DNA of 64,000 nucleotides from Pseudopyrenochaeta lycopersici (Eukaryota; Ascomycota; Dothideomycetes; Pleosporales; Pseudopyrenochaetaceae): contig NHZP01000092.1 of NCBI GenBank assembly GCA_003313425.1, positions 21,696-85,695 of the forward strand. The letters run 5' to 3'. Below, piece by piece: positions 1 to 64,000 of the stretch (position 1 is the stretch's first letter; the number at the start of each line of letters is the position of its first letter). The notes beneath the pieces are model-generated. The model did no database searches. It was not told the origin of the DNA and saw nothing but the letters and a program-made list of their open reading frames with translations. The position numbers were made by a program, and so were the translations under genes.

Positions 1-740
1 AGGGAGGGAGAAAGAAAGAGGGAGAGGGTAAGGGTAAGGATGAGGGAGAGTAAGAGAGAGGTAGAGGGTGAGGGAGAGTAAGAGTGAGGGTAAGAGAGAG
101 GGTAAGGGAGAGGTAGAGGGTGAGGGAGAGTAAGGGTAAGGGAGAGGGAGGGTAAGGGTAAGGGAGAGGGAGAGTAAGAGTAAGGGTAAGAGTGAGGGGG
201 AGTGAGGGTGAGGGAGAGGTAGAGGGTGAGGGAGAGGGAGGGTAAGGGAGAGGGAAGGTAAGAGTAAGGGTGAGGGAGAGTAAGAGTAAGGGTAAGGGAG
301 AGGGAGAGGGAGGGTAAGGGTAAGGGTAAGAGAGAGGTAGAGGGTAAGGGAGAGTGAGAGTAAGGGAGAGGGAGGGTAAGGGTAAGGGTTAGGGTTTTGA
401 GAGAGAGAGAGGGTTAGGGTTTTAAGAGAGAGAGAGGGTTAGGGTTTTAAGAGAAAGAGAGGGTTAGGGTTTTGAGAGAAAGGTAGAGAGTAGTAAAGTA
501 AGAGAAGAAGAAGGGGAGGAGAGGAAGGAGTAAGAAGAGTTAAGAAGAGAGTAGTTAAGTAGGTGGAAGTAGAGGGAGTTAGAGAGGTTTAGGGGTTTAG
601 AAGAAAGAGAGGTAAAGTAAAGGGAAGTTTTTTGGAGGGAGGGTGTTTAAAAGAGTTTAAAAGGGTGAAAAGAGTGAAAAGGAGGTAGAAGAGAGAAGGG
701 GGAGGGGTGTTGGGGGTGGATTAGGGTTAGGGTTAGGGTT
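1..740 (+). repeat. Degenerate subtelomeric/telomeric repeat, proximal side
   Basis: Purine-only low-complexity DNA built from GGGTAAGGG, GGGAGAG and GAGGGTGAGG variants (1-385), then several GGGTTAGGGTTTT(G/A)AGAG units (about 386-480), then G/A-rich DNA without clear periodicity (481-718), and finally three clean TTAGGG copies (about 719-740). The G-rich strand is the + strand, as at the right end, so the chromosome end should lie to the right and this block is the older, centromere-facing telomere tract. No gene is visible. The last TT abuts the CCTTTCACTAG that starts the first unit. Confidence 0.85.
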
Positions 741-2335
741 CCTTTCACTAGAAAGTTGTCAAGTGGTCAGGAGCCTTGCGCTTCTGATCCTAGACACTTT
801 ACACGTATGCGTTGCCTACGACTGGAGGGAGTAGCGAAGCGTTAGTCTCTTTAGAGGCTAGGGGCAATGCACGCTTAAGTAACCCGGCGCACGGACGTAG
901 CGCGAGATCATCTGATCTCCGGGTTGCCACATTTTTGGTCTCTGACCTAATTGGCCTGTGGATGCAGGGATGCACGGAGGTGATGTAGGTGCGCGATTGG
1001 GTTGGGAGCGTTGGTTTACTTGTGCACGGACGTGTCACTGCGGCGCGGTGTCTGCGCGTTGTATAAATGGTGCTCGTTCCCACGGGTCTCGTGGCACCGG
1101 AGGTTCTTCTTTTCCTCACTCTTTGAGTGTGCCTTATTATGGATGCACGATGGAATGTCTGCACACTTGTTTCGAGTCAGGGAGCTGACGGACGGTGGAG
1201 CTCTATGTTTACGTCTTGTTTGCAAGGTGGGGCGTTGTACGCTGCTACTGTCGTTGCTGCTGGGACAGCTTTACTTGGGAAGCGGAGGCGTAAGCCCGGT
1301 AGTGATCCGGGTCTCTCCAGAGTAGGTCTCTGTTTGGCGCTTGTGTAGCATGATAATGCTGACTCCTTCGTTTTTGCAGGTTCCGAAGGTACAGAAGGTC
1401 GATAAATTGCTCGAAGGGCCCGCGAAGTGGTTCCTAGAACGTCTGTCAACTATATCCACGAAGTGGGGGTTTCTTAGATCTTGTGGGAGCGAAGAAGTCG
1501 CTTTGGTGGAGAGCTTTTTACGTGCCAAGGTGGACCTTGCAGAGTATAACGTGGTGCGAAATTTAGAAGGCCTGTCTGCTCCCTCTGTTATGGGAAGCCT
1601 CATGTATGGAGCGGATACACTGAGATGTTATCCCTCTGTATTCACGGGGGAGTACCCGCCGTTGAGTGTCGGCGATGGTTGCGGGCCAGTGAATGCTGCC
1701 TCTATGGATATTGTGGAAACCCCGGGACTGTCCGGTTTTGGATCCGGTGGTGGTGGATGCGCTTATGTCGACCCTGCTTGGCTGGAGCCCCCGGAAGGGT
1801 TTTGTTGTTATGCTAGTAGTTTTGTACTTCCTGGCCACTCTGACAGTGTGGCTTCTGATTACGATTCCGCTGATTGGATGTCATTAGCACCAGAACCCTT
1901 TAACAGCGATGAAGGAGAGGGTGGTCTTGGTCTTGTAGAGATGGAGGACTGGGAGCTGGGGGCTCTTACGGATGTGTTGTATGATCGTAGTGGGGATCTG
2001 TTGTTAGGGGAGTATTCGTAGGTATGGAATTATTGTAGGGTATGTCTATTTTATGGTTGACTTATTGTGCAGTTGGTCTACCATTGTGTACGATCTGTTT
2101 TGATGGACTGGATTATGTAGAATACCTATGTTGTATTCGCAAGATTTTTCATTTTGGGTGTGAGCGCCCTTGGGATGGAACACCATCTCCAAAGAAAAAA
2201 AAAATGCATAAGTCCATTTTTGCTGTGGCTGGGGGGGCACGCCGAGTCAGGTTGGCTGTGGCTCGGGAGAGTCAGCTGTGGCGCGGATTCTGCGCGCACA
2301 GACCAGAAATCAACTTTCGAGTGCTATATATGATT
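741..2335 (+). mobile_element. Segment 1 (1,595 bp), first unit after the telomere
   Basis: Noncoding structured module 741-930; its third domain closes with the seven-pair helix AACCCGG (881-887) with CCGGGTT (919-925). TATAAA at 1062-1067, gene 1139-2021. The 2022-2335 tail has no gene and ends in the pre-origin hairpins; the left origin arm is the short CTTTCGAGTGC form. Confidence 0.85.
1139..2021 (+). CDS. Unrecognised protein: hydrophobic N-terminus, acidic C-terminus (spliced)
   Basis: Predicted exons 1139-1321 and 1380-2021 (intron GTAGGT...TTTTTGCAG, 58 bp, phase 0) give 274 aa. The first exon has a hydrophobic stretch (about residues 33-50, rich in A, V and T) followed by KRRRK, which could be a membrane anchor with a cytosolic basic flank. 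The C-terminal third is glycine-, aspartate- and glutamate-rich and ends with bulky hydrophobics spaced among acidic residues (MEDWELGALTDVLYD), a pattern seen in acidic transcription-activation domains. The start is the ATG after TATAAA that keeps the frame across the intron. No relation to the WWxTKESG family is visible. The activator role is speculative. Confidence 0.6.
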
Positions 2336-3917
2336 CCTTTCACTAGAAAGTTGTCAAGTGGTCAGGAGCCTTGCGCTCCTTACCCTTGCCACTTTACAAT
2401 TAAGCAGGGCCGGCGAGTGGAACGAGTAGCGAAGCGGTAGTCTTGAATAAGACTAGGGCCTCTGCACTTAGTAAGCAACACAGCGCACGGACGTAGCGCG
2501 AGATCATCTGATCTGTGGGTTGCCACATTCTTCAGATTTTTTATCTGATTGGTCTATGGATATGGAGGCAGGGAGTGTGCAGGACCCTGCTAACTAGGGA
2601 CTAACACATCTTGGCGGGGCCAAGGGTCTGGGAGACAGATTGAGATATATAAGAGAGGGGAGCGCCCTCCTATCTCTAATATCAACGGAGGTGTGCTTTG
2701 TTCGGTTCAGTTGTAGTCACTACATAGTGAACGTATTGTACGTAAGTAGTAGCGGTAGCTATGGCGATGGAGTCGTTGCACGGAGTTGGCGTTTTCAGAG
2801 AACGTAGTATATTGTGTAGTAACAAGATGCCGGCGGGTACGTCGAGCGAAGCGTTTGCAGGGAGTGAAGAGCAGATGGAATGGGTGCGGAGTCACATTCC
2901 CGGTAGGTACTTCTTTCTCCTCGGGAAGTTAGTATCCTTTAACTGACACTGGGACAGAGTTTGTGGAACAAGGTGTTTCTCTTACATGTCATGTAAACCC
3001 GTGGGGGGCACGGTGTTGGTGGTCAACGAAGGAGAGTGGGAAGCTCTCTCGCGAATGTGTAGAGGAACAGCACAGTCCGTGTCTTAATGATTACGAAGTG
3101 ATTGGCGCGGGCGGCGACAGGAGACGGGCGCTCCTTGTGTTCAAGGTGGACATCTTGGTAGGAGATGAATTGCAGAGCAATGTTGCGTTTGCGCAACTCT
3201 CTTTAGAGACACTGGAGGTGTTCCTGCAGGATGTTTTACCTCGTGTCTACTCGCTTGAAGAGAATTCGGTGGATACCTATATTGTGGACGATTTGTTCCA
3301 CTCGTTAAACGTCGGGTGTTACTCTACGACGGTAGGGTGCGGATGCACGCGTTCTGATATTTGTATGAAGTGCGCGCCGGTGAGGATAGAGCGTGCTAGG
3401 TTTATCGTGCTCCACAGATTTACCTCTGTTTATCCGTTTGGCTTGGGGAGGTGGTTTGATGGAATCAGCGATGCAGCAGGGACTGTGTACCCGTCGGGAA
3501 AAAACTGGTTGAGTTGTTCCCATAGCCGTGTTCTGTAGAGCACGATGTATTTTGTCTGGCCTGGAGGAGCTGCATTGAGGTAGACATAGTAGAGTTTTAT
3601 TAACGATTTTATTGTAAAGGATGCAGAGGAAACGATAGGTATATGTGTGGAGAGCAATTAGCGAGCATAGTGGTAATGCAGGTGTGGACCTGTTATGGCC
3701 GGCAGGTATTGAATTTACATTACGGGGTGTTGTAACGGAGTGTTGTTGTAGGACAACCCAAAAAAAAACGGTAAGTCAAAAAAAAATCCCAAGTTTTTTT
3801 GGCTAAGTCCGATTTTGCTGTGGCTGGAGGGCCATGCTGGGTCACGTTTGCTGTGGCGCGGGGAGCGCACAGGCCCCGACTCAACTTTCTAGTGTGGCGA
3901 AAAGCCTATATATGATT
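2336..3917 (+). mobile_element. Segment 2 (1,582 bp)
   Basis: Structured module 2336-2545, TATATAA 2646-2652, gene 2761-3538. The 3539-3917 tail holds no gene. It has a duplicated GGTAAGTC / GGCTAAGTCC pair in A/T tracts before the origin, a variant also found in segments 13, 19 and 20. Appears identical to segment 11 over all stretches compared. Confidence 0.85.
2761..3538 (+). CDS. WWxTKESG-family protein
   Basis: Predicted exons 2761-2902 and 2958-3538; the 55-bp phase-1 intron (GTAGGT...ctgacactgggacag) joins to a 240-aa product. An in-frame ATG also occurs at 2767, the position used by most relatives. Exon 2 has the family features in order: WWSTKESG, an H-x3-C pair, a hydrophobic LLVFKVD strand, VAFAQLSLETLEVFL, the cysteine cluster C-G-C-x6-C-x2-C, and a C-terminal W-F-D-G-I-S-D-A-A-G with final NWLSC. 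Here the usual SDAVG reads SDAAG. Function unknown. Confidence 0.8.
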
Positions 3918-3935
3918 CCTTTCACTAGAAAGTTG
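3882..3935 (+). promoter_or_regulatory. Replication-origin stem-loop (representative; one at every unit junction)
   Basis: Perfect 13-bp inverted repeat: CAACTTTCTAGTG (3882-3894) and CACTAGAAAGTTG (3923-3935). The loop has a small nested hairpin (GGC-GAAAA-GCC) and then TATATATGATT/CCTTT; the unit boundary falls between 3917 and 3918. Other junctions keep the nested stem while changing its loop (GGCGTTTTGCC, GGCGAACCGCC, GGCGTTCTGCC, GGCGCAGCC) or replace it by GTGC. CRESS-type viruses nick a conserved loop sequence in such a stem; TATATATGATT/CC would be the counterpart of their nonanucleotide. Telomere repeats at this same base in four places support it as the cleavage site. Confidence 0.85.
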
Positions 3936-5514
3936 TCAAGTGGTCGAGAGCCTTGCGCTCGGGACCACGACGGCTTTACTCTAAGCTTTGCCCGCGACTG
4001 GAGGGAGTACCGAAGGGTTAGGCTCTTTAGAGGCTAGAGGCAAGAGCCCTGGTAAGTAACACGAAGCACGGACTGTGCGGGTCATCTGATCTCAGGTTAC
4101 CCACATTTTATTTAATCAGGCTTCTGATTGGACTATGAATATAGAGTCATGGAATGGGCTGCCCTCTGCCTGCTAGGGACTAGTGTGTCTTGGCAGAGAT
4201 AGCATGGACATGTCTATATAAGAACAACAGAGGATCTGTTTTCACGGATGTGTCCTACATTATGTAGTGTTTTCTTTTGTTCTACTGCTATATTGCGATG
4301 GAGTCGCGTGTCGGGCAGGGTGCTGATGTGGGGACCACTAGCACATCCACCTTTCTATCTGCAATAGATAGGATACAGGAAGGAAGTTCCTGTACATTGT
4401 CTGTAGAGACGCCCATGGAGTTTGAAGGCGTGAGAGATCACGTGCCCAGTCAGTGTCTTGCCTTTTCCCTAGACACGGAAGAAGTTGGGGGAGGGCCCCG
4501 ACTAACATCATCACAGAGTTTGTGGAGTATGGGATGTCCCTTACTGTCTACGTAGGTCTTTCGCGTAGGCGATCTTGGTGGATTACCAAAGAGAGTGGAC
4601 GCTTTCCTGCCGAGTGTGTGGAACAACACCACATGGAGTGTCTAGAAGGTCACAAGGAAGGTTGTGTTTCGGGAGCCGCACAGCAGTCGCTCCTGGTTCT
4701 TAAGGTGGATGCACCGGCCCATGGGCGTGTATGGAGTTTCGTTGTTTTTGCTCAGCTCTCAGTAGTGGCACTGGATGTGCTGGTGGAGCGCGTTATCCCT
4801 CTTCTTGCATTGCCGGAGGGGCAGTTGGCAAATGCCCTATTTGAGAACAGATTGTTCATTATGTTGAACCATGGGTGGTACAGTACGTGCGTGGACTGCG
4901 CCTGTACGCTGCAGAGAAGGTGTGAGCCTTGTGGGTTTGTAAGCCATACTTCGCGGAGGTTCCTTTGGATCAGTAGATTTGATAATCTATTCTTATGTAC
5001 AGGGTGTAACTGGTGGAGCGGTGTTACCAATGCAGTTGGAGTAGTACAGCCGCATGGTGTTGACTGGCTGACTTGTCCAAGTAGGATGTAGTTTATGTGG
5101 CTCATGGAGTGGCAGTACTCTATTGTAATTAAAGAGGGGTGGTCCTTTATACCTATAGATATAGGTGTTGAGTCGATGTATACGAAGTTGTATAGCTTGG
5201 AATGGTAAGTACCTGTCTCATGGTATAGGTATTTTATTTCCTGTTTCTTTTTTTAAAAAAAAAAAAAAATCCGTATATATTGTAACACAAATTAATTATG
5301 TTGTACAGATTCTGCATAGTAGTAAGAACAATGAAGAAATTGTAGTGCGGAGCTCGGTCAGTAAGGGTGGGAGCCCTTCAGATGGAACATCAAACCTCTC
5401 GAAAAATGCGTAAGTCCATTTTTGCTGTGGCTGGAGGTCACGTTTTACCGGGGTGCTGAAAAATTTTTCAGCCACGACTCAACTTTTCTAGTGTGGCGCA
5501 GCCTATATATGATT
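3918..5514 (+). mobile_element. Segment 3 (1,597 bp)
   Basis: Structured module 3918-4110, whose first hairpin is the long form GTGGTC...GACCAC around GAGC-CTTGC-GCTC. TATATAA 4215-4221, gene 4298-5091. The 5092-5514 tail holds no gene; it has a poly-T/poly-A tract near 5250 and GCTGAAAAATTTTTCAGC beside the origin. Confidence 0.85.
4298..5091 (+). CDS. WWxTKESG-family protein
   Basis: Exons 4298-4448 and 4517-5091 (intron 68 bp, phase 1; donor GTCAGT, branch CTAAC, acceptor CACAG) give 241 aa. Start is ATGGAGTCG inside the GCGA-N5-TCGC palindrome. Exon 1 is of the EGSSCTLSVET / VRDHVP type. Exon 2 has WWITKESG, EQHHMEC, and a C-A-C-x5-C-x2-C cluster. The usual G-I-S-D-A-V-G is altered to G-V-T-N-A-V-G before the final DWLTC. 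The GTCAGT donor is weaker than the GTAGGT/GTAAGT of most relatives and recurs in segments 6 and 18. Confidence 0.8.
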
Positions 5515-7084
5515 CCTTTCACTAGAAAGTTGTCAAGTGGTCACCAGCCTCGTGCTGGAGACCCTGGACACTTTACATCTAAGCTGTGGCCTCGAGTGGA
5601 ACGAGAAGCGGACGCGTCAAGCTACTTGTAGTTTGGGGCCATTGCCCCCTGTAAGCCAACAGACGCACGGACTGTGTGAGTCAGATGACGCTGGGTTGGC
5701 ACGTGAGGAGCACCCCTGCCCTCACATCTACTAGATGTTCATAGCTATGGACACAACGGAGTGGGCGCATTATGGAATAATAGTCTTGGCAGAGACAGAT
5801 ACCTGGATAGAGTTCGTTATACTATGGAGTGTAACGCTTATAAGGAAACGGGTGTGTCCCGTTACCTTTCCTTATTACCAATTTTTTTTGCGTCTATTTA
5901 CAGCGTGTACCGGGTACCGCTCGTACTAGAGGTATCGAACGTAGCTTGGTGGAGGCAGTTCTTGTTCTTGGACATGTTGTCAGCGTGTAGCGCCCATGAT
6001 GAGTGCTGATAAGGCGTACGTCGCGGAAGCGTTACGCAGTTGTATTGTAGGACGTATGTCGGTCGATAGCCTGGTAGGGCTAGTTTGCGGTGCGTATGGT
6101 TTCGGATACCACTGGTACACTATCCGAAACAACCTTTCTTCCCTTTTGTCAAGGCATGGCGATGCTGCTTAGTGGAATGGATTTTGAGTAGAGTGACAGG
6201 TACTGCTAGTGGGTGCTGGGGAGGCACCGCGGTTTCGGTACGACTGTCCGTTGTTCGCGATGAGGCAGGATGCGTAGGCATGCGAGCGTCAGTGATGCGC
6301 CCGCGTTCATCCTTTCTGTATTGGACGAAGCGTTGTCACGTAGTGCATGGCAAGACGTTGCCGTTACATTTGTCTGAGGGAGGCACTGCTGCGGAGCGTG
6401 TGCGTATTTGTTTGTGGCTGCTCCTTGTGGAGCTTTGCGTAGTTGCGTCGGAGGAGGATGAATTCTCCTCTTGGATTTCACATCGTTACTTGTTGTGTGG
6501 AGCACCTTTTATGGGAATTACGAGGGCTCCGTTCGCGTGGGGGGCCTTCGTAGTATGCGTAGCTATAGTAGTATGGGGGGCTACCTGACCCTGGGAGGTG
6601 TTTGTATGTACATACAGAGAGGGTTTGTTACATAGTATACTATGCATTTATCTAGTCTATACGATATTTATGTTGGTATAGTGTATCATTACCATTATGG
6701 TAATAGTAGATGTATATCTCTTAGTATACGTAGTCAGAGTGTGTAGGTGTCGTAATAACTACGTCTGGTTACGAATAACAGCATAGTTTTTTATATACAT
6801 AGAGTATAATACCATTATACTATGCATTATAGCTAGTTATAAACAGAGCGATTCTATAGTGTTGATGTGTAGAGCGTTTTAATAGTTTCAGGGCTAAGAA
6901 ATAATTTGATTGTATGGATATTTGGTAGAAATTGGGGTGTGAGCCCTTGTAGATGGAACACCATCTCCAAAGAAATTGGCGAAGTCCGATTTTGCTGTGG
7001 CTGGAGGTCACGTTTTACCGGGGTGCTGAAAAATTTTTCAGCCACGACTCAACTTTTCTAGTGTGGCGCAGCCTATATATGATT
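5515..7084 (+). mobile_element. Segment 4 (1,570 bp)
   Basis: Structured module 5515-5725 (first hairpin CCAGC-CTCGT-GCTGG; third domain closed by GCCAAC/GTTGGC). TATAAG 5839-5844, gene 5996-6588. The 6589-7084 tail is A/T-rich with many short palindromes around TATAC and ATTACCATTATGGTAAT and no convincing gene. From about 5730 on it matches segment 40; the first ~215 bp differ. Confidence 0.85.
5996..6588 (+). CDS. Tail-anchored protein, possible Bcl-2-like fold (spliced)
   Basis: Predicted exons 5996-6089 and 6173-6588, with an 83-bp phase-1 intron (donor GTGCGT, pyrimidine tract CCTTTCTTCCC, acceptor GCTTAG), give 169 aa. Exon 1 alone would be a 58-codon ORF ending inside the intron. Exon 1 is helical in character. 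Exon 2 contains GCWGGTAV, a Leu/Val-rich helix, an acidic turn, SSWIS, and a C-terminal hydrophobic span (FAWGAFVVCVAIVVWG) ending five residues from a membrane tail. W-G-x2-[AV] followed by W-I and a tail anchor resembles the BH1/BH2/anchor order of Bcl-2 proteins, but the match is weak and unproven. Apparently the same coding sequence as segment 40. Confidence 0.5.
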
Positions 7085-8666
7085 CCTTTCACTAGAAAGT
7101 TGTCAATGTGGTCGGCAGCCTTGTGCTGCCTGACCCATGTAACTTTACTGTAAGCTTTGCCTGTGACTGGAGGGAACAACGAAGTGTTAAACTAGAATTA
7201 GTTTAGAGGCAATGCACTATTTATGCAATGCATGACGTGGATACGGTCCTTGTGGAGCATGGTTGAGTCATTGCAGGCAAGGGCGCTGCCGTGCTCTCGT
7301 CACGTGGATGCGGGGTTACTGTGAACGGAGGTGAGGTACCGGCTGGTTTTCGTTGCCTGCGAAGGCATTCTTAACGTAGTTGATCTTTTATCTTGTCTGC
7401 GGGGCTGGGCACCACGCAGGACTGTTTGGCACGGAAGTGCTTCAGGGGATTCGACGTCTTTTCCAATGAAAAAGAGCAGGCTGCGGGATCGTTGGTTCTA
7501 TCCTTACCAACTCCACCACGGTCAGTGGGGTTGCGAAGATCGCATATCAGGTTTATAGTGGAGGCTTGCGGGTAGCTCGTCCCTATGTCCCGCTCGCGTA
7601 GGCAGCGTTCTTGTAGGAGCCGTCGTGTTGGAGGCACATCAGGTCAACCTGTTTCCATGCCACCCGGATCGGGTTTACAGAGTGTGCATGAACCGCGTCG
7701 TTTTCGGTCCAGGTTCGAGTTATGGGGCATTGAGGGTGTCTTTATGCCCCGTGATAGGTTCTTTCTCGTCCACTATGCGCCTTGGACAGGCCCGTGGGGC
7801 GTCAACAATGTGGAACAGGAGTTGTCCAATGTTTTACCTGCGGAGGCTGAGTTTTATGCGAGTCTGCGTGTGGAACTGCATGACCGGAGGTGGTTACGCT
7901 GTGTGTATGCCTTGGTGGACTTTGGCCCTGTGTCAGTGCGGACAGTGGTTTGGCTGCATGAGAGTCCCTTCCGTGTTGCGGAGTCTTCGGGGATAATTGC
8001 AGGACTTTGTGGCCGGCCAGGCACTCGTGGATCGAACGTACAGTGGCATCGTGAAGCGTTAGCCTCAGTTGCAATGTGGCAGAGGCGCATCGAGCGGTGG
8101 CGTGGTCTTGTGGGGCTCGTTCGCGATCCTTTGGTCGTTAGGCAAGACGAGTCTGCTGTACATACATCAGGTGTGTAGCAAACGGAGTTGTATTTTGGCG
8201 GTTGCTAACAATATTCTATAGGGTAGTACTGACCATATCAGTACTTTGATGTTGTTCAAGCTCTGCTTTATCCTTTGTTATGGCGTGCTCGCAGAGGTTT
8301 ATTGCTTTGTCATGTTATGCGTAATGTGTTACGGTAGTATGCGTTGTATGCTTTTTCAAGCCCGGTATGCAATTTTTTGTATGCTACTGGTCATGCAGTC
8401 ATATTTGTATTAAGGTACTATATTTTTGTATCGTTTTAGGAATTGATGTATTGGTAATGGCGGAAGCTATTATCTTATGGTAGCGTAGGCTATATTGTTA
8501 GTGGGTACACTACGTTTGGAGGAACAATAGTTTTGTGTCTCAAAAATTGGCTAAGTCCAATTATGTGTGGCTGGAAGACACGCTGAGTCACGTTAGCTGT
8601 GGCGCGGATTTGACGCGCACAGACCCGTCCTCAACTTTTCTAGTGTGGCGCAGCCTATATATGATT
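7085..8666 (+). mobile_element. Segment 5 (1,582 bp)
   Basis: Module 7085-7285 with unusual domains: the third closes with TGCAATG/CATTGCA. The usual CCAAT box and TATA box are missing; TCACGTGGATGCG at 7300-7312 is shared with both Rep segments. 7313-7584 may be leader sequence. Gene 7585-8178. The 8179-8666 tail is noncoding. Confidence 0.85.
7585..8178 (+). CDS. Arg-rich N-terminus protein, candidate capsid or nucleic-acid-binding protein
   Basis: A 197-aa single-exon ORF starting at the ATG after CTCGTCCCT. Residues 2-15 are SRSRRQRSCRSRR, an arginine-rich arm like those on many small ssDNA-virus capsid proteins. The rest is mixed, with alternating hydrophobic strands (FFLVHYAP, LRCVYALVDFG, VRTVVWLHES) and a basic helix (MWQRRIERWRGLVGLVRD). 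No paralogue occurs in the window. The arm and single-copy status make it a capsid candidate, but 197 aa is small for that role and no capsid motif is recognised; a nuclear DNA-binding protein is equally possible. The promoter type links it to the Rep genes. Confidence 0.6.
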   Translation: MSRSRRQRSCRSRRVGGTSGQPVSMPPGSGLQSVHEPRRFRSRFELWGIEGVFMPRDRFFLVHYAPWTGPWGVNNVEQELSNVLPAEAEFYASLRVELHDRRWLRCVYALVDFGPVSVRTVVWLHESPFRVAESSGIIAGLCGRPGTRGSNVQWHREALASVAMWQRRIERWRGLVGLVRDPLVVRQDESAVHTSGV

Positions 8667-10234
8667 CCTTTCACTAGAAAGTTGTCAAGTGGTCAGGAGC
8701 CTTGCGCTCCTTACCCCTGACACTTTACACCTAAGCAGGGCCTGTGACTGGAGGGAACAGCGAAGCGGTAGGCTTTTTAAAGCCTAGGGGCCATGCACGC
8801 TTAAGTAACACGAAGCACGGACTGTGTGAGTCAGATGACGCTGGGTTACCCGTGGGTGGCACTCCTGCCCCCACTCCGTCCTCAATCAGTTGTCTGATTG
8901 GTCTATAGCTATAGACGCATGGAATGTGCATTTGGTTGCTCACTAGGGACTAGCATTTCTTGGCGAAGACAGCATGGACATGAATATATCACACGAACAG
9001 AGAATCTGTGTTCACGGATGTGCTTCACTTCCTCAAGGGTTTGTTTTCTTCTTGTATTACCGCGCGATGGAGTCGCAAGCCGGGCAGGGCACTGGCAATG
9101 CGGAGGCTGTTTCTGCTATAAGCTTCTTGTCTCTTCTAGAAGCGTTGGAGGAAGGAAGTTTTTTCCTATTGTCTGTAGAGACAGGTGCGGAGCGGCAATG
9201 CGTGAGAGGTCACGTGCATAGTCAGTGTCTTTTTTCCCACTCGTCTTCTAAAACTGACGGAGTAGCAGCGCTAGTGGAACGCGGGATGTCTCTCACAATC
9301 TTCTTGGATTTGTCGGGGAGACAATCTTGGTGGGTAACTAAAGAAAGTGGACGACTCTCTCAACAGTGTGTGGAGCAACAGCATATATTTTGTCTAAAAG
9401 ATTATAAGGAACTTAGTGCCGAAGGTGGGACCCGGCAGTCGCTCCTGGTCCTCAAGGTGGATGCACTCCACCCGGATGGGGTGGTCGAGAGCCAGGTTGC
9501 TTTTGCGCAGCTCTCGGTAGAGGCACTCGATGTGGTCGTGGAACGCATAGTACCCCTTCTCATCCTACCAGAAGGGCAGAGGGCGGATACTTTTATGACG
9601 TCTTCTATATTGTTGTACTCGTTGGACAATGGGTGGTACAGTACGTGTGTCGATTGCGCATGTACGGCGCGTAGAAAGTGTGAGCCTTGTGCGTATGTAC
9701 AATTTTTTAAGGCTAGGTTTGTTCGAGTAGATGAATTTTCCGGGGTACGGCCATGTAGAGAGTCGTATTGGTTTACTGGGATCAGTGACGCTGTGGGAGC
9801 AGTACTACCATCGGGAAGGAACTGGTTGAGTTGCACTCGTTTTTGGTAAGAATATCGTGATGGTAAGAGTACGTAGTCCCTGTGTCCATGTAATGGTAAT
9901 AATATATCTCAGTAGGATACAAAAAGTATCAAGTCCATATGGTATGTTATAGTAAAGTATATTATGGTAAGTGTATTTACTTTTTTACATATAGTTGCTA
10001 ACATGGTAATGGTAGGGTGATGAGAACAAAAAAATGAACAATGGTAGTGCGGAGCTTCATTAGTAAGGGTGTGGGCGCCCTTGGGATGGAGCACCATCTC
10101 CAAAGAAAAAAAAAATGCGTAAGTCCATTTTCCGTGTGGCTGGAGGGCACGCCGAGTCAGCAGGAGATGTGGCACATGGGGGGGCACGGGCCCCGACTCA
10201 ACTTTCTAGTGTGGCGTTTTGCCTATATATGATT
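8667..10234 (+). mobile_element. Segment 6 (1,568 bp)
   Basis: Structured module 8667-8870, TATA-like AATATATC near 8983, gene 9067-9849, noncoding tail 9850-10234 ending in the GGCGTTTTGCC nested-hairpin form of the origin. The tail from about 10050 closely matches that of segment 14. Confidence 0.85.
9067..9849 (+). CDS. WWxTKESG-family protein with frame-preserving intron
   Basis: Predicted exons 9067-9220 and 9269-9849 (244 aa). The intron is only 48 bp (donor GTCAGT, branch CTGAC, acceptor TAGCAG), has no stop and is a multiple of three, so unspliced RNA would give a 260-aa form. Start ATGGAGTCG lies in GCGA-N5-TCGC. Exon 2 shows WWVTKESG, EQQHIFC, C-A-C-x5-C-x2-C and GISDAVG...NWLSC. 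It is one of three members whose ORF runs through the intron (with 13/20 and 33). Confidence 0.8.
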   Translation: MESQAGQGTGNAEAVSAISFLSLLEALEEGSFFLLSVETGAERQCVRGHVHSQCLFSHSSSKTDGVAALVERGMSLTIFLDLSGRQSWWVTKESGRLSQQCVEQQHIFCLKDYKELSAEGGTRQSLLVLKVDALHPDGVVESQVAFAQLSVEALDVVVERIVPLLILPEGQRADTFMTSSILLYSLDNGWYSTCVDCACTARRKCEPCAYVQFFKARFVRVDEFSGVRPCRESYWFTGISDAVGAVLPSGRNWLSCTRFW

Positions 10235-11811
10235 CCTTTCACTAGAAAGTTGTCAAGTGGTCAGGAGCCTTGCGCTCCTTGACCCCTGACACTTTACTGT
10301 AAGCAGAGCCTACGACTGGAGGGAGTACCGAAGGGTTAGGCTTTTTAAAGCCTAGAGGCGCTGTCCCCTGTAAGCAAAGCAGAGCACGGACTGTGTGGGT
10401 CAGATGATCACTGCTTGCCCACTCTTTTTCAGAACGTCAGTCTGATTGGTCTATGAACATGGACGCAGGGACGGGGCACCACATTGCCTGCTAGGGACTA
10501 GGTGCTCTTGGCGTTGCGCAAGGTCTGGAGGGACATATAAGAGTCTTTTCTTGTCTTTATATCATCCATGGATGTGGTGCTTGTGTAGCATTAGCGTGTA
10601 GCGCTTGTCTTCTTCTCTTGTTCCTAGGGAGTATATGTGATAGCGATGGTGTCGCGGCCTGGACAAAGGTTTCTGGTAGGTACGGTTGGTAGACCATCCG
10701 TTGTATTTTGCCCGTACACTTTACGTGTAGGTGAAAGAGGGGTTCCTTCTGTGTGGAGCGGTAATACTTTTCAGGCTGTGAGGGATCACGTGCCCCGTAG
10801 GTGTCTTGATCTTTTTACTGTAGAAGTTAAAAACAAGATCATCTGACGTAGGTGTAGTGTTTGTAGAACGCGGTGTTTCGATTACCTGCCACCTTGCACT
10901 CAATGGCGAGGTGCGTTGGTGGTGCACCAAGGAGAGCGGGAAGCCTCCTCAGCAGTGCGTGGACGAACAACACGCATCTTGTCTAGAGGACTACATGGAG
11001 TTTTGCGCAAGTGATGGTTGTCGATGCGCACTCTTTGTGGTAAAGGTGGACGTTGTCCAGAATGGCGAAGTGCGGAGCCTTGTTGCGTTTGCGAAGCTTT
11101 CTGTGCAGACATTCGATGTGTTTCTGCAGCGGGTGCTGCCTCTTATTGTCTTGCCGGATGGGCAGGCTGCGGATGCTACTCTTATTAGTATGTTGTTCGT
11201 TCTGTTGGACCTGGGGGGTCTCTCTAGCGGCTCGTTATGCGAATGCCATTTACAGGCTGTGTGCAAGCCGTGTAGCGAAGTGTTGGGGGTTCACTCCAGG
11301 TTTGAACGTTGGGATGCGTTTTCTTGTGTATATCCAGATAAAATGTCTGGTTGGTTTGCTGGGATCAGCGATGCCGTAGGAAAAGTACACCCGGGAGGCG
11401 AAGACTGGCTGTCATGTCCTCGTCAGCGAGTCTTACGATGTTGATATGTGACACTGGTAGGTGTTTGCGGTTGGGCGCATGCTGATGTAGGGAGCATCGT
11501 GTTTTCTACTTCTCGTTGGAAGTATACAGATTTGTATTATTTATATGTTATTGTATTCTGATGTGTTTACAGTACACAGTGTGGGATGTAAATGGGTTGG
11601 TAGCGTAGGCTGAATTTGTTAATGGTGTGAGCCCTCCCTGGGATGGAATACCAACTCTCAAAAAAAAAATTGCGTAAGTTCATTTTCCCTGTGGCTGGAA
11701 GACAGGCTGGGTCACATGGGGGTGTGGCTCGAGAGAGCGCAGACATGGGTCGAGTTGGGGCACGGGCCCCTCCGACAACTTTCTAGTGTGGCGTTTTGCG
11801 TATATATGATT
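10235..11811 (+). mobile_element. Segment 7 (1,577 bp)
   Basis: Structured module 10235-10430, CCAAT box in CTGATTGG near 10441, ATATAA 10535-10540, gene 10646-11444, noncoding tail 11445-11811. The origin has the broken nested hairpin GGCGTTTTGCG. Apparently identical to segment 37. Confidence 0.85.
10646..11444 (+). CDS. WWxTKESG-family protein
   Basis: Exons 10646-10796 and 10858-11444 (61-bp phase-1 intron, donor GTAGGT, branch ATCTGAC, acceptor GTGTAG); 245 aa. Exon 1 has stops in frame shortly after the donor, so splicing is needed. Exon 2: WWCTKESG, DEQHASC, the LFVVKVD strand, and a cluster C-E-C-x5-C-x2-C. The C-terminus is GISDAVG...DWLSC plus a basic tail PRQRVLRC. The long 5' leader (about 100 nt after the TATA box) contains CATTAGCGTGTAGCGC. 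Function unknown. Confidence 0.8.
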
Positions 11812-13388
11812 CCTTTCACTAGAAAGTTGTCAAGTGGTCAGGAGCCTTGCGCTCCTTACCCTTGTCACTTTACATGTAAGCAGGGCCGGCGAGTGGAACG
11901 AGTAGCGAAGCGGTAGACTACTTGTAGGCTAGGGGCGCTGCACTTAGTAAGCAGAGCAGAGCACGGACGGTGCGGGTCAGATGACTATTGCTGTGCCTCA
12001 CAAGATCTTTGATCTAATTGGTCTATGTTCATAGACACGGGGAGTGGGCAGGATATGGCCGACTATGGAATAGTCCTGCTTGGCATTGGTTATCACTGGA
12101 CGGTGATTGGATATGTCGTATGTAGTGCGGCGTTTCGGAGATTGGTTTTCTCATCCTGGATAGGTTGGTGTGAAGCACGAATTGCGTACGTTGACGCAGT
12201 CGGGTTTGGCTGCGTCGGTTAATTCCTCAGAAGGGTGTATATAAATGGGGTCCCCGTAGTGTCGGGGTGCAGTGACTGCCTTTTAATGCTATTTAACCCT
12301 TCTTATTTTTTTCCTTGTTATCAGCGTGGTTGCGATGCCAACTGGAAAGGAGTATTCTGCGCGGAGGCGGTGCGAAGTTCGACTTCGGTCTGCGGTAATA
12401 CGCTATACGCTTGTTCCCGGAGGGAAGATGTTAAGTGTGGAGGACTTCAGCAAAGCCTTTCATCGCTACTTGATGAACCCCACGATGAGTGGTCAACGTA
12501 GTGCCGATGCGTGGATAGCAAGGCCTGTTTTGTCTAGTCGAAGCGAGGCCGCGGATGGCGATTTATTCGACGTGTTTGATGTACTCGTCGTCTTTCCTGC
12601 GCAGATCCGGGTAGGGTCTTGTTCGCGTAGGTTTACCTTTGCGCCGCGTGTCTGGAAGGCGGCCGTTGTTGTCAAGGCAGCACAAAGTCGCAATATGTGC
12701 GTATTTGCGGTGTCGATACTTTGCCAGTGGAGCGACGCTTGTGAGGACCAGGTGTCGTTGGGATGTTTCGGCATTGGGTTTGACAGAACCGGCTTGGAGC
12801 TCGATACGGAGTCGTTTGCTGTTTGTCGTCAGTTAACGCTGTTCGGGTATGCCGAACTTTTGGATGGAACGATCTCAGACCCAGCTGCCCTTAGGCCGTA
12901 TGTTGTACGTCCGGATTTTGAGCCGATTATGGAGTATTGCGTTCCCGTTTGCCTACGGACCGGTTAGAAGTCTGGTCAAGAACTTTGTGTTGTGGCGATA
13001 TGGTGACCTTGTTGTTACATCACTTCAAGGTGTACGGCTTTTATGTTGGGTACACGGAGTTGTGTGGTATGGAGTATTTTATGGGGATATTGGTGTTTCC
13101 CTAACTAAGGTACGTTTTTGGCAAGTGTTTTGCGCATGTTGGCTAACATGAGGGCGTTAGCGTTTATTGATGACATTGGTCGTATGAGGCATGTGTGGCA
13201 TTGTTGGAGTATTTGTACGCTAAACGTCAGTTTTGTGTTAAAAAAAAATTGCTAAGTCCAATTCCTGTGTGGCTGGAAGACAGGCTGAGTCAGGATGCTG
13301 TGGCTCGGGAGAGTCACGTTGGGATGCTGTGGCGCTATTTTTGCGCGCACGGGCCCATTCTCTCAACTTTCGAGTGCTATATATGATT
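11812..13388 (+). mobile_element. Segment 8 (1,577 bp)
   Basis: Structured module 11812-12005; TATATAAA 12238-12245, nearer the gene than in most units; gene 12335-12967. The 12968-13388 tail is noncoding and carries a doubled GTGGCT block before the short TTTCGAGTGC origin arm. Confidence 0.85.
12335..12967 (+). CDS. Unrecognised 210-aa protein, candidate structural protein
   Basis: Single-exon ORF beginning at the first ATG after TATATAAA (about 90 nt downstream, preceded by a T-rich leader). The N-terminus is basic (RRRCEVRLRS). The middle alternates hydrophobic strands with short polar turns (FDVFDVLVVFP, RRFTFAPRVW, KAAVVVKAA, MCVFAVSILCQW, SLGCFGIGF), which suggests a beta-rich fold such as a jelly roll. 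It has no paralogue here and none of the WWxTKESG marks. A capsid role would suit its strand-rich character, but this is inference and no family motif is recognised. Confidence 0.6.
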   Translation: MPTGKEYSARRRCEVRLRSAVIRYTLVPGGKMLSVEDFSKAFHRYLMNPTMSGQRSADAWIARPVLSSRSEAADGDLFDVFDVLVVFPAQIRVGSCSRRFTFAPRVWKAAVVVKAAQSRNMCVFAVSILCQWSDACEDQVSLGCFGIGFDRTGLELDTESFAVCRQLTLFGYAELLDGTISDPAALRPYVVRPDFEPIMEYCVPVCLRTG

Positions 13389-14972
13389 CCTTTCACTAGA
13401 AAGTTGTCAAGTGGTCAGGAGCCTTGCGCTTCTGATCCTGGACACTTTACATGTAAGCAGGGCCGGCGAGTGGAACGAGTAGCGAAGCGGTAGACTACTT
13501 GTAGGCTAGGGGCGCTGCACTTAGTAAGCAGAGCAGAGCACGGACAGTGCGGGTCGTCTGACCCTGTTGTGCCCACTCTTTTTCAGAACGTCAGTCTGAT
13601 TGGTCTATGGCGGTAGACAGATGGAATGGGCATTACATTGCCTGCTAGGGACTAGTGTGTCTTGGCAGTGCCAGAGACGGAGGTGTATATAACTAACTAC
13701 AGCTCCTCTGCTGTTGGCATGGAGTGTTCTTTAAAACTTCATTGCGATGGAATCGCGCACTGGGCAGTATACCGTAGCCTCTACTATGGATCATAGTCAT
13801 GTAGTGTCACTGGACACGCTTGTGTCGGGTCAAAGGGGGGAGCCCTTCCCTGGGACAGTTGCAAACATTGAATACCTGCGGAGTCGGGTGCCGGGTAGGT
13901 GTCTACTTGTTTCTTTTACTTCTAACTTCAGTGGGCCTCCCCCACTGACGGAGTAGCAGAGCTCGTGGAACAATGCGTCTCTCTAGCACTTCATGTGGAT
14001 TTGTCGGGGAGACAGTCTTGGTGGATTACTAAGGAGAGTGGGCAACCTCCTAAGCAGTGTGTAGAGGAGCAACACCTGGAGTGTCTTTCCAAGTTCAATG
14101 AGCGCTTTAGTGCCCTGGGGGATACCCGGCAGTCGCTCCTGGTCCTTAAAGTGGAAACTGTATACTGGAACGAGATGGAACAAACTATTTTGTTTGCGCA
14201 ACTCTCTATGGAGGCACTGGATGTGCTTTTGCAGCGCATAGTATCCCTTCTCATCCTGCCGTCGGGGCAGATTGTGGAACCTTCAGTTGTTAACCGAGTG
14301 GTCTCCCTGTTAGGGGACGGGTACTATAGTACGTGTGTAGACTGCGCATGTATGCCGCTCAGGGTATGTGAGCCTTGTGCGTCGGTAAGTTATAATTCGC
14401 CAAGGTTTGTTCGAAAATGTAGATTTTCAGGTGTGTGGCCGTTTGGAGAGTCCATGTGGTTTGTTGGACTCAGCGATGCGGTAGGAGAGGTACAACCATC
14501 AGGAAGGAACTGGCTTTCGTGTCCCTGTGCGTAGTACGTGTAATGATGATTTTGTAAGATACGGAGTATAATAAGGTAGTAGCAATAGCAATGGTTAGGA
14601 TGAAGTAGATGCTGACTTTGTGCTTTGCAGAATACTACGGTATTATGAACGTTTTTGATGTTATCTATGACTATTATTTATGTTATGTTGTGAGTATGTA
14701 TAGTGTTTTACTTTTTTTTTTTTTTTTTCTATTAAAAAAATAGTACTGATATTGTAATGGCAGTGCCTTGTTAAGCACTAAGGAATTTGTGGTGCGCAGC
14801 TTCATTGTTAAGGGTGGGAGCCCTTCAGATGGAACATCGAACCTCTCGAAAAATGCGTAAGTCCAATTTTACTGTGGCTGGAAGTCACGTTGGGTCACCT
14901 GGGGGTGTGGCGCAGATTGTGCGCACGGGGCAGAAATCAACTTTTCTAGTGTGGCGCAGCCTATATATGATT
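13389..14972 (+). mobile_element. Segment 9 (1,584 bp), first of three copies
   Basis: Structured module 13389-13575 (third domain followed by CACTCTTTTTC), TATATAA 13686-13692, gene 13747-14534. The tail 14535-14972 has a 17-18 nt T-run near 14715 and no gene. Segments 10 and 30 are copies; the only length difference is about 1 bp, most likely in the T-run. Confidence 0.87.
13747..14534 (+). CDS. WWxTKESG-family protein (reference member)
   Basis: Exons 13747-13894 and 13960-14534; the 65-bp phase-1 intron has donor GTAGGT, branch CTGAC and acceptor TAGCAG; 240 aa. Exon 1 (about 49 aa) has LDTLVSGQRGEPFPGT and ends at RSRVP. Exon 2, in order: LVEQCVSL, WWITKESG (about residue 75), a cysteine/histidine pair CVEEQHLEC, strand LLVLKVE, helix LSMEALDVLLQRIVSLL, cluster C-A-C-x5-C-x2-C, WPFGESMWFVG, then LSDAVG and final NWLSC. 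The conserved Cys and His could bind a metal. No signal peptide or membrane span is seen, so it should be intracellular. I do not recognise the family; at least 22 distinct members occur here. Confidence 0.82.
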
Positions 14973-14990
14973 AGGGTTAGGGTTAGGGTT
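14973..14990 (+). repeat. (AGGGTT)x3 telomeric insert at a unit junction
   Basis: Exactly three telomere hexamers sit between GATT of segment 9 and CCTTTCACTAG of segment 10, at the predicted origin cleavage point. No unit bases are lost or duplicated. The same insert recurs at 16576-16593 but not between other units. Confidence 0.95.
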
Positions 14991-16575
14991 CCTTTCACTA
15001 GAAAGTTGTCAAGTGGTCAGGAGCCTTGCGCTTCTGATCCTGGACACTTTACATGTAAGCAGGGCCGGCGAGTGGAACGAGTAGCGAAGCGGTAGACTAC
15101 TTGTAGGCTAGGGGCGCTGCACTTAGTAAGCAGAGCAGAGCACGGACAGTGCGGGTCGTCTGACCCTGTTGTGCCCACTCTTTTTCAGAACGTCAGTCTG
15201 ATTGGTCTATGGCGGTAGACAGATGGAATGGGCATTACATTGCCTGCTAGGGACTAGTGTGTCTTGGCAGTGCCAGAGACGGAGGTGTATATAACTAACT
15301 ACAGCTCCTCTGCTGTTGGCATGGAGTGTTCTTTAAAACTTCATTGCGATGGAATCGCGCACTGGGCAGTATACCGTAGCCTCTACTATGGATCATAGTC
15401 ATGTAGTGTCACTGGACACGCTTGTGTCGGGTCAAAGGGGGGAGCCCTTCCCTGGGACAGTTGCAAACATTGAATACCTGCGGAGTCGGGTGCCGGGTAG
15501 GTGTCTACTTGTTTCTTTTACTTCTAACTTCAGTGGGCCTCCCCCACTGACGGAGTAGCAGAGCTCGTGGAACAATGCGTCTCTCTAGCACTTCATGTGG
15601 ATTTGTCGGGGAGACAGTCTTGGTGGATTACTAAGGAGAGTGGGCAACCTCCTAAGCAGTGTGTAGAGGAGCAACACCTGGAGTGTCTTTCCAAGTTCAA
15701 TGAGCGCTTTAGTGCCCTGGGGGATACCCGGCAGTCGCTCCTGGTCCTTAAAGTGGAAACTGTATACTGGAACGAGATGGAACAAACTATTTTGTTTGCG
15801 CAACTCTCTATGGAGGCACTGGATGTGCTTTTGCAGCGCATAGTATCCCTTCTCATCCTGCCGTCGGGGCAGATTGTGGAACCTTCAGTTGTTAACCGAG
15901 TGGTCTCCCTGTTAGGGGACGGGTACTATAGTACGTGTGTAGACTGCGCATGTATGCCGCTCAGGGTATGTGAGCCTTGTGCGTCGGTAAGTTATAATTC
16001 GCCAAGGTTTGTTCGAAAATGTAGATTTTCAGGTGTGTGGCCGTTTGGAGAGTCCATGTGGTTTGTTGGACTCAGCGATGCGGTAGGAGAGGTACAACCA
16101 TCAGGAAGGAACTGGCTTTCGTGTCCCTGTGCGTAGTACGTGTAATGATGATTTTGTAAGATACGGAGTATAATAAGGTAGTAGCAATAGCAATGGTTAG
16201 GATGAAGTAGATGCTGACTTTGTGCTTTGCAGAATACTACGGTATTATGAACGTTTTTGATGTTATCTATGACTATTATTTATGTTATGTTGTGAGTATG
16301 TATAGTGTTTTACTTTTTTTTTTTTTTTTTTCTATTAAAAAAATAGTACTGATATTGTAATGGCAGTGCCTTGTTAAGCACTAAGGAATTTGTGGTGCGC
16401 AGCTTCATTGTTAAGGGTGGGAGCCCTTCAGATGGAACATCGAACCTCTCGAAAAATGCGTAAGTCCAATTTTACTGTGGCTGGAAGTCACGTTGGGTCA
16501 CCTGGGGGTGTGGCGCAGATTGTGCGCACGGGGCAGAAATCAACTTTTCTAGTGTGGCGCAGCCTATATATGATT
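14991..16575 (+). mobile_element. Segment 10 (1,585 bp), copy of segment 9
   Basis: Same layout as segment 9 shifted by 1,602 bp: TATATAA 15288-15294, gene 15349-16136, T-run near 16317. It is the only unit with telomere repeats on both sides, so it is an origin-linearised segment capped by telomere DNA at each end. Confidence 0.87.
15349..16136 (+). CDS. WWxTKESG-family protein, copy of the segment 9 gene
   Basis: Exons 15349-15496 and 15562-16136 (intron 15497-15561). The two ORFs translate identically to those of segment 9, with no degradation. Coding, promoter and origin all look intact, as expected for a recent copy. Confidence 0.82.
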
Positions 16576-16593
16576 AGGGTTAGGGTTAGGGTT
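16576..16593 (+). repeat. (AGGGTT)x3 telomeric insert at a unit junction
   Basis: Second internal telomere insert, between GATT of segment 10 and CCTTT of segment 11; same length and phase as the first. Confidence 0.95.
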
Positions 16594-18175
16594 CCTTTCA
16601 CTAGAAAGTTGTCAAGTGGTCAGGAGCCTTGCGCTCCTTACCCTTGCCACTTTACAATTAAGCAGGGCCGGCGAGTGGAACGAGTAGCGAAGCGGTAGTC
16701 TTGAATAAGACTAGGGCCTCTGCACTTAGTAAGCAACACAGCGCACGGACGTAGCGCGAGATCATCTGATCTGTGGGTTGCCACATTCTTCAGATTTTTT
16801 ATCTGATTGGTCTATGGATATGGAGGCAGGGAGTGTGCAGGACCCTGCTAACTAGGGACTAACACATCTTGGCGGGGCCAAGGGTCTGGGAGACAGATTG
16901 AGATATATAAGAGAGGGGAGCGCCCTCCTATCTCTAATATCAACGGAGGTGTGCTTTGTTCGGTTCAGTTGTAGTCACTACATAGTGAACGTATTGTACG
17001 TAAGTAGTAGCGGTAGCTATGGCGATGGAGTCGTTGCACGGAGTTGGCGTTTTCAGAGAACGTAGTATATTGTGTAGTAACAAGATGCCGGCGGGTACGT
17101 CGAGCGAAGCGTTTGCAGGGAGTGAAGAGCAGATGGAATGGGTGCGGAGTCACATTCCCGGTAGGTACTTCTTTCTCCTCGGGAAGTTAGTATCCTTTAA
17201 CTGACACTGGGACAGAGTTTGTGGAACAAGGTGTTTCTCTTACATGTCATGTAAACCCGTGGGGGGCACGGTGTTGGTGGTCAACGAAGGAGAGTGGGAA
17301 GCTCTCTCGCGAATGTGTAGAGGAACAGCACAGTCCGTGTCTTAATGATTACGAAGTGATTGGCGCGGGCGGCGACAGGAGACGGGCGCTCCTTGTGTTC
17401 AAGGTGGACATCTTGGTAGGAGATGAATTGCAGAGCAATGTTGCGTTTGCGCAACTCTCTTTAGAGACACTGGAGGTGTTCCTGCAGGATGTTTTACCTC
17501 GTGTCTACTCGCTTGAAGAGAATTCGGTGGATACCTATATTGTGGACGATTTGTTCCACTCGTTAAACGTCGGGTGTTACTCTACGACGGTAGGGTGCGG
17601 ATGCACGCGTTCTGATATTTGTATGAAGTGCGCGCCGGTGAGGATAGAGCGTGCTAGGTTTATCGTGCTCCACAGATTTACCTCTGTTTATCCGTTTGGC
17701 TTGGGGAGGTGGTTTGATGGAATCAGCGATGCAGCAGGGACTGTGTACCCGTCGGGAAAAAACTGGTTGAGTTGTTCCCATAGCCGTGTTCTGTAGAGCA
17801 CGATGTATTTTGTCTGGCCTGGAGGAGCTGCATTGAGGTAGACATAGTAGAGTTTTATTAACGATTTTATTGTAAAGGATGCAGAGGAAACGATAGGTAT
17901 ATGTGTGGAGAGCAATTAGCGAGCATAGTGGTAATGCAGGTGTGGACCTGTTATGGCCGGCAGGTATTGAATTTACATTACGGGGTGTTGTAACGGAGTG
18001 TTGTTGTAGGACAACCCAAAAAAAAACGGTAAGTCAAAAAAAAATCCCAAGTTTTTTTGGCTAAGTCCGATTTTGCTGTGGCTGGAGGGCCATGCTGGGT
18101 CACGTTTGCTGTGGCGCGGGGAGCGCACAGGCCCCGACTCAACTTTCTAGTGTGGCGAAAAGCCTATATATGATT
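16594..18175 (+). mobile_element. Segment 11 (1,582 bp), copy of segment 2
   Basis: Offset 14,258 bp from segment 2 with the same length and the same ORFs; TATATAA 16904-16910, gene 17019-17796, noncoding tail 17797-18175. Its neighbours differ from those of segment 2, yet identity runs to both unit ends. Confidence 0.87.
17019..17796 (+). CDS. WWxTKESG-family protein, copy of the segment 2 gene
   Basis: Exons 17019-17160 and 17216-17796 (intron 17161-17215); same 240-aa product as segment 2, including the SDAAG variant. A second in-frame ATG is at 17025. Confidence 0.8.
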
Positions 18176-19753
18176 CCTTTCACTAGAAAGTTGAGCAAGT
18201 GGTCGGCAGCCTCGTGCTGCCAGCCCTTGCAACTTTACCTGTAAGCAGAGCCCATGAGTGGAACGAATACCGAAGGGTTAGACTACTTATAGGCTAGGGG
18301 CGCTGCACTTACTAAGCAGAGCAGAGCACGGACGGTGCGGGTCACTTGACCTTGCTGTGCCCACTCTTTTTTCAATCAGGATTCTGATTGGGCTATGGAC
18401 ATAACCTCATGGAATGGGCAGCCCTCTGTGTACTATGGAGTAGTTTTTCTTGGCAAAGACAGCATGGTTATCGATCTATAACACGAACAGAGGAGCTGTT
18501 TGCATGGATATGTTTTACACCTACATTGCGATGGTATCGCAACCTGGGAAGCTTATGGAGTTGTGGGCTATAGACGATAGTCGTATGCCATCCCTTGACA
18601 AGCTTGTGTCTGGTTGCAAGGGGAATCCCTTTGCGGGGACAGCTACCAATCTGCAATGGGCGCGGAGGCACATTGGTAGTACGTTTGTACTGTTCTTTGC
18701 TACTTAGTTAGTTAGAACGCTAACTAATAGAGTTGTAGAGCTGGTGGAGCAAGCTGTGTCAGTGACTTGCTATTCGGGTCTGGATAGCGAACCCTATTGG
18801 TGGCTTACCAGGGAGAGTGGATATCTCCCTCGCGAGTGTATATGGGATGGACCACACACGGAGTGTCTCGATGAGTTCAATGAGTTCTATGCCCAGGGGG
18901 CCACTCGGCAGTCGGTTCTTGTGCTGAAAGTTGACGTAGCCCAGGATGGGGAGGTGCGGAGCTTAGTTGCTTTTGCTCAACTCTCGGTAGAGGCATTGGA
19001 TGTGCTTGTGGAGCGTATTCTACCTCTTGTAACACGATCACCTGATGGTCATACGGCGGATGCTGTAGTTGTGGAGGCACTGTTTGATACTTTGTCACTA
19101 GGTGGCTTTTCTACATCTGTGAAGTGCGCATGCAGACTACATGGAATTTGTAGGCGTTGTGCATCAGTACAGCGTATGTCGCCAAGGTTTCTTTTGTTGA
19201 ATGGATTTTCTGGAGTATGGCCGTTCGGGGAATCCGTTTGGTTTGCTGGCATTAGTCATGCTGTGGGACTATTACAGCCGTATTCAGTGAACTGGATGAG
19301 TTGCGATTTATCCCTTAAGTGAGTCAATGTAGTTCGTTATTGAGGAACATGGACTAGTAGTTAGGAGGGCTATTACTGATGGTAATTGATTGTGGAGAAA
19401 CAGGCTTTGTTTTATTTCCGAATCGGTGGTGGTATCGTGAAGCGTGTTGACACATATTCTCTGTGTATGCGGGTTTAGGTATGTAAATTCTGTAGGGAGC
19501 AGAATAGTATTCTCAAATTGTAGAAGAAAAAGCTAATGTCGTAATGGTTAGGTCTTCGAAACAAATAAGGGATTTTTGTATTGCCTTGCAATATTGTTAA
19601 GGGTGTGTGGACGCCCTGGGATGGAACATCAGACCTCTCGAAAAAATGGCTAAGTTCATTTTTGTTGTGGCTGGAAGTCACGTGTTGGGGGAGCTGAAAA
19701 AAATTTTCAGCCACTCCTCAACTTTTCTAGTGTGGCGCAGCCTATATATGATT
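18176..19753 (+). mobile_element. Segment 12 (1,578 bp)
   Basis: Starts with the GTTGAGCAAG form of the first domain: AAGTTG pairs with CAACTT around GGCAGC/GCTGCC. CTATAA 18476-18481, gene 18531-19322, noncoding tail 19323-19753 with GCTGAAAA...TTTTCAGC before the origin. Segment 35 is a copy. Confidence 0.86.
18531..19322 (+). CDS. WWxTKESG-family protein
   Basis: Exons 18531-18675 and 18739-19322 (63-bp phase-1 intron; donor GTAGTA, double branch CTAACTAA, acceptor GTTGTAG); 242 aa. Start ATGGTATCG lies in GCGA-N5-TCGC. Exon 2 departs from the consensus: WWLTRESG (K to R), ECIWDGPHTEC with three extra residues, C-A-C-x5-C-R-R-C, and G-I-S-H-A-V-G with final NWMSC, so the otherwise invariant Asp of SDAVG is His. 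The substrate or partner, if that Asp is functional, may differ. Confidence 0.8.
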
Positions 19754-21320
19754 CCTTTCACTAGAAAGTTGTCAAGTGGTCAGGAGCCTTGCGCTCCTTA
19801 CCCTTGCCACTTTACATTGTAAGCTTTGCCTACGACTGGAGGGAGAAGCGGACGCGTCAAACTACTTGTAGTTTGGGGGCATAAGCACTAGTAAGCCCGC
19901 TAGCGCACGGACGTAGCGCGAGATCATCTGATCGTAGTGGGCACGTGGGAGACACTCTTGGCCCCACCACCCTCTCAATCAGTACTGTGATTGGTCTATG
20001 GATATAACTACATGGAATGACGTTTCTTGGTATTGCCAAGGGTCTGGGAGAGACAGACTGATATATATAAGAGAGGGGAGCGCCCTCCTCCTCTCCTCCT
20101 GCTTTTTGTCTTCTTTATCGCACGGGTAGTGTGTCTGTGTGTACAGGTTTCACGGAGTGTTTGAACGATGTGGGAATACATAGAGAAGTTCCCTGCGACT
20201 CTATCGGAGGACGGAGTACATTTCTCTGATAAGAGTATCGAGTGTAAAGAGGATACGTTGGGAAACTGCGGAACGTGGTGCAGTAATGCGTTGAAGCTGG
20301 ATAGCGAGGAAGTGGAACGGTTGAGGGCCAATTTGCACGGTGAGTGCTACCTTGTCCAAAGGAGGTTGAGGGATCTCGAAGTAACTAACTTGGTCTTGTT
20401 CTCTGGGACAGAGTTTGTGAAGCAAGGAACGTCAGTCTGGTGCGAGGCGGAGCCTTCTGGTACTGTCAAGTGGAACCTTGTAGAGGATGATAAATTGACC
20501 GTGGACGGTTTATCCGACGGAGAGGAGGAAGAGTATGCCCAGCGTTATGGGCAATTTGGAGTTGTTAGTAAGGGCCGACCCTGTACGAAGGGGTCGCACC
20601 TTGTCATCACGTATGCAGGCCACCGGTGTGGATCGACTGTGAAAGAGATGAGGGAGACTGGTACGTATGTGCCGTTGACGGAGGCAGCGTTTGGTTATCT
20701 GGTACTGCATGTGCTACCATGTCTCTATGGAGGAGGCACCGGTTCCAGGTTTACTGAACTAGTGGCACTGTTGGAGGGGTTCCGTGCCGTAGATGCAAGA
20801 TGTGAATGTGTCTTGAGACCCGTACGTCCTTTGTGTTATCAGCCGGCGCTGGGGAGTAAGGCGCGTTATGTGGTAGAGTTTTAGATGCAAGGCATTGTTT
20901 GTGTGTAGGACAATTATTTTGCACGAAGTGTGTATGTTGCATACTGTACGTTTGGCTATATACGTGAAGCGAGTATAGGTTGTTGATAAGAATTAGCAAT
21001 AAATGTATGGTTATCTCTCGTGTTTTTAGAGAGGGGACTAGGAATTATTGTATAAGGGAGAGTTTTTCCTGTAAAGTGGCAGTATTTTACTGTGGTAGGA
21101 GTACAGAATCAGTGTATCGAGTTGTGGAACAACTGAAACCCAAAAAAATGGTAAGTCAAAAAAAGAATCCCAAGTTTTTTTGGCTAAGTCTAATTATGTG
21201 TGGCTGGAGGCCATGCTGAGTCACCTGGGGGTGTGGCTCGGGAGAGCGCAGACATGGGTTGCTGTGGCGCAGATTGTGCGCACAGGCCTCTCCGACAACT
21301 TTCTTGTGCTATATATGATT
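19754..21320 (+). mobile_element. Segment 13 (1,567 bp)
   Basis: Structured module 19754-19950 (third domain GCCCGC with GTGGGC), TATATATAA 20062-20070, gene 20168-20884. The 20885-21320 tail is noncoding, with an AATAAA at 20999 that could be a poly(A) signal. Origin arm TTTCTTGTGC. Segment 20 is a copy. Confidence 0.86.
20168..20884 (+). CDS. Divergent family member, subgroup with segment 19
   Basis: Exons 20168-20339 and 20412-20884 (72-bp phase-1 intron: donor GTGAGT, branch CTAAC, acceptor GGGACAG) give 214 aa; the intron is open and in frame, so a 238-aa unspliced form is possible. Intron phase and the following FVKQGTSVWCEAEPSG match the exon-2 start of the WWxTKESG family, but WWxTKESG itself is reduced to VKWNLVED. 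It has its own conserved block VVSKGRPC-KGSHLVITYAGH shared with segment 19. The acidic run GLSDGEEEEYAQ is absent from the main family. Function unknown. Confidence 0.75.
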   Translation: MWEYIEKFPATLSEDGVHFSDKSIECKEDTLGNCGTWCSNALKLDSEEVERLRANLHGECYLVQRRLRDLEVTNLVLFSGTEFVKQGTSVWCEAEPSGTVKWNLVEDDKLTVDGLSDGEEEEYAQRYGQFGVVSKGRPCTKGSHLVITYAGHRCGSTVKEMRETGTYVPLTEAAFGYLVLHVLPCLYGGGTGSRFTELVALLEGFRAVDARCECVLRPVRPLCYQPALGSKARYVVEF

Positions 21321-22896
21321 CCTTTCACTAGAAAGTTGTCAAGTGGTCACCAGCCTTGCGCTGGAGACCCTCGACACTTTACACGTATGCGTTGCCAACG
21401 AGTGGAACGAGTACCGAAGGGTTAGTCTTGAATAAGACTAGAGGCATAAGCCCCTGTAAGTAAGCCAGAGCACGGACGGTGCGGGTCGTTTGACCTTGGT
21501 TTGCCCACTCTTTTTCGGAATTTTATTCTGATTGGTCTATGAATGTAGACGCAGGGACGGGGCACCACATTGCCTGCTAGGGACTAGGTGGTCTTGGCAT
21601 TGCGCAAGACAGAGATGTATAAGAGGGGAGCCCCCTCTCCCGCGCATGGGCTCTATTCCCCTGGGGGATTCTCTTACTGCAGCGTATGCTGTTTCCTGGT
21701 GGGACGCATTTTGCGCGCGACACGGAAGTGGTTTGATGTGGATCGTAGCCGTGAGAGTGTCTCTATAGGCACTTTTCTTGTTAACATTGCGGAGCTATGA
21801 AGAGGACGTTGTCTGAATGGGTCTCGGAACGAAGGACGTCATGCGAGGATGCGGCGCGACTGCTGAGAAGCTTTTCTGTTTGGCTGAATACGTGGCCTAT
21901 GCCAGACGCAGTGGTCAGGCTGGAGGACGCTGACGAAGTACGGTTCGTGAGAGATCACGTGCCTGGTAAGTGTCTCTTTTATTATCCTTTCTAGACACGG
22001 AAGAAGTTGGGGAGCCCAACTGATAGACACACAGCTTTGGTGGAACAGGATGTGTCGTTGGTCTGCGTTGTGTCCGCAAACCGTGCTACGTGGTGGTTGA
22101 CTCGGTTGCCCCTACGGCCTGTGGGGAAGAACAGGTGGCGGGCTTTGGAGACTGCTGAAGGCGAAGGCGTCTTTGGAGAACGTAGTCCCTCGTCTCACAT
22201 TGTTGTGCAGGTCCTTGGAGGGCCCTGGTGTGGATGCGCTGTCAGGGAGACTCTCTTTCATGCTAAGCTTAGTCAACGGTCGTTGGATGCTGTGGTGACC
22301 AATATTTTGGGGCGCGCTAAATGGGGCGTAGCCTTTGAGCCTTTAGTAAGAGGCTGCTTGGAGTGTAAGCAGTGGGAGCGCGCAGTTGATGTTCTCGTTG
22401 GTGGCGGTTTTCGTGGAGGCGCCTTCTGTGTATGTTGTATGCATGAAGTATGCCCTGATTGCACTGGGAGTAGCGACGGTCGGCTTCGAAGCTTTGATGC
22501 GCAGGTGGACCCTGATAAACCTGTCTGGGTTGTTAGGACGATGTGATGGCGTTTTGGTATGGAATTTCTTTGGCTGTACAGACGTAAAGAGTACAAGGTG
22601 CGTTTATACAGTGTATAATGTAATAGTAGGTTATAGTAACAGAGTGTAGGTATGAGTTATTTTATTTAACTGTGTTATGGTAATGTGTACATTATTGTCG
22701 TTGTGTATTGCGTGTCGTTCAGTTATGAAGGGCGTCCACATCCTTAGGATGGAACACCATCTCCAAAGAAAAAAAAATGCGTAAGTCCATTTTCCGTGTG
22801 GCTGGAGGGCACGCCGAGTCAGCAGGAGATGTGGCACATGGGGGGGCACGGGCCCCGACTCAACTTTCTAGTGTGGCGTTTTGCCTATATATGATT
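21321..22896 (+). mobile_element. Segment 14 (1,576 bp)
   Basis: Structured module 21321-21510, TATAAG 21618-21623, gene 21797-22546 after a leader of about 150 nt. The leader includes a short ORF from ATG 21646 that may be incidental. Noncoding tail 22547-22896, close to that of segment 6 near the origin. Confidence 0.85.
21797..22546 (+). CDS. Strongly divergent WWxTKESG-family protein
   Basis: Exons 21797-21965 and 22035-22546 (69-bp phase-1 intron, donor GTAAGT, branch AACTGAT, acceptor CACACAG); 226 aa. Exon 1 ends VRDHVP as in relatives but begins differently (KRTLSEWVSERR). Exon 2 keeps LVEQDVSLVC and WWLTR, then loses the KESG and CVEEQH marks; the cluster is C-V-C-C-x5-C-x2-C. The C-terminal SDAVG...NWLSC block is missing, replaced by DPDKPVWVVRTM. 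It may have a changed role, or be a shortened relic still under coding constraint. Confidence 0.7.
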
Positions 22897-24493
22897 CCTT
22901 TCACTAGAAAGTTGTCAAGTGGTCACCAGCCTCGTGCTGGAGACCCTGGACACTTTACATCTAAGCTGTGGCCTCGAGTGGAACGAGAAGCGGACGCGTC
23001 AAGCTACTTGTAGTTTGGGGCCATTGCCCCCTGTAAGCCAACAGACGCACGGACTGTGTGAGTCAGATGACGCTCGGTTGGCACGTGAGGAGCACCCCTG
23101 CCCTCACATTCAACATTATCACGTGGATGCGTGGTTTCCTGGATAGGGTCAGGAGGGGAGCGGGGTGCTCTGTCGGGACGGTACAGTCTTTTTTTGTTGT
23201 GCGGAGCCTGCAACTACTTTGCTCTTTGGAACGAGCATTACTCTACTTCGTCGCGGAAGCGTAATGGTTCGTAAGTTCTGGCTGCGGACGCAGGTGTGCT
23301 TTGTCACTTGGTGTAGGAGTCGCGTTGACGACATCGTTCAGTTTGAGCGTATGCTACGGGATGCAGTGCCGACCGGGACGGCTATGTATGGGTGTAAGGA
23401 ATTGCACCGGGATGGAGTGCCTCATTATCATGCGGTGCTCTGCTTTCCGGAGGAAGTTCGTTGGGATGATGCGCACGCTCAGTTAAGTCTCAAGTTGCCG
23501 GACGGCAGTGTTGATACGCGTTCTATACGTTTTCGCCTGCCACTTGCTGGGCAGCCTGTGGAGCAGTTTCTTCGTCGCACACAAAGGTATTGTGCGAAAA
23601 ATCAAAACAAGGATTTGTTTGGTGTACGCATCGAATGGGATCATATGCGTCCTGGCAGCAAGGCTCCAATACTCAGATGCAGTGCTTGCCTGCATAGTGG
23701 AGCTCTCTCAGATTCATGGGTTTGTTGCGAATGCGCGAACGCACAGAGGCATGAGGAAAGCATGGTATGGTTTTCGTATTTCTTTGTTTCTCCTGTCCTT
23801 GACGTACGTCACGTATGTGTTTTTTGAGGCTGACAATGTGGTTGTCTTTAGGTTCAAGATTTGCTTCTTCAGTTAGATGCAGTGAAGCATCAGTTGAGTG
23901 AATTAGAGCGAGGGACTCGTTCTCTTTTACGGGTAGATCAATTTGATTTGCCTATTCGTGGTGCTGTTCACCGCAGAAATAGCAGTGTTGGTCCGGAGGG
24001 TTTTTAGTATAGTATTATACTTGTCAAGTATGTCTTTTGCAGGTTTTATTTCTTCTTTGGAAAAGGGTAGTGTTACTTTTCTAATGCAGTTATGCTCTAT
24101 GTCTATAGGCAACACGTTCTGTGTTTATGGTTTGGTGTGCAATAGCAAGGGTTTGTTTTACATTCCTAGGGAATTCCTATTGTAGTAGTGTGTAGCTGTA
24201 TTATTATCTGTGGTGAGCAAAGTATTGTAGGATAGTTGCTAAAGGCAGTAGCTATGTCGTATATTGTATGCGTATTTTTATTTTGTTTTGTGTAGCGACA
24301 AGACAAGTATAGGATTGGTAAAGTTGTATTTTTTTGGAACATTGGTTCTGTCTCTCAGAAATTGGCTAAGTCCAATTTTACTGTGGCTGGAGGGCACGCC
24401 GAGTCAGGTTGGGTGTGGCGCGGACTTCGCGCACAGACGGGTCGAGTTGGGGCACGGGCCCCCTCCGACAACTTTCGAGTGCTATATATGATT
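22897..24493 (+). mobile_element. Segment 15 (1,597 bp), HUH-only Rep segment
   Basis: Its first ~200 bp match segment 4 almost base for base. No CCAAT or TATA box; TCACGTGGATGCG at 23119-23131. Gene 23264-24007. The 24008-24493 tail is T-rich and noncoding, ending in the TTTCGAGTGC origin arm. Confidence 0.87.
23264..24007 (+). CDS. HUH-only Rep-like protein with Cys cluster and coiled coil (spliced)
   Basis: Exons 23264-23764 and 23852-24007 (87-bp phase-0 intron, donor GTATGG, acceptor CTTTAG); 218 aa. Rolling-circle motif I VCFVTWCRS (11-19), motif II with the metal-binding HYH (54-56), motif III YCAK with candidate catalytic Tyr109 and Lys112. It aligns collinearly with Rep of segment 16 through this domain (WDDAH.., LPDGSVDTRSIRF). 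No Walker motifs follow; instead there is a cysteine cluster (C139, C142, C154, C155, C157) and, from exon 2, a short heptad-like helix (VQDLLLQLDAVKHQL). It could nick but not unwind, or regulate Rep by dimerising, as RepA does in some geminiviruses. The upstream in-frame start at 23165 is less likely. Confidence 0.85.
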
Positions 24494-26066
24494 CCTTTCA
24501 CTAGAAAGTTGTCAAGTGGTCAGGAGCCTTGTGCTCGGGACCACGACGGCTTTACATCTAAGCAGGGCCTCGAGTGGAACGAGAAGCGAAGCGTTAAACC
24601 ACCTGGGGTTTAGGGCCTCTGCCCCCTGTAAGCGCTAGCCTTTTTGTCACGTGGAGGCGGGAACACATGGAGTGGGCAGTATGTCTCTTTCTACGGAGTA
24701 GTGTATCTTGGCGGAGCTTGAGGTAGGTAGTATTTATATGCGCGCTCTGGCCGATATGTAGCGCGCTATCGTGGAGCGATATTATGGCGGAGCCTACAGT
24801 AGAGACGTGCGATATTTCTACGGTGGGACCGTCGTCCAGGCGGACATCTTTTGCGTCTTTGTTTTCGTGTAGTACGCAAGGAAGTGCGTCGAGCGTAGTC
24901 GATGACCTCCCGGATGGGTGTGGGGAAAGGGAAGCTTTCGCGTTGAGGGTCAACGTTGTTCTTGTAACGTGGTCACAGAGTCGTCTGGAGGACGCGTCCG
25001 AATTTTACAATCTTCTTCAGGAGCGGATGCCTCCTGGTACGGAGATTTACGGTTGTCAAGAGCGCCATGAGGATGGGAAGCCTCATTATCACGCAGTGTT
25101 TCGGTTCACGCGTCGGACGAATTGGGTGGATGCACACCAACATTTTCGAATTTATCTGTCTGATGGCACAGTGGATACAGAGGCTATTCGGTTCTCGGTG
25201 CCTCGCCCGTATCAGCGGGAGTCTGATTTTTTGGAAAACACACAGAATTACTGTTTTAAGTATGATGATTCGGTGTTTTTTGGGACGAGGATCGAGTCAC
25301 TCAGTAGTTCTGAGTCTCGGAAGCGCAAGTTCGCTGAGGTGCTGGTGGAACCTGATTACATTAAAGCGAAACGGATGTTGATGGAACTGGATCCTATGGG
25401 ATTTATCAAGTTTTATAACGCGTACTCGTCCTATCTGGCTAACGAGAAGAAAGGCACGCCTGGACGAGGGTGGGTAGACTCTGGGGAACCCCTGAAGCAA
25501 TGGCGTGTCCCGGTCGCCATGGAGGATTGGCGGAAAAGTTACATTGGGGGGTCATATAAGGGTAGACCTGTCCCCCTCATTCTTGTTGGTCCATCGAGGC
25601 TAGGAAAGACAGAATGGGCTTTGCGTGCAGGGCCCAAGCCCATGGCCATGTCCAATCAGTGGAACCTTGGTAATTATGACCAGGATGCGTCGCATCTCGT
25701 GTTAAACGACATCGATTTCAGCAATTTTGGGTCTGGTAAGTACCGGTATTGGCGAGAAATACTTGGTGGGCAGGCTTGTATTGATGCGCACGATCGGTAT
25801 ACGAAAACACGGAATTTGAGTTGGGGATTTCCAGTCATTGTAACGTGCAATGCAGATAATGACCCTCGGAAAGTTCCTGACATTGCGGCGTATCTGAAGC
25901 ATGCGCCTTGTGTTGTGGTTGAGTTGGCGGATCTACTGTATGTAGATGACGATCTAGCGTAGATAGATAGAATGAAAAATGGCTATGTCCATTTTCGTGG
26001 TGGCGGTGCGGGTCGCGCACAGGCCAGAACTCAACTTTTCTAGTGTGGCGCAGCCTATATATGATT
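24494..26066 (+). mobile_element. Segment 16 (1,573 bp), Rep segment
   Basis: Module 24494-24640; TCACGTGGAGGCG 24647-24659; TATTTATAT 24731-24739; gene 24784-25962. Only 104 bp separate the Rep stop codon from the unit end, the shortest tail in the array, with a single CCATTTT hairpin before the origin. Confidence 0.9.
24784..25962 (+). CDS. rep: Replication-associated protein (Rep), HUH endonuclease plus SF3 helicase
   Basis: Intronless, 392 aa. HUH domain: motif I VLVTWSQS (59-66), motif II with HYH (101-103), motif III YCFK (Tyr156 as nucleophile, Lys159). SF3 helicase: Walker A GPSRLGKT (269-276), Walker B LVLNDID (305-311), motif C VIVTCNAD with Asn356. Length and order are typical of CRESS-DNA virus Rep. 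The ~55-residue N-terminal extension is Ser/Thr-rich and of unknown role. It should nick the TATATATGATT/CC loop, stay on the 5' end, and rejoin it after one round, presumably for every segment since all share the origin. No frameshift or stop interrupts it. The C-terminus is acidic (YVDDDLA). Confidence 0.95.
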   Translation: MAEPTVETCDISTVGPSSRRTSFASLFSCSTQGSASSVVDDLPDGCGEREAFALRVNVVLVTWSQSRLEDASEFYNLLQERMPPGTEIYGCQERHEDGKPHYHAVFRFTRRTNWVDAHQHFRIYLSDGTVDTEAIRFSVPRPYQRESDFLENTQNYCFKYDDSVFFGTRIESLSSSESRKRKFAEVLVEPDYIKAKRMLMELDPMGFIKFYNAYSSYLANEKKGTPGRGWVDSGEPLKQWRVPVAMEDWRKSYIGGSYKGRPVPLILVGPSRLGKTEWALRAGPKPMAMSNQWNLGNYDQDASHLVLNDIDFSNFGSGKYRYWREILGGQACIDAHDRYTKTRNLSWGFPVIVTCNADNDPRKVPDIAAYLKHAPCVVVELADLLYVDDDLA

Positions 26067-27635
26067 CCTTTCACTAGAAAGTTGTCAAGTGGTCACCAGC
26101 CTTGCGCTGGTTACCCTTGCCACTTTACATCTAAGCAGAGCCCATGAGTGGAACGAATACCGAAGGGTTAGACTCCTTGGAGACTAGGGGCGCTGCACCC
26201 TGTAAGCCCACAGGAGCACGGACGGTGCGGATCAGATGATCACAGTGGGCACGTGGGAGGCACTCTTGGCCCCACTACCCTTTCAATCAGTACGCTGATT
26301 GGTTTATGGATATAATTACATGGAATAGGCACTCCGTTGCTCCCTAGGGACTAGGTGCTCTTGGTGAGAGGAGGTGGATATAACATGAACAGAGGACCTG
26401 TTTTTACGGAGTGTTTTTTAAAACTTTATTGCGACTTCATCGCAAGCCGGGCAGGAGGCTCCCGTAGTGGCTATGGGTGACGGTCATGTAGTGTCACTGG
26501 ACACGCTTGTGTCGGGTCAGAGGGGCTCCCCCTTCCCTGGGACAGCTGTAAACATTGAACAGGTGCGGAGGCAAGTGCCAGGTAGGTGAACCTTCCAGTG
26601 CTTGTTGGGCATCTCCCCAACTAACATGATCACAGAGTTTGTGGAGCAAGCTGTGTCCCTTACGTTCTGTATAGAATTGTCGGGAAGACAGTCTTGGTGG
26701 CTCACCAAGGAGAGTGGGCAACCACCGCAGAAGTGTGTATTGCTACGACATACGAAGTATGTAGTGTTCAGCGAAGAATTTCGCGCCGATAGGGGAACTC
26801 GACAGGCGTTTCTTGTCGTGAAGGTGGAGACAGTGGATCAGAACGAGAGGGAAACGATGGTTGCATTTGCGGAGCTCTCGGTAGAGGCGCTGGATGTGCT
26901 GGTGGAGCGCATTCTACCTATTCTTATACTGCCGGATGGGCAGGCTGCGGAGGCTTCTGTTGTCGAAGAAATGTTCCGTCGAATGCGCTTCGGGCACTAT
27001 AGTACGCGGGTCGACTGCGTGTGTAGCTTGTACACACAGTGTGAGCCTTGCGCATGGGTAAGCCATGAGTCACCAAGGTTTGTTCTGGTAGACCGATTTT
27101 CGGGTGTATGGCCGTTTGGAAAGCGAGACTGGTTTACTGGGGTCAGTGATGCGGTAGGCATGATACAGCCTGACGGCGTTGAGTGGCTCTCTTGCCGTTT
27201 TGAGTAGGATGTAGCAGGAATGTTAGGTAAGATACAGAGTATGCTAAGGTAAAGACAGAGTACATACTGACTTTGTGCTTTTTATAATACCTTAGTATCA
27301 TAAAGCTCTTTGGTATGGTATAACCTATTTGTGTAGCATTATGGGTACGTTTGTTTATTTTAGATATATCTAATTTTTTGTTATCGAATAGGAGGCTAAT
27401 ATTGTAATGGCAGTGCCTTGTTAAGCACTAAGAAATTGTGGTGCGCAGCTTGGTCAGTAAGGGTGTGGACGCCCTGGGATGGAACATCAAATCTCTCAAG
27501 AAATTTTGACTAAGTCCACAGGAATTGTGGCTGGAGGCGATGCCAGGTCACATGGAGCTGTGGCGCGTTCTGCGCACAGACGGGTCGAGTTGGGGCACGG
27601 GCCCCTCCGACAACTTTCGAGTGCTATATATGATT
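26067..27635 (+). mobile_element. Segment 17 (1,569 bp)
   Basis: Structured module 26067-26260 (third domain GCCCAC with GTGGGC), ATATAA 26378-26383, gene 26473-27207, noncoding tail 27208-27635. The usual start-codon site at 26429-26441 reads GCGACTTCATCGC, with no ATG. Confidence 0.85.
26473..27207 (+). CDS. WWxTKESG-family protein with displaced start
   Basis: Exons 26473-26581 and 26636-27207 (54-bp phase-1 intron: donor GTAGGT, branch CTAAC, acceptor ATCACAG); 226 aa. The ATG at the normal site is gone (the palindrome there looks inverted), so translation probably begins at the next in-frame ATG, 13-14 codons later, trimming exon 1. Exon 2 has WWLTKESG, but the second cysteine of the Cys/His pair is lost (RHTKYV instead of QHTECL). 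The cluster C-V-C-x5-C-x2-C and GVSDAVG...EWLSC remain. Confidence 0.76.
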
Positions 27636-29218
27636 CCTTTCACTAGAAAGTTGTCAAGTGGTCACCAGCCTTGCGCTGGAGACCCTCGACACTTTACCTG
27701 TAAGCTTTGCCTGCGATTGGAGATCGCAACGGAGTGTTAAACTCTTTAGAGTGTAGGCATAAGCACTAGTAAGCACGGCATCACGTGGAGCGTGAGTCAT
27801 CTGACGATTGCTGTGCCTCACAAGATCTTTGATCTAATTGGTCTATGGCTGTAGACACAGGGAGTATGCGTTTTCTCGCTCCCTAGGGACTAGGTGCTCT
27901 TGGCGGTGCACAAGTCAGATATGTATATAGGAGAAGGGGTTTCCTCCCAACACACGGAGTGTTGTCAATTATGTAGTTGTTTTCTACTACAGTGCGATGG
28001 GGTCGCAGCCTGGGCAGGGCAGTGCTATGGCGGGAGCCAATGCTACTATAAGCTTCTTATCTCTTTTAGAAGCGTTAGAGGAAGGGAGTTCTTCCGTAGT
28101 GTCTGTAGAGACGCTGATGGAACATCAGACTGTGAGGGATCACGTGCACAGTCAGTGTCTTTGTTTTCTAAACACAGAAGAAGTTGGGCTCCCCAACTGA
28201 TAGACGGACAGCTTTGGTGGAGCGCGGTGTGTCTCTTACGCTCAGCATGAATGCGTCGGGGAGGTGTTCCTGGTGGGTAACCAAAGAGAGCGGGCAGCCT
28301 CCTCGGCAGTGCGCGGAGCAACGACATATATCATGTCTGGAAGACTATAAGGAACTGTGTGCAGAGGGTGGGACCCGGCAGTCGCTCCTGGTCCTCAAGG
28401 TGGAGGCGCTCCATCAGGATGGGGTGGTGCGGAGCCATGTTACTTTTGCTCGGCTCTCGGTAGAGACATTCGATGTACTTGCATGGCGGGTCTTGCCGCT
28501 TATTACACTGGCAGATCGGCAAGTTGTAGATGCTGTAGGCATGGAGATGTTGCTGTACTTGCTAGACGTTGGGTACTTTGGTACTTCCGTGGATTGCGGA
28601 TGCACGCTAGAGGGGATCTGTGAGCCTTGCGTATCAGTACTATGTACGTCGACGAGGGTTCCGAGGTTTCTTCAGCTGGATGGATTCCAAGGTGTATGGC
28701 CGTTTGGAAAGTCTGTGTGGTTTGCTGGGATCAGTGACGCTGTTGGTAGAGTACAATCATCCGGAGAGAACTGGCTGAGTTGCGATTGTCCAGCGTTTTG
28801 AGACGAAAGTCTTAAGTTTTGTTAACCTGTAAGCATAGGTATGGAGTACAGTAGAGTAATAGTATCAGTATCTAATTTTGATAGGACTGTGTACGTTGTT
28901 TTGCATTGAGCTGATTGTGGTACTGTATCACATGTTTGTGGATATTTGTTAGGTACGATAGTAGGCACATTTTTTTTTAGTAGATTTTTATTGTTTTCTA
29001 CTATTCACTAATTATGGTATGTAGGTTCTGTACAGAAGCCAAGAAAAAAGAACGAAGAAGTTGTTGTGCGGAGCTGTCGTCATGAAGGGTGTGGACGCCC
29101 TTAGGATGGAACATCAAATCTCACGAAAAATTGGCTATGTCCAATTTCGTGTGGCGGTGCGGGGTGCGCACAGACCCCGACTCAACTTTCTAGTGTGGCG
29201 TTTTGCCTATATATGATT
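27636..29218 (+). mobile_element. Segment 18 (1,583 bp)
   Basis: Module 27636-27830 in which one stem is the perfect GCGAT/ATCGC around TGG. TATATAG 27924-27930, gene 27997-28801. The 28802-29218 tail is noncoding and has an inverted pair TAGTAG...CTACTA in a T-rich stretch near 28980-29005. Confidence 0.85.
27997..28801 (+). CDS. WWxTKESG-family protein
   Basis: Exons 27997-28150 and 28212-28801 (61-bp phase-1 intron, donor GTCAGT, branch CAACTGAT, acceptor GGACAG); 247 aa. Start ATGGGGTCG in the GCGA-N5-TCGC palindrome. Exon 1 is of the LLEALEEGSS / VRDHV type, close to segment 6. Exon 2: WWVTKESG, EQRHISC, EGGTRQSLLVLKVE, cluster C-G-C-x5-C-x2-C, a four-residue insertion (TSTRVPRF) before the aromatic block, GISDAVG and NWLSC. 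Confidence 0.8.
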
Positions 29219-30807
29219 CCTTTCACTAGAAAGTTGTCAAGTGGTCACCAGCCTTGCGCTGGTTACCCTTGCCACTTTACAATTAAGCAGAGCCTGCGAG
29301 TGGAGCGAGTAACGAAGTGTTAGACTACTTGTAGGCTAGAGGCGCTGCCCCCTGTAAGCAACACGCAGCACGGACCGTGTGAGTCAGATGACGCTGGGTT
29401 GCCACTCTCTTTTTCAGATCTTTAGTCTGATTGGTCTATGAACATAGACAGCATGGAGTGGGCAGAACCCTGCCAAGTATGGAATAGTTTAGCTTGGCAT
29501 TGGCAAGGGTCTGAGAAGACAGAGATGTATAAGAGAGGCGAGTGCCCTCCATCTCTTCTCACGGGTAGTGAGCGTATCTAAATCTACAGTTTCTCTGTAG
29601 TATTTTTCATATCCTTTCCTTAATTTCAACGGGTAGTTGATTGCGATGGAGATGCAAGCCGGATCATGGTCCTGGACAAAGGGTAGCACGCCTAAGTCGG
29701 ATTCAGATTTCTTATCTGATTGGTCTATGAAGATAGACCCAGGGACTGCGTTGAAGCTGGATAGCGAGGAGGTGTATACGTTGAAGGCGCAGTTGCACGG
29801 TGAGTGCTCTCTTATCTCTCTATATAAGTTGGGAGATCCCCAACTAATTTGGTCTTGTTCTCTGGGACAGAGTTTGTGAAGCAAGGCACATCAGTCTGGT
29901 GCGAGGCGGAGCCTTCTGGTACTGTCAAGTGGAACCTTGTAAAGGATCAACAGGTTCCTGGCCGCGGTGTATCCGACGAAGACGAGAAAGAGATTTCGCC
30001 AGAGTTTTTGCAACGTTATAGGCACTTTGAGGTTGTTAGTAAGGGCCGACCCTGTGCGAAGGGGTCGCACCTTGTCATCACGTATGCAGGCCACGGGCGT
30101 GGACGGACTGGGTTAGGGATGAGGGAGATTAGTATGTGTGTGCCGTTGACGGACGCAGCGTTTGATTTTCTGGTACAGAGTGTGCTACCGAACGTCTATA
30201 AAGTCGTCGAAGGTTCCAGGTTTAGCGTATTAGTGGTACTATTAGAGGGGTTTGGTGTCATGGATATAACATGCGAATGTGTCTTGAGACCTACTCGTTG
30301 TTTGTCTGATCAGGCGGCGCTGGAGACTTAGATGGAAGGGATTGTTCGTATGTAGGACAATTATTTTGCACGAAGTGTGTATGTTGTATACTGTACGTTG
30401 GGCTGTGAGTGACAGGTTTTGTACTCTGTATACGTGAAGCGAGTATAGGTTGTTGCTAAGAATTAGCAGTAAAGATGATGATTTTCTCTCGTGTCTGTAG
30501 AGAGGGAACTAGGAATAGTTGTTGTAGCACACATGATATTTGTGTTGCAGTATGTTGCGGCTGTAGGAGCTCAGGGAGCGGGGTGTGTAAACAGAGTCAG
30601 TAGATTGAGATGTGGAACAACCAAAAACAAAAAACGGTAAGTCCAAGAAAAAAATCGCAAATTTTTTTGGCTATGTCCGATTGTGTGTGGCTGGAGGCGA
30701 TGCTGAGTCACGGTTGCTCGAGAGAGCACGCGCTGGGGGTGTGGCGCGGATTTCGCGCACAGACCCTCCCTCAACTTTCTAGTGTGGCGAAAAGCCTATA
30801 TATGATT
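29219..30807 (+). mobile_element. Segment 19 (1,589 bp)
   Basis: Structured module 29219-29405, TATAAG 29528-29533, gene 29646-30331. The 30332-30807 tail resembles that of segment 13 in its first ~130 bp (ACAATTATTTTGCACGAAG), so segments 13 and 19 share ancestry beyond the gene. Confidence 0.85.
29646..30331 (+). CDS. Divergent family member, subgroup with segment 13
   Basis: Exons 29646-29799 and 29871-30331 (71-bp phase-1 intron, donor GTGAGT, branch CTAAT, acceptor GGGACAG); 204 aa. Unlike segment 13, the intron is not a multiple of three, so splicing is required; this is good evidence that the intron is real in both. Exon 2 shares FVKQGTSVWCEAEPSGTVKW and VVSKGRPCAKGSHLVITYAGH with segment 13. 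Exon 1 contains a stretch whose DNA (TCAGATTTCTTATCTGATTGGTCTATG, about 29703-29730) matches the promoter CCAAT/palindrome element, as if promoter DNA had been captured into the coding exon. Confidence 0.76.
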
Positions 30808-32374
30808 CCTTTCACTAGAAAGTTGTCAAGTGGTCAGGAGCCTTGCGCTCCTTACCCTTGCCACTTTACATTGTAAGCTTTGCCTACGACTGGAGGGAGA
30901 AGCGGACGCGTCAAACTACTTGTAGTTTGGGGGCATAAGCACTAGTAAGCCCGCTAGCGCACGGACGTAGCGCGAGATCATCTGATCGTAGTGGGCACGT
31001 GGGAGACACTCTTGGCCCCACCACCCTCTCAATCAGTACTGTGATTGGTCTATGGATATAACTACATGGAATGACGTTTCTTGGTATTGCCAAGGGTCTG
31101 GGAGAGACAGACTGATATATATAAGAGAGGGGAGCGCCCTCCTCCTCTCCTCCTGCTTTTTGTCTTCTTTATCGCACGGGTAGTGTGTCTGTGTGTACAG
31201 GTTTCACGGAGTGTTTGAACGATGTGGGAATACATAGAGAAGTTCCCTGCGACTCTATCGGAGGACGGAGTACATTTCTCTGATAAGAGTATCGAGTGTA
31301 AAGAGGATACGTTGGGAAACTGCGGAACGTGGTGCAGTAATGCGTTGAAGCTGGATAGCGAGGAAGTGGAACGGTTGAGGGCCAATTTGCACGGTGAGTG
31401 CTACCTTGTCCAAAGGAGGTTGAGGGATCTCGAAGTAACTAACTTGGTCTTGTTCTCTGGGACAGAGTTTGTGAAGCAAGGAACGTCAGTCTGGTGCGAG
31501 GCGGAGCCTTCTGGTACTGTCAAGTGGAACCTTGTAGAGGATGATAAATTGACCGTGGACGGTTTATCCGACGGAGAGGAGGAAGAGTATGCCCAGCGTT
31601 ATGGGCAATTTGGAGTTGTTAGTAAGGGCCGACCCTGTACGAAGGGGTCGCACCTTGTCATCACGTATGCAGGCCACCGGTGTGGATCGACTGTGAAAGA
31701 GATGAGGGAGACTGGTACGTATGTGCCGTTGACGGAGGCAGCGTTTGGTTATCTGGTACTGCATGTGCTACCATGTCTCTATGGAGGAGGCACCGGTTCC
31801 AGGTTTACTGAACTAGTGGCACTGTTGGAGGGGTTCCGTGCCGTAGATGCAAGATGTGAATGTGTCTTGAGACCCGTACGTCCTTTGTGTTATCAGCCGG
31901 CGCTGGGGAGTAAGGCGCGTTATGTGGTAGAGTTTTAGATGCAAGGCATTGTTTGTGTGTAGGACAATTATTTTGCACGAAGTGTGTATGTTGCATACTG
32001 TACGTTTGGCTATATACGTGAAGCGAGTATAGGTTGTTGATAAGAATTAGCAATAAATGTATGGTTATCTCTCGTGTTTTTAGAGAGGGGACTAGGAATT
32101 ATTGTATAAGGGAGAGTTTTTCCTGTAAAGTGGCAGTATTTTACTGTGGTAGGAGTACAGAATCAGTGTATCGAGTTGTGGAACAACTGAAACCCAAAAA
32201 AATGGTAAGTCAAAAAAAGAATCCCAAGTTTTTTTGGCTAAGTCTAATTATGTGTGGCTGGAGGCCATGCTGAGTCACCTGGGGGTGTGGCTCGGGAGAG
32301 CGCAGACATGGGTTGCTGTGGCGCAGATTGTGCGCACAGGCCTCTCCGACAACTTTCTTGTGCTATATATGATT
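30808..32374 (+). mobile_element. Segment 20 (1,567 bp), copy of segment 13
   Basis: Offset 11,054 bp; same length and ORFs. TATATATAA 31116-31124, gene 31222-31938, noncoding tail 31939-32374. Confidence 0.87.
31222..31938 (+). CDS. Divergent family member, copy of the segment 13 gene
   Basis: Exons 31222-31393 and 31466-31938 (intron 31394-31465, in frame and open). Translation is the same as in segment 13, so both 214-aa and 238-aa forms are possible. Confidence 0.75.
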   Translation: MWEYIEKFPATLSEDGVHFSDKSIECKEDTLGNCGTWCSNALKLDSEEVERLRANLHGECYLVQRRLRDLEVTNLVLFSGTEFVKQGTSVWCEAEPSGTVKWNLVEDDKLTVDGLSDGEEEEYAQRYGQFGVVSKGRPCTKGSHLVITYAGHRCGSTVKEMRETGTYVPLTEAAFGYLVLHVLPCLYGGGTGSRFTELVALLEGFRAVDARCECVLRPVRPLCYQPALGSKARYVVEF

Positions 32375-33952
32375 CCTTTCACTAGAAAGTTGAGCAAGTG
32401 GTCGGCAGCCTTGCGCTGCCAGCCCTTGCAACTTTACAATTAAGCAGGGCCGACGAGTGGAACGAGTAGCGAAGCGTTAAACTAGAATTAGTTTAGGGGC
32501 GCTGCACTTAGTAAGCAACGCAACGCACGGACGTAGCGTGAGATCATCTGATCTGTGGGTTGCCCACTCTTTTTCAATCAATCATTTGATTGGTCTATGG
32601 CGATAGACACGGGGTATCGGCACCCCGGTGCTTACTAGGGACTAGGTTCTCTTGGCGGTGCCATGGATAGAGGTATATAATAACCACAGGGGAGCTGTGT
32701 GCACGGAGTGTTCTACTTTGTGTAGTTTCATCTTTTCTACACTGCGATGGCATCGCACACTGGGCAAGAGGCTGAGGCGGGTTTCGCTGGCACCCGTGTT
32801 CTCCCATCGACGATAGATGGGTTGCAGGAAGGAAGCGCTTCCGCATTGTCCGTAGGGACACAAGCAGAGTTTAACGTAGTGAGGGATCACGTGCCTGGTA
32901 AGTGTCTCTTTATCTCGTTAGAGAGGTAAGTAGTTAGTAGGGGAGCCTATCTGACATGCGTACAGTGTTCATGGGACGCGGTATTTCTCTCACGTTTAGT
33001 GTGGAGTTGTCGGGGAGACAATCATGTTGGATTACCAAAGAGAGTGGGCAGCCCCCTCGGCAGTGTGTGGAGCAACGACACAGAGCATGTCTGAAGTTCC
33101 ATGAAGATCTCTGTTACGAGGGGGGCACCCGGCAGTCGCTCCTGGTCCTCAAGGTAGATGCACTCCAGGATGGGGTGGAGCGGAGCCAGGTTGTGTTTGC
33201 GGAGCTCTCAGTAGAGACATTCGATGTGCTTACACGGCGCATTCTACCTCTTATCACAACGTCAGAAGGCCAGAGGGCGGAGGCTTCTGTTGTTGACGAA
33301 GTGTTTTACGCGTTAGACGAAGGGGTTTTTAATACGCGGGTGGACTGCGCGTGTTTACTATATAAGAGGTGTGAGCCTTGCGCGTCGGTACGTTCCCAGT
33401 CACGGAGGTTTATTCGTTTAGCTCGATTTTACGGCGTATGGCAGCGGTCAAAGCTTTATTGGTTTATTGGGTTCAGCGATGCGGTAGGGACTATACAGCC
33501 GGAAGGCGAGGACTGGTTAACCTGCCGGCGTTCCTGCTGAGCTGGTTGTAGTAGGTTTTTCTACTCTTTATTAATGTATATGGGGTATACTAAGGTAGTA
33601 GTAGTAGTTGTCTACGATACGATTACGATGCGTTACATTTTGCGTATCAGCTTAGTTTAGTTTAGTACGTTATTATAACAGTACGTTGATACACTCAATT
33701 TTATCTTTATTTCGGTAGTTACTGATTTTGTAATGGTAAAGTCGTTATGACAATGAGAAGTCGTTGTGGGGCGGAGCTCCGTCATGAAGGGTGGCTACGC
33801 TTACGATGGAACATGGAATTTTCCAAAAAAAAAATGGCTAAGTCCAATTTTGTTGTGGCTGGAGGGCCATGCAGAGTCACCTGGGGGTGTGGCGCGGAGA
33901 GCGCACAGGCCAGAACTCAACTTTTCTAGTGTGGCGCAGCCTATATATGATT
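32375..33952 (+). mobile_element. Segment 21 (1,578 bp)
   Basis: Module 32375-32565 with the AAGTTG/CAACTT closing pair and third domain GCAACGC/GGGTTGC. TATATAA 32674-32680, gene 32747-33540, noncoding tail 33541-33952 that shares the CTACGATTACGATGCG region with segment 36. Confidence 0.85.
32747..33540 (+). CDS. WWxTKESG-family protein, first Trp replaced
   Basis: Exons 32747-32897 and 32966-33540 (68-bp phase-1 intron, donor GTAAGT, branch ATCTGAC, acceptor CGTACAG); 241 aa. Start ATGGCATCG lies in GCGA-N5-TCGC. The motif reads CWITKESG, with Cys for the first Trp, a change shared only with segment 28; both also start exon 2 with VFM(G/E)RGISLTF, so they form a pair. Cluster C-A-C-x5-C-x2-C, then GFSDAVG and DWLTC with a Cys at the very end. 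Confidence 0.8.
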
Positions 33953-35527
33953 CCTTTCACTAGAAAGTTGAGCAAGTGGTCGGCAGCCTCGTGCTGCCAG
34001 CCCTTGCAACTTTACTCTAAGCTTTGCCTATGAGTGGAACGAATAACGAAGTGTTAAACCACTTGGGGTTTAGGGGCAAAGACCCTTGTAAGCAACGCAG
34101 AGCACGGACGGTGCGGGTCACTTGACCCTGCTTTGCCTCTTTTCTTTCAATCAGGCTTCTGATTGGGCTATGAATATAGACACAGGGAGTGGGCATGACA
34201 TGGAATAATAGTCTTGGCATTGCCAAGTAGTGGAACGTGTGACAGAAACATATAAGAGACAGAGATGTCTATATAAGAGGGGGGCGCCCTCCCCTCGTTT
34301 TGTACACGGAGGTGTGTTTTGTTGGCCTTTCTGCGGAGCCCTCTCTAGAAGCACTGGAAGTGTGTGGATTGTTTGAGCGGCCGACGCGCAATCTGTCGGC
34401 GTATGCTGGCAACCTGGACGTAGTACAATTGGACAACTGGACACGCAATCCGTGTTGTCGTCTCTGTGAAGAGATGCGAGCTGGAACAGCGGCCCTGGTT
34501 GAGGGGTCTTGCAAGGCGGGCAGCGTGTTTGATGCCTCAAGAGCAGTGTACGTCCTGCTCTATGCCCAAGTTGCGCTTGGTTTGTGGACGCTATGTAGGG
34601 CGTCTTCCGTCTGGAGGAGGGTGCGGAGCGACGAGCGTGTAAGTGATTGCTTTTATTGCAACACGTAGTGTGGTTGACTCTAGCACAGTGCGCGGCGCGT
34701 GTATGGGCTGTGGTGACTGGCAGTCTTGCCGTCACTTTCATTGGAGTATTAGCAGGTCTTGCGTTTGCTCCCTGGTTGAGTTGGGTGGCATGGTCACCTC
34801 GATGTCAGCCTCCTGTAAAGGGCATGAAGGGCGTTCTTGTGTGGTTACAAGTTGCGGGTGCAGCGCAGAGCGGTGTCTTACTTGCCACGGCCGTGGTATC
34901 CTGGCCATTTGACGGAGTTCGTGGTATGCGTGACGCGTCTGAAGCGTATGTGTCTCTTTTGCACCTATTCCACAGTCTAGCGGTGGCGTGGGTTGCGCGA
35001 AGCTGCTGTTAAATTGTAGCTATATGGGTACCATCGTTCTTACTGTGTACCAGATGCGTGAAGCGAATGCATTGTCTGTTGGCAGTGATGGAATGAAATC
35101 ATGGAAGGAATAATGGAATTTGTTAAGGGAGTAGGGTTACGAGCTGTGTGCAAGAGATAGTTACAGTGTTTATACTATATTGATCTCTTTTTGAAAAAAA
35201 AAAAAAAAAAAAAAAAGAGGGATGAAAATTAACAAGGTATAGTTTTTACATGTTATACATTGAGTTATACGTAATAACTAATAAAGTACATAGTTTTATG
35301 TGGTACAGTAAGAGGGACTCTTTTATCGTGGAACACTAAACAGTTGAAAAATTGTATTACAGAGCTTGGTTGGTAAGGGTGTGGATGCCCTTCGCTCAGG
35401 AAAAAAAAAGCGTAAGTCCATTTTCCTTGTGGCTGGAAGACACACTAAGTCACATGGAGTGTGGCGCATGGAGGGGGCACGGGCCCCGACTCAACTTTCT
35501 AGTGTGGCGAAAAGCCTATATATGATT
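33953..35527 (+). mobile_element. Segment 22 (1,575 bp)
   Basis: Structured module 33953-34145, two TATA-like sites (34249 and TATATAAG 34270-34277), gene 34474-35012. The 35013-35527 tail is noncoding, with a 22-nt A-run near 35195, and ends in the GGCGAAAAGCC origin form. Confidence 0.85.
34474..35012 (+). CDS. Multi-pass membrane protein (spliced)
   Basis: Exons 34474-34638 and 34689-35012 (50-bp phase-0 intron, donor GTAAGT, branch TTGAC, acceptor GCACAG); 162 aa. The reading frame is open upstream to about 34300 without an ATG, so a non-ATG start or an unseen upstream exon could lengthen it. Four hydrophobic spans are visible: AVYVLLYAQVALGLW, VVTGSLAVTFIGVLAGLAF, LVWLQVAGAAQSGVLLATAV and VSLLHLFHSLAVAWVA. 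A small four-span membrane protein could act as a channel or viroporin-like factor, or in virion egress; no family motif is recognised. It has no paralogue in the window. Confidence 0.62.
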
Positions 35528-37093
35528 CCTTTCACTAGAAAGTTGTCAAGTGGTCGGCAGCCTCGTGCTGCCTACCCTTGTCACTTTACAATTAAGCAGG
35601 GCCGGCGAGTGGAACGAGTAGCGAAGCGGTAAACTAGAATTAGTTTAGGGGCATGCACTTAGTAAGCAACGCAGAGCACGGGCGCGTGCTGATCATCTGA
35701 TCACTGCTTGCCCACATTTTCTCAGATCTTTAGTCTGATTGGTCTATGTACATAGAGACATGGAGGGAGCAGCGCTCTGCTATCTAGGGACTAGGTGGTC
35801 TTGGCGAAGATAGCATGGACATCGATATATAAGAGGGGAGCCCCTTCCCCGTTCACGGAGTGTTACTGTTTGTAGGGAATGAACATTCTCTTTTATTATT
35901 TGCTTTTACAATGCGATGGGGTCGCTCCTGGGACAGGGCAGTACTGTAGAGGTTACAGGTGACGGTCATTTACTGTCACTGGACACGCTTCTGCCGGGTC
36001 AGAGGGGCTCCCCCTTCGCTGGGACAGCGGCAAACATTCAAGAGGTGCGGAGGCACATTCCTAGTAGGTATCTACTTCTTTTCTCAGGTTGGGCCCTCCC
36101 CAACTAACATGATGACAGAGTTTGTGGAGGACTCTGTTTCTCTTACCGTTCATGTGGAACTGTCGGGAAAACAATCTTGGTGGCTCACCAAGGAGAGCGG
36201 ATGCCTTCCTAGCGAATGCGTTTCTTGGGACCATACAGAGTGTCTGGAAGACTACAAGGAGTTCTGTGAACGAGGCGGTAGAGCACAGTCGGTCCTTGTG
36301 CTCAAGGTGGATACCCTGGCCAGGGATCAAGTGCGGAGTTCTGTTGTGTTTGCGGAGCTTTCGGTAGAGGCCTTTGATGTGCTTTTGCAGCGCATTTTAC
36401 CTCTTATCGCAACGCCGTCGGGGGAGAGGCTGGATATCGAAGATGTGGAGGCGTTGTTCTATCGACTGCGCTTCGGGTACTATAGTACGCGGGTCGACTG
36501 CGCATGTACCTTCTACACACAGTGTGAGCCTTGTGTGTGTGCACACCGGATTTCATCGAGGTTTGTTCGCTTAGATGGATTTTCCCGTGTATGGGCGTTT
36601 GGAAAGCTTGACTGGTTCGCTGGGATTAGCGATGCGGTAGGAGAAATACAACCATCAGGACAGAACTGGCTTAAATGCTTAGATGATGGTTTTGGTTATC
36701 TTGGAGACCCTTATTTTGTTCAATACGTGTAGCGTAGATAGGTGGATATGCACAGGTACGTTTGTGTAGTATTGGGATTGATATTGGTGTAGTCCGTGTA
36801 TGGCTAATAGTATTGTCTTATAGTACTTTTTGAAATACCTGAGGTTTTTGTTGGACGCAGTATTTTTAGGCATGGAGTGGTGTTTTTGGAACAATCGTTG
36901 CTGTTGGCGTAGGCTGAATTTGGTAAGGGTGTGGACGCCCTGGGATGGAACATTGAAAATTATTTTTCAAAAAATGCGTAAGTCCGATTTTGTTGTGGCT
37001 GGAAGTCACGTTGGGTCACATGGAGTGTGGCGCATGGAGGGGGCACAGGCCCCGACTCAACTTTCTAGTGTGGCGAACCGCCTATATATGATT
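35528..37093 (+). mobile_element. Segment 23 (1,566 bp)
   Basis: Structured module 35528-35720, TATATAA 35826-35832, gene 35916-36732, noncoding tail 36733-37093 ending in the GGCGAACCGCC origin form. Confidence 0.85.
35916..36732 (+). CDS. WWxTKESG-family protein with extended tail
   Basis: Exons 35916-36063 and 36119-36732 (55-bp phase-1 intron, donor GTAGGT, branch CTAAC, acceptor ATGACAG); 253 aa. Start ATGGGGTCG. Exon 2: WWLTKESG, ECVSWDHTEC, cluster C-A-C-x5-C-x2-C, GISDAVG. The family-final NWLSC reads NWLKC and is followed by an extra 15-residue tail (LDDGFGYLGDPYFVQYV) found only here and in segment 33. The two are also alike through most of exon 2 and in the start context. Confidence 0.8.
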
Positions 37094-38680
37094 CCTTTCA
37101 CTAGAAAGTTGTCAAGTGGTCGAGAGCCTTGCGCTCGGGACCACGACGGCTTTACTCTAAGCTTTGCCCGCGACTGGAGGGAGTACCGAAGGGTTAGGCT
37201 CCTTGGAGACTAGGGGCAAAAGCCCTGGTAAGTAACACGAAGCACGGACTGTGCGGGTCACTTGACCTCAGTTTACCCACATTTATTCAATCAGAGTCCT
37301 GATTGGTCTATGAACGTAGACAGCATGGAAGGGGCATGCCTCTGCCTACTAGGGACTAGTGTGTCTTGGCAAAGACAGGGTGGACATCGATATATAACCA
37401 CAACAGCGTCTCTGCTGTTGGCACGGAGTGTGTTTTTATAGAATACTTCTTTTTGATTTAGGGTGGAGCCCGTTTTCTGTAGGGTTTTTTAAAGTTCCAC
37501 CAAGCCGAAGGCTGGGGCTTAGGTTCTGTAGGTTTTTCTCGCGTGGAGCGCATTGATGTTTGGGAAGCTTAGGCTGATCTTTTGTCCTGCAGTACTGCAG
37601 ACTTTTGTCACGAGCCGCGCTTGTAGTAGTAGTCCGGGTTCGGACGCGATGGACTCAGATGCCATGGAATGGGAAGGTACGGATGGTACTGGCAACTCAG
37701 AAGGGGCTGTTAGGGGACCTGTTGCGGGAGATTCCGTGAAGCTCTCGAAACGTAGGAAGCGGGAGCGTCGTGGTCTTCGCACGAAGCCATCTTCGTTAGT
37801 GCACCAGCCGCCTTTTTTTAGAGAGGTTGTGCGGCGGGAGTCCTTTTCTAGAGCGTGGGAGCGCGAGGTTGTGGTGTGCCATTCTTGCACTTCCTTGTGT
37901 ACGCGCGAGTCGTGTCAAGGTGCTCGTGTAGAGGAGCAGTGGGTAGTCAGCTATGTGCAGTTGTATGATCGTTCAGGGGCAACGCGGGTGTTGCCTTCGA
38001 GTGGAGGGCGGCTTTTATGGAAGAGCGACTGTGGCGCGGAGTCGTGGTTTAATGACATGGGGGAGCGTGTTCCCTATTCGCAGTCTGGAGCTGCGTTGTT
38101 CCGTGTGAGAATGAGTGGAGCTATTGAGTAAACCGGAGGATTATGGTTATTGGAAGTAACATATCCGTTACTCTCTTTATTTGTCTGCGTGGAGGCAGTG
38201 ACTGTAAGGGAAATAGAAGGTTAGGTTTGTTGGGCTAGGCAAAGCGTTTCAGTTACTGTCTGCTAATAAGGAGTTGTAGTTTTGTGGTATATGGAAATTT
38301 TGTACGGTGTATTCGGAGAAGCTATTTGGATGAATATGGTAAGTTTTCGTTATTTTTCGATAGGTAGGCATTGAGTTGATAAAGGTGTTGTTTTAACATA
38401 GAAGTAGTATCTAGGATACGACTGTTACGTTAATTTGATTTTTGTAATTGCTATACTTTTGTATGGTTGTGAGGAAAATCGGAGAGTTGTGGTGCGGAGC
38501 TCAGTCGGTAAGGGTGTGGGCGCCCTTGGGATGGAATACCGAAGATTAAACCTCTCGAAAATTGGCCAAGTCCGATTTCCCTGTGGCTGGAGGGCCATGC
38601 AGAGTCACATGGGTGTGGCGCGGATTTCGCGCACAGACCCGGACTCAACTTTTCTAGTGAGGCGCAGCCTATATATGATT
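37094..38680 (+). mobile_element. Segment 24 (1,587 bp)
   Basis: Structured module 37094-37275, TATATAA 37391-37397. A leader of about 150 nt contains GGTGGAGCCC...GGTTCCACC and AAGCC-GAA-GGCT hairpin-forming sequence (37460-37520). Gene 37556-38131, noncoding tail 38132-38680. Segment 34 is a copy. Confidence 0.86.
37556..38131 (+). CDS. Nuclear-type protein with basic cluster and Cys motif
   Basis: 191 aa from ATG 37556; an in-frame ATG at 37649 lies in GCGATGGA context like the start codons of other segments and would give 160 aa. Features: acidic Ser/Gly-rich N-terminus (DSDAMEWEGTDGTG), a strong nuclear-localisation-like run (KLSKRRKRERRGLR), then a cysteine motif C-x2-C-x3-C-x4-C (CHSCTSLCTRESC) that could bind zinc, and a Ser/Gly-rich C-terminus. 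No WWxTKESG marks. A regulatory or DNA-binding role in the nucleus is plausible but not shown. No intron is needed. Confidence 0.65.
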   Translation: MFGKLRLIFCPAVLQTFVTSRACSSSPGSDAMDSDAMEWEGTDGTGNSEGAVRGPVAGDSVKLSKRRKRERRGLRTKPSSLVHQPPFFREVVRRESFSRAWEREVVVCHSCTSLCTRESCQGARVEEQWVVSYVQLYDRSGATRVLPSSGGRLLWKSDCGAESWFNDMGERVPYSQSGAALFRVRMSGAIE

Positions 38681-40255
38681 CCTTTCACTAGAAAGTTGTC
38701 AAGTGGTCACCAGCCTTGCGCTGGTTACCCCTGACACTTTACACGTATGCGTTGCCAACGAGTGGAACGAGTACCGAAGGGTTAGTCTTGAATAAGACTA
38801 GAGGCATAAGCCCCTGTAAGCAAAGCAGAGCACGGACGTCGCGGGTCAGATGACTCTTCTTTGCCACTCTTTTTATCAATCGGGTTTCTGATTGGTCTAT
38901 GAACGTAGACGCAGGGACGGGGCACACTCGTGCTCCCTAGGGACTAGGTTTTCTTGGCGTAGCTTGAGGTAGATACCTATATAAGACTAACAGTGGAGCT
39001 GTTTTCACGAAGTGTTCTACTTTGTGTAGTTTCTTTTCTTCTACGCTGCGATTGTATCGCTTGCACTGATTAAGTGCGTACGGAGATTGTCCCATTTGAT
39101 TCTTGTTTAAGAATGGATCACCGCATCAGCGATAGTAGAGCGGCAGGCGTCGCGGGCCAGGATGGCGGGTCTGGTACTGCTGTAGGGATAACCAGCAATG
39201 GGAAGAGGGCGAAGCTTTGTCGGGACGATCCCACTGGAGGTGTTGTCTCTCTATTGCGGAGCAAGGAAGTCGTAGAGGATTTGTTATCACGTGTTCCGGA
39301 GCCATCGCTGATGTCTAGCCGACCTGGTGGGGGAGGCTCGGTGTCGTATCTTTCAGCAACGGATGCTATCCGCCTTGCTAACAGGGTGTTTGGTTTTGAC
39401 GGATGGGCAAACGAAATTCTCGAAGATGAACGGCTTGGAGAGGAACCGGGGCCGGTGTCTAAGACTAGGCAGTCTACTACGACTACGACTACGACGGTCT
39501 ATTGGCGATCGAAGATAGCAGTCACACTGGCGGAGCACTTAGGAGGGGCGCGCCATGAGGATTGGGGCTATGGGAAGGCCACAGCTGCTAGTAAACTCGT
39601 AGCCATTGAGAACGCAGCGAAGGAGTCTGTGACGGATGGCATAAAGCGAGCGTTGATTTTTTTTGGCGAGGCTACAGGGAACTGTTTTAAGGATCATGCC
39701 TATCTCGCCTGGGCACAGCGTGTTATGCGGAGCGGCGAGTGTGCTAGGAAGAGATTTTCTATGGATGAAGTTGTGCGTTTGGATGACGCAGGCAGTGATC
39801 GATGTCCCGCTGGTGGATCTACCAGTGCATTGGCTTCTCGGGTGGCTGTGCCTGTTACGAGGTCTCCTGTTAAGCAGGAAAAAGAGGTGGAACGGCTTGG
39901 TGGGGACGCTGATATATTTGATTCAGATGATTTTGATTATGATATGGGGGAGTTCAATTAGGTACAATGTAACCATTTTTTGTATTACGTTTACATTGCG
40001 TACAGGTTTGGTGGAACTGTTCATTTGGTAACGAACGTTATTCCATTGTAGTTGTTTATTGCGTGGTGCTTCGTCATGAAGGGTGTGGGCGCCCTTGGGA
40101 TGGAACATCAAATCTTCAAAAAAAAATGCGTAAGTCCATTTTCCCTGTGGCTGACAGTCACGTTGGCTGTGGCTCGGGAGAGCGCACATGGGTTGCTGTG
40201 GCGCAGATTGTGCGCGCACAGGCCACAACTCAACTTTCTTGTGCTATATATGATT
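38681..40255 (+). mobile_element. Segment 25 (1,575 bp), RAD52 segment
   Basis: Structured module 38681-38870, TATATAA 38978-38984. GCGATTGTATCGC at 39048-39060 keeps the start-site palindrome but has no ATG. Gene 39113-39961. The 39962-40255 tail is noncoding, with origin arm TTTCTTGTGC. Confidence 0.88.
39113..39961 (+). CDS. RAD52-like: RAD52-family single-strand annealing protein
   Basis: 282 aa, no intron. Residues about 77-200 match the conserved RAD52 N-terminal annealing domain: SYLSATDAIRLANRVFGFDGWA, a beta-hairpin carrying a poly-Thr loop, HEDWGYG, KLVAIENAAKESVTDGIKRAL, and FGEATGNCFKD. The ~75-residue N-terminus has a basic stretch (GKRAKLCR); the C-terminus ends in an acidic tail (DIFDSDDFDYDMGEFN) rather than the RPA/RAD51-binding part of cellular RAD52. 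RAD52 anneals complementary ssDNA and drives recombination-based telomere maintenance in eukaryotes. Here it could recombine or concatenate segments, convert linear ssDNA ends, or help join them to telomeres. Host capture is likely, but no host introns remain. Confidence 0.93.
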   Translation: MDHRISDSRAAGVAGQDGGSGTAVGITSNGKRAKLCRDDPTGGVVSLLRSKEVVEDLLSRVPEPSLMSSRPGGGGSVSYLSATDAIRLANRVFGFDGWANEILEDERLGEEPGPVSKTRQSTTTTTTTVYWRSKIAVTLAEHLGGARHEDWGYGKATAASKLVAIENAAKESVTDGIKRALIFFGEATGNCFKDHAYLAWAQRVMRSGECARKRFSMDEVVRLDDAGSDRCPAGGSTSALASRVAVPVTRSPVKQEKEVERLGGDADIFDSDDFDYDMGEFN

Positions 40256-40455
40256 CCTTTCACTAGAAAGTTGAGCAAGTGGTCGGCAGCCTTGCGCTGC
40301 CAGCCCTTGCAACTTTATCTTAAGCTCTGCCCGCGAGTGGAACGAGTAGCGAAGCGGTAAACTAGAATTAGTTTAGAGGCAAGAGCCCTGGTAAGCAACA
40401 CGCAGCACGGACCGTGTGAGTCAGATGACCGCAGGGTTGCCCACTCTTTTTCCAA
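40256..40455 (+). promoter_or_regulatory. Three-domain structured 5' module (representative; present in every unit)
   Basis: Domain A: AAGTTG pairs with CAACTT around the hairpin GGCAGC-CTTGC-GCTGCC. Domain B: GCTCTGCC pairs with GGC-AAGAGC and encloses a GAAG mini-stem (AGC-GAA-GCG) and the hairpin AAACTA-GAAT-TAGTTT. Domain C: GCAAC pairs with GTTGC and encloses CACGG/CCGTG and GTCA-GA-TGAC. Most copies are followed by CTCTTTTT. Sequence changes between units are compensated on the partner strand in all three domains. It could be an encapsidation signal, a Rep or capsid binding structure, or a small noncoding RNA ended by the T-run (RNA polymerase III style). It is not a tRNA. Confidence 0.75.
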
Positions 40456-40629
40456 TCAGTACTGTGATTGGTCTATGGAGATAATATCATGGAATGTGCA
40501 CTTAGTTGCTCTCTAGGGACTAGTGTGTCTTGGCAGCGCTCAAGACAGGGACATATATAACAACAGTGTCTCTGTTGGCACGGAGGTGTTGCACTCCCCT
40601 AAGGGACTTTGTGCTCTTTTTGCACTACG

Positions 40630-41414
40630 ATGGAATCGCTACAGGTAGTAGATAGTGTAGGGACTACGGATAATAGTCATTTGCCGTCAGTCGACCAGCT
40701 TCGGCCGGGTCAGAGGGGGGAGCCCTTTCCTGGGACAGTTGCAAACATTGAATACCTGCGGAGTCGCGTGCCTGGTAGGTATCTACTTTGGTTTCTCACG
40801 TTGGGCCCTTCCCAACTAACCTCATCACAGAGTTAGTGGAGGACTCTGTGTCCCTTACCTTCTGTATGGAATTGTCGGGAGAACAATCTTGGTGGCTAAC
40901 CAAGGAGAGCGGACGCCTTCCTACCGAGTGTGTGGAGGAACAGCACACGGGGTGTTTAAACGCTCGTAAGGAATTCTGTGCCTTGGGGGGTACCCTAAAG
41001 GCATTTCTTGTCGTGAAGGTGGAGACGGTGTATCAGAACGAGAGGGATACAATCGTTGCATTTGCGGAGCTCTCCCTAGAGGCGCTGGATGTGGTTGTGC
41101 AGCGCATAGTACCCCTTCTCATCCTGCCAGATGGGCGGATGGTAGAGGCTTATGTTGTGGAGGCATTGTTTGATATACTGTCCCGAGGTGGTTTTTCTAC
41201 GCGGGTGGACTGCGCATGCACGCTGCACAGGATGTGTTCGCCTTGCGCATCGTTAGAGTATGCGCTTGCTCGGTTCGTTTTTTGCGACCAATTTTTGAGT
41301 GTATGGCCGTTTTTCAAGCGAGACTGGTTCACTGGGGTCAGTGATGCGGTAGGCATGATACAACCGTCAGGAGAGGATTGGCTGTCTTGCCTCACCGAGT
41401 ATTCCTCAGAATGA
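40630..41414 (+). CDS. WWxTKESG-family protein
   Basis: Exons 40630-40774 and 40831-41414 (56-bp phase-1 intron, donor GTAGGT, branch CTAAC, acceptor ATCACAG); 242 aa. The start site reads ACGATGGAATCGC. Exon 1 has LRPGQRGEPFPGTVANIEYLRSRVP, very close to segments 9 and 33. Exon 2: WWLTKESG, ECVEEQHTGC, strand FLVVKVE, helix LSLEALDVVVQRIVPLL, cluster C-A-C-x5-C-S-P-C, GVSDAVG, DWLSC and a short LTEYSSE tail. Confidence 0.8.
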
Positions 41415-41829
41415 TATCTTTTTGCCTTCTCTATGGTAAAAGTTTTCTATGGTAATGTCAATCGTATAGATTTTGGATAAAGCGTATGCTTATGTTGTTA
41501 TTCTTAGGGCATTATAGAGTAGTGTAGCTTTTTTTCATACAGTGTAGTCTATTTGTATATCGTAGTAGGTACATATTTTTATATTTAGTTTATTTATCTT
41601 CTTTTAATAGAAGAGAAAGCTAATGTAGGAGTAGCAGGCATAGCAGGCTGGTTAGAAGAACGAAGGGTGTGAACCCTTAAGATGGAACGTCGAACCTTCG
41701 AAAAAAAAATGCGTAAGTCCATTTTCCCTGTGGCTGGAGGGCCATGCAGAGTCACATGGAGATGTGGCACATGGGGGGGCACGGGCCTCCCTGACAACTT
41801 TTCTAGTGTGGCGCAGCCTATATATGATT

Positions 41830-43406
41830 CCTTTCACTAGAAAGTTGTCAAGTGGTCACCAGCCTTGCGCTGGTTACCCTTGCCACTTTACAATTAAGCA
41901 GGGCACGCCTAGGGACTAGGCAGCGGAGCGTTAAACTACGAGTAGTTTAGGGGCCATGCACTTAGTAAGCAACACGAAGCACGGACAGTGCGGGTCATCT
42001 GACCATGGGTTGCCCACTCTACTTCAGAGCTTTAGTCTGATTGGTCTATGAATATGGACGCATGGAATTGGCATGGTTCTGCCTCTTAGGGACTAGGTGC
42101 TCTTGGCGGCGCACAAGGAAGGGACGTATATAACCACAACAGTTCCTCTGTTGTCACGGAGGTGGTGCACTCCCTCAACGGACAGTCAGATCGGGTAGTT
42201 TTCTGACCCGCATGGTTTTGTGTAGGCTATGGAGTTGCCACGCGTAGCAGAGCGCACAGAGAACGCGCTCCTCTTGACGGCTGATAGGCTTAGTAAGGGC
42301 ATGTATGGCCCTCCCTTTGTAGGGGACGCTGCAGCCATTGAGTGGCTAATGTGTAACGTTTGCTGTAAGTCACGTGTCCATTGGGTTGGTTGGGGGAACA
42401 ACTAACATGGTTGTATACCTTGTGGAACAGCAAGTGTCGGTGACGTGTCATGTCAAGTCGCAGGGCGAGTACTGTTGGTGGCTCACCAAGGAGAGTGGGC
42501 AGCTCCCCCCAACGTGTGGTTCGAAGGTAGTGTGCGGATGCTCGGCTACCTTCTCTACCTCATGTTTTGGTTGTGTTTCCCCTAAAGCGCTACTCGTCTG
42601 GAAGGTCGATATTGCTGTTAGCGCTATGCAGATGCGGAGCGTTGTCGCGTTTGCGCAACTCTCCTTGATCACCTTGCGGATGTTTTGGCATCGCGTATTG
42701 CCCAGTGTTTGGGTATCGGAAGGGGCCTTGGCGGATGCCTTTACTATTGATGGATTATTCTCCGTGTTGGATTGCGGAGGCTTTTCTGGATCATTTTCGT
42801 GTGGGTGCACTTTGCAGGCGTCTTGTCAGCCCTGTTGCAGCTTGCCCATTACGCATCAGCGGTTTACACGTTGGGACAAGTTTAGCGGAGTGTGTCCTGA
42901 TGGGCCCCATGGATGGTTTTCTGGGTGCAGTGATGCTGTCGGTATGGTGCATCCGTCGAGGCTTGACTGGTTAACCTGTTTAGATGTTTGGGCGTCGCCC
43001 TTAGGGTTGTGTACGCATTGTTGATGCGGAGGCAAAGATCTTGTATGGCACAGTATATGTGTTGTCTCATATATATTTGTGAGTATTATTGGTAGATGGT
43101 TCTATTTACGATGGAATATGTGTGGGGGACCGTTTTTACCTTAGCAGCCTTTGGTTTTTTGTGCAGTGGTGGCTGCTTGTTCATTGTTTGCAGGATTTAC
43201 TTGTAAGTATCTGCAGAGAGTATTTTTTCAAAAAAAAAATTGGCTAAGTACGACACAGTGTGGCGCAAAAAAAAAGTTGTCAATTGCCCTGTGCGCGATT
43301 TAGCGCGGTTCTGGAGGTACATGGTCCTCACCCAGTAGTGGGTGGGCGGGAGGTCACTCTCCAGCCACGTCAACTTTCTAGTGTGGCGTTCCGCCTATAT
43401 ATGATT
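41830..43406 (+). mobile_element. Segment 27 (1,577 bp)
   Basis: Module 41830-42015 in which GCCTAGGGACTAGGC (about 41906-41920) replaces the usual GGCGAGTGGAACGAG. TATATAA 42127-42133, gene 42229-43024, tail 43025-43406. The pre-origin region is a variant (GGCGCAAAAAAAAAGTTGTCAATTG...CACCCAGTAGTGGGTG) shared only with segment 29. Confidence 0.84.
42229..43024 (+). CDS. WWxTKESG-family protein, splice acceptor unclear
   Basis: Exon 1 from ATG 42229 to a phase-1 GTAAGT donor at 42365. Branch CTAAC is at 42401-42405, but no AG lies between it and the start of the conserved LVEQQVSV block, so a normal acceptor is missing. An in-frame ATG at 42407 could start a separate exon-2 product (205 aa), or an unusual acceptor is used. 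Exon 2 is Cys-rich: WWLTKESG, then TCGSKVVCGC and a second cysteine pair, the WKVD strand, cluster C-G-C-x5-C-x2-C, GCSDAVG, DWLTC, and a tail with two more Cys. It groups with segments 29 and 38. Confidence 0.68.
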
Positions 43407-44971
43407 CCTTTCACTAGAAAGTTGTCAAGTGGTCACCAGCCTCGTGCTGGAGACCCTGGACACTTTACACGTATGCGTTGCCAACGAGTGGAACGAGTAG
43501 CGAAGCGGTAGACTACTTGTAGTTTAATGGCAAAAGCCCCGGTAAGCAACGCGAAGCACGGACCGTGTGAGTCAGATGACGCTGCTTTGCCTCATTTCTT
43601 TCAATCAATCATTTGATTGGTCTATGAACGTAGACATAGGGACGGGGCACTCCGGTGCTCCCTAGGGACTAGCATCTCTTGGCATTGCATAAGACAGAGA
43701 TGTATATAACAAGAACAGGGGAGCTGTGTTCACGGAGTGTTGCATTTACTTAAGGGACGCTTTTCGTCTACTTTGCGATGGAGTCGCCACAGGGAGTGCA
43801 GGCCGTTGCGGGGTCCGCCAGCACAGCCATGTTCCCATCTATCGTAGATGGGTTGCAGGAAGGATCTTCTTGCGCGGTGTCTGTAGGGACAGAGGCAGAG
43901 CGGCAAGGCGTGAGAGATCACGTGCCCCGTAAGTTATGTCTTTTCTTCGTTGGAGATGTCAGTTGTGGAGCCCATCTGACATGAGTACAGTGTTTATGGA
44001 ACGTGGTATTTCTCTCACATTCTGTGAGGATGTGTCGGGCAGACAAACATGTTGGATTACTAAGGAGAGCGGACGCCTTCCTACCGAGTGTGTGGAGGAA
44101 CAGCATACGGAGTGTTTAAACTACCACAAGGAACGTTGTGTACAGGGGGCAACCCGGCAGGCGCTTCTTGTCCTCAAAGTGGAGGCGCTCGATCAGGATG
44201 GGGTGGTGCGGAGCCATGTTACTTTTGCTCAGCTGTCTTCGCTGGCACTGGAGGTGGTTGTGCAGCGCATTTTACCTCTTCTCGTATTGCCCTCCGGCGA
44301 GACGGCGGATATCTCTGTTGTTACTACAGTGTTCAAGTCGTTTGATCGTGGGTACTATAGTACGCGGGTGGACTGCGTGTGTACTGGTAACAGTAGGTGT
44401 GAGCCTTGCGCGTCGGTACGTTACCAGTCACGAAGGTTCGTTTGGGTAGACCGATTCCATCGTTTATGGTGGCCGGCAAGGATAAGTTGGTTTGCTGGAC
44501 TCAGCGATGCCGTAGGAAAAGTACAACCCGACGGCGTTGAGTGGCTCTCCTGTCGTGGATGGTCGTAACCACGATGTAGTCTGTCAGTGTTATATCTTGG
44601 TAAGAGAAGGGTGGACGTTGGATCTATGTGTATAGGTATACATTTTTTAATAATGAGTACACGTTGTATAGTATGAATTTTTTATTTCTCTTGAATACAA
44701 AGTTACTATATATTGTAATATATACTAACCTTATTATGTAGGGGTTGTACGGTAGTAGGAACAACAAATCAGAATTTGTGGTGCGCAGCTTCGTCAGTAA
44801 GGGTGTGGGAGCCCTTAGGATGGAACACCATCTCTCAGAAAAAAATAAAAAATTGGCTAAGTCCAATTTTGTTGTGGCTGGAGGCGATCCCAGGTCACAT
44901 GGAGGTGTGGCGCGAAGAGGGCACGGGCCCATCCTCAACTTTCTAGTGTGGCGTTCTGCCTATATATGATT
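43407..44971 (+). mobile_element. Segment 28 (1,565 bp)
   Basis: Structured module 43407-43600, TATATAA 43703-43709, gene 43778-44568, noncoding tail 44569-44971 ending in the GGCGTTCTGCC origin form. Confidence 0.85.
43778..44568 (+). CDS. WWxTKESG-family protein, first Trp replaced
   Basis: Exons 43778-43928 and 43991-44568 (62-bp phase-1 intron, donor GTAAGT, branch ATCTGAC, acceptor AGTACAG); 242 aa. Start ATGGAGTCGC in GCGA-N5-TCGC. Pairs with segment 21: both have CWITKESG and begin exon 2 with VFMxRGISLTF. It has ECVEEQHTEC, cluster C-V-C-x5-C-x2-C, VRYQSRRFV as in segment 21, GLSDAVG and EWLSC. Confidence 0.8.
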
Positions 44972-46533
44972 CCTTTCACTAGAAAGTTGTCAAGTGGTCG
45001 AGAGCCTTGCGCTCGGGACCACGACGGCTTTACCCTAAGCAGGGCCCGCGAGTGGAACGAGTACCGAAGGGTTAGACTACTTGTAGGCTAGAGGCGCTGC
45101 CCCCTGTAAGCAACACGCAGCACGGACCGTGTGAGTCAGATGACGCTGGGTTGCACGTGGGAGACACCCTTGGCCCCACACTCTATCAGAGTTCTTATCT
45201 GATTGGTCTATGAACGTAGACGCAGGGACGGGGCACCACATTGCCTGCTAGGGACTAGGTGCTCTTGGCAGAGACAGCATGGACATCGACATATAAGAGG
45301 GGAAGGCTCTCTCCCCGCTCACGGAGTGTTCTCTATTATGTGTAGTTTCGTCTCTTTTCTCTTTTGAACGCGTTGTTCAGGGCGATGGAGTTGCATCCCG
45401 GAGAGTTTTATATCGTTAGGAGGCCTGTGGACCGGCCAAGTGTAGCGGAGTATACGTCTTTTGTTATGGACGCCCTCGAAGAGGGTTGCAAGGGGGACCC
45501 GTTTGCAGGGACTGAAGACGAGTTAGGGATTATTGAAGAATACTCTCACAGTGGGTACCCTGTTGTGTTTCTCCGTGGAGTTGGTTGAAACTCAGAGTAA
45601 CTGATGTTGATGTAGTGTTGGTAGAACACGATATTTCTCTTACGTGTCACGTGCAGGCGAACGGGGAACGGGTCTGGTGGTTCACCAAGGAGAGCGGGCA
45701 GCCTCCCATGTCTTGTGGTAGGCTTAAAGACTGTAGCTGCTTAGATCGCTATGAGGGTTCTGGCGATTTGGATGGTGCGTCTCGGGCGCGTCTCGTCTGG
45801 AAGGTCGATGTTGTGGGAGAATACGATCAACTGCGGAGCTTCGTTGCGTTTGCGGAGCTGTCTGTCGATATGCTCAATGTGTTTGTGCGGCAGGTACTGC
45901 CACTCGTTACTATGATTGCAGCTGATGCTGCTAGGGCGGATGAAGTGGAGGCGGTGTTCCGCGCTGTAGAGAATGGGCATTTCTCTAGTGGTGCCCTTTG
46001 TGGATGCACAGTTGGAAAGTGTTGCACTTCGTGTCTGTTGCTAGGTCGGTGGCAGCGTGGGTTTGCACGTCTTGATGTATTTGGCGGTGCATTTCCGCTC
46101 CCATCGCATAGATGGTTTAATGGATTTAGCGATGCTGTTGGGTTGGTGTTTCCATCGCGGGTAGATTGGTTATCGTGCAGGTATGTCCATGGTGCGTTAT
46201 GGTGTTAATGTATGATGCGACACCTTCAGCGTATAGCTGTGATGGTGAAGTGCGGGCTGTTTTTGACGTAGACAAGGCAAGTATTTTGGTAGTCTTATAT
46301 TTCTTTGGTAATATATGTACTGCGGCGACATTGGTACGTTATGCGGTTCATAAAATTTTCGAATAAATTTGGCTAAGTCCGACACAGTGTGGCGCAAAAA
46401 AAAGTTGTCAATTGCCCTGTGCGCGATTTAGCGTCGTTTTGGGGTACATGGTGCTCACCCAGAAGTGGGTGGGCGGGAGGTCACACTCCAGCCACAGTCA
46501 ACATTTCTAGTGAGGCGCAGCCTATATATGATT
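44972..46533 (+). mobile_element. Segment 29 (1,562 bp)
   Basis: Structured module 44972-45165, ATATAAG 45291-45297, gene 45385-46208, noncoding tail 46209-46533 with the same variant pre-origin block as segment 27 and an origin arm with A for T (CTAGTGAGG). Confidence 0.84.
45385..46208 (+). CDS. WWxTKESG-family protein, Cys-rich subgroup
   Basis: Exons 45385-45550 and 45616-46208 (65-bp phase-1 intron, donor GTGGGT, branch AACTGAT, acceptor GATGTAG); 252 aa. Start in GCGATGGAGTTGC. Exon 1 is longer than usual and its end (IIEEYSH) lacks the RxHVP mark. Exon 2: WWFTKESG, SCGRLKDCSC in place of ECVEEQHTEC, the strand LVWKVDVVGEYDQLRS shared nearly word for word with segment 38, cluster C-G-C-x4-CC-x2-C, GFSDAVG, DWLSC and a tail ending in Cys. 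Confidence 0.78.
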
Positions 46534-48118
46534 CCTTTCACTAGAAAGTTGTCAAGTGGTCAGGAGCCTTGCGCTTCTGATCCTGGACACTTTACATGTA
46601 AGCAGGGCCGGCGAGTGGAACGAGTAGCGAAGCGGTAGACTACTTGTAGGCTAGGGGCGCTGCACTTAGTAAGCAGAGCAGAGCACGGACAGTGCGGGTC
46701 GTCTGACCCTGTTGTGCCCACTCTTTTTCAGAACGTCAGTCTGATTGGTCTATGGCGGTAGACAGATGGAATGGGCATTACATTGCCTGCTAGGGACTAG
46801 TGTGTCTTGGCAGTGCCAGAGACGGAGGTGTATATAACTAACTACAGCTCCTCTGCTGTTGGCATGGAGTGTTCTTTAAAACTTCATTGCGATGGAATCG
46901 CGCACTGGGCAGTATACCGTAGCCTCTACTATGGATCATAGTCATGTAGTGTCACTGGACACGCTTGTGTCGGGTCAAAGGGGGGAGCCCTTCCCTGGGA
47001 CAGTTGCAAACATTGAATACCTGCGGAGTCGGGTGCCGGGTAGGTGTCTACTTGTTTCTTTTACTTCTAACTTCAGTGGGCCTCCCCCACTGACGGAGTA
47101 GCAGAGCTCGTGGAACAATGCGTCTCTCTAGCACTTCATGTGGATTTGTCGGGGAGACAGTCTTGGTGGATTACTAAGGAGAGTGGGCAACCTCCTAAGC
47201 AGTGTGTAGAGGAGCAACACCTGGAGTGTCTTTCCAAGTTCAATGAGCGCTTTAGTGCCCTGGGGGATACCCGGCAGTCGCTCCTGGTCCTTAAAGTGGA
47301 AACTGTATACTGGAACGAGATGGAACAAACTATTTTGTTTGCGCAACTCTCTATGGAGGCACTGGATGTGCTTTTGCAGCGCATAGTATCCCTTCTCATC
47401 CTGCCGTCGGGGCAGATTGTGGAACCTTCAGTTGTTAACCGAGTGGTCTCCCTGTTAGGGGACGGGTACTATAGTACGTGTGTAGACTGCGCATGTATGC
47501 CGCTCAGGGTATGTGAGCCTTGTGCGTCGGTAAGTTATAATTCGCCAAGGTTTGTTCGAAAATGTAGATTTTCAGGTGTGTGGCCGTTTGGAGAGTCCAT
47601 GTGGTTTGTTGGACTCAGCGATGCGGTAGGAGAGGTACAACCATCAGGAAGGAACTGGCTTTCGTGTCCCTGTGCGTAGTACGTGTAATGATGATTTTGT
47701 AAGATACGGAGTATAATAAGGTAGTAGCAATAGCAATGGTTAGGATGAAGTAGATGCTGACTTTGTGCTTTGCAGAATACTACGGTATTATGAACGTTTT
47801 TGATGTTATCTATGACTATTATTTATGTTATGTTGTGAGTATGTATAGTGTTTTACTTTTTTTTTTTTTTTTTTCTATTAAAAAAATAGTACTGATATTG
47901 TAATGGCAGTGCCTTGTTAAGCACTAAGGAATTTGTGGTGCGCAGCTTCATTGTTAAGGGTGGGAGCCCTTCAGATGGAACATCGAACCTCTCGAAAAAT
48001 GCGTAAGTCCAATTTTACTGTGGCTGGAAGTCACGTTGGGTCACCTGGGGGTGTGGCGCAGATTGTGCGCACGGGGCAGAAATCAACTTTTCTAGTGTGG
48101 CGCAGCCTATATATGATT
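46534..48118 (+). mobile_element. Segment 30 (1,585 bp), third copy of segment 9
   Basis: Offset 33,145 bp from segment 9; TATATAA 46831-46837, gene 46892-47679. Here the following junction has no telomere insert, unlike the other two copies. Confidence 0.87.
46892..47679 (+). CDS. WWxTKESG-family protein, copy of the segment 9 gene
   Basis: Exons 46892-47039 and 47105-47679 (intron 47040-47104). Translation is the same as in segments 9 and 10. Confidence 0.82.
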
Positions 48119-49700
48119 CCTTTCACTAGAAAGTTGTCAAGTGGTCGAGGAGCCCCGTGCTCCTTGACCCCTGACACTTTACATGTAAGCAGGGCCAACG
48201 ACTGGAAGGAGTAGCGAAGCGGTAGTCTTGAATAAGACTAGGGGCGCTGCACTTAGTAACCACAGCAAAGCACGGACGTGTGGTCGTCTGACATGGTGTG
48301 GCACGCTTTGATCTGTGATCTAATTGGTCTATGAACATAGACAGCATGGAGTGGGCAGAACCCTGCCAAGTATGGAATAGTATATCTCGGCAGAGAGGAC
48401 CAGTCGGTAGGGCGCTATATAGGGTGTTCTTTAGCGCTTAGCTTCTGCACGGACTGTGCTTGTAGCAGAATTATAAAGAGAATGGCGTCTGCCGTGATTC
48501 TGTTCTCTTCTTTGGCTGTGCTATGCGGGGCCTTTTTTTGCACAGCTGCGGTGCGTCACACGGAGGTGTGTTACAGAATTGGCCAATTGTCTCGAGCGCG
48601 GGACGCTGTTGTCGCGCGCAATGCGTACGGATGGTATGCTCATAGCCATGGGTACCACACTTTTACGTAGTGTGGACGAGGGGGGTTCGCCAACCCGCTC
48701 ACATGAAAGCGTGTTCTTCCGGAGGGATGATACGAGTAGCAAGACAGTGGCTACTTGGGTGGCAAGCACGTCGTGGCCGCACGTGACTACGTTGCCTCTA
48801 CCTAGTGGTATGAACGGAGGAGGCGGCTCAACTGGTAGCCGTGGAGCGAGCGATGTGTTGTTAGCAACCGTTCTTGCGGTTGTTGCTTTTGTGGCAGCGC
48901 TGGTGGCGCTCTCGTTGGTTTTATGGCGATGCACGGGAAGGTATTACGCGCGTGCTCTGGTGTAGAGCATCTACATTTCACGGCAATGTCGTTTCTGCTA
49001 GGGGCAAAACAAAAACATGCCCTACCATGCTCCGTTTTTTGGTAGCACGGTGCGCTTCTATAAGTTGTTTTGACTCTCTTAGCTGTGGAGCAGCGATTCT
49101 GGGTTGTATGCATAGGGTCTCAATAGTGGGACACGGCAGGCAGGATGCGTCCTCTGTTAAGGCTTCGTTCACCGTGTAGGTGTTATACATATTGCGTCAA
49201 GGATTTGCGCTGTGGGAGCGTTTGGTGTATGGTACAATATAGCTGCAGAGCTAGTCTCTTGCTGGGAACGGTGAATGCCGGTTGTTTGTTTCTGTTAGTA
49301 CTCAGTAAATTCACAAAAAAAAATACTGAGTATTTACGTTGGAGTTACAGAGGGACGTAGTATAGTTTGTATTGGTAAGTACCTATTTTACGGTTTATGT
49401 CTTTTATTTTCTGTTTCTTTAAAATAAAGTTATGGTGTATTGTAAAGTATAGTAATTGTATTGCGTAGGCTTTGTACGGTGGTAAGAGCAACAAAGGATT
49501 TGTGGTGCAGAGGTCAGTCAGGAAGGGTGTGGGCGCCCTTGGGATGGAATACCGAAGATCAAAAAAAAATGCGTAAGTCCATTTTCCGTGTGGCTGACGG
49601 TCATGCAGAGTCACGCTGGGTTGCTGTGGCGCGTTTTGCGCACAGACGGGTTGTGATGGGCACGGGCCCATTCCGTCAACTTTCGAGTGTATATATGATT
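48119..49700 (+). mobile_element. Segment 31 (1,582 bp)
   Basis: Module 48119-48305; third domain closed by CCACA/TGTGG. TATATAGG 48416-48423, gene 48482-48965. The 48966-49700 tail is the longest noncoding stretch of any unit (735 bp); a 101-codon ORF overlaps it in another frame but has no supporting feature. Confidence 0.84.
48482..48965 (+). CDS. Signal-peptide plus membrane-anchor protein (probably spliced)
   Basis: The first ORF (48482-48670) starts with a clear signal peptide: a hydrophobic core VILFSSLAVLCGAFFC with small residues at a likely cleavage site (TAA). The second, in another frame and open to 48965, has a Ser/Thr/Gly-rich stretch, a strong membrane span (48852-48926, DVLLATVLAVVAFVAALVALSLVLW) and a short basic tail (RCTGRYYARALV). 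The joint is uncertain: acceptor TTTTACGTAG ends at 48670, and the phase-2 donors that fit leave an intron of under 50 nt. Joined, this would be a type I membrane protein on a cell or virion surface. Function unknown; a frameshift rather than an intron is possible. Confidence 0.6.
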
Positions 49701-51273
49701 CCTTTCACTAGAAAGTTGTCAAGTGGTCAGGAGCCTTGCGCTCCTTGACCCCTGACACTTTACACGTATGCGTTGCCACGACTGGAGGGAGTACCGAAGG
49801 GTTAAACTAGAATTAGTTTAGAGGCATAAGCCCCTGTAAGCAGAGCAGAGCACGGACGTGGCGTGTCAGATGACGCTGCTGTGCCGCATTTTCTTTCAAT
49901 CAGGCTTCTGATTGGGCTATGGACATAGACGCAGGGACGGGGCAGCCCATTGCCTGCTAGGGACTAGGTGGTCTTGGCATTGCGCAAGGCAGAGATGTAT
50001 ATAACATGAACAGTGGAGCTGTTGTAACGGAGTGTTCTACACAATGTAGTTTTTTTTTTTACGTTGCGGTAGCCGTACTTCCTGGGAAGGATACCATCGT
50101 TGGTAGGTCGAACACGTAACGTCACGTGTGAGTTCCCAAGAGAGAGATGGTTCTCGAAGGGTGTGCAGAGTGTATAGACCCGTTGGTGTCTGGTAGTAAG
50201 GCGGAGCCTTTTGTAGGGACAGAAAGCCAAATTCAAGGGGTGCGGATGCACATTCAACGTATGTGGATGTTCTCTTCCCGAGTTGGGGTCCCCCAACTAA
50301 CAGTTGTGTAGATCTTGTGGAACAGAAGACTTCTGTGACTTGCCATGTGAAGCGGGATGGTGAACAGGTTTGGTGGCTTACCGTCCCACCCAGCGTCAGT
50401 TCTGAGGGCTTGGAGAGCTGTGATTGTCTCAGGCGGGGGCGCATCTGTGGGCCGTTCTCACGGCTTTTGTTGCAGGTGGAGACCGTAAAACCGGATGGCA
50501 CCCCACGTCGCATGGTTGCGTTTGGGGATCTTTCGGTGGAGGCGCTGGATGCGGTTGTAACGGGTGTTTTGCCGCGTCTTGTGCAGCAGGATGGGGCCCT
50601 GCTTGGGAACTCAGTCAAGGTGATGGAGTTTTTTGAGACACGCTTGGCAGGTCTAGGGTCTCCGCAGATATCGGAGGAACCACCATCTCTCAAAAAAATG
50701 GCTAAGTCCATTTTCCTTGGTGCCCGTGGGTTTACGGCGTGTGATCGCTGTGTAGAGAGCGTTGCGCGAGCTTTTGAGGTAGCTTTGGCCGCGGAATTGT
50801 CGCCTCCGCTCCCCAACCATACTGTATCATTAACACGACGGATGTAGTCTGGCTGTTGTAACGAACAGTGGTAATATTTGTGAGTAGTAGAGAGGATGTT
50901 CTTTAGTTATGGATATACAAGGAGGGCGGTAGCATGTGGAGGATTGTGCGCAATGTTTTTATTTTGTCGCTCTTTTTGTTTTCTTAACTTCTTTTTCTAA
51001 GACAAAAGTTGTACGCAGGAATGAGTGCTGACTGTATTATGTAGGTGTTATTGGATTGTGCGAACAATGCATTATTATTTATACCGAAGCTATATTGTGG
51101 GGGGTGTCGACCCTGTTGATGTTCCATCAATTCTGTCTCAAAATTGGCTAAGTCCGATTCCTGTGTGGCTGGAGGCGATGCTGGGTCACATGGGGGCTGT
51201 GGCGCGGGGAGCGCAGACATGGGTTGTGTTGGGCACGGGCCCCTTCCCTCAACTTTCTTGTGTATATATGATT
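49701..51273 (+). mobile_element. Segment 32 (1,573 bp)
   Basis: Structured module 49701-49885, TATATAA 49998-50004, gene 50147-50847, noncoding tail 50848-51273. The usual start site reads TTGCGGTAGCCG, with no ATG. Confidence 0.84.
50147..50847 (+). CDS. Divergent WWxTKESG-family protein with rebuilt C-terminus
   Basis: Exons 50147-50258 and 50312-50847 (53-bp phase-1 intron, donor GTATGT, branch CTAAC, acceptor TGTGTAG); 215 aa. The normal start codon is absent, so exon 1 is short. Exon 2 begins like the family (LVEQKTSVTCHVKRDGEQ, VWWLT) but KESG is replaced by VPPSV, and after LSVEALDAVVTGVLP the aromatic/SDAVG block is gone. The new C-terminus is partly encoded by DNA (about 50680-50718) that matches the noncoding pre-origin block (CACCATCTCTCAAAAAAATGG then CTAAGTCCATTTTCC). 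It looks like a recombinant that converted noncoding DNA into coding DNA. Confidence 0.7.
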
Positions 51274-52848
51274 CCTTTCACTAGAAAGTTGTCAAGTGGT
51301 CAGGAGCCTTGCGCTCCTTGACCCCTGACACTTTACTGTAAGCTCTGGCCGTGAGTGGAGCGAACAGCGAAGCGGTAAACTACTTGTAGTTTAGGGCAAG
51401 AGACCCCGGTAAGCAAAGCAGAGCACGGACAGTGCGGGTCATCTGACTCTTCTTTGCCACTCTTTTCAGATTTCTTATCTGATTGGTCTATGTACATAGA
51501 GACATGGAGGGAGCAGCGCTCTGCTATCTAGGGACTAGTGTGTCTTGGCAGGATGCAAGAGACAGAGATGTATAAGAGGGGAGCTCCCTCTCCGCTCATG
51601 GAGTGTGAATGTTTGTGGGGACTGAACATTCTCTTTTATTCCCTTATTTTACAGTGCGATGGGGTCGCTCCTGGGACAGTGCAGTACCGTAGCCTCTACT
51701 ATGGATCATAGTCATGTAGTGTCACTGGACACGCTTGTGTCGGGTCAAAGGGGGGAGCCCTTCCCTGGGACAGTTGCAAACATTGAATACCTGCGGAGGC
51801 ACATTCCTAGTAAGTATTGTTTTCTCCCTCGTCTGGTTGGGTTCTCCCCAACTTACGGAGTTACAGGGCTGGTGGAGCGATTGACTTCTCTCACCTGCCA
51901 TCTAAAGCCGGATGGCAGACAACGTTGGTGGTATACTAAGGAGAGCGGGCAGCCTCCTAGCGAATGCGTTTCTTGGGACCATACAGAGTGTCTGGAAGAC
52001 TACAAGGAGTTCTGTGAACGAGGCGGTAGAGCACAGTCGGTCCTTGTGCTCAAGGTGGATACGTTGGTTAGGGATCAAGTGCGGAGTTCTGTTGTGTTTG
52101 CGGAGCTTTCGGTAGAGGCCTTTGATGTGCTTATATGGCGCATTCTACCTCTTATCGCAACGCCGTCGGGGCAGAGGCCGGATATCGAAGTTGTGGAGGC
52201 GTTGTTCTATCGACTGCGCTTCGGGCACTATAGTACGCGGGTCGACTGTGTGTGTACCTTGTACATAAGGTGTGAGCCCTGCGCATTGGTGGTAAGCCGT
52301 GAGTTACCAAGGTTTATTTGGCAAAATTATTTTTCTTGTGTATGCCCGCCTGGAAAGCGAGACTGGTTTACTGGACTCAGCGATGCGGTAGGAGAAATAC
52401 AGCCATCAGGAAAGAACTGGCTGAAATGCTTAGATGATGGTTTTGGTTATCTTGGAGACCCTTATTTTGTTCAATACGTGTAGCGTAGATAGGTGGATAT
52501 ATACAGGTATGTTTGTGTAGTATTGTGTAGTATTGGGATTTTTATTGGTGTAGTCAATATGTTTACATTGTGTACAGGTTTGGTTGAACTGTTTATTTTG
52601 TAAGGAACGTTATTCCATTGTAGTTGTTTATTGTGTGGAGCTTCATTAGTAAGGGTGTGGGCGCCCTTGGGATGGAACATCAAACCTCTCAAAAAAAAAT
52701 AAAAAATTGGCTAAGTCCGATTTTGTTGTGGCTGGAGGCCATGCTGAGTCACCTGGGGGTGTGGCTCGGGAGAGCGCAGACATGGGTTGCTGTGGCGCAG
52801 ATTGTGCGCACAGGCCTCTCCGACAACTTTCTTGTGCTATATATGATT
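51274..52848 (+). mobile_element. Segment 33 (1,575 bp), mosaic
   Basis: Structured module 51274-51465, TATAAG 51571-51576, gene 51659-52483, noncoding tail 52484-52848. The promoter and first codons resemble segment 23, the middle of exon 1 segment 9, exon 2 segment 23, and the pre-origin end segment 13. Confidence 0.86.
51659..52483 (+). CDS. WWxTKESG-family protein, mosaic of two relatives
   Basis: Exons 51659-51809 and 51867-52483 (57-bp phase-1 intron, donor GTAAGT, branch-like ACTTAC, acceptor GTTACAG); 255 aa. The intron is open and in frame, so a 274-aa unspliced form is possible. Exon 1 starts MGSLLGQ as in segment 23, then switches to the segment 9 text (SLDTLVSGQRGEPFPGT). Exon 2: WWYTKESG, ECVSWDHTEC, cluster C-V-C-x5-C-x2-C, LSDAVG, NWLKC, and the DPYFVQYV tail shared with segment 23. 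Confidence 0.8.
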   Translation: MGSLLGQCSTVASTMDHSHVVSLDTLVSGQRGEPFPGTVANIEYLRRHIPSKYCFLPRLVGFSPTYGVTGLVERLTSLTCHLKPDGRQRWWYTKESGQPPSECVSWDHTECLEDYKEFCERGGRAQSVLVLKVDTLVRDQVRSSVVFAELSVEAFDVLIWRILPLIATPSGQRPDIEVVEALFYRLRFGHYSTRVDCVCTLYIRCEPCALVVSRELPRFIWQNYFSCVCPPGKRDWFTGLSDAVGEIQPSGKNWLKCLDDGFGYLGDPYFVQYV

Positions 52849-54435
52849 CCTTTCACTAGAAAGTTGTCAAGTGGTCGAGAGCCTTGCGCTCGGGACCACG
52901 ACGGCTTTACTCTAAGCTTTGCCCGCGACTGGAGGGAGTACCGAAGGGTTAGGCTCCTTGGAGACTAGGGGCAAAAGCCCTGGTAAGTAACACGAAGCAC
53001 GGACTGTGCGGGTCACTTGACCTCAGTTTACCCACATTTATTCAATCAGAGTCCTGATTGGTCTATGAACGTAGACAGCATGGAAGGGGCATGCCTCTGC
53101 CTACTAGGGACTAGTGTGTCTTGGCAAAGACAGGGTGGACATCGATATATAACCACAACAGCGTCTCTGCTGTTGGCACGGAGTGTGTTTTTATAGAATA
53201 CTTCTTTTTGATTTAGGGTGGAGCCCGTTTTCTGTAGGGTTTTTTAAAGTTCCACCAAGCCGAAGGCTGGGGCTTAGGTTCTGTAGGTTTTTCTCGCGTG
53301 GAGCGCATTGATGTTTGGGAAGCTTAGGCTGATCTTTTGTCCTGCAGTACTGCAGACTTTTGTCACGAGCCGCGCTTGTAGTAGTAGTCCGGGTTCGGAC
53401 GCGATGGACTCAGATGCCATGGAATGGGAAGGTACGGATGGTACTGGCAACTCAGAAGGGGCTGTTAGGGGACCTGTTGCGGGAGATTCCGTGAAGCTCT
53501 CGAAACGTAGGAAGCGGGAGCGTCGTGGTCTTCGCACGAAGCCATCTTCGTTAGTGCACCAGCCGCCTTTTTTTAGAGAGGTTGTGCGGCGGGAGTCCTT
53601 TTCTAGAGCGTGGGAGCGCGAGGTTGTGGTGTGCCATTCTTGCACTTCCTTGTGTACGCGCGAGTCGTGTCAAGGTGCTCGTGTAGAGGAGCAGTGGGTA
53701 GTCAGCTATGTGCAGTTGTATGATCGTTCAGGGGCAACGCGGGTGTTGCCTTCGAGTGGAGGGCGGCTTTTATGGAAGAGCGACTGTGGCGCGGAGTCGT
53801 GGTTTAATGACATGGGGGAGCGTGTTCCCTATTCGCAGTCTGGAGCTGCGTTGTTCCGTGTGAGAATGAGTGGAGCTATTGAGTAAACCGGAGGATTATG
53901 GTTATTGGAAGTAACATATCCGTTACTCTCTTTATTTGTCTGCGTGGAGGCAGTGACTGTAAGGGAAATAGAAGGTTAGGTTTGTTGGGCTAGGCAAAGC
54001 GTTTCAGTTACTGTCTGCTAATAAGGAGTTGTAGTTTTGTGGTATATGGAAATTTTGTACGGTGTATTCGGAGAAGCTATTTGGATGAATATGGTAAGTT
54101 TTCGTTATTTTTCGATAGGTAGGCATTGAGTTGATAAAGGTGTTGTTTTAACATAGAAGTAGTATCTAGGATACGACTGTTACGTTAATTTGATTTTTGT
54201 AATTGCTATACTTTTGTATGGTTGTGAGGAAAATCGGAGAGTTGTGGTGCGGAGCTCAGTCGGTAAGGGTGTGGGCGCCCTTGGGATGGAATACCGAAGA
54301 TTAAACCTCTCGAAAATTGGCCAAGTCCGATTTCCCTGTGGCTGGAGGGCCATGCAGAGTCACATGGGTGTGGCGCGGATTTCGCGCACAGACCCGGACT
54401 CAACTTTTCTAGTGAGGCGCAGCCTATATATGATT
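52849..54435 (+). mobile_element. Segment 34 (1,587 bp), copy of segment 24
   Basis: Offset 15,755 bp; same length and ORFs. TATATAA 53146-53152, gene 53311-53886, noncoding tail 53887-54435. Confidence 0.87.
53311..53886 (+). CDS. Nuclear-type protein, copy of the segment 24 gene
   Basis: Same 191-aa translation as in segment 24; the alternative start is ATG 53404. Basic cluster and Cys motif are intact. Confidence 0.65.
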   Translation: MFGKLRLIFCPAVLQTFVTSRACSSSPGSDAMDSDAMEWEGTDGTGNSEGAVRGPVAGDSVKLSKRRKRERRGLRTKPSSLVHQPPFFREVVRRESFSRAWEREVVVCHSCTSLCTRESCQGARVEEQWVVSYVQLYDRSGATRVLPSSGGRLLWKSDCGAESWFNDMGERVPYSQSGAALFRVRMSGAIE

Positions 54436-56013
54436 CCTTTCACTAGAAAGTTGAGCAAGTGGTCGGCAGCCTCGTGCTGCCAGCCCTTGCAACTTTACCT
54501 GTAAGCAGAGCCCATGAGTGGAACGAATACCGAAGGGTTAGACTACTTATAGGCTAGGGGCGCTGCACTTACTAAGCAGAGCAGAGCACGGACGGTGCGG
54601 GTCACTTGACCTTGCTGTGCCCACTCTTTTTTCAATCAGGATTCTGATTGGGCTATGGACATAACCTCATGGAATGGGCAGCCCTCTGTGTACTATGGAG
54701 TAGTTTTTCTTGGCAAAGACAGCATGGTTATCGATCTATAACACGAACAGAGGAGCTGTTTGCATGGATATGTTTTACACCTACATTGCGATGGTATCGC
54801 AACCTGGGAAGCTTATGGAGTTGTGGGCTATAGACGATAGTCGTATGCCATCCCTTGACAAGCTTGTGTCTGGTTGCAAGGGGAATCCCTTTGCGGGGAC
54901 AGCTACCAATCTGCAATGGGCGCGGAGGCACATTGGTAGTACGTTTGTACTGTTCTTTGCTACTTAGTTAGTTAGAACGCTAACTAATAGAGTTGTAGAG
55001 CTGGTGGAGCAAGCTGTGTCAGTGACTTGCTATTCGGGTCTGGATAGCGAACCCTATTGGTGGCTTACCAGGGAGAGTGGATATCTCCCTCGCGAGTGTA
55101 TATGGGATGGACCACACACGGAGTGTCTCGATGAGTTCAATGAGTTCTATGCCCAGGGGGCCACTCGGCAGTCGGTTCTTGTGCTGAAAGTTGACGTAGC
55201 CCAGGATGGGGAGGTGCGGAGCTTAGTTGCTTTTGCTCAACTCTCGGTAGAGGCATTGGATGTGCTTGTGGAGCGTATTCTACCTCTTGTAACACGATCA
55301 CCTGATGGTCATACGGCGGATGCTGTAGTTGTGGAGGCACTGTTTGATACTTTGTCACTAGGTGGCTTTTCTACATCTGTGAAGTGCGCATGCAGACTAC
55401 ATGGAATTTGTAGGCGTTGTGCATCAGTACAGCGTATGTCGCCAAGGTTTCTTTTGTTGAATGGATTTTCTGGAGTATGGCCGTTCGGGGAATCCGTTTG
55501 GTTTGCTGGCATTAGTCATGCTGTGGGACTATTACAGCCGTATTCAGTGAACTGGATGAGTTGCGATTTATCCCTTAAGTGAGTCAATGTAGTTCGTTAT
55601 TGAGGAACATGGACTAGTAGTTAGGAGGGCTATTACTGATGGTAATTGATTGTGGAGAAACAGGCTTTGTTTTATTTCCGAATCGGTGGTGGTATCGTGA
55701 AGCGTGTTGACACATATTCTCTGTGTATGCGGGTTTAGGTATGTAAATTCTGTAGGGAGCAGAATAGTATTCTCAAATTGTAGAAGAAAAAGCTAATGTC
55801 GTAATGGTTAGGTCTTCGAAACAAATAAGGGATTTTTGTATTGCCTTGCAATATTGTTAAGGGTGTGTGGACGCCCTGGGATGGAACATCAGACCTCTCG
55901 AAAAAATGGCTAAGTTCATTTTTGTTGTGGCTGGAAGTCACGTGTTGGGGGAGCTGAAAAAAATTTTCAGCCACTCCTCAACTTTTCTAGTGTGGCGCAG
56001 CCTATATATGATT
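54436..56013 (+). mobile_element. Segment 35 (1,578 bp), copy of segment 12
   Basis: Offset 36,260 bp; CTATAA 54736-54741, gene 54791-55582, noncoding tail 55583-56013. Confidence 0.87.
54791..55582 (+). CDS. WWxTKESG-family protein, copy of the segment 12 gene
   Basis: Exons 54791-54935 and 54999-55582 (intron 54936-54998). Same product as segment 12, including WWLTRESG and SHAVG. Confidence 0.8.
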
Positions 56014-57578
56014 CCTTTCACTAGAAAGTTGTCAAGTGGTCGGCAGCCTCGCGCTGCCTACCCTTGCCACTTTACACATAAGCATCGCCCGCGAGTGGAG
56101 CGAGTACCGAAGGGGTAGACTACTTGTAGGCTAGGGCCATGCACTTAGTAAGCAACGCAGAGCACGGACAGTGCGGGTCAGATGACTCTTCTTTGCCACT
56201 CTCTTCTTTCAATCAATGCTTTGATTGGTCTATGAACGTAGACAGATGGAATGGGCACATTATTGCCTGCTAGGGACTAGTTACTCTTGGCGGTGCCATA
56301 GATAGAGGTATATAGTCACAACAGAGGATCTGTGTTCATGGATATGTTTTACAATATGTAGTTTTTTTACTACACATGCGATGGATTCGCAACCTGGAGA
56401 GCAGGCAGTGCCATCACCAGATAGTGGTGCAACAAAGTTGTTATCGCTTGTGGAAGCGTTAGAAGAAGGGAGTTCTTCCGCATTGTCCGTAGGGACACCC
56501 ATGGAACAGCAGACTGTGAGGGATCACGTGCCTGGTAAGTGTCAAAGAAACAGAAGACACGGAAGAAGTTGGGCCCTTCCCAACTAACCTCATCACAGTG
56601 CTCCACCAGCTCTGTGTCTCTATCACTGTGCATGTGCCATTGTCGGGGGGACAATCCTGGTGGGTGACCAAGGAGAGTGGGAAGTTGCCTCGTCAGTGCG
56701 TTTCTCAGAAACACACGGAGTGTTTAAAGCATCACAACGAACTTTGTGCACGGGGTGGCACGCTGAAGGCGCTTCTTGTCCTCAAGGTGGATACGTTGAA
56801 CATCGGGGAGCTAGAAAGCTCTGTTGCCTTCGCGGTGCTTTCTGTAAAGGCACTGGATGTGTTGGTGGAGCGCATTCTTCCTCTGCTCACACTGCCGGAT
56901 GGGCAGGCTGCGGAGGGTATTGTAGTCGGTATGTTATTTGATCGACTGTGCTTTGGGTACTATAGTACGCGGGTCGACTGCGCGTGTACCTTCTCCACAC
57001 AGTGTGAGCCTTGTGCGTATGCGCATTATTGTTCACCGAGATTTCTCTGGTTAAATACATTTTCCGGTGAGTGGCCGCCTGGAAAGTTTGACTGGTTCGC
57101 TGGGATCAGTGACGCTGTGGGAGCAGTACTACCGTCTGGCAGGAACTGGTTGGGTTGCAGTCGTTCTTGGTGAGAATATTACTAGTAAGTTGCTCTCCTT
57201 TGTCTCTATGTATATGGTGTATACTAAGGTAGTAGTAGTTGTCTACGATTACGATGCGTTACATTTTGCGTATCAGCTTAGTTTAGTTTAGTACGTTATT
57301 ATAACAGTATGTTGATACACTCAGTTTTGTCTTTATTTCGGTAGGTACTGATTTTGTAATGGTAGGGCCATTAGAATAACAAAGAATTTGTAGGGCGGAG
57401 GTCAGTCATGAAGGGTGGCTACGCTTACGATGGAACATCATTTTTCAGAAAAAAAAAATTTGGCTAAGTCCAATTTCCGTGTGGCTGGAGGCCATGTTGG
57501 GTCACATGGAGGTGTGGCGCGAAGAGGGCACGGGCCCATCCTCAACTTTCTAGTGTGGCGTTTTGCCTATATATGATT
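56014..57578 (+). mobile_element. Segment 36 (1,565 bp)
   Basis: Structured module 56014-56200, TATATAG 56309-56315, gene 56381-57173, noncoding tail 57174-57578. Confidence 0.85.
56381..57173 (+). CDS. WWxTKESG-family protein with a 13-bp inversion
   Basis: Exons 56381-56534 and 56599-57173 (64-bp phase-1 intron, donor GTAAGT, branch CTAAC, acceptor ATCACAG); 242 aa. The first 13 bases of exon 2 (TGCTCCACCAGCT) are the exact reverse complement of AGCTGGTGGAGCA, the sequence found there in relatives such as segment 12, so the usual LVEQ becomes LHQL while the frame is kept. The rest is normal: WWVTKESG, QCVSQKHTEC, cluster C-A-C-x5-C-x2-C, WPPGKFDWFAG, GISDAVG, with final NWLGC. Confidence 0.8.
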
Positions 57579-59155
57579 CCTTTCACTAGAAAGTTGTCAA
57601 GTGGTCAGGAGCCTTGCGCTCCTTGACCCCTGACACTTTACTGTAAGCAGAGCCTACGACTGGAGGGAGTACCGAAGGGTTAGGCTTTTTAAAGCCTAGA
57701 GGCGCTGTCCCCTGTAAGCAAAGCAGAGCACGGACTGTGTGGGTCAGATGATCACTGCTTGCCCACTCTTTTTCAGAACGTCAGTCTGATTGGTCTATGA
57801 ACATGGACGCAGGGACGGGGCACCACATTGCCTGCTAGGGACTAGGTGCTCTTGGCGTTGCGCAAGGTCTGGAGGGACATATAAGAGTCTTTTCTTGTCT
57901 TTATATCATCCATGGATGTGGTGCTTGTGTAGCATTAGCGTGTAGCGCTTGTCTTCTTCTCTTGTTCCTAGGGAGTATATGTGATAGCGATGGTGTCGCG
58001 GCCTGGACAAAGGTTTCTGGTAGGTACGGTTGGTAGACCATCCGTTGTATTTTGCCCGTACACTTTACGTGTAGGTGAAAGAGGGGTTCCTTCTGTGTGG
58101 AGCGGTAATACTTTTCAGGCTGTGAGGGATCACGTGCCCCGTAGGTGTCTTGATCTTTTTACTGTAGAAGTTAAAAACAAGATCATCTGACGTAGGTGTA
58201 GTGTTTGTAGAACGCGGTGTTTCGATTACCTGCCACCTTGCACTCAATGGCGAGGTGCGTTGGTGGTGCACCAAGGAGAGCGGGAAGCCTCCTCAGCAGT
58301 GCGTGGACGAACAACACGCATCTTGTCTAGAGGACTACATGGAGTTTTGCGCAAGTGATGGTTGTCGATGCGCACTCTTTGTGGTAAAGGTGGACGTTGT
58401 CCAGAATGGCGAAGTGCGGAGCCTTGTTGCGTTTGCGAAGCTTTCTGTGCAGACATTCGATGTGTTTCTGCAGCGGGTGCTGCCTCTTATTGTCTTGCCG
58501 GATGGGCAGGCTGCGGATGCTACTCTTATTAGTATGTTGTTCGTTCTGTTGGACCTGGGGGGTCTCTCTAGCGGCTCGTTATGCGAATGCCATTTACAGG
58601 CTGTGTGCAAGCCGTGTAGCGAAGTGTTGGGGGTTCACTCCAGGTTTGAACGTTGGGATGCGTTTTCTTGTGTATATCCAGATAAAATGTCTGGTTGGTT
58701 TGCTGGGATCAGCGATGCCGTAGGAAAAGTACACCCGGGAGGCGAAGACTGGCTGTCATGTCCTCGTCAGCGAGTCTTACGATGTTGATATGTGACACTG
58801 GTAGGTGTTTGCGGTTGGGCGCATGCTGATGTAGGGAGCATCGTGTTTTCTACTTCTCGTTGGAAGTATACAGATTTGTATTATTTATATGTTATTGTAT
58901 TCTGATGTGTTTACAGTACACAGTGTGGGATGTAAATGGGTTGGTAGCGTAGGCTGAATTTGTTAATGGTGTGAGCCCTCCCTGGGATGGAATACCAACT
59001 CTCAAAAAAAAAATTGCGTAAGTTCATTTTCCCTGTGGCTGGAAGACAGGCTGGGTCACATGGGGGTGTGGCTCGAGAGAGCGCAGACATGGGTCGAGTT
59101 GGGGCACGGGCCCCTCCGACAACTTTCTAGTGTGGCGTTTTGCGTATATATGATT
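57579..59155 (+). mobile_element. Segment 37 (1,577 bp), copy of segment 7
   Basis: Offset 47,344 bp; ATATAA 57879-57884, gene 57990-58788, noncoding tail 58789-59155. The broken nested hairpin GGCGTTTTGCG is also copied. Confidence 0.87.
57990..58788 (+). CDS. WWxTKESG-family protein, copy of the segment 7 gene
   Basis: Exons 57990-58140 and 58202-58788 (intron 58141-58201). Same 245-aa product as segment 7. Confidence 0.8.
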
Positions 59156-60711
59156 CCTTTCACTAGAAAGTTGTCAAGTGGTCGGCAGCCTCGCGCTGCC
59201 TACCCTGGACACTTTACCTGTAAGCAGAGCCTGTGACTGGAGGGAACAACGAAGTGTTAGTCTTGAATAAGACTAGAGGCAATGCACTTACTAAGCATAG
59301 CAGAGCACGGGCGCGTGCTGATCATCGGATCGCTGCTTGCCCACTTTTTTTTTCAATCAGTTGTCTGATTGGTCTATGAATGTAGACAACATGGAATGGG
59401 CAGCCCTCTGCTAACTAGGGACTAGTAACTCTTGGCGAAGACAGCGTGGATATCACGGTATATAAGCAGGGGAGGGCCTCCCCCGCCCATGGAAGTGATG
59501 TTTTTGGTTTACTCCAAATGACGATGGCGTCGTCACCCAGAGTGCACATCTCTACGGAGCATGATGGAAGTGTTTCTAGCGTACAGCTGGAGCGTGTTTT
59601 GTCGGGGATCGACTGCCTTGTAGAAGGAATTCGAGGGGAAGCTATTGCAGCGAGTGCATCTAGCTTACATTGTGTGCGGGCGCACATAGACAGTATGTTC
59701 TCTTTTTGTAGATGTTTTAGTAGTTGGGCGGAGGTCCCCCAACTAACGGAGTAGCAGAGTTGGTGGAGCAAGGCATCTCTTTTACGTTTCATCTAAAGCC
59801 GGATGGCGCCTTAGACGTATGGCTCACTCGGGAGAGCGGGCAGGCTCCTCGCCAGTGTTCTGCGCCCAATGTGTGTGGGTGCTATTTTGGAAATTGTGCG
59901 TCTGCCGACAATGCCCTGACTGCATTTCTTGTCTGGAGAGCAGATGTTGTAGGAGAATACAATCAAGTGCGGAGCATGGTTGTGTTCGCGAAGCTCTGTT
60001 CCGATACATTTGATGTATTCATCAAAAGCGTGCTGCCTTGTGTGTATACACGTGATAGGGATCTTGTGCAGGCGGAGGACGTGGATACGCTGTTTGGTTT
60101 GCTAGACGTAGGCGGATTTTCCAGTAGCGTGGGGTGCGGGTGCACATTGCGAGAGCATTGTCTGTCCTGTTTGTCGTTGCGTTTTAATCGGCAACGTTTC
60201 ACGAGATGGGACATGTTCAGTGGGCCATTCCCATGTGGTCCAGACGGCTGGTTTCCTGGGTACAGTGATGCGGTTGGAATTGTACAACCGTTGGCGCTTG
60301 ACTGGCTCACATGTCCGCATATTGCGTTATCGTCTACTTTGTCTATTGACGGTGCACTTAGTAATTGTTCTGTAGATGAGTTACTATGGATGACTATATT
60401 TAGGAATGATTGAGTTTTGTTGGATAGACCATGGAAGAATGGTTGATTTGTAGCATTAGTACGTGCGGTAGTAGAATTCTGTTGTTAAGGTATGCATGGC
60501 TGTGGTACGGCATAGTACTGTGCAATATTCTGGGAAGCGAAGGCTGACATTAGCGTAGGGTGGTTAATGGAACATCGAACCTTCAAAAAAATTGGCTAAG
60601 TCCAATTTCACAGTGGCTGGAGGCCATGCAGAGTCACGTTGGCTGTGGCGCAGATCGTGCGCACAGACCCCGACTCAACTTTCTAGTGTGGCGAACCGCC
60701 TATATATGATT
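59156..60711 (+). mobile_element. Segment 38 (1,556 bp), the shortest unit
   Basis: Structured module 59156-59345, TATATAAG 59459-59466, gene 59518-60413, noncoding tail 60414-60711. Confidence 0.85.
59518..60413 (+). CDS. WWxTKESG-family protein, Cys-rich subgroup, long C-terminus
   Basis: Exons 59518-59692 and 59758-60413 (65-bp phase-1 intron, donor GTATGT, branch CTAAC, acceptor TAGCAG); 276 aa, the longest member. A second in-frame ATG at 59524 lies in ACGA-TGGCG-TCGT, where both arms of the start palindrome are changed together. Exon 2: the first Trp is lost (DVWLTRESG), QCSAPNVCGC replaces ECVEEQHTEC, VWRADVVGEYNQVRS as in segment 29, cluster C-G-C-x5-C-x2-C, GYSDAVG, DWLTC, and an extra ~34-residue tail with no recognisable motif. 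Confidence 0.78.
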
Positions 60712-62307
60712 CCTTTCACTAGAAAGTTGTCAAGTGGTCAGGAGCCTTGCGCTCCTTACCCTTGCCACTTTACAATTAAGCAGGGCCGGCGAGTGGAACG
60801 AGTAGCGAAGCGGTAGGCTTTTTAAAGCCTAGGGCCATTGCCCCCTGTAAGCAAGCCGAAGCACGGACGTCGCGGGTCAGATGATCACTGCTTGCCCACT
60901 TTTCTCTCAATCAATCATTTGATTGGCTTATGGATATAACTACATGGAATGAGCAGGCCCCTGCCAACTAGGGACTAGGTTCTCTTGGCATCGCGCGAGG
61001 TCGGGAAAGACATATAAGAGGGGAGGCCGTCCCCCCGCTCACGGAGTGTGTTTGGGTACATTGCTGTTCTACGTAGAGGGACAGCGAAGTTGTAATAGGC
61101 ATGGCGGAGGCCGTGTCAGAGATGCCCTCTCCTATGTTGTATGGCAACACTGAGTTTCAGTCATGGTTTGCGGAGCTAACAGCAGTGGTGGTCCCGAACG
61201 GGTTGACTTGTGCACCCTTGCTTTCTGCGCGGATTGCGGAGGTGCCGGAAGGGCAATGTTTGGTACAGTCAGAAGGAACGACGGAGGAGTTGCAGGTGGT
61301 GAGGAATCACCTTGATGGTTAGCACAGTCCTTTTTTTTTGGTGGACTGTTTTTCTGAAGCTAATGAGTAGCTTCAGTACTGGTGGAACACAGTGTTTCAG
61401 TAAGTTGGTTGATCACCGCGGAGAGCGTGTCCTGGCGTTTAACGCGAGAGAGTGGCGCCCTTCCCGCACAATGTAGTCGGGTGGATGGATCTTCTTGTTT
61501 TGCGTGTAAAGCAACTGGAGAGGATTTGCGTCGTTCCTACCTCGTGGTGGAGGCCAGTGGATGGTGGTGGAACGAGTCTGTCTGGTTTGCAGAGGCAGTG
61601 TGTGCTCTCCTTACGCGAGATGCGTTGGACATGGTGGTGTCAACTGTGTTGCCCCGTTTCATAGAGTTGCGGGCGCAGGGCGAAGGAACGTATGGCTGTC
61701 GGCAGCGGTGGGCGTTAACGGAAGTTACGACCTATGTTGATCGTTTGAATAACGGTGCATATTCTACAGATGGTAATCGATGTAAGTGTTATCTAGTAGG
61801 ACTGTGTACTGCATGTGATGCAGTAACGGAGGGTCGGCGTCGGTTTTTACGTATACCACAGTTTCAGGGCGTGTTTCCACGGGGCCGGCAGCATTGGTTT
61901 GCTGGTGTTACAGACTCTACACAGTTGTTGTTGTTCAGTGGGTTCCCATGGCTGAGTTGTGCTTCTGGGTGGCAGAGCTTGTGATCCTACTTTAGTTGTG
62001 TTATCGGCACAGAGAGTAAGGTATGTCTTGTATTTTCTGTTGTCTTGTAAGAACTATGTTTGTTCTTTTTTTGGTTACTATTATTTTATAGTAGAGCTAT
62101 GCGTAGGTTGAGTTTATTTTTAGCGTAAGCTGAATTTGTTAAGGGTGCGAGCCCTTCAGATGGAACATCGAATCTTCTCCAAGAAAAAATGCGTAAGTCC
62201 ATTTTCCCTGTGGCTGGAGGGCACGCAGAGTCACGTTTTACCGGGGTGCTGAAAAATTTTTCAGCCACTCCTCAACTTTTCTAGTGTGGCGCAGCCTATA
62301 TATGATT
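60712..62307 (+). mobile_element. Segment 39 (1,596 bp)
   Basis: Structured module 60712-60905, ATATAAG 61012-61018, gene 61101-61984, noncoding tail 61985-62307 with GCTGAAAAATTTTTCAGC next to the origin. Confidence 0.85.
61101..61984 (+). CDS. Most divergent WWxTKESG-family protein that keeps both ends
   Basis: Exons 61101-61317 and 61377-61984 (59-bp phase-1 intron); 274 aa. Exon 1 is long (72 codons) and keeps only a trace of the RDHVP mark (RNHLD). The intron has donor GTTAGC and two strong hairpins (AGTCC...GGACT around a T-run; GAAGCTA/TAGCTTC), which could affect splicing. Exon 2: SWRLTRESG, one fewer Cys/His pair, cluster C-K-C-x5-C-x2-C, and VTDSTQLL in place of SDAVG before PWLSC. 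Intron position and phase prove the kinship. Confidence 0.75.
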
Positions 62308-63882
62308 CCTTTCACTAGAAAGTTGTCAAGTGGTCAGGAGCCTTGCGCTCCTTGACCCCTGACACTTTACACGTAAGCAGGGCCCGCGAGTGGAACGAGA
62401 AGCGGATGCGTCAAGCTACTTGTAGTTTGGGGCCATTGCCCCCTGTAAGCAACGCGAAGCACGGACGTAGCTTCTAGATCATTCTGATCGTGGGTTGCAC
62501 GTGAGGAGCACTCTTGCCCTCACATCTACTAGATGTTCATAGCTATGGACACAACGGAGTGGGCGCATTATGGAATAATAGTCTTGGCAGAGACAGATAC
62601 CTGGATAGAGTTCGTTATACTATGGAGTGTAACGCTTATAAGGAAACGGGTGTGTCCCGTTACCTTTCCTTATTACCAATTTTTTTTGCGTCTATTTACA
62701 GCGTGTACCGGGTACCGCTCGTACTAGAGGTATCGAACGTAGCTTGGTGGAGGCAGTTCTTGTTCTTGGACATGTTGTCAGCGTGTAGCGCCCATGATGA
62801 GTGCTGATAAGGCGTACGTCGCGGAAGCGTTACGCAGTTGTATTGTAGGACGTATGTCGGTCGATAGCCTGGTAGGGCTAGTTTGCGGTGCGTATGGTTT
62901 CGGATACCACTGGTACACTATCCGAAACAACCTTTCTTCCCTTTTGTCAAGGCATGGCGATGCTGCTTAGTGGAATGGATTTTGAGTAGAGTGACAGGTA
63001 CTGCTAGTGGGTGCTGGGGAGGCACCGCGGTTTCGGTACGACTGTCCGTTGTTCGCGATGAGGCAGGATGCGTAGGCATGCGAGCGTCAGTGATGCGCCC
63101 GCGTTCATCCTTTCTGTATTGGACGAAGCGTTGTCACGTAGTGCATGGCAAGACGTTGCCGTTACATTTGTCTGAGGGAGGCACTGCTGCGGAGCGTGTG
63201 CGTATTTGTTTGTGGCTGCTCCTTGTGGAGCTTTGCGTAGTTGCGTCGGAGGAGGATGAATTCTCCTCTTGGATTTCACATCGTTACTTGTTGTGTGGAG
63301 CACCTTTTATGGGAATTACGAGGGCTCCGTTCGCGTGGGGGGCCTTCGTAGTATGCGTAGCTATAGTAGTATGGGGGGCTACCTGACCCTGGGAGGTGTT
63401 TGTATGTACATACAGAGAGGGTTTGTTACATAGTATACTATGCATTTATCTAGTCTATACGATATTTATGTTGGTATAGTGTATCATTACCATTATGGTA
63501 ATAGTAGATGTATATCTCTTAGTATACGTAGTCAGAGTGTGTAGGTGTCGTAATAACTACGTCTGGTTACGAATAACAGCATAGTTTTTTATATACATAG
63601 AGTATAATACCATTATACTATGCATTATAGCTAGTTATAAACAGAGCGATTCTATAGTGTTGATGTGTAGAGCGTTTTAATAGTTTCAGGGCTAAGAAAT
63701 AATTTGATTGTATGGATATTTGGTAGAAATTGGGGTGTGAGCCCTTGTAGATGGAACACCATCTCCAAAGAAATTGGCGAAGTCCGATTTTGCTGTGGCT
63801 GGAGGTCACGTTTTACCGGGGTGCTGAAAAATTTTTCAGCCACGACTCAACTTTTCTAGTGTGGCGCAGCCTATATATGATT
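62308..63882 (+). mobile_element. Segment 40 (1,575 bp), segment 4 body with another 5' module
   Basis: First ~215 bp (62308-62520) differ from segment 4: hairpin GGAGC-CTTGC-GCTCC instead of CCAGC-CTCGT-GCTGG, third domain GCAACGC/GGTTGC instead of GCCAAC/GTTGGC. The rest matches at an offset of 56,798 bp: TATAAG 62637-62642, gene 62794-63386. The unit ends at GATT directly before telomere repeats. Confidence 0.87.
62794..63386 (+). CDS. Tail-anchored protein, copy of the segment 4 gene
   Basis: Exons 62794-62887 and 62971-63386 (intron 62888-62970); same product as segment 4. Intact second copy with a different upstream module. Confidence 0.5.
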
Positions 63883-63893
63883 AGGGGTTAGGG

Positions 63894-63934
<41 letters not shown>

Positions 63935-64000
63935 GGTTAGGGTTAGGGTTAGGGTTAGGGTTAGGGTTAGGGTTAGGGTTAGGGTTAGGGTTAGGGTTAG
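63883..64000 (+). repeat. Distal TTAGGG telomere array
   Basis: About 19 near-perfect TTAGGG repeats running 5' to 3' off the end of the window, with one GGGG and one TTTAGGG slip near the start. Perfect repeats here against degenerate ones on the left fit a chromosome end newly extended by telomerase or recombination beyond the inserted element. Confidence 0.97.

Follow-up and report, generated by a model that had tools for sequence, protein, structure and literature searches.

To our knowledge, elements that reside and proliferate at telomeres are either copied from RNA or, like some herpesviruses, bring telomere repeats of their own. The latter integrate into telomeres via these repeats and homologous recombination, and in telomerase-deficient yeast, circles bearing telomere repeats give rise by homologous recombination to tandem copies at many chromosome ends, whereas the units described here offer only GATT and CC ends. 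In fungi, MoTeR is a telomere-associated non-LTR retrotransposon lacking a Rep origin. FoTeR, also fungal and telomere-associated as are the units of this study, differs from them in being a non-LTR retrotransposon without such an origin (PMC12857005). The Terminons of bdelloid rotifers resemble the present arrays in their attachment to G-rich chromosome ends, head-to-tail arrangement, short telomere repeats and, in some cases, a Rep, but they are reverse-transcriptase elements of up to 40 kb, mostly 5'-truncated and equipped with their own complementary telomere stretch (PMC6431247). A geminivirus-like transposon of Tuber melanosporum has likewise produced recently amplified Rep-related repeats (42 genes or remnants); these, however, are interspersed and possess transposase frames as well as 37-bp terminal inverted repeats, and the excerpted account makes no mention of telomeres (PMC3198968).

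The tetrasegmented fungal virus BcssDV1 shares with our units a single gene on each circle, a comparable circle length (about 1.7 kb; the circles are putative here), two common regions, Rep and capsid on separate segments (the capsid being a candidate here) and a stem-loop, for which a nick at TT^CA is proposed, the full motif reading TACTCTT^CA. In contrast, its four segments compare with at least 65 unit types in the present case, and the excerpted text mentions neither integration nor telomeres and reports no RAD52 (PMC10731770). Fusarium graminearum gemytripvirus 1 is also a fungal multipartite circular ssDNA replicon that encodes Rep and CP and has a further segment, and tandem copies of it serve as infectious clone, but it is tripartite, and chromosomal or telomeric copies are not described in the consulted sections of the report (PMC11708013). 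A literature search found no description of a system like the one presented below, in agreement with an earlier note on this DNA which had taken it for an undescribed system.

Within the window, i.e., the whole 64-kb stretch of DNA analysed, CTTTCACTAGAAAG occurs 40 times on the plus strand and 0 times on the minus strand at a spacing of 1556–1603 bases, while unit lengths over the window and the other array stretches range from 1556 to 1607 bases. The array between telomere tracts, with its co-oriented units and common origin hairpin, is thus as the earlier note had described it (Table 1), and the same applies to the proposed layout resembling circular ssDNA viruses, with a Rep, a shared hairpin and mostly one gene per 1.6-kb unit. 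Immediately upstream of 37 of the 40 units lies TATATATGATT; units 1, 10 and 11 are preceded by telomere repeats instead, so that two telomere patches are found inside the array. These two 18-nt patches had been absent from the earlier description. At 100% identity, 34 distinct sequences are present, the identical units being 2 and 11, 7 and 37, 10 and 30, 12 and 35, 13 and 20, and 24 and 34. Unit 9 differs by one base from units 10 and 30, and units 4 and 40 share 97.7% identity.

Table 1. Positions of array, telomere tracts, origin hairpin and selected genes in the window.
Feature	Position	Strand	Support
Inner telomere tract, 20 nt, exact register; final GGTT abuts CC of unit 1	721..740	+	
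Array, 40 units head to tail; 32 types (95% identity)	741..63882	+	
Unit 1 gene, 274 aa, one predicted intron	1139..2021	+	
Main orphan family, example in unit 9, two exons predicted (13747-13894, 13957-14534)	13747..14534	+	
Internal telomere patch (AGGGTT)x3, 18 nt, boundary of units 9/10	14973..14990	+	
Internal telomere patch (AGGGTT)x3, 18 nt, boundary of units 10/11	16576..16593	+	
Rep paralogue, nuclease-only, unit 15	23264..23827	+	
Origin hairpin, units 15/16 (one of 37 unit-unit joins)	24467..24513	+	DNA fold, z -3.98
Rep, 392 aa, unit 16, nuclease and helicase motifs	24784..25962	+	
RAD52, unit 25	39113..39961	+	Pfam PF04098, E 8e-28; human RAD52 chains
Outer telomere, TTAGGG repeats, 118 nt to contig end, adjoining GATT of unit 40	63883..64000	+	

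Most units carry one gene plus the common regions, in line with the claim of one gene per unit, which does not extend to units 4, 40 and 22, where only short or doubtful frames are present. The geminivirus-type Rep, its paralogue and the RAD52 that had been noticed within the array were all recovered. In the Rep, the stretches LVTWS, PHYHAV, YCFK, GPSRLGKT and VTCNAD are conserved across the alignment, and we take them to be the HUH nuclease and SF3 helicase motifs. Its Pfam matches to Gemini_AL1 and Gemini_AL1_M are weak and, for both Rep and paralogue, below Pfam's own cut-offs, but 14 relatives of the Rep reach E ≤ 1e-40; RAD52 scores far above its cut-off. Across residues 50–171, the paralogue is 46% identical to the Rep. 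The assembly encodes nine intact identical copies of Rep and 13 identical full-length copies of RAD52, and the paralogue is present at three places. A basic protein of 353 aa with eight identical intact copies is a capsid candidate, for which sequence searches gave no match. Members of an orphan gene family reside on 26 of the 40 window units and on 40 of the 65 types deduced from nine array stretches; the three members scanned had no Pfam match, and a Pfam search with the unit 1 gene product likewise retrieved no relative.

When folded as DNA, all five joins tested beat their dinucleotide shuffles (z between -2.3 and -5.2). The hairpin loop reads TATATGATT^CC, differing from the standard nonanucleotide, and the predicted Rep nick is GATT^CC in this loop, which at the join of units 15/16 would place it between positions 24493 and 24494. 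Unit-unit joins, taken alone, might also be obtained by recombination in the shared core.

For the joins between telomere repeats and units, a pattern of TTAGGG, 0–12 free bases and CCTTTCACTAGAAAG was employed, which detects only joins beside an intact unit start. It retrieved 41 distinct joins, all GGTT|CC, 40 of them reading TTAGGGTT|CC and one having an extra G, while the reversed control pattern gave 0 matches. The exact base is defined on the CC side only, as the TT common to GATT and GGTT allows placing the telomere-side break merely to within two bases. Exact host-side telomere tracts are 5–22 nt long (14 joins, of 21 presumed to be host-side), and telomeres at six outer ends measure at least 69–118 nt, following GATT in two arrays and a shortened last unit in four. 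Moreover, 19 internal telomere patches of 6 to 30 nt start with GATTAGGG and end with GGTTCC. One internal patch (C65) begins at the worn end TATATA|GGG instead of GATT, and the repeat at the C4 join is imperfect. All 120 origin-to-origin intervals are normal, so that no 5'-shortened unit is present. The view of an element inside a telomere holds for the location, but the arrangement is better described as outward growth from a short telomere with subsequent re-capping.

In the whole assembly, 893 origin cores were counted; numbers of types, orientation and unit order refer to the nine array stretches read. Here, all 129 units share one orientation, the unit strand being the G strand, and 122 full units cluster into 65 types (Chao1 about 101), 33 of which are missing from the window. 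Same-type pairs are 100% identical in 78 of 94 cases, and 112 of 113 neighbouring unit pairs are distinct at an expected median of 112, which corresponds to random order. Some telomeric contig ends, such as those of C17 and C62, have no origin in their vicinity. The number of cores, the types outside the window, the random order and the spread of one gene family over so many types do not support the earlier idea that the array represents one genome of about 32 segments; rather, the units look like a population sampled repeatedly at many chromosome ends. As only one of the 122 full units clustered carries the Rep, it must act in trans or come from few units.

HUH Reps remain attached to the nicked 5' end. 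Judging from the sequence, we consider it reasonably probable that a Rep-encoding virus-like element with many unit types, present at numerous chromosome ends in a single fungus, gets there by Rep linking the nicked 5'-CC end of a unit to a short telomere at the latter's 3' end. The Rep would nick GATT^CC in the loop of the common hairpin, stay bound to the 5'-CC end and, without closing the circle, hand it to the telomeric GGTT 3' end of a chromosome end having about 1–4 repeats. Since the telomere joins lie on the predicted Rep cut base, units likely attach as DNA, without RNA. The new GATT-3' end would be able to accept the next CC end, so that arrays could grow outward, unit-wise or as ready-made concatemers. 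Alternatively, telomerase might add AGGGTT repeats to GATT, resulting in a patch if another unit comes and otherwise in a cap, and an end wearing back beforehand would leave a shortened last unit that is then healed. As a full origin is rebuilt at each unit-unit join, Rep may also be able to free circles again, and RAD52 probably anneals or recombines units within the shared end regions. Tentatively, and with less confidence than in the joining reaction itself, the whole might be seen as a putative large swarm of circles employing Rep as a telomere ligase, with different circles being strung outward from short telomeres against telomerase, exit from the rebuilt origins, and worn ends of the fungal host being lengthened and capped.

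If true, this would amount to a chromosomal archive for multipartite ssDNA replicons, increase the unit types per multipartite ssDNA system from a handful to dozens, and add a DNA-based chromosome-end extension to telomerase, recombination and retrotransposons. The join geometry points to a virus-type DNA nuclease, and its signature can be searched for in other genomes.

Host or RAD52-driven recombination might do without Rep activity, with annealing at TT and the shared origin region putting circles or concatemers on telomeres and building arrays. This would agree with the 13 RAD52 copies, with differences between same-type copies that cluster near the shared ends in a recombination-like manner, and with joins between units recombinable through the shared core. 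Nevertheless, we regard it as unlikely, as two shared bases hardly account for all 41 joins falling on a single base of the unit, and neither the absence of 5'-shortened units nor the single orientation would be expected. Still less probable is one old insertion spread by subtelomere exchange, in which unequal recombination shuffles the units. Subtelomeres are indeed repeated, one flank being common to C92, C83 and C10 and another to C119 and the right end of C23, but C83 and C92 have different first units behind an identical flank, array flanks form at least nine unrelated groups, and the telomere patches within arrays are indicative of repeated capping. An assembly product, in which the assembler had strung together circles or extrachromosomal concatemers and placed them on telomeres, appears very improbable. 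Units with a common core and many identical copies might invite such chaining, C10 and C92 overlap, meaning that some ends are present twice, and the arrays were read from assembled contigs; yet chaining predicts neither 41 telomere joins at one unit base nor telomere-capped shortened last units, and the read N50 of 12.6 kb covers several units (PMC6034849). A telomeric retroelement of the MoTeR, FoTeR or Terminon type, although comparable in location, head-to-tail arrays, short telomere repeats between copies and, for Terminons, the possible presence of Rep genes, is hardly conceivable and was rejected, as the Pfam scan of proteins from 24 of 25 non-family types detected no reverse transcriptase, 5'-shortening affects 0 of 120 intervals, and it is the outer 3' end that is shortened here versus mostly 5'-truncated Terminon copies (PMC6431247).

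Helitrons were rejected as well, their RepHel exceeding 1,500 aa (PMC6431247) versus a Rep of 392 aa in a 1573-base unit. With Genomoviridae, the element has in common a Rep with HUH nuclease and SF3 helicase motifs, whereas the units are shorter than the 1.8–2.4 kb genomes of that family (PMC10731770).

The window is the terminal 64 kb of contig C92 (85,695 bases) in an assembly of 62,731,430 bases and 188 contigs. The claim of the earlier note that 40 units lie head to tail between telomere tracts is borne out, with 40 of 40 on the + strand and repeats on both sides. The array is preceded by a subtelomere rich in purines and then by 20 nt of telomere tract; after it, 118 nt of telomere repeats run to the contig end. 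Within the array, 37 of the 40 units are directly preceded by TATATATGATT and the other three by telomere repeats. Folding places GATTCC in the loop of a hairpin formed by inverted repeats flanking the unit-unit join (5 of 5 joins folded better than shuffles). The end regions are common to all 65 unit types compared, the first 25 bases being almost fully conserved and conservation decaying over roughly 280 bases on the right-hand side of the join and 200 on the left-hand side.

Coordinates of the array, selected units and further features
Feature	Location	Strand	Remark
Array, 40 units	window 741-63882	+	each unit begins with CCTTTCACTAGAAAG
Unit 4	window 5515-7084	+	compared with unit 40
Unit 9	window 13389-14990	+	protein compared by eye
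Unit 23	window 35528-37093	+	protein compared by eye
Unit 31	window 48119-49700	+	short protein
Unit 33	window 51274-52848	+	protein compared by eye
Unit 40	window 62308-63882	+	compared with unit 4
Purine-rich subtelomere	window 1-720; L009 6900-10000	+	nearly without C
1601-aa frame	L009 975-5780		Pfam matches OrsD, DEAD, Helicase_C
Capsid candidate, 353 aa	L022 8416-9477	minus	very basic N-terminus

The array had also been proposed to be one genome of roughly 32 segments, which is not supported: across the assembly there are 893 copies of the 17-base origin core (reversed control, 0), by arithmetic about 1.4 Mb or 2% of the total. The 129 units read, from nine stretches on eight contigs and thus a small part of the 893, are identically oriented with the G strand running towards the chromosome end. 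After removal of 7 units below 1500 bases, typing of the remaining 122 at 95% identity gave 65 types, including 33 singletons and 15 doubletons (Chao1 about 101), in an order resembling a shuffle (112 of 113 neighbour pairs distinct, expected median 112). Identity is 100% in 78 of 94 same-type pairs; in the 11 types that vary, the differences are indels of one base, clusters towards the ends or a retained telomere patch. The origin is absent at some telomeric contig ends, with none listed on C17 and the terminal 4.7 kb of C62 free of it.

A pattern in which 0-12 arbitrary bases may separate TTAGGG from the beginning of a unit retrieved 41 distinct telomere-unit joins, all reading GGTT/CC at the end. 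Forty of them are TTAGGGTT/CC, and the remaining one (C4) has an additional G; the telomere side is ambiguous by two shared bases. Nineteen joins pair with a GATTAGGG start, giving internal telomere patches of 6 (seven cases), 12 (two), 18 (five), 24 (four) and 30 nt (one), as calculated from positions; one further patch, on C65, sits on a worn end. The other 21 joins are presumed to be host-side, and in all 14 read the upstream sequence is non-element. Exact-register tracts at these 14 measure 5, 8, 14, 15, 17, 18, 18, 19, 19, 20, 20, 20, 21 and 22 nt, the 5-nt tract (C4) being preceded by an imperfect repeat. The shortness of these acceptor tracts suggests that joining is restricted to telomeres that are young or worn. 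Outer telomeres of six arrays measure 69-118 nt, values that are lower bounds since the tracts run up to the contig end; they adjoin GATT in two arrays and a shortened unit in four. No shortening is seen in any of the 120 origin-to-origin intervals.

The 14 host-side flanks fall into nine groups with no similarity between groups reaching the join: C92, C83 and C10 with the left flank of C23 (at 86%); C119 with the right flank of C23; C4 with C89 (weak similarity); and six flanks on their own. C83 and C92 share their flank and differ in the first unit. Across the join, C10 (1.59 Mb) and C92 overlap at 99.6%; this connects the array to a large chromosome and also shows that some ends occur twice in the assembly.

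A Rep of the HUH class introduces a nick into the loop of the origin, remains bound to the resulting 5' end and subsequently seals it to a 3' end, closing a circle. The fixed inner base, variable outer side and single orientation are expected of a nuclease holding a 5' end and joining it to a free 3' end. We infer that a telomeric 3' end at GGTT could be accepted for its resemblance to GATT, the normal joining partner of Rep. The chromosome would then end in GATT-3', where either the next CC end might be accepted or telomerase might extend the terminus to GATTAGGG. As the origin is rebuilt at every unit-unit join, release of circles would likewise be possible. Tandem copies of tripartite FgGMTV1 have been used as infectious clone (PMC11708013).

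The majority of units carry a single + strand gene. The two Rep-type proteins and the RAD52 named in the earlier note were recovered: the Rep, from unit 16, is 392 aa long and has geminivirus-type nuclease and helicase stretches, while unit 15 encodes a nuclease-only paralogue and unit 25 RAD52. The assembly holds nine intact identical Rep copies plus two broken ones, and 13 identical RAD52 copies. Since Rep is found on one of the 122 clustered units, it would need to act in trans. Fourteen relatives of the unit 16 Rep were found, including from Pyrenophora and Colletotrichum, in keeping with an ascomycete host; the contig of one (P0003, Pyrenophora tritici-repentis) is exactly 1,600 bases, one unit's length. 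One orphan family occupies 26 of the 40 window units (21 of 32 types), many members having a predicted intron in a common position. Among these 26, dN/dS was computable for 282 of 325 pairs and lies below 1 in all 187 with at least 45% identity (class medians 0.34-0.52), at high dS. The protein search returned one relative of this family (P0015), from Macroventuria anomochaeta, where its contig is 386,615 bases long, so such elements may occur in other Pleosporales.

The arrays are located where telomeric retroelements such as Terminons live (PMC6431247). End geometry and scans returning no reverse transcriptase make a telomeric retroelement very unlikely. On the tests made, unit size, the non-standard loop and the candidate status of the capsid do not support placement in Genomoviridae. 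The capsid candidate, a 353-aa protein, is present in eight identical assembly copies plus two short pieces and not found in the window; its assignment is a conjecture drawn from a single unit type whose protein has a basic N-terminus. In its way of working the element is like the multipartite CRESS replicon BcssDV1, which has four circles of about 1.7 kb with common regions (PMC10731770); the present one is known from assembled sequence. The PacBio assembly paper on the tomato corky-root fungus Pyrenochaeta lycopersici ER1518 contains neither 'telomer' nor 'virus' in its main text (PMC6034849).

By eye, unit 33 appears mosaic-like, with the N-terminus resembling unit 9 and the C-terminus unit 23. 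An alignment of units 4 and 40 shows 45 differing columns; all of the 30 that were listed fall between positions 30 and 169, a pattern resembling an exchange of the shared end region. In the unit 31 protein, also by eye, the N-terminus looks like a signal sequence and the C-terminal part contains a hydrophobic stretch. In the L009 part of the purine-rich subtelomere, C makes up 0.6% of the + strand and TpA/ApT is 8.5, resembling strong one-sided RIP decay; the 1601-aa frame on L009, with its OrsD, DEAD and Helicase_C matches, resembles telomere-linked helicases.
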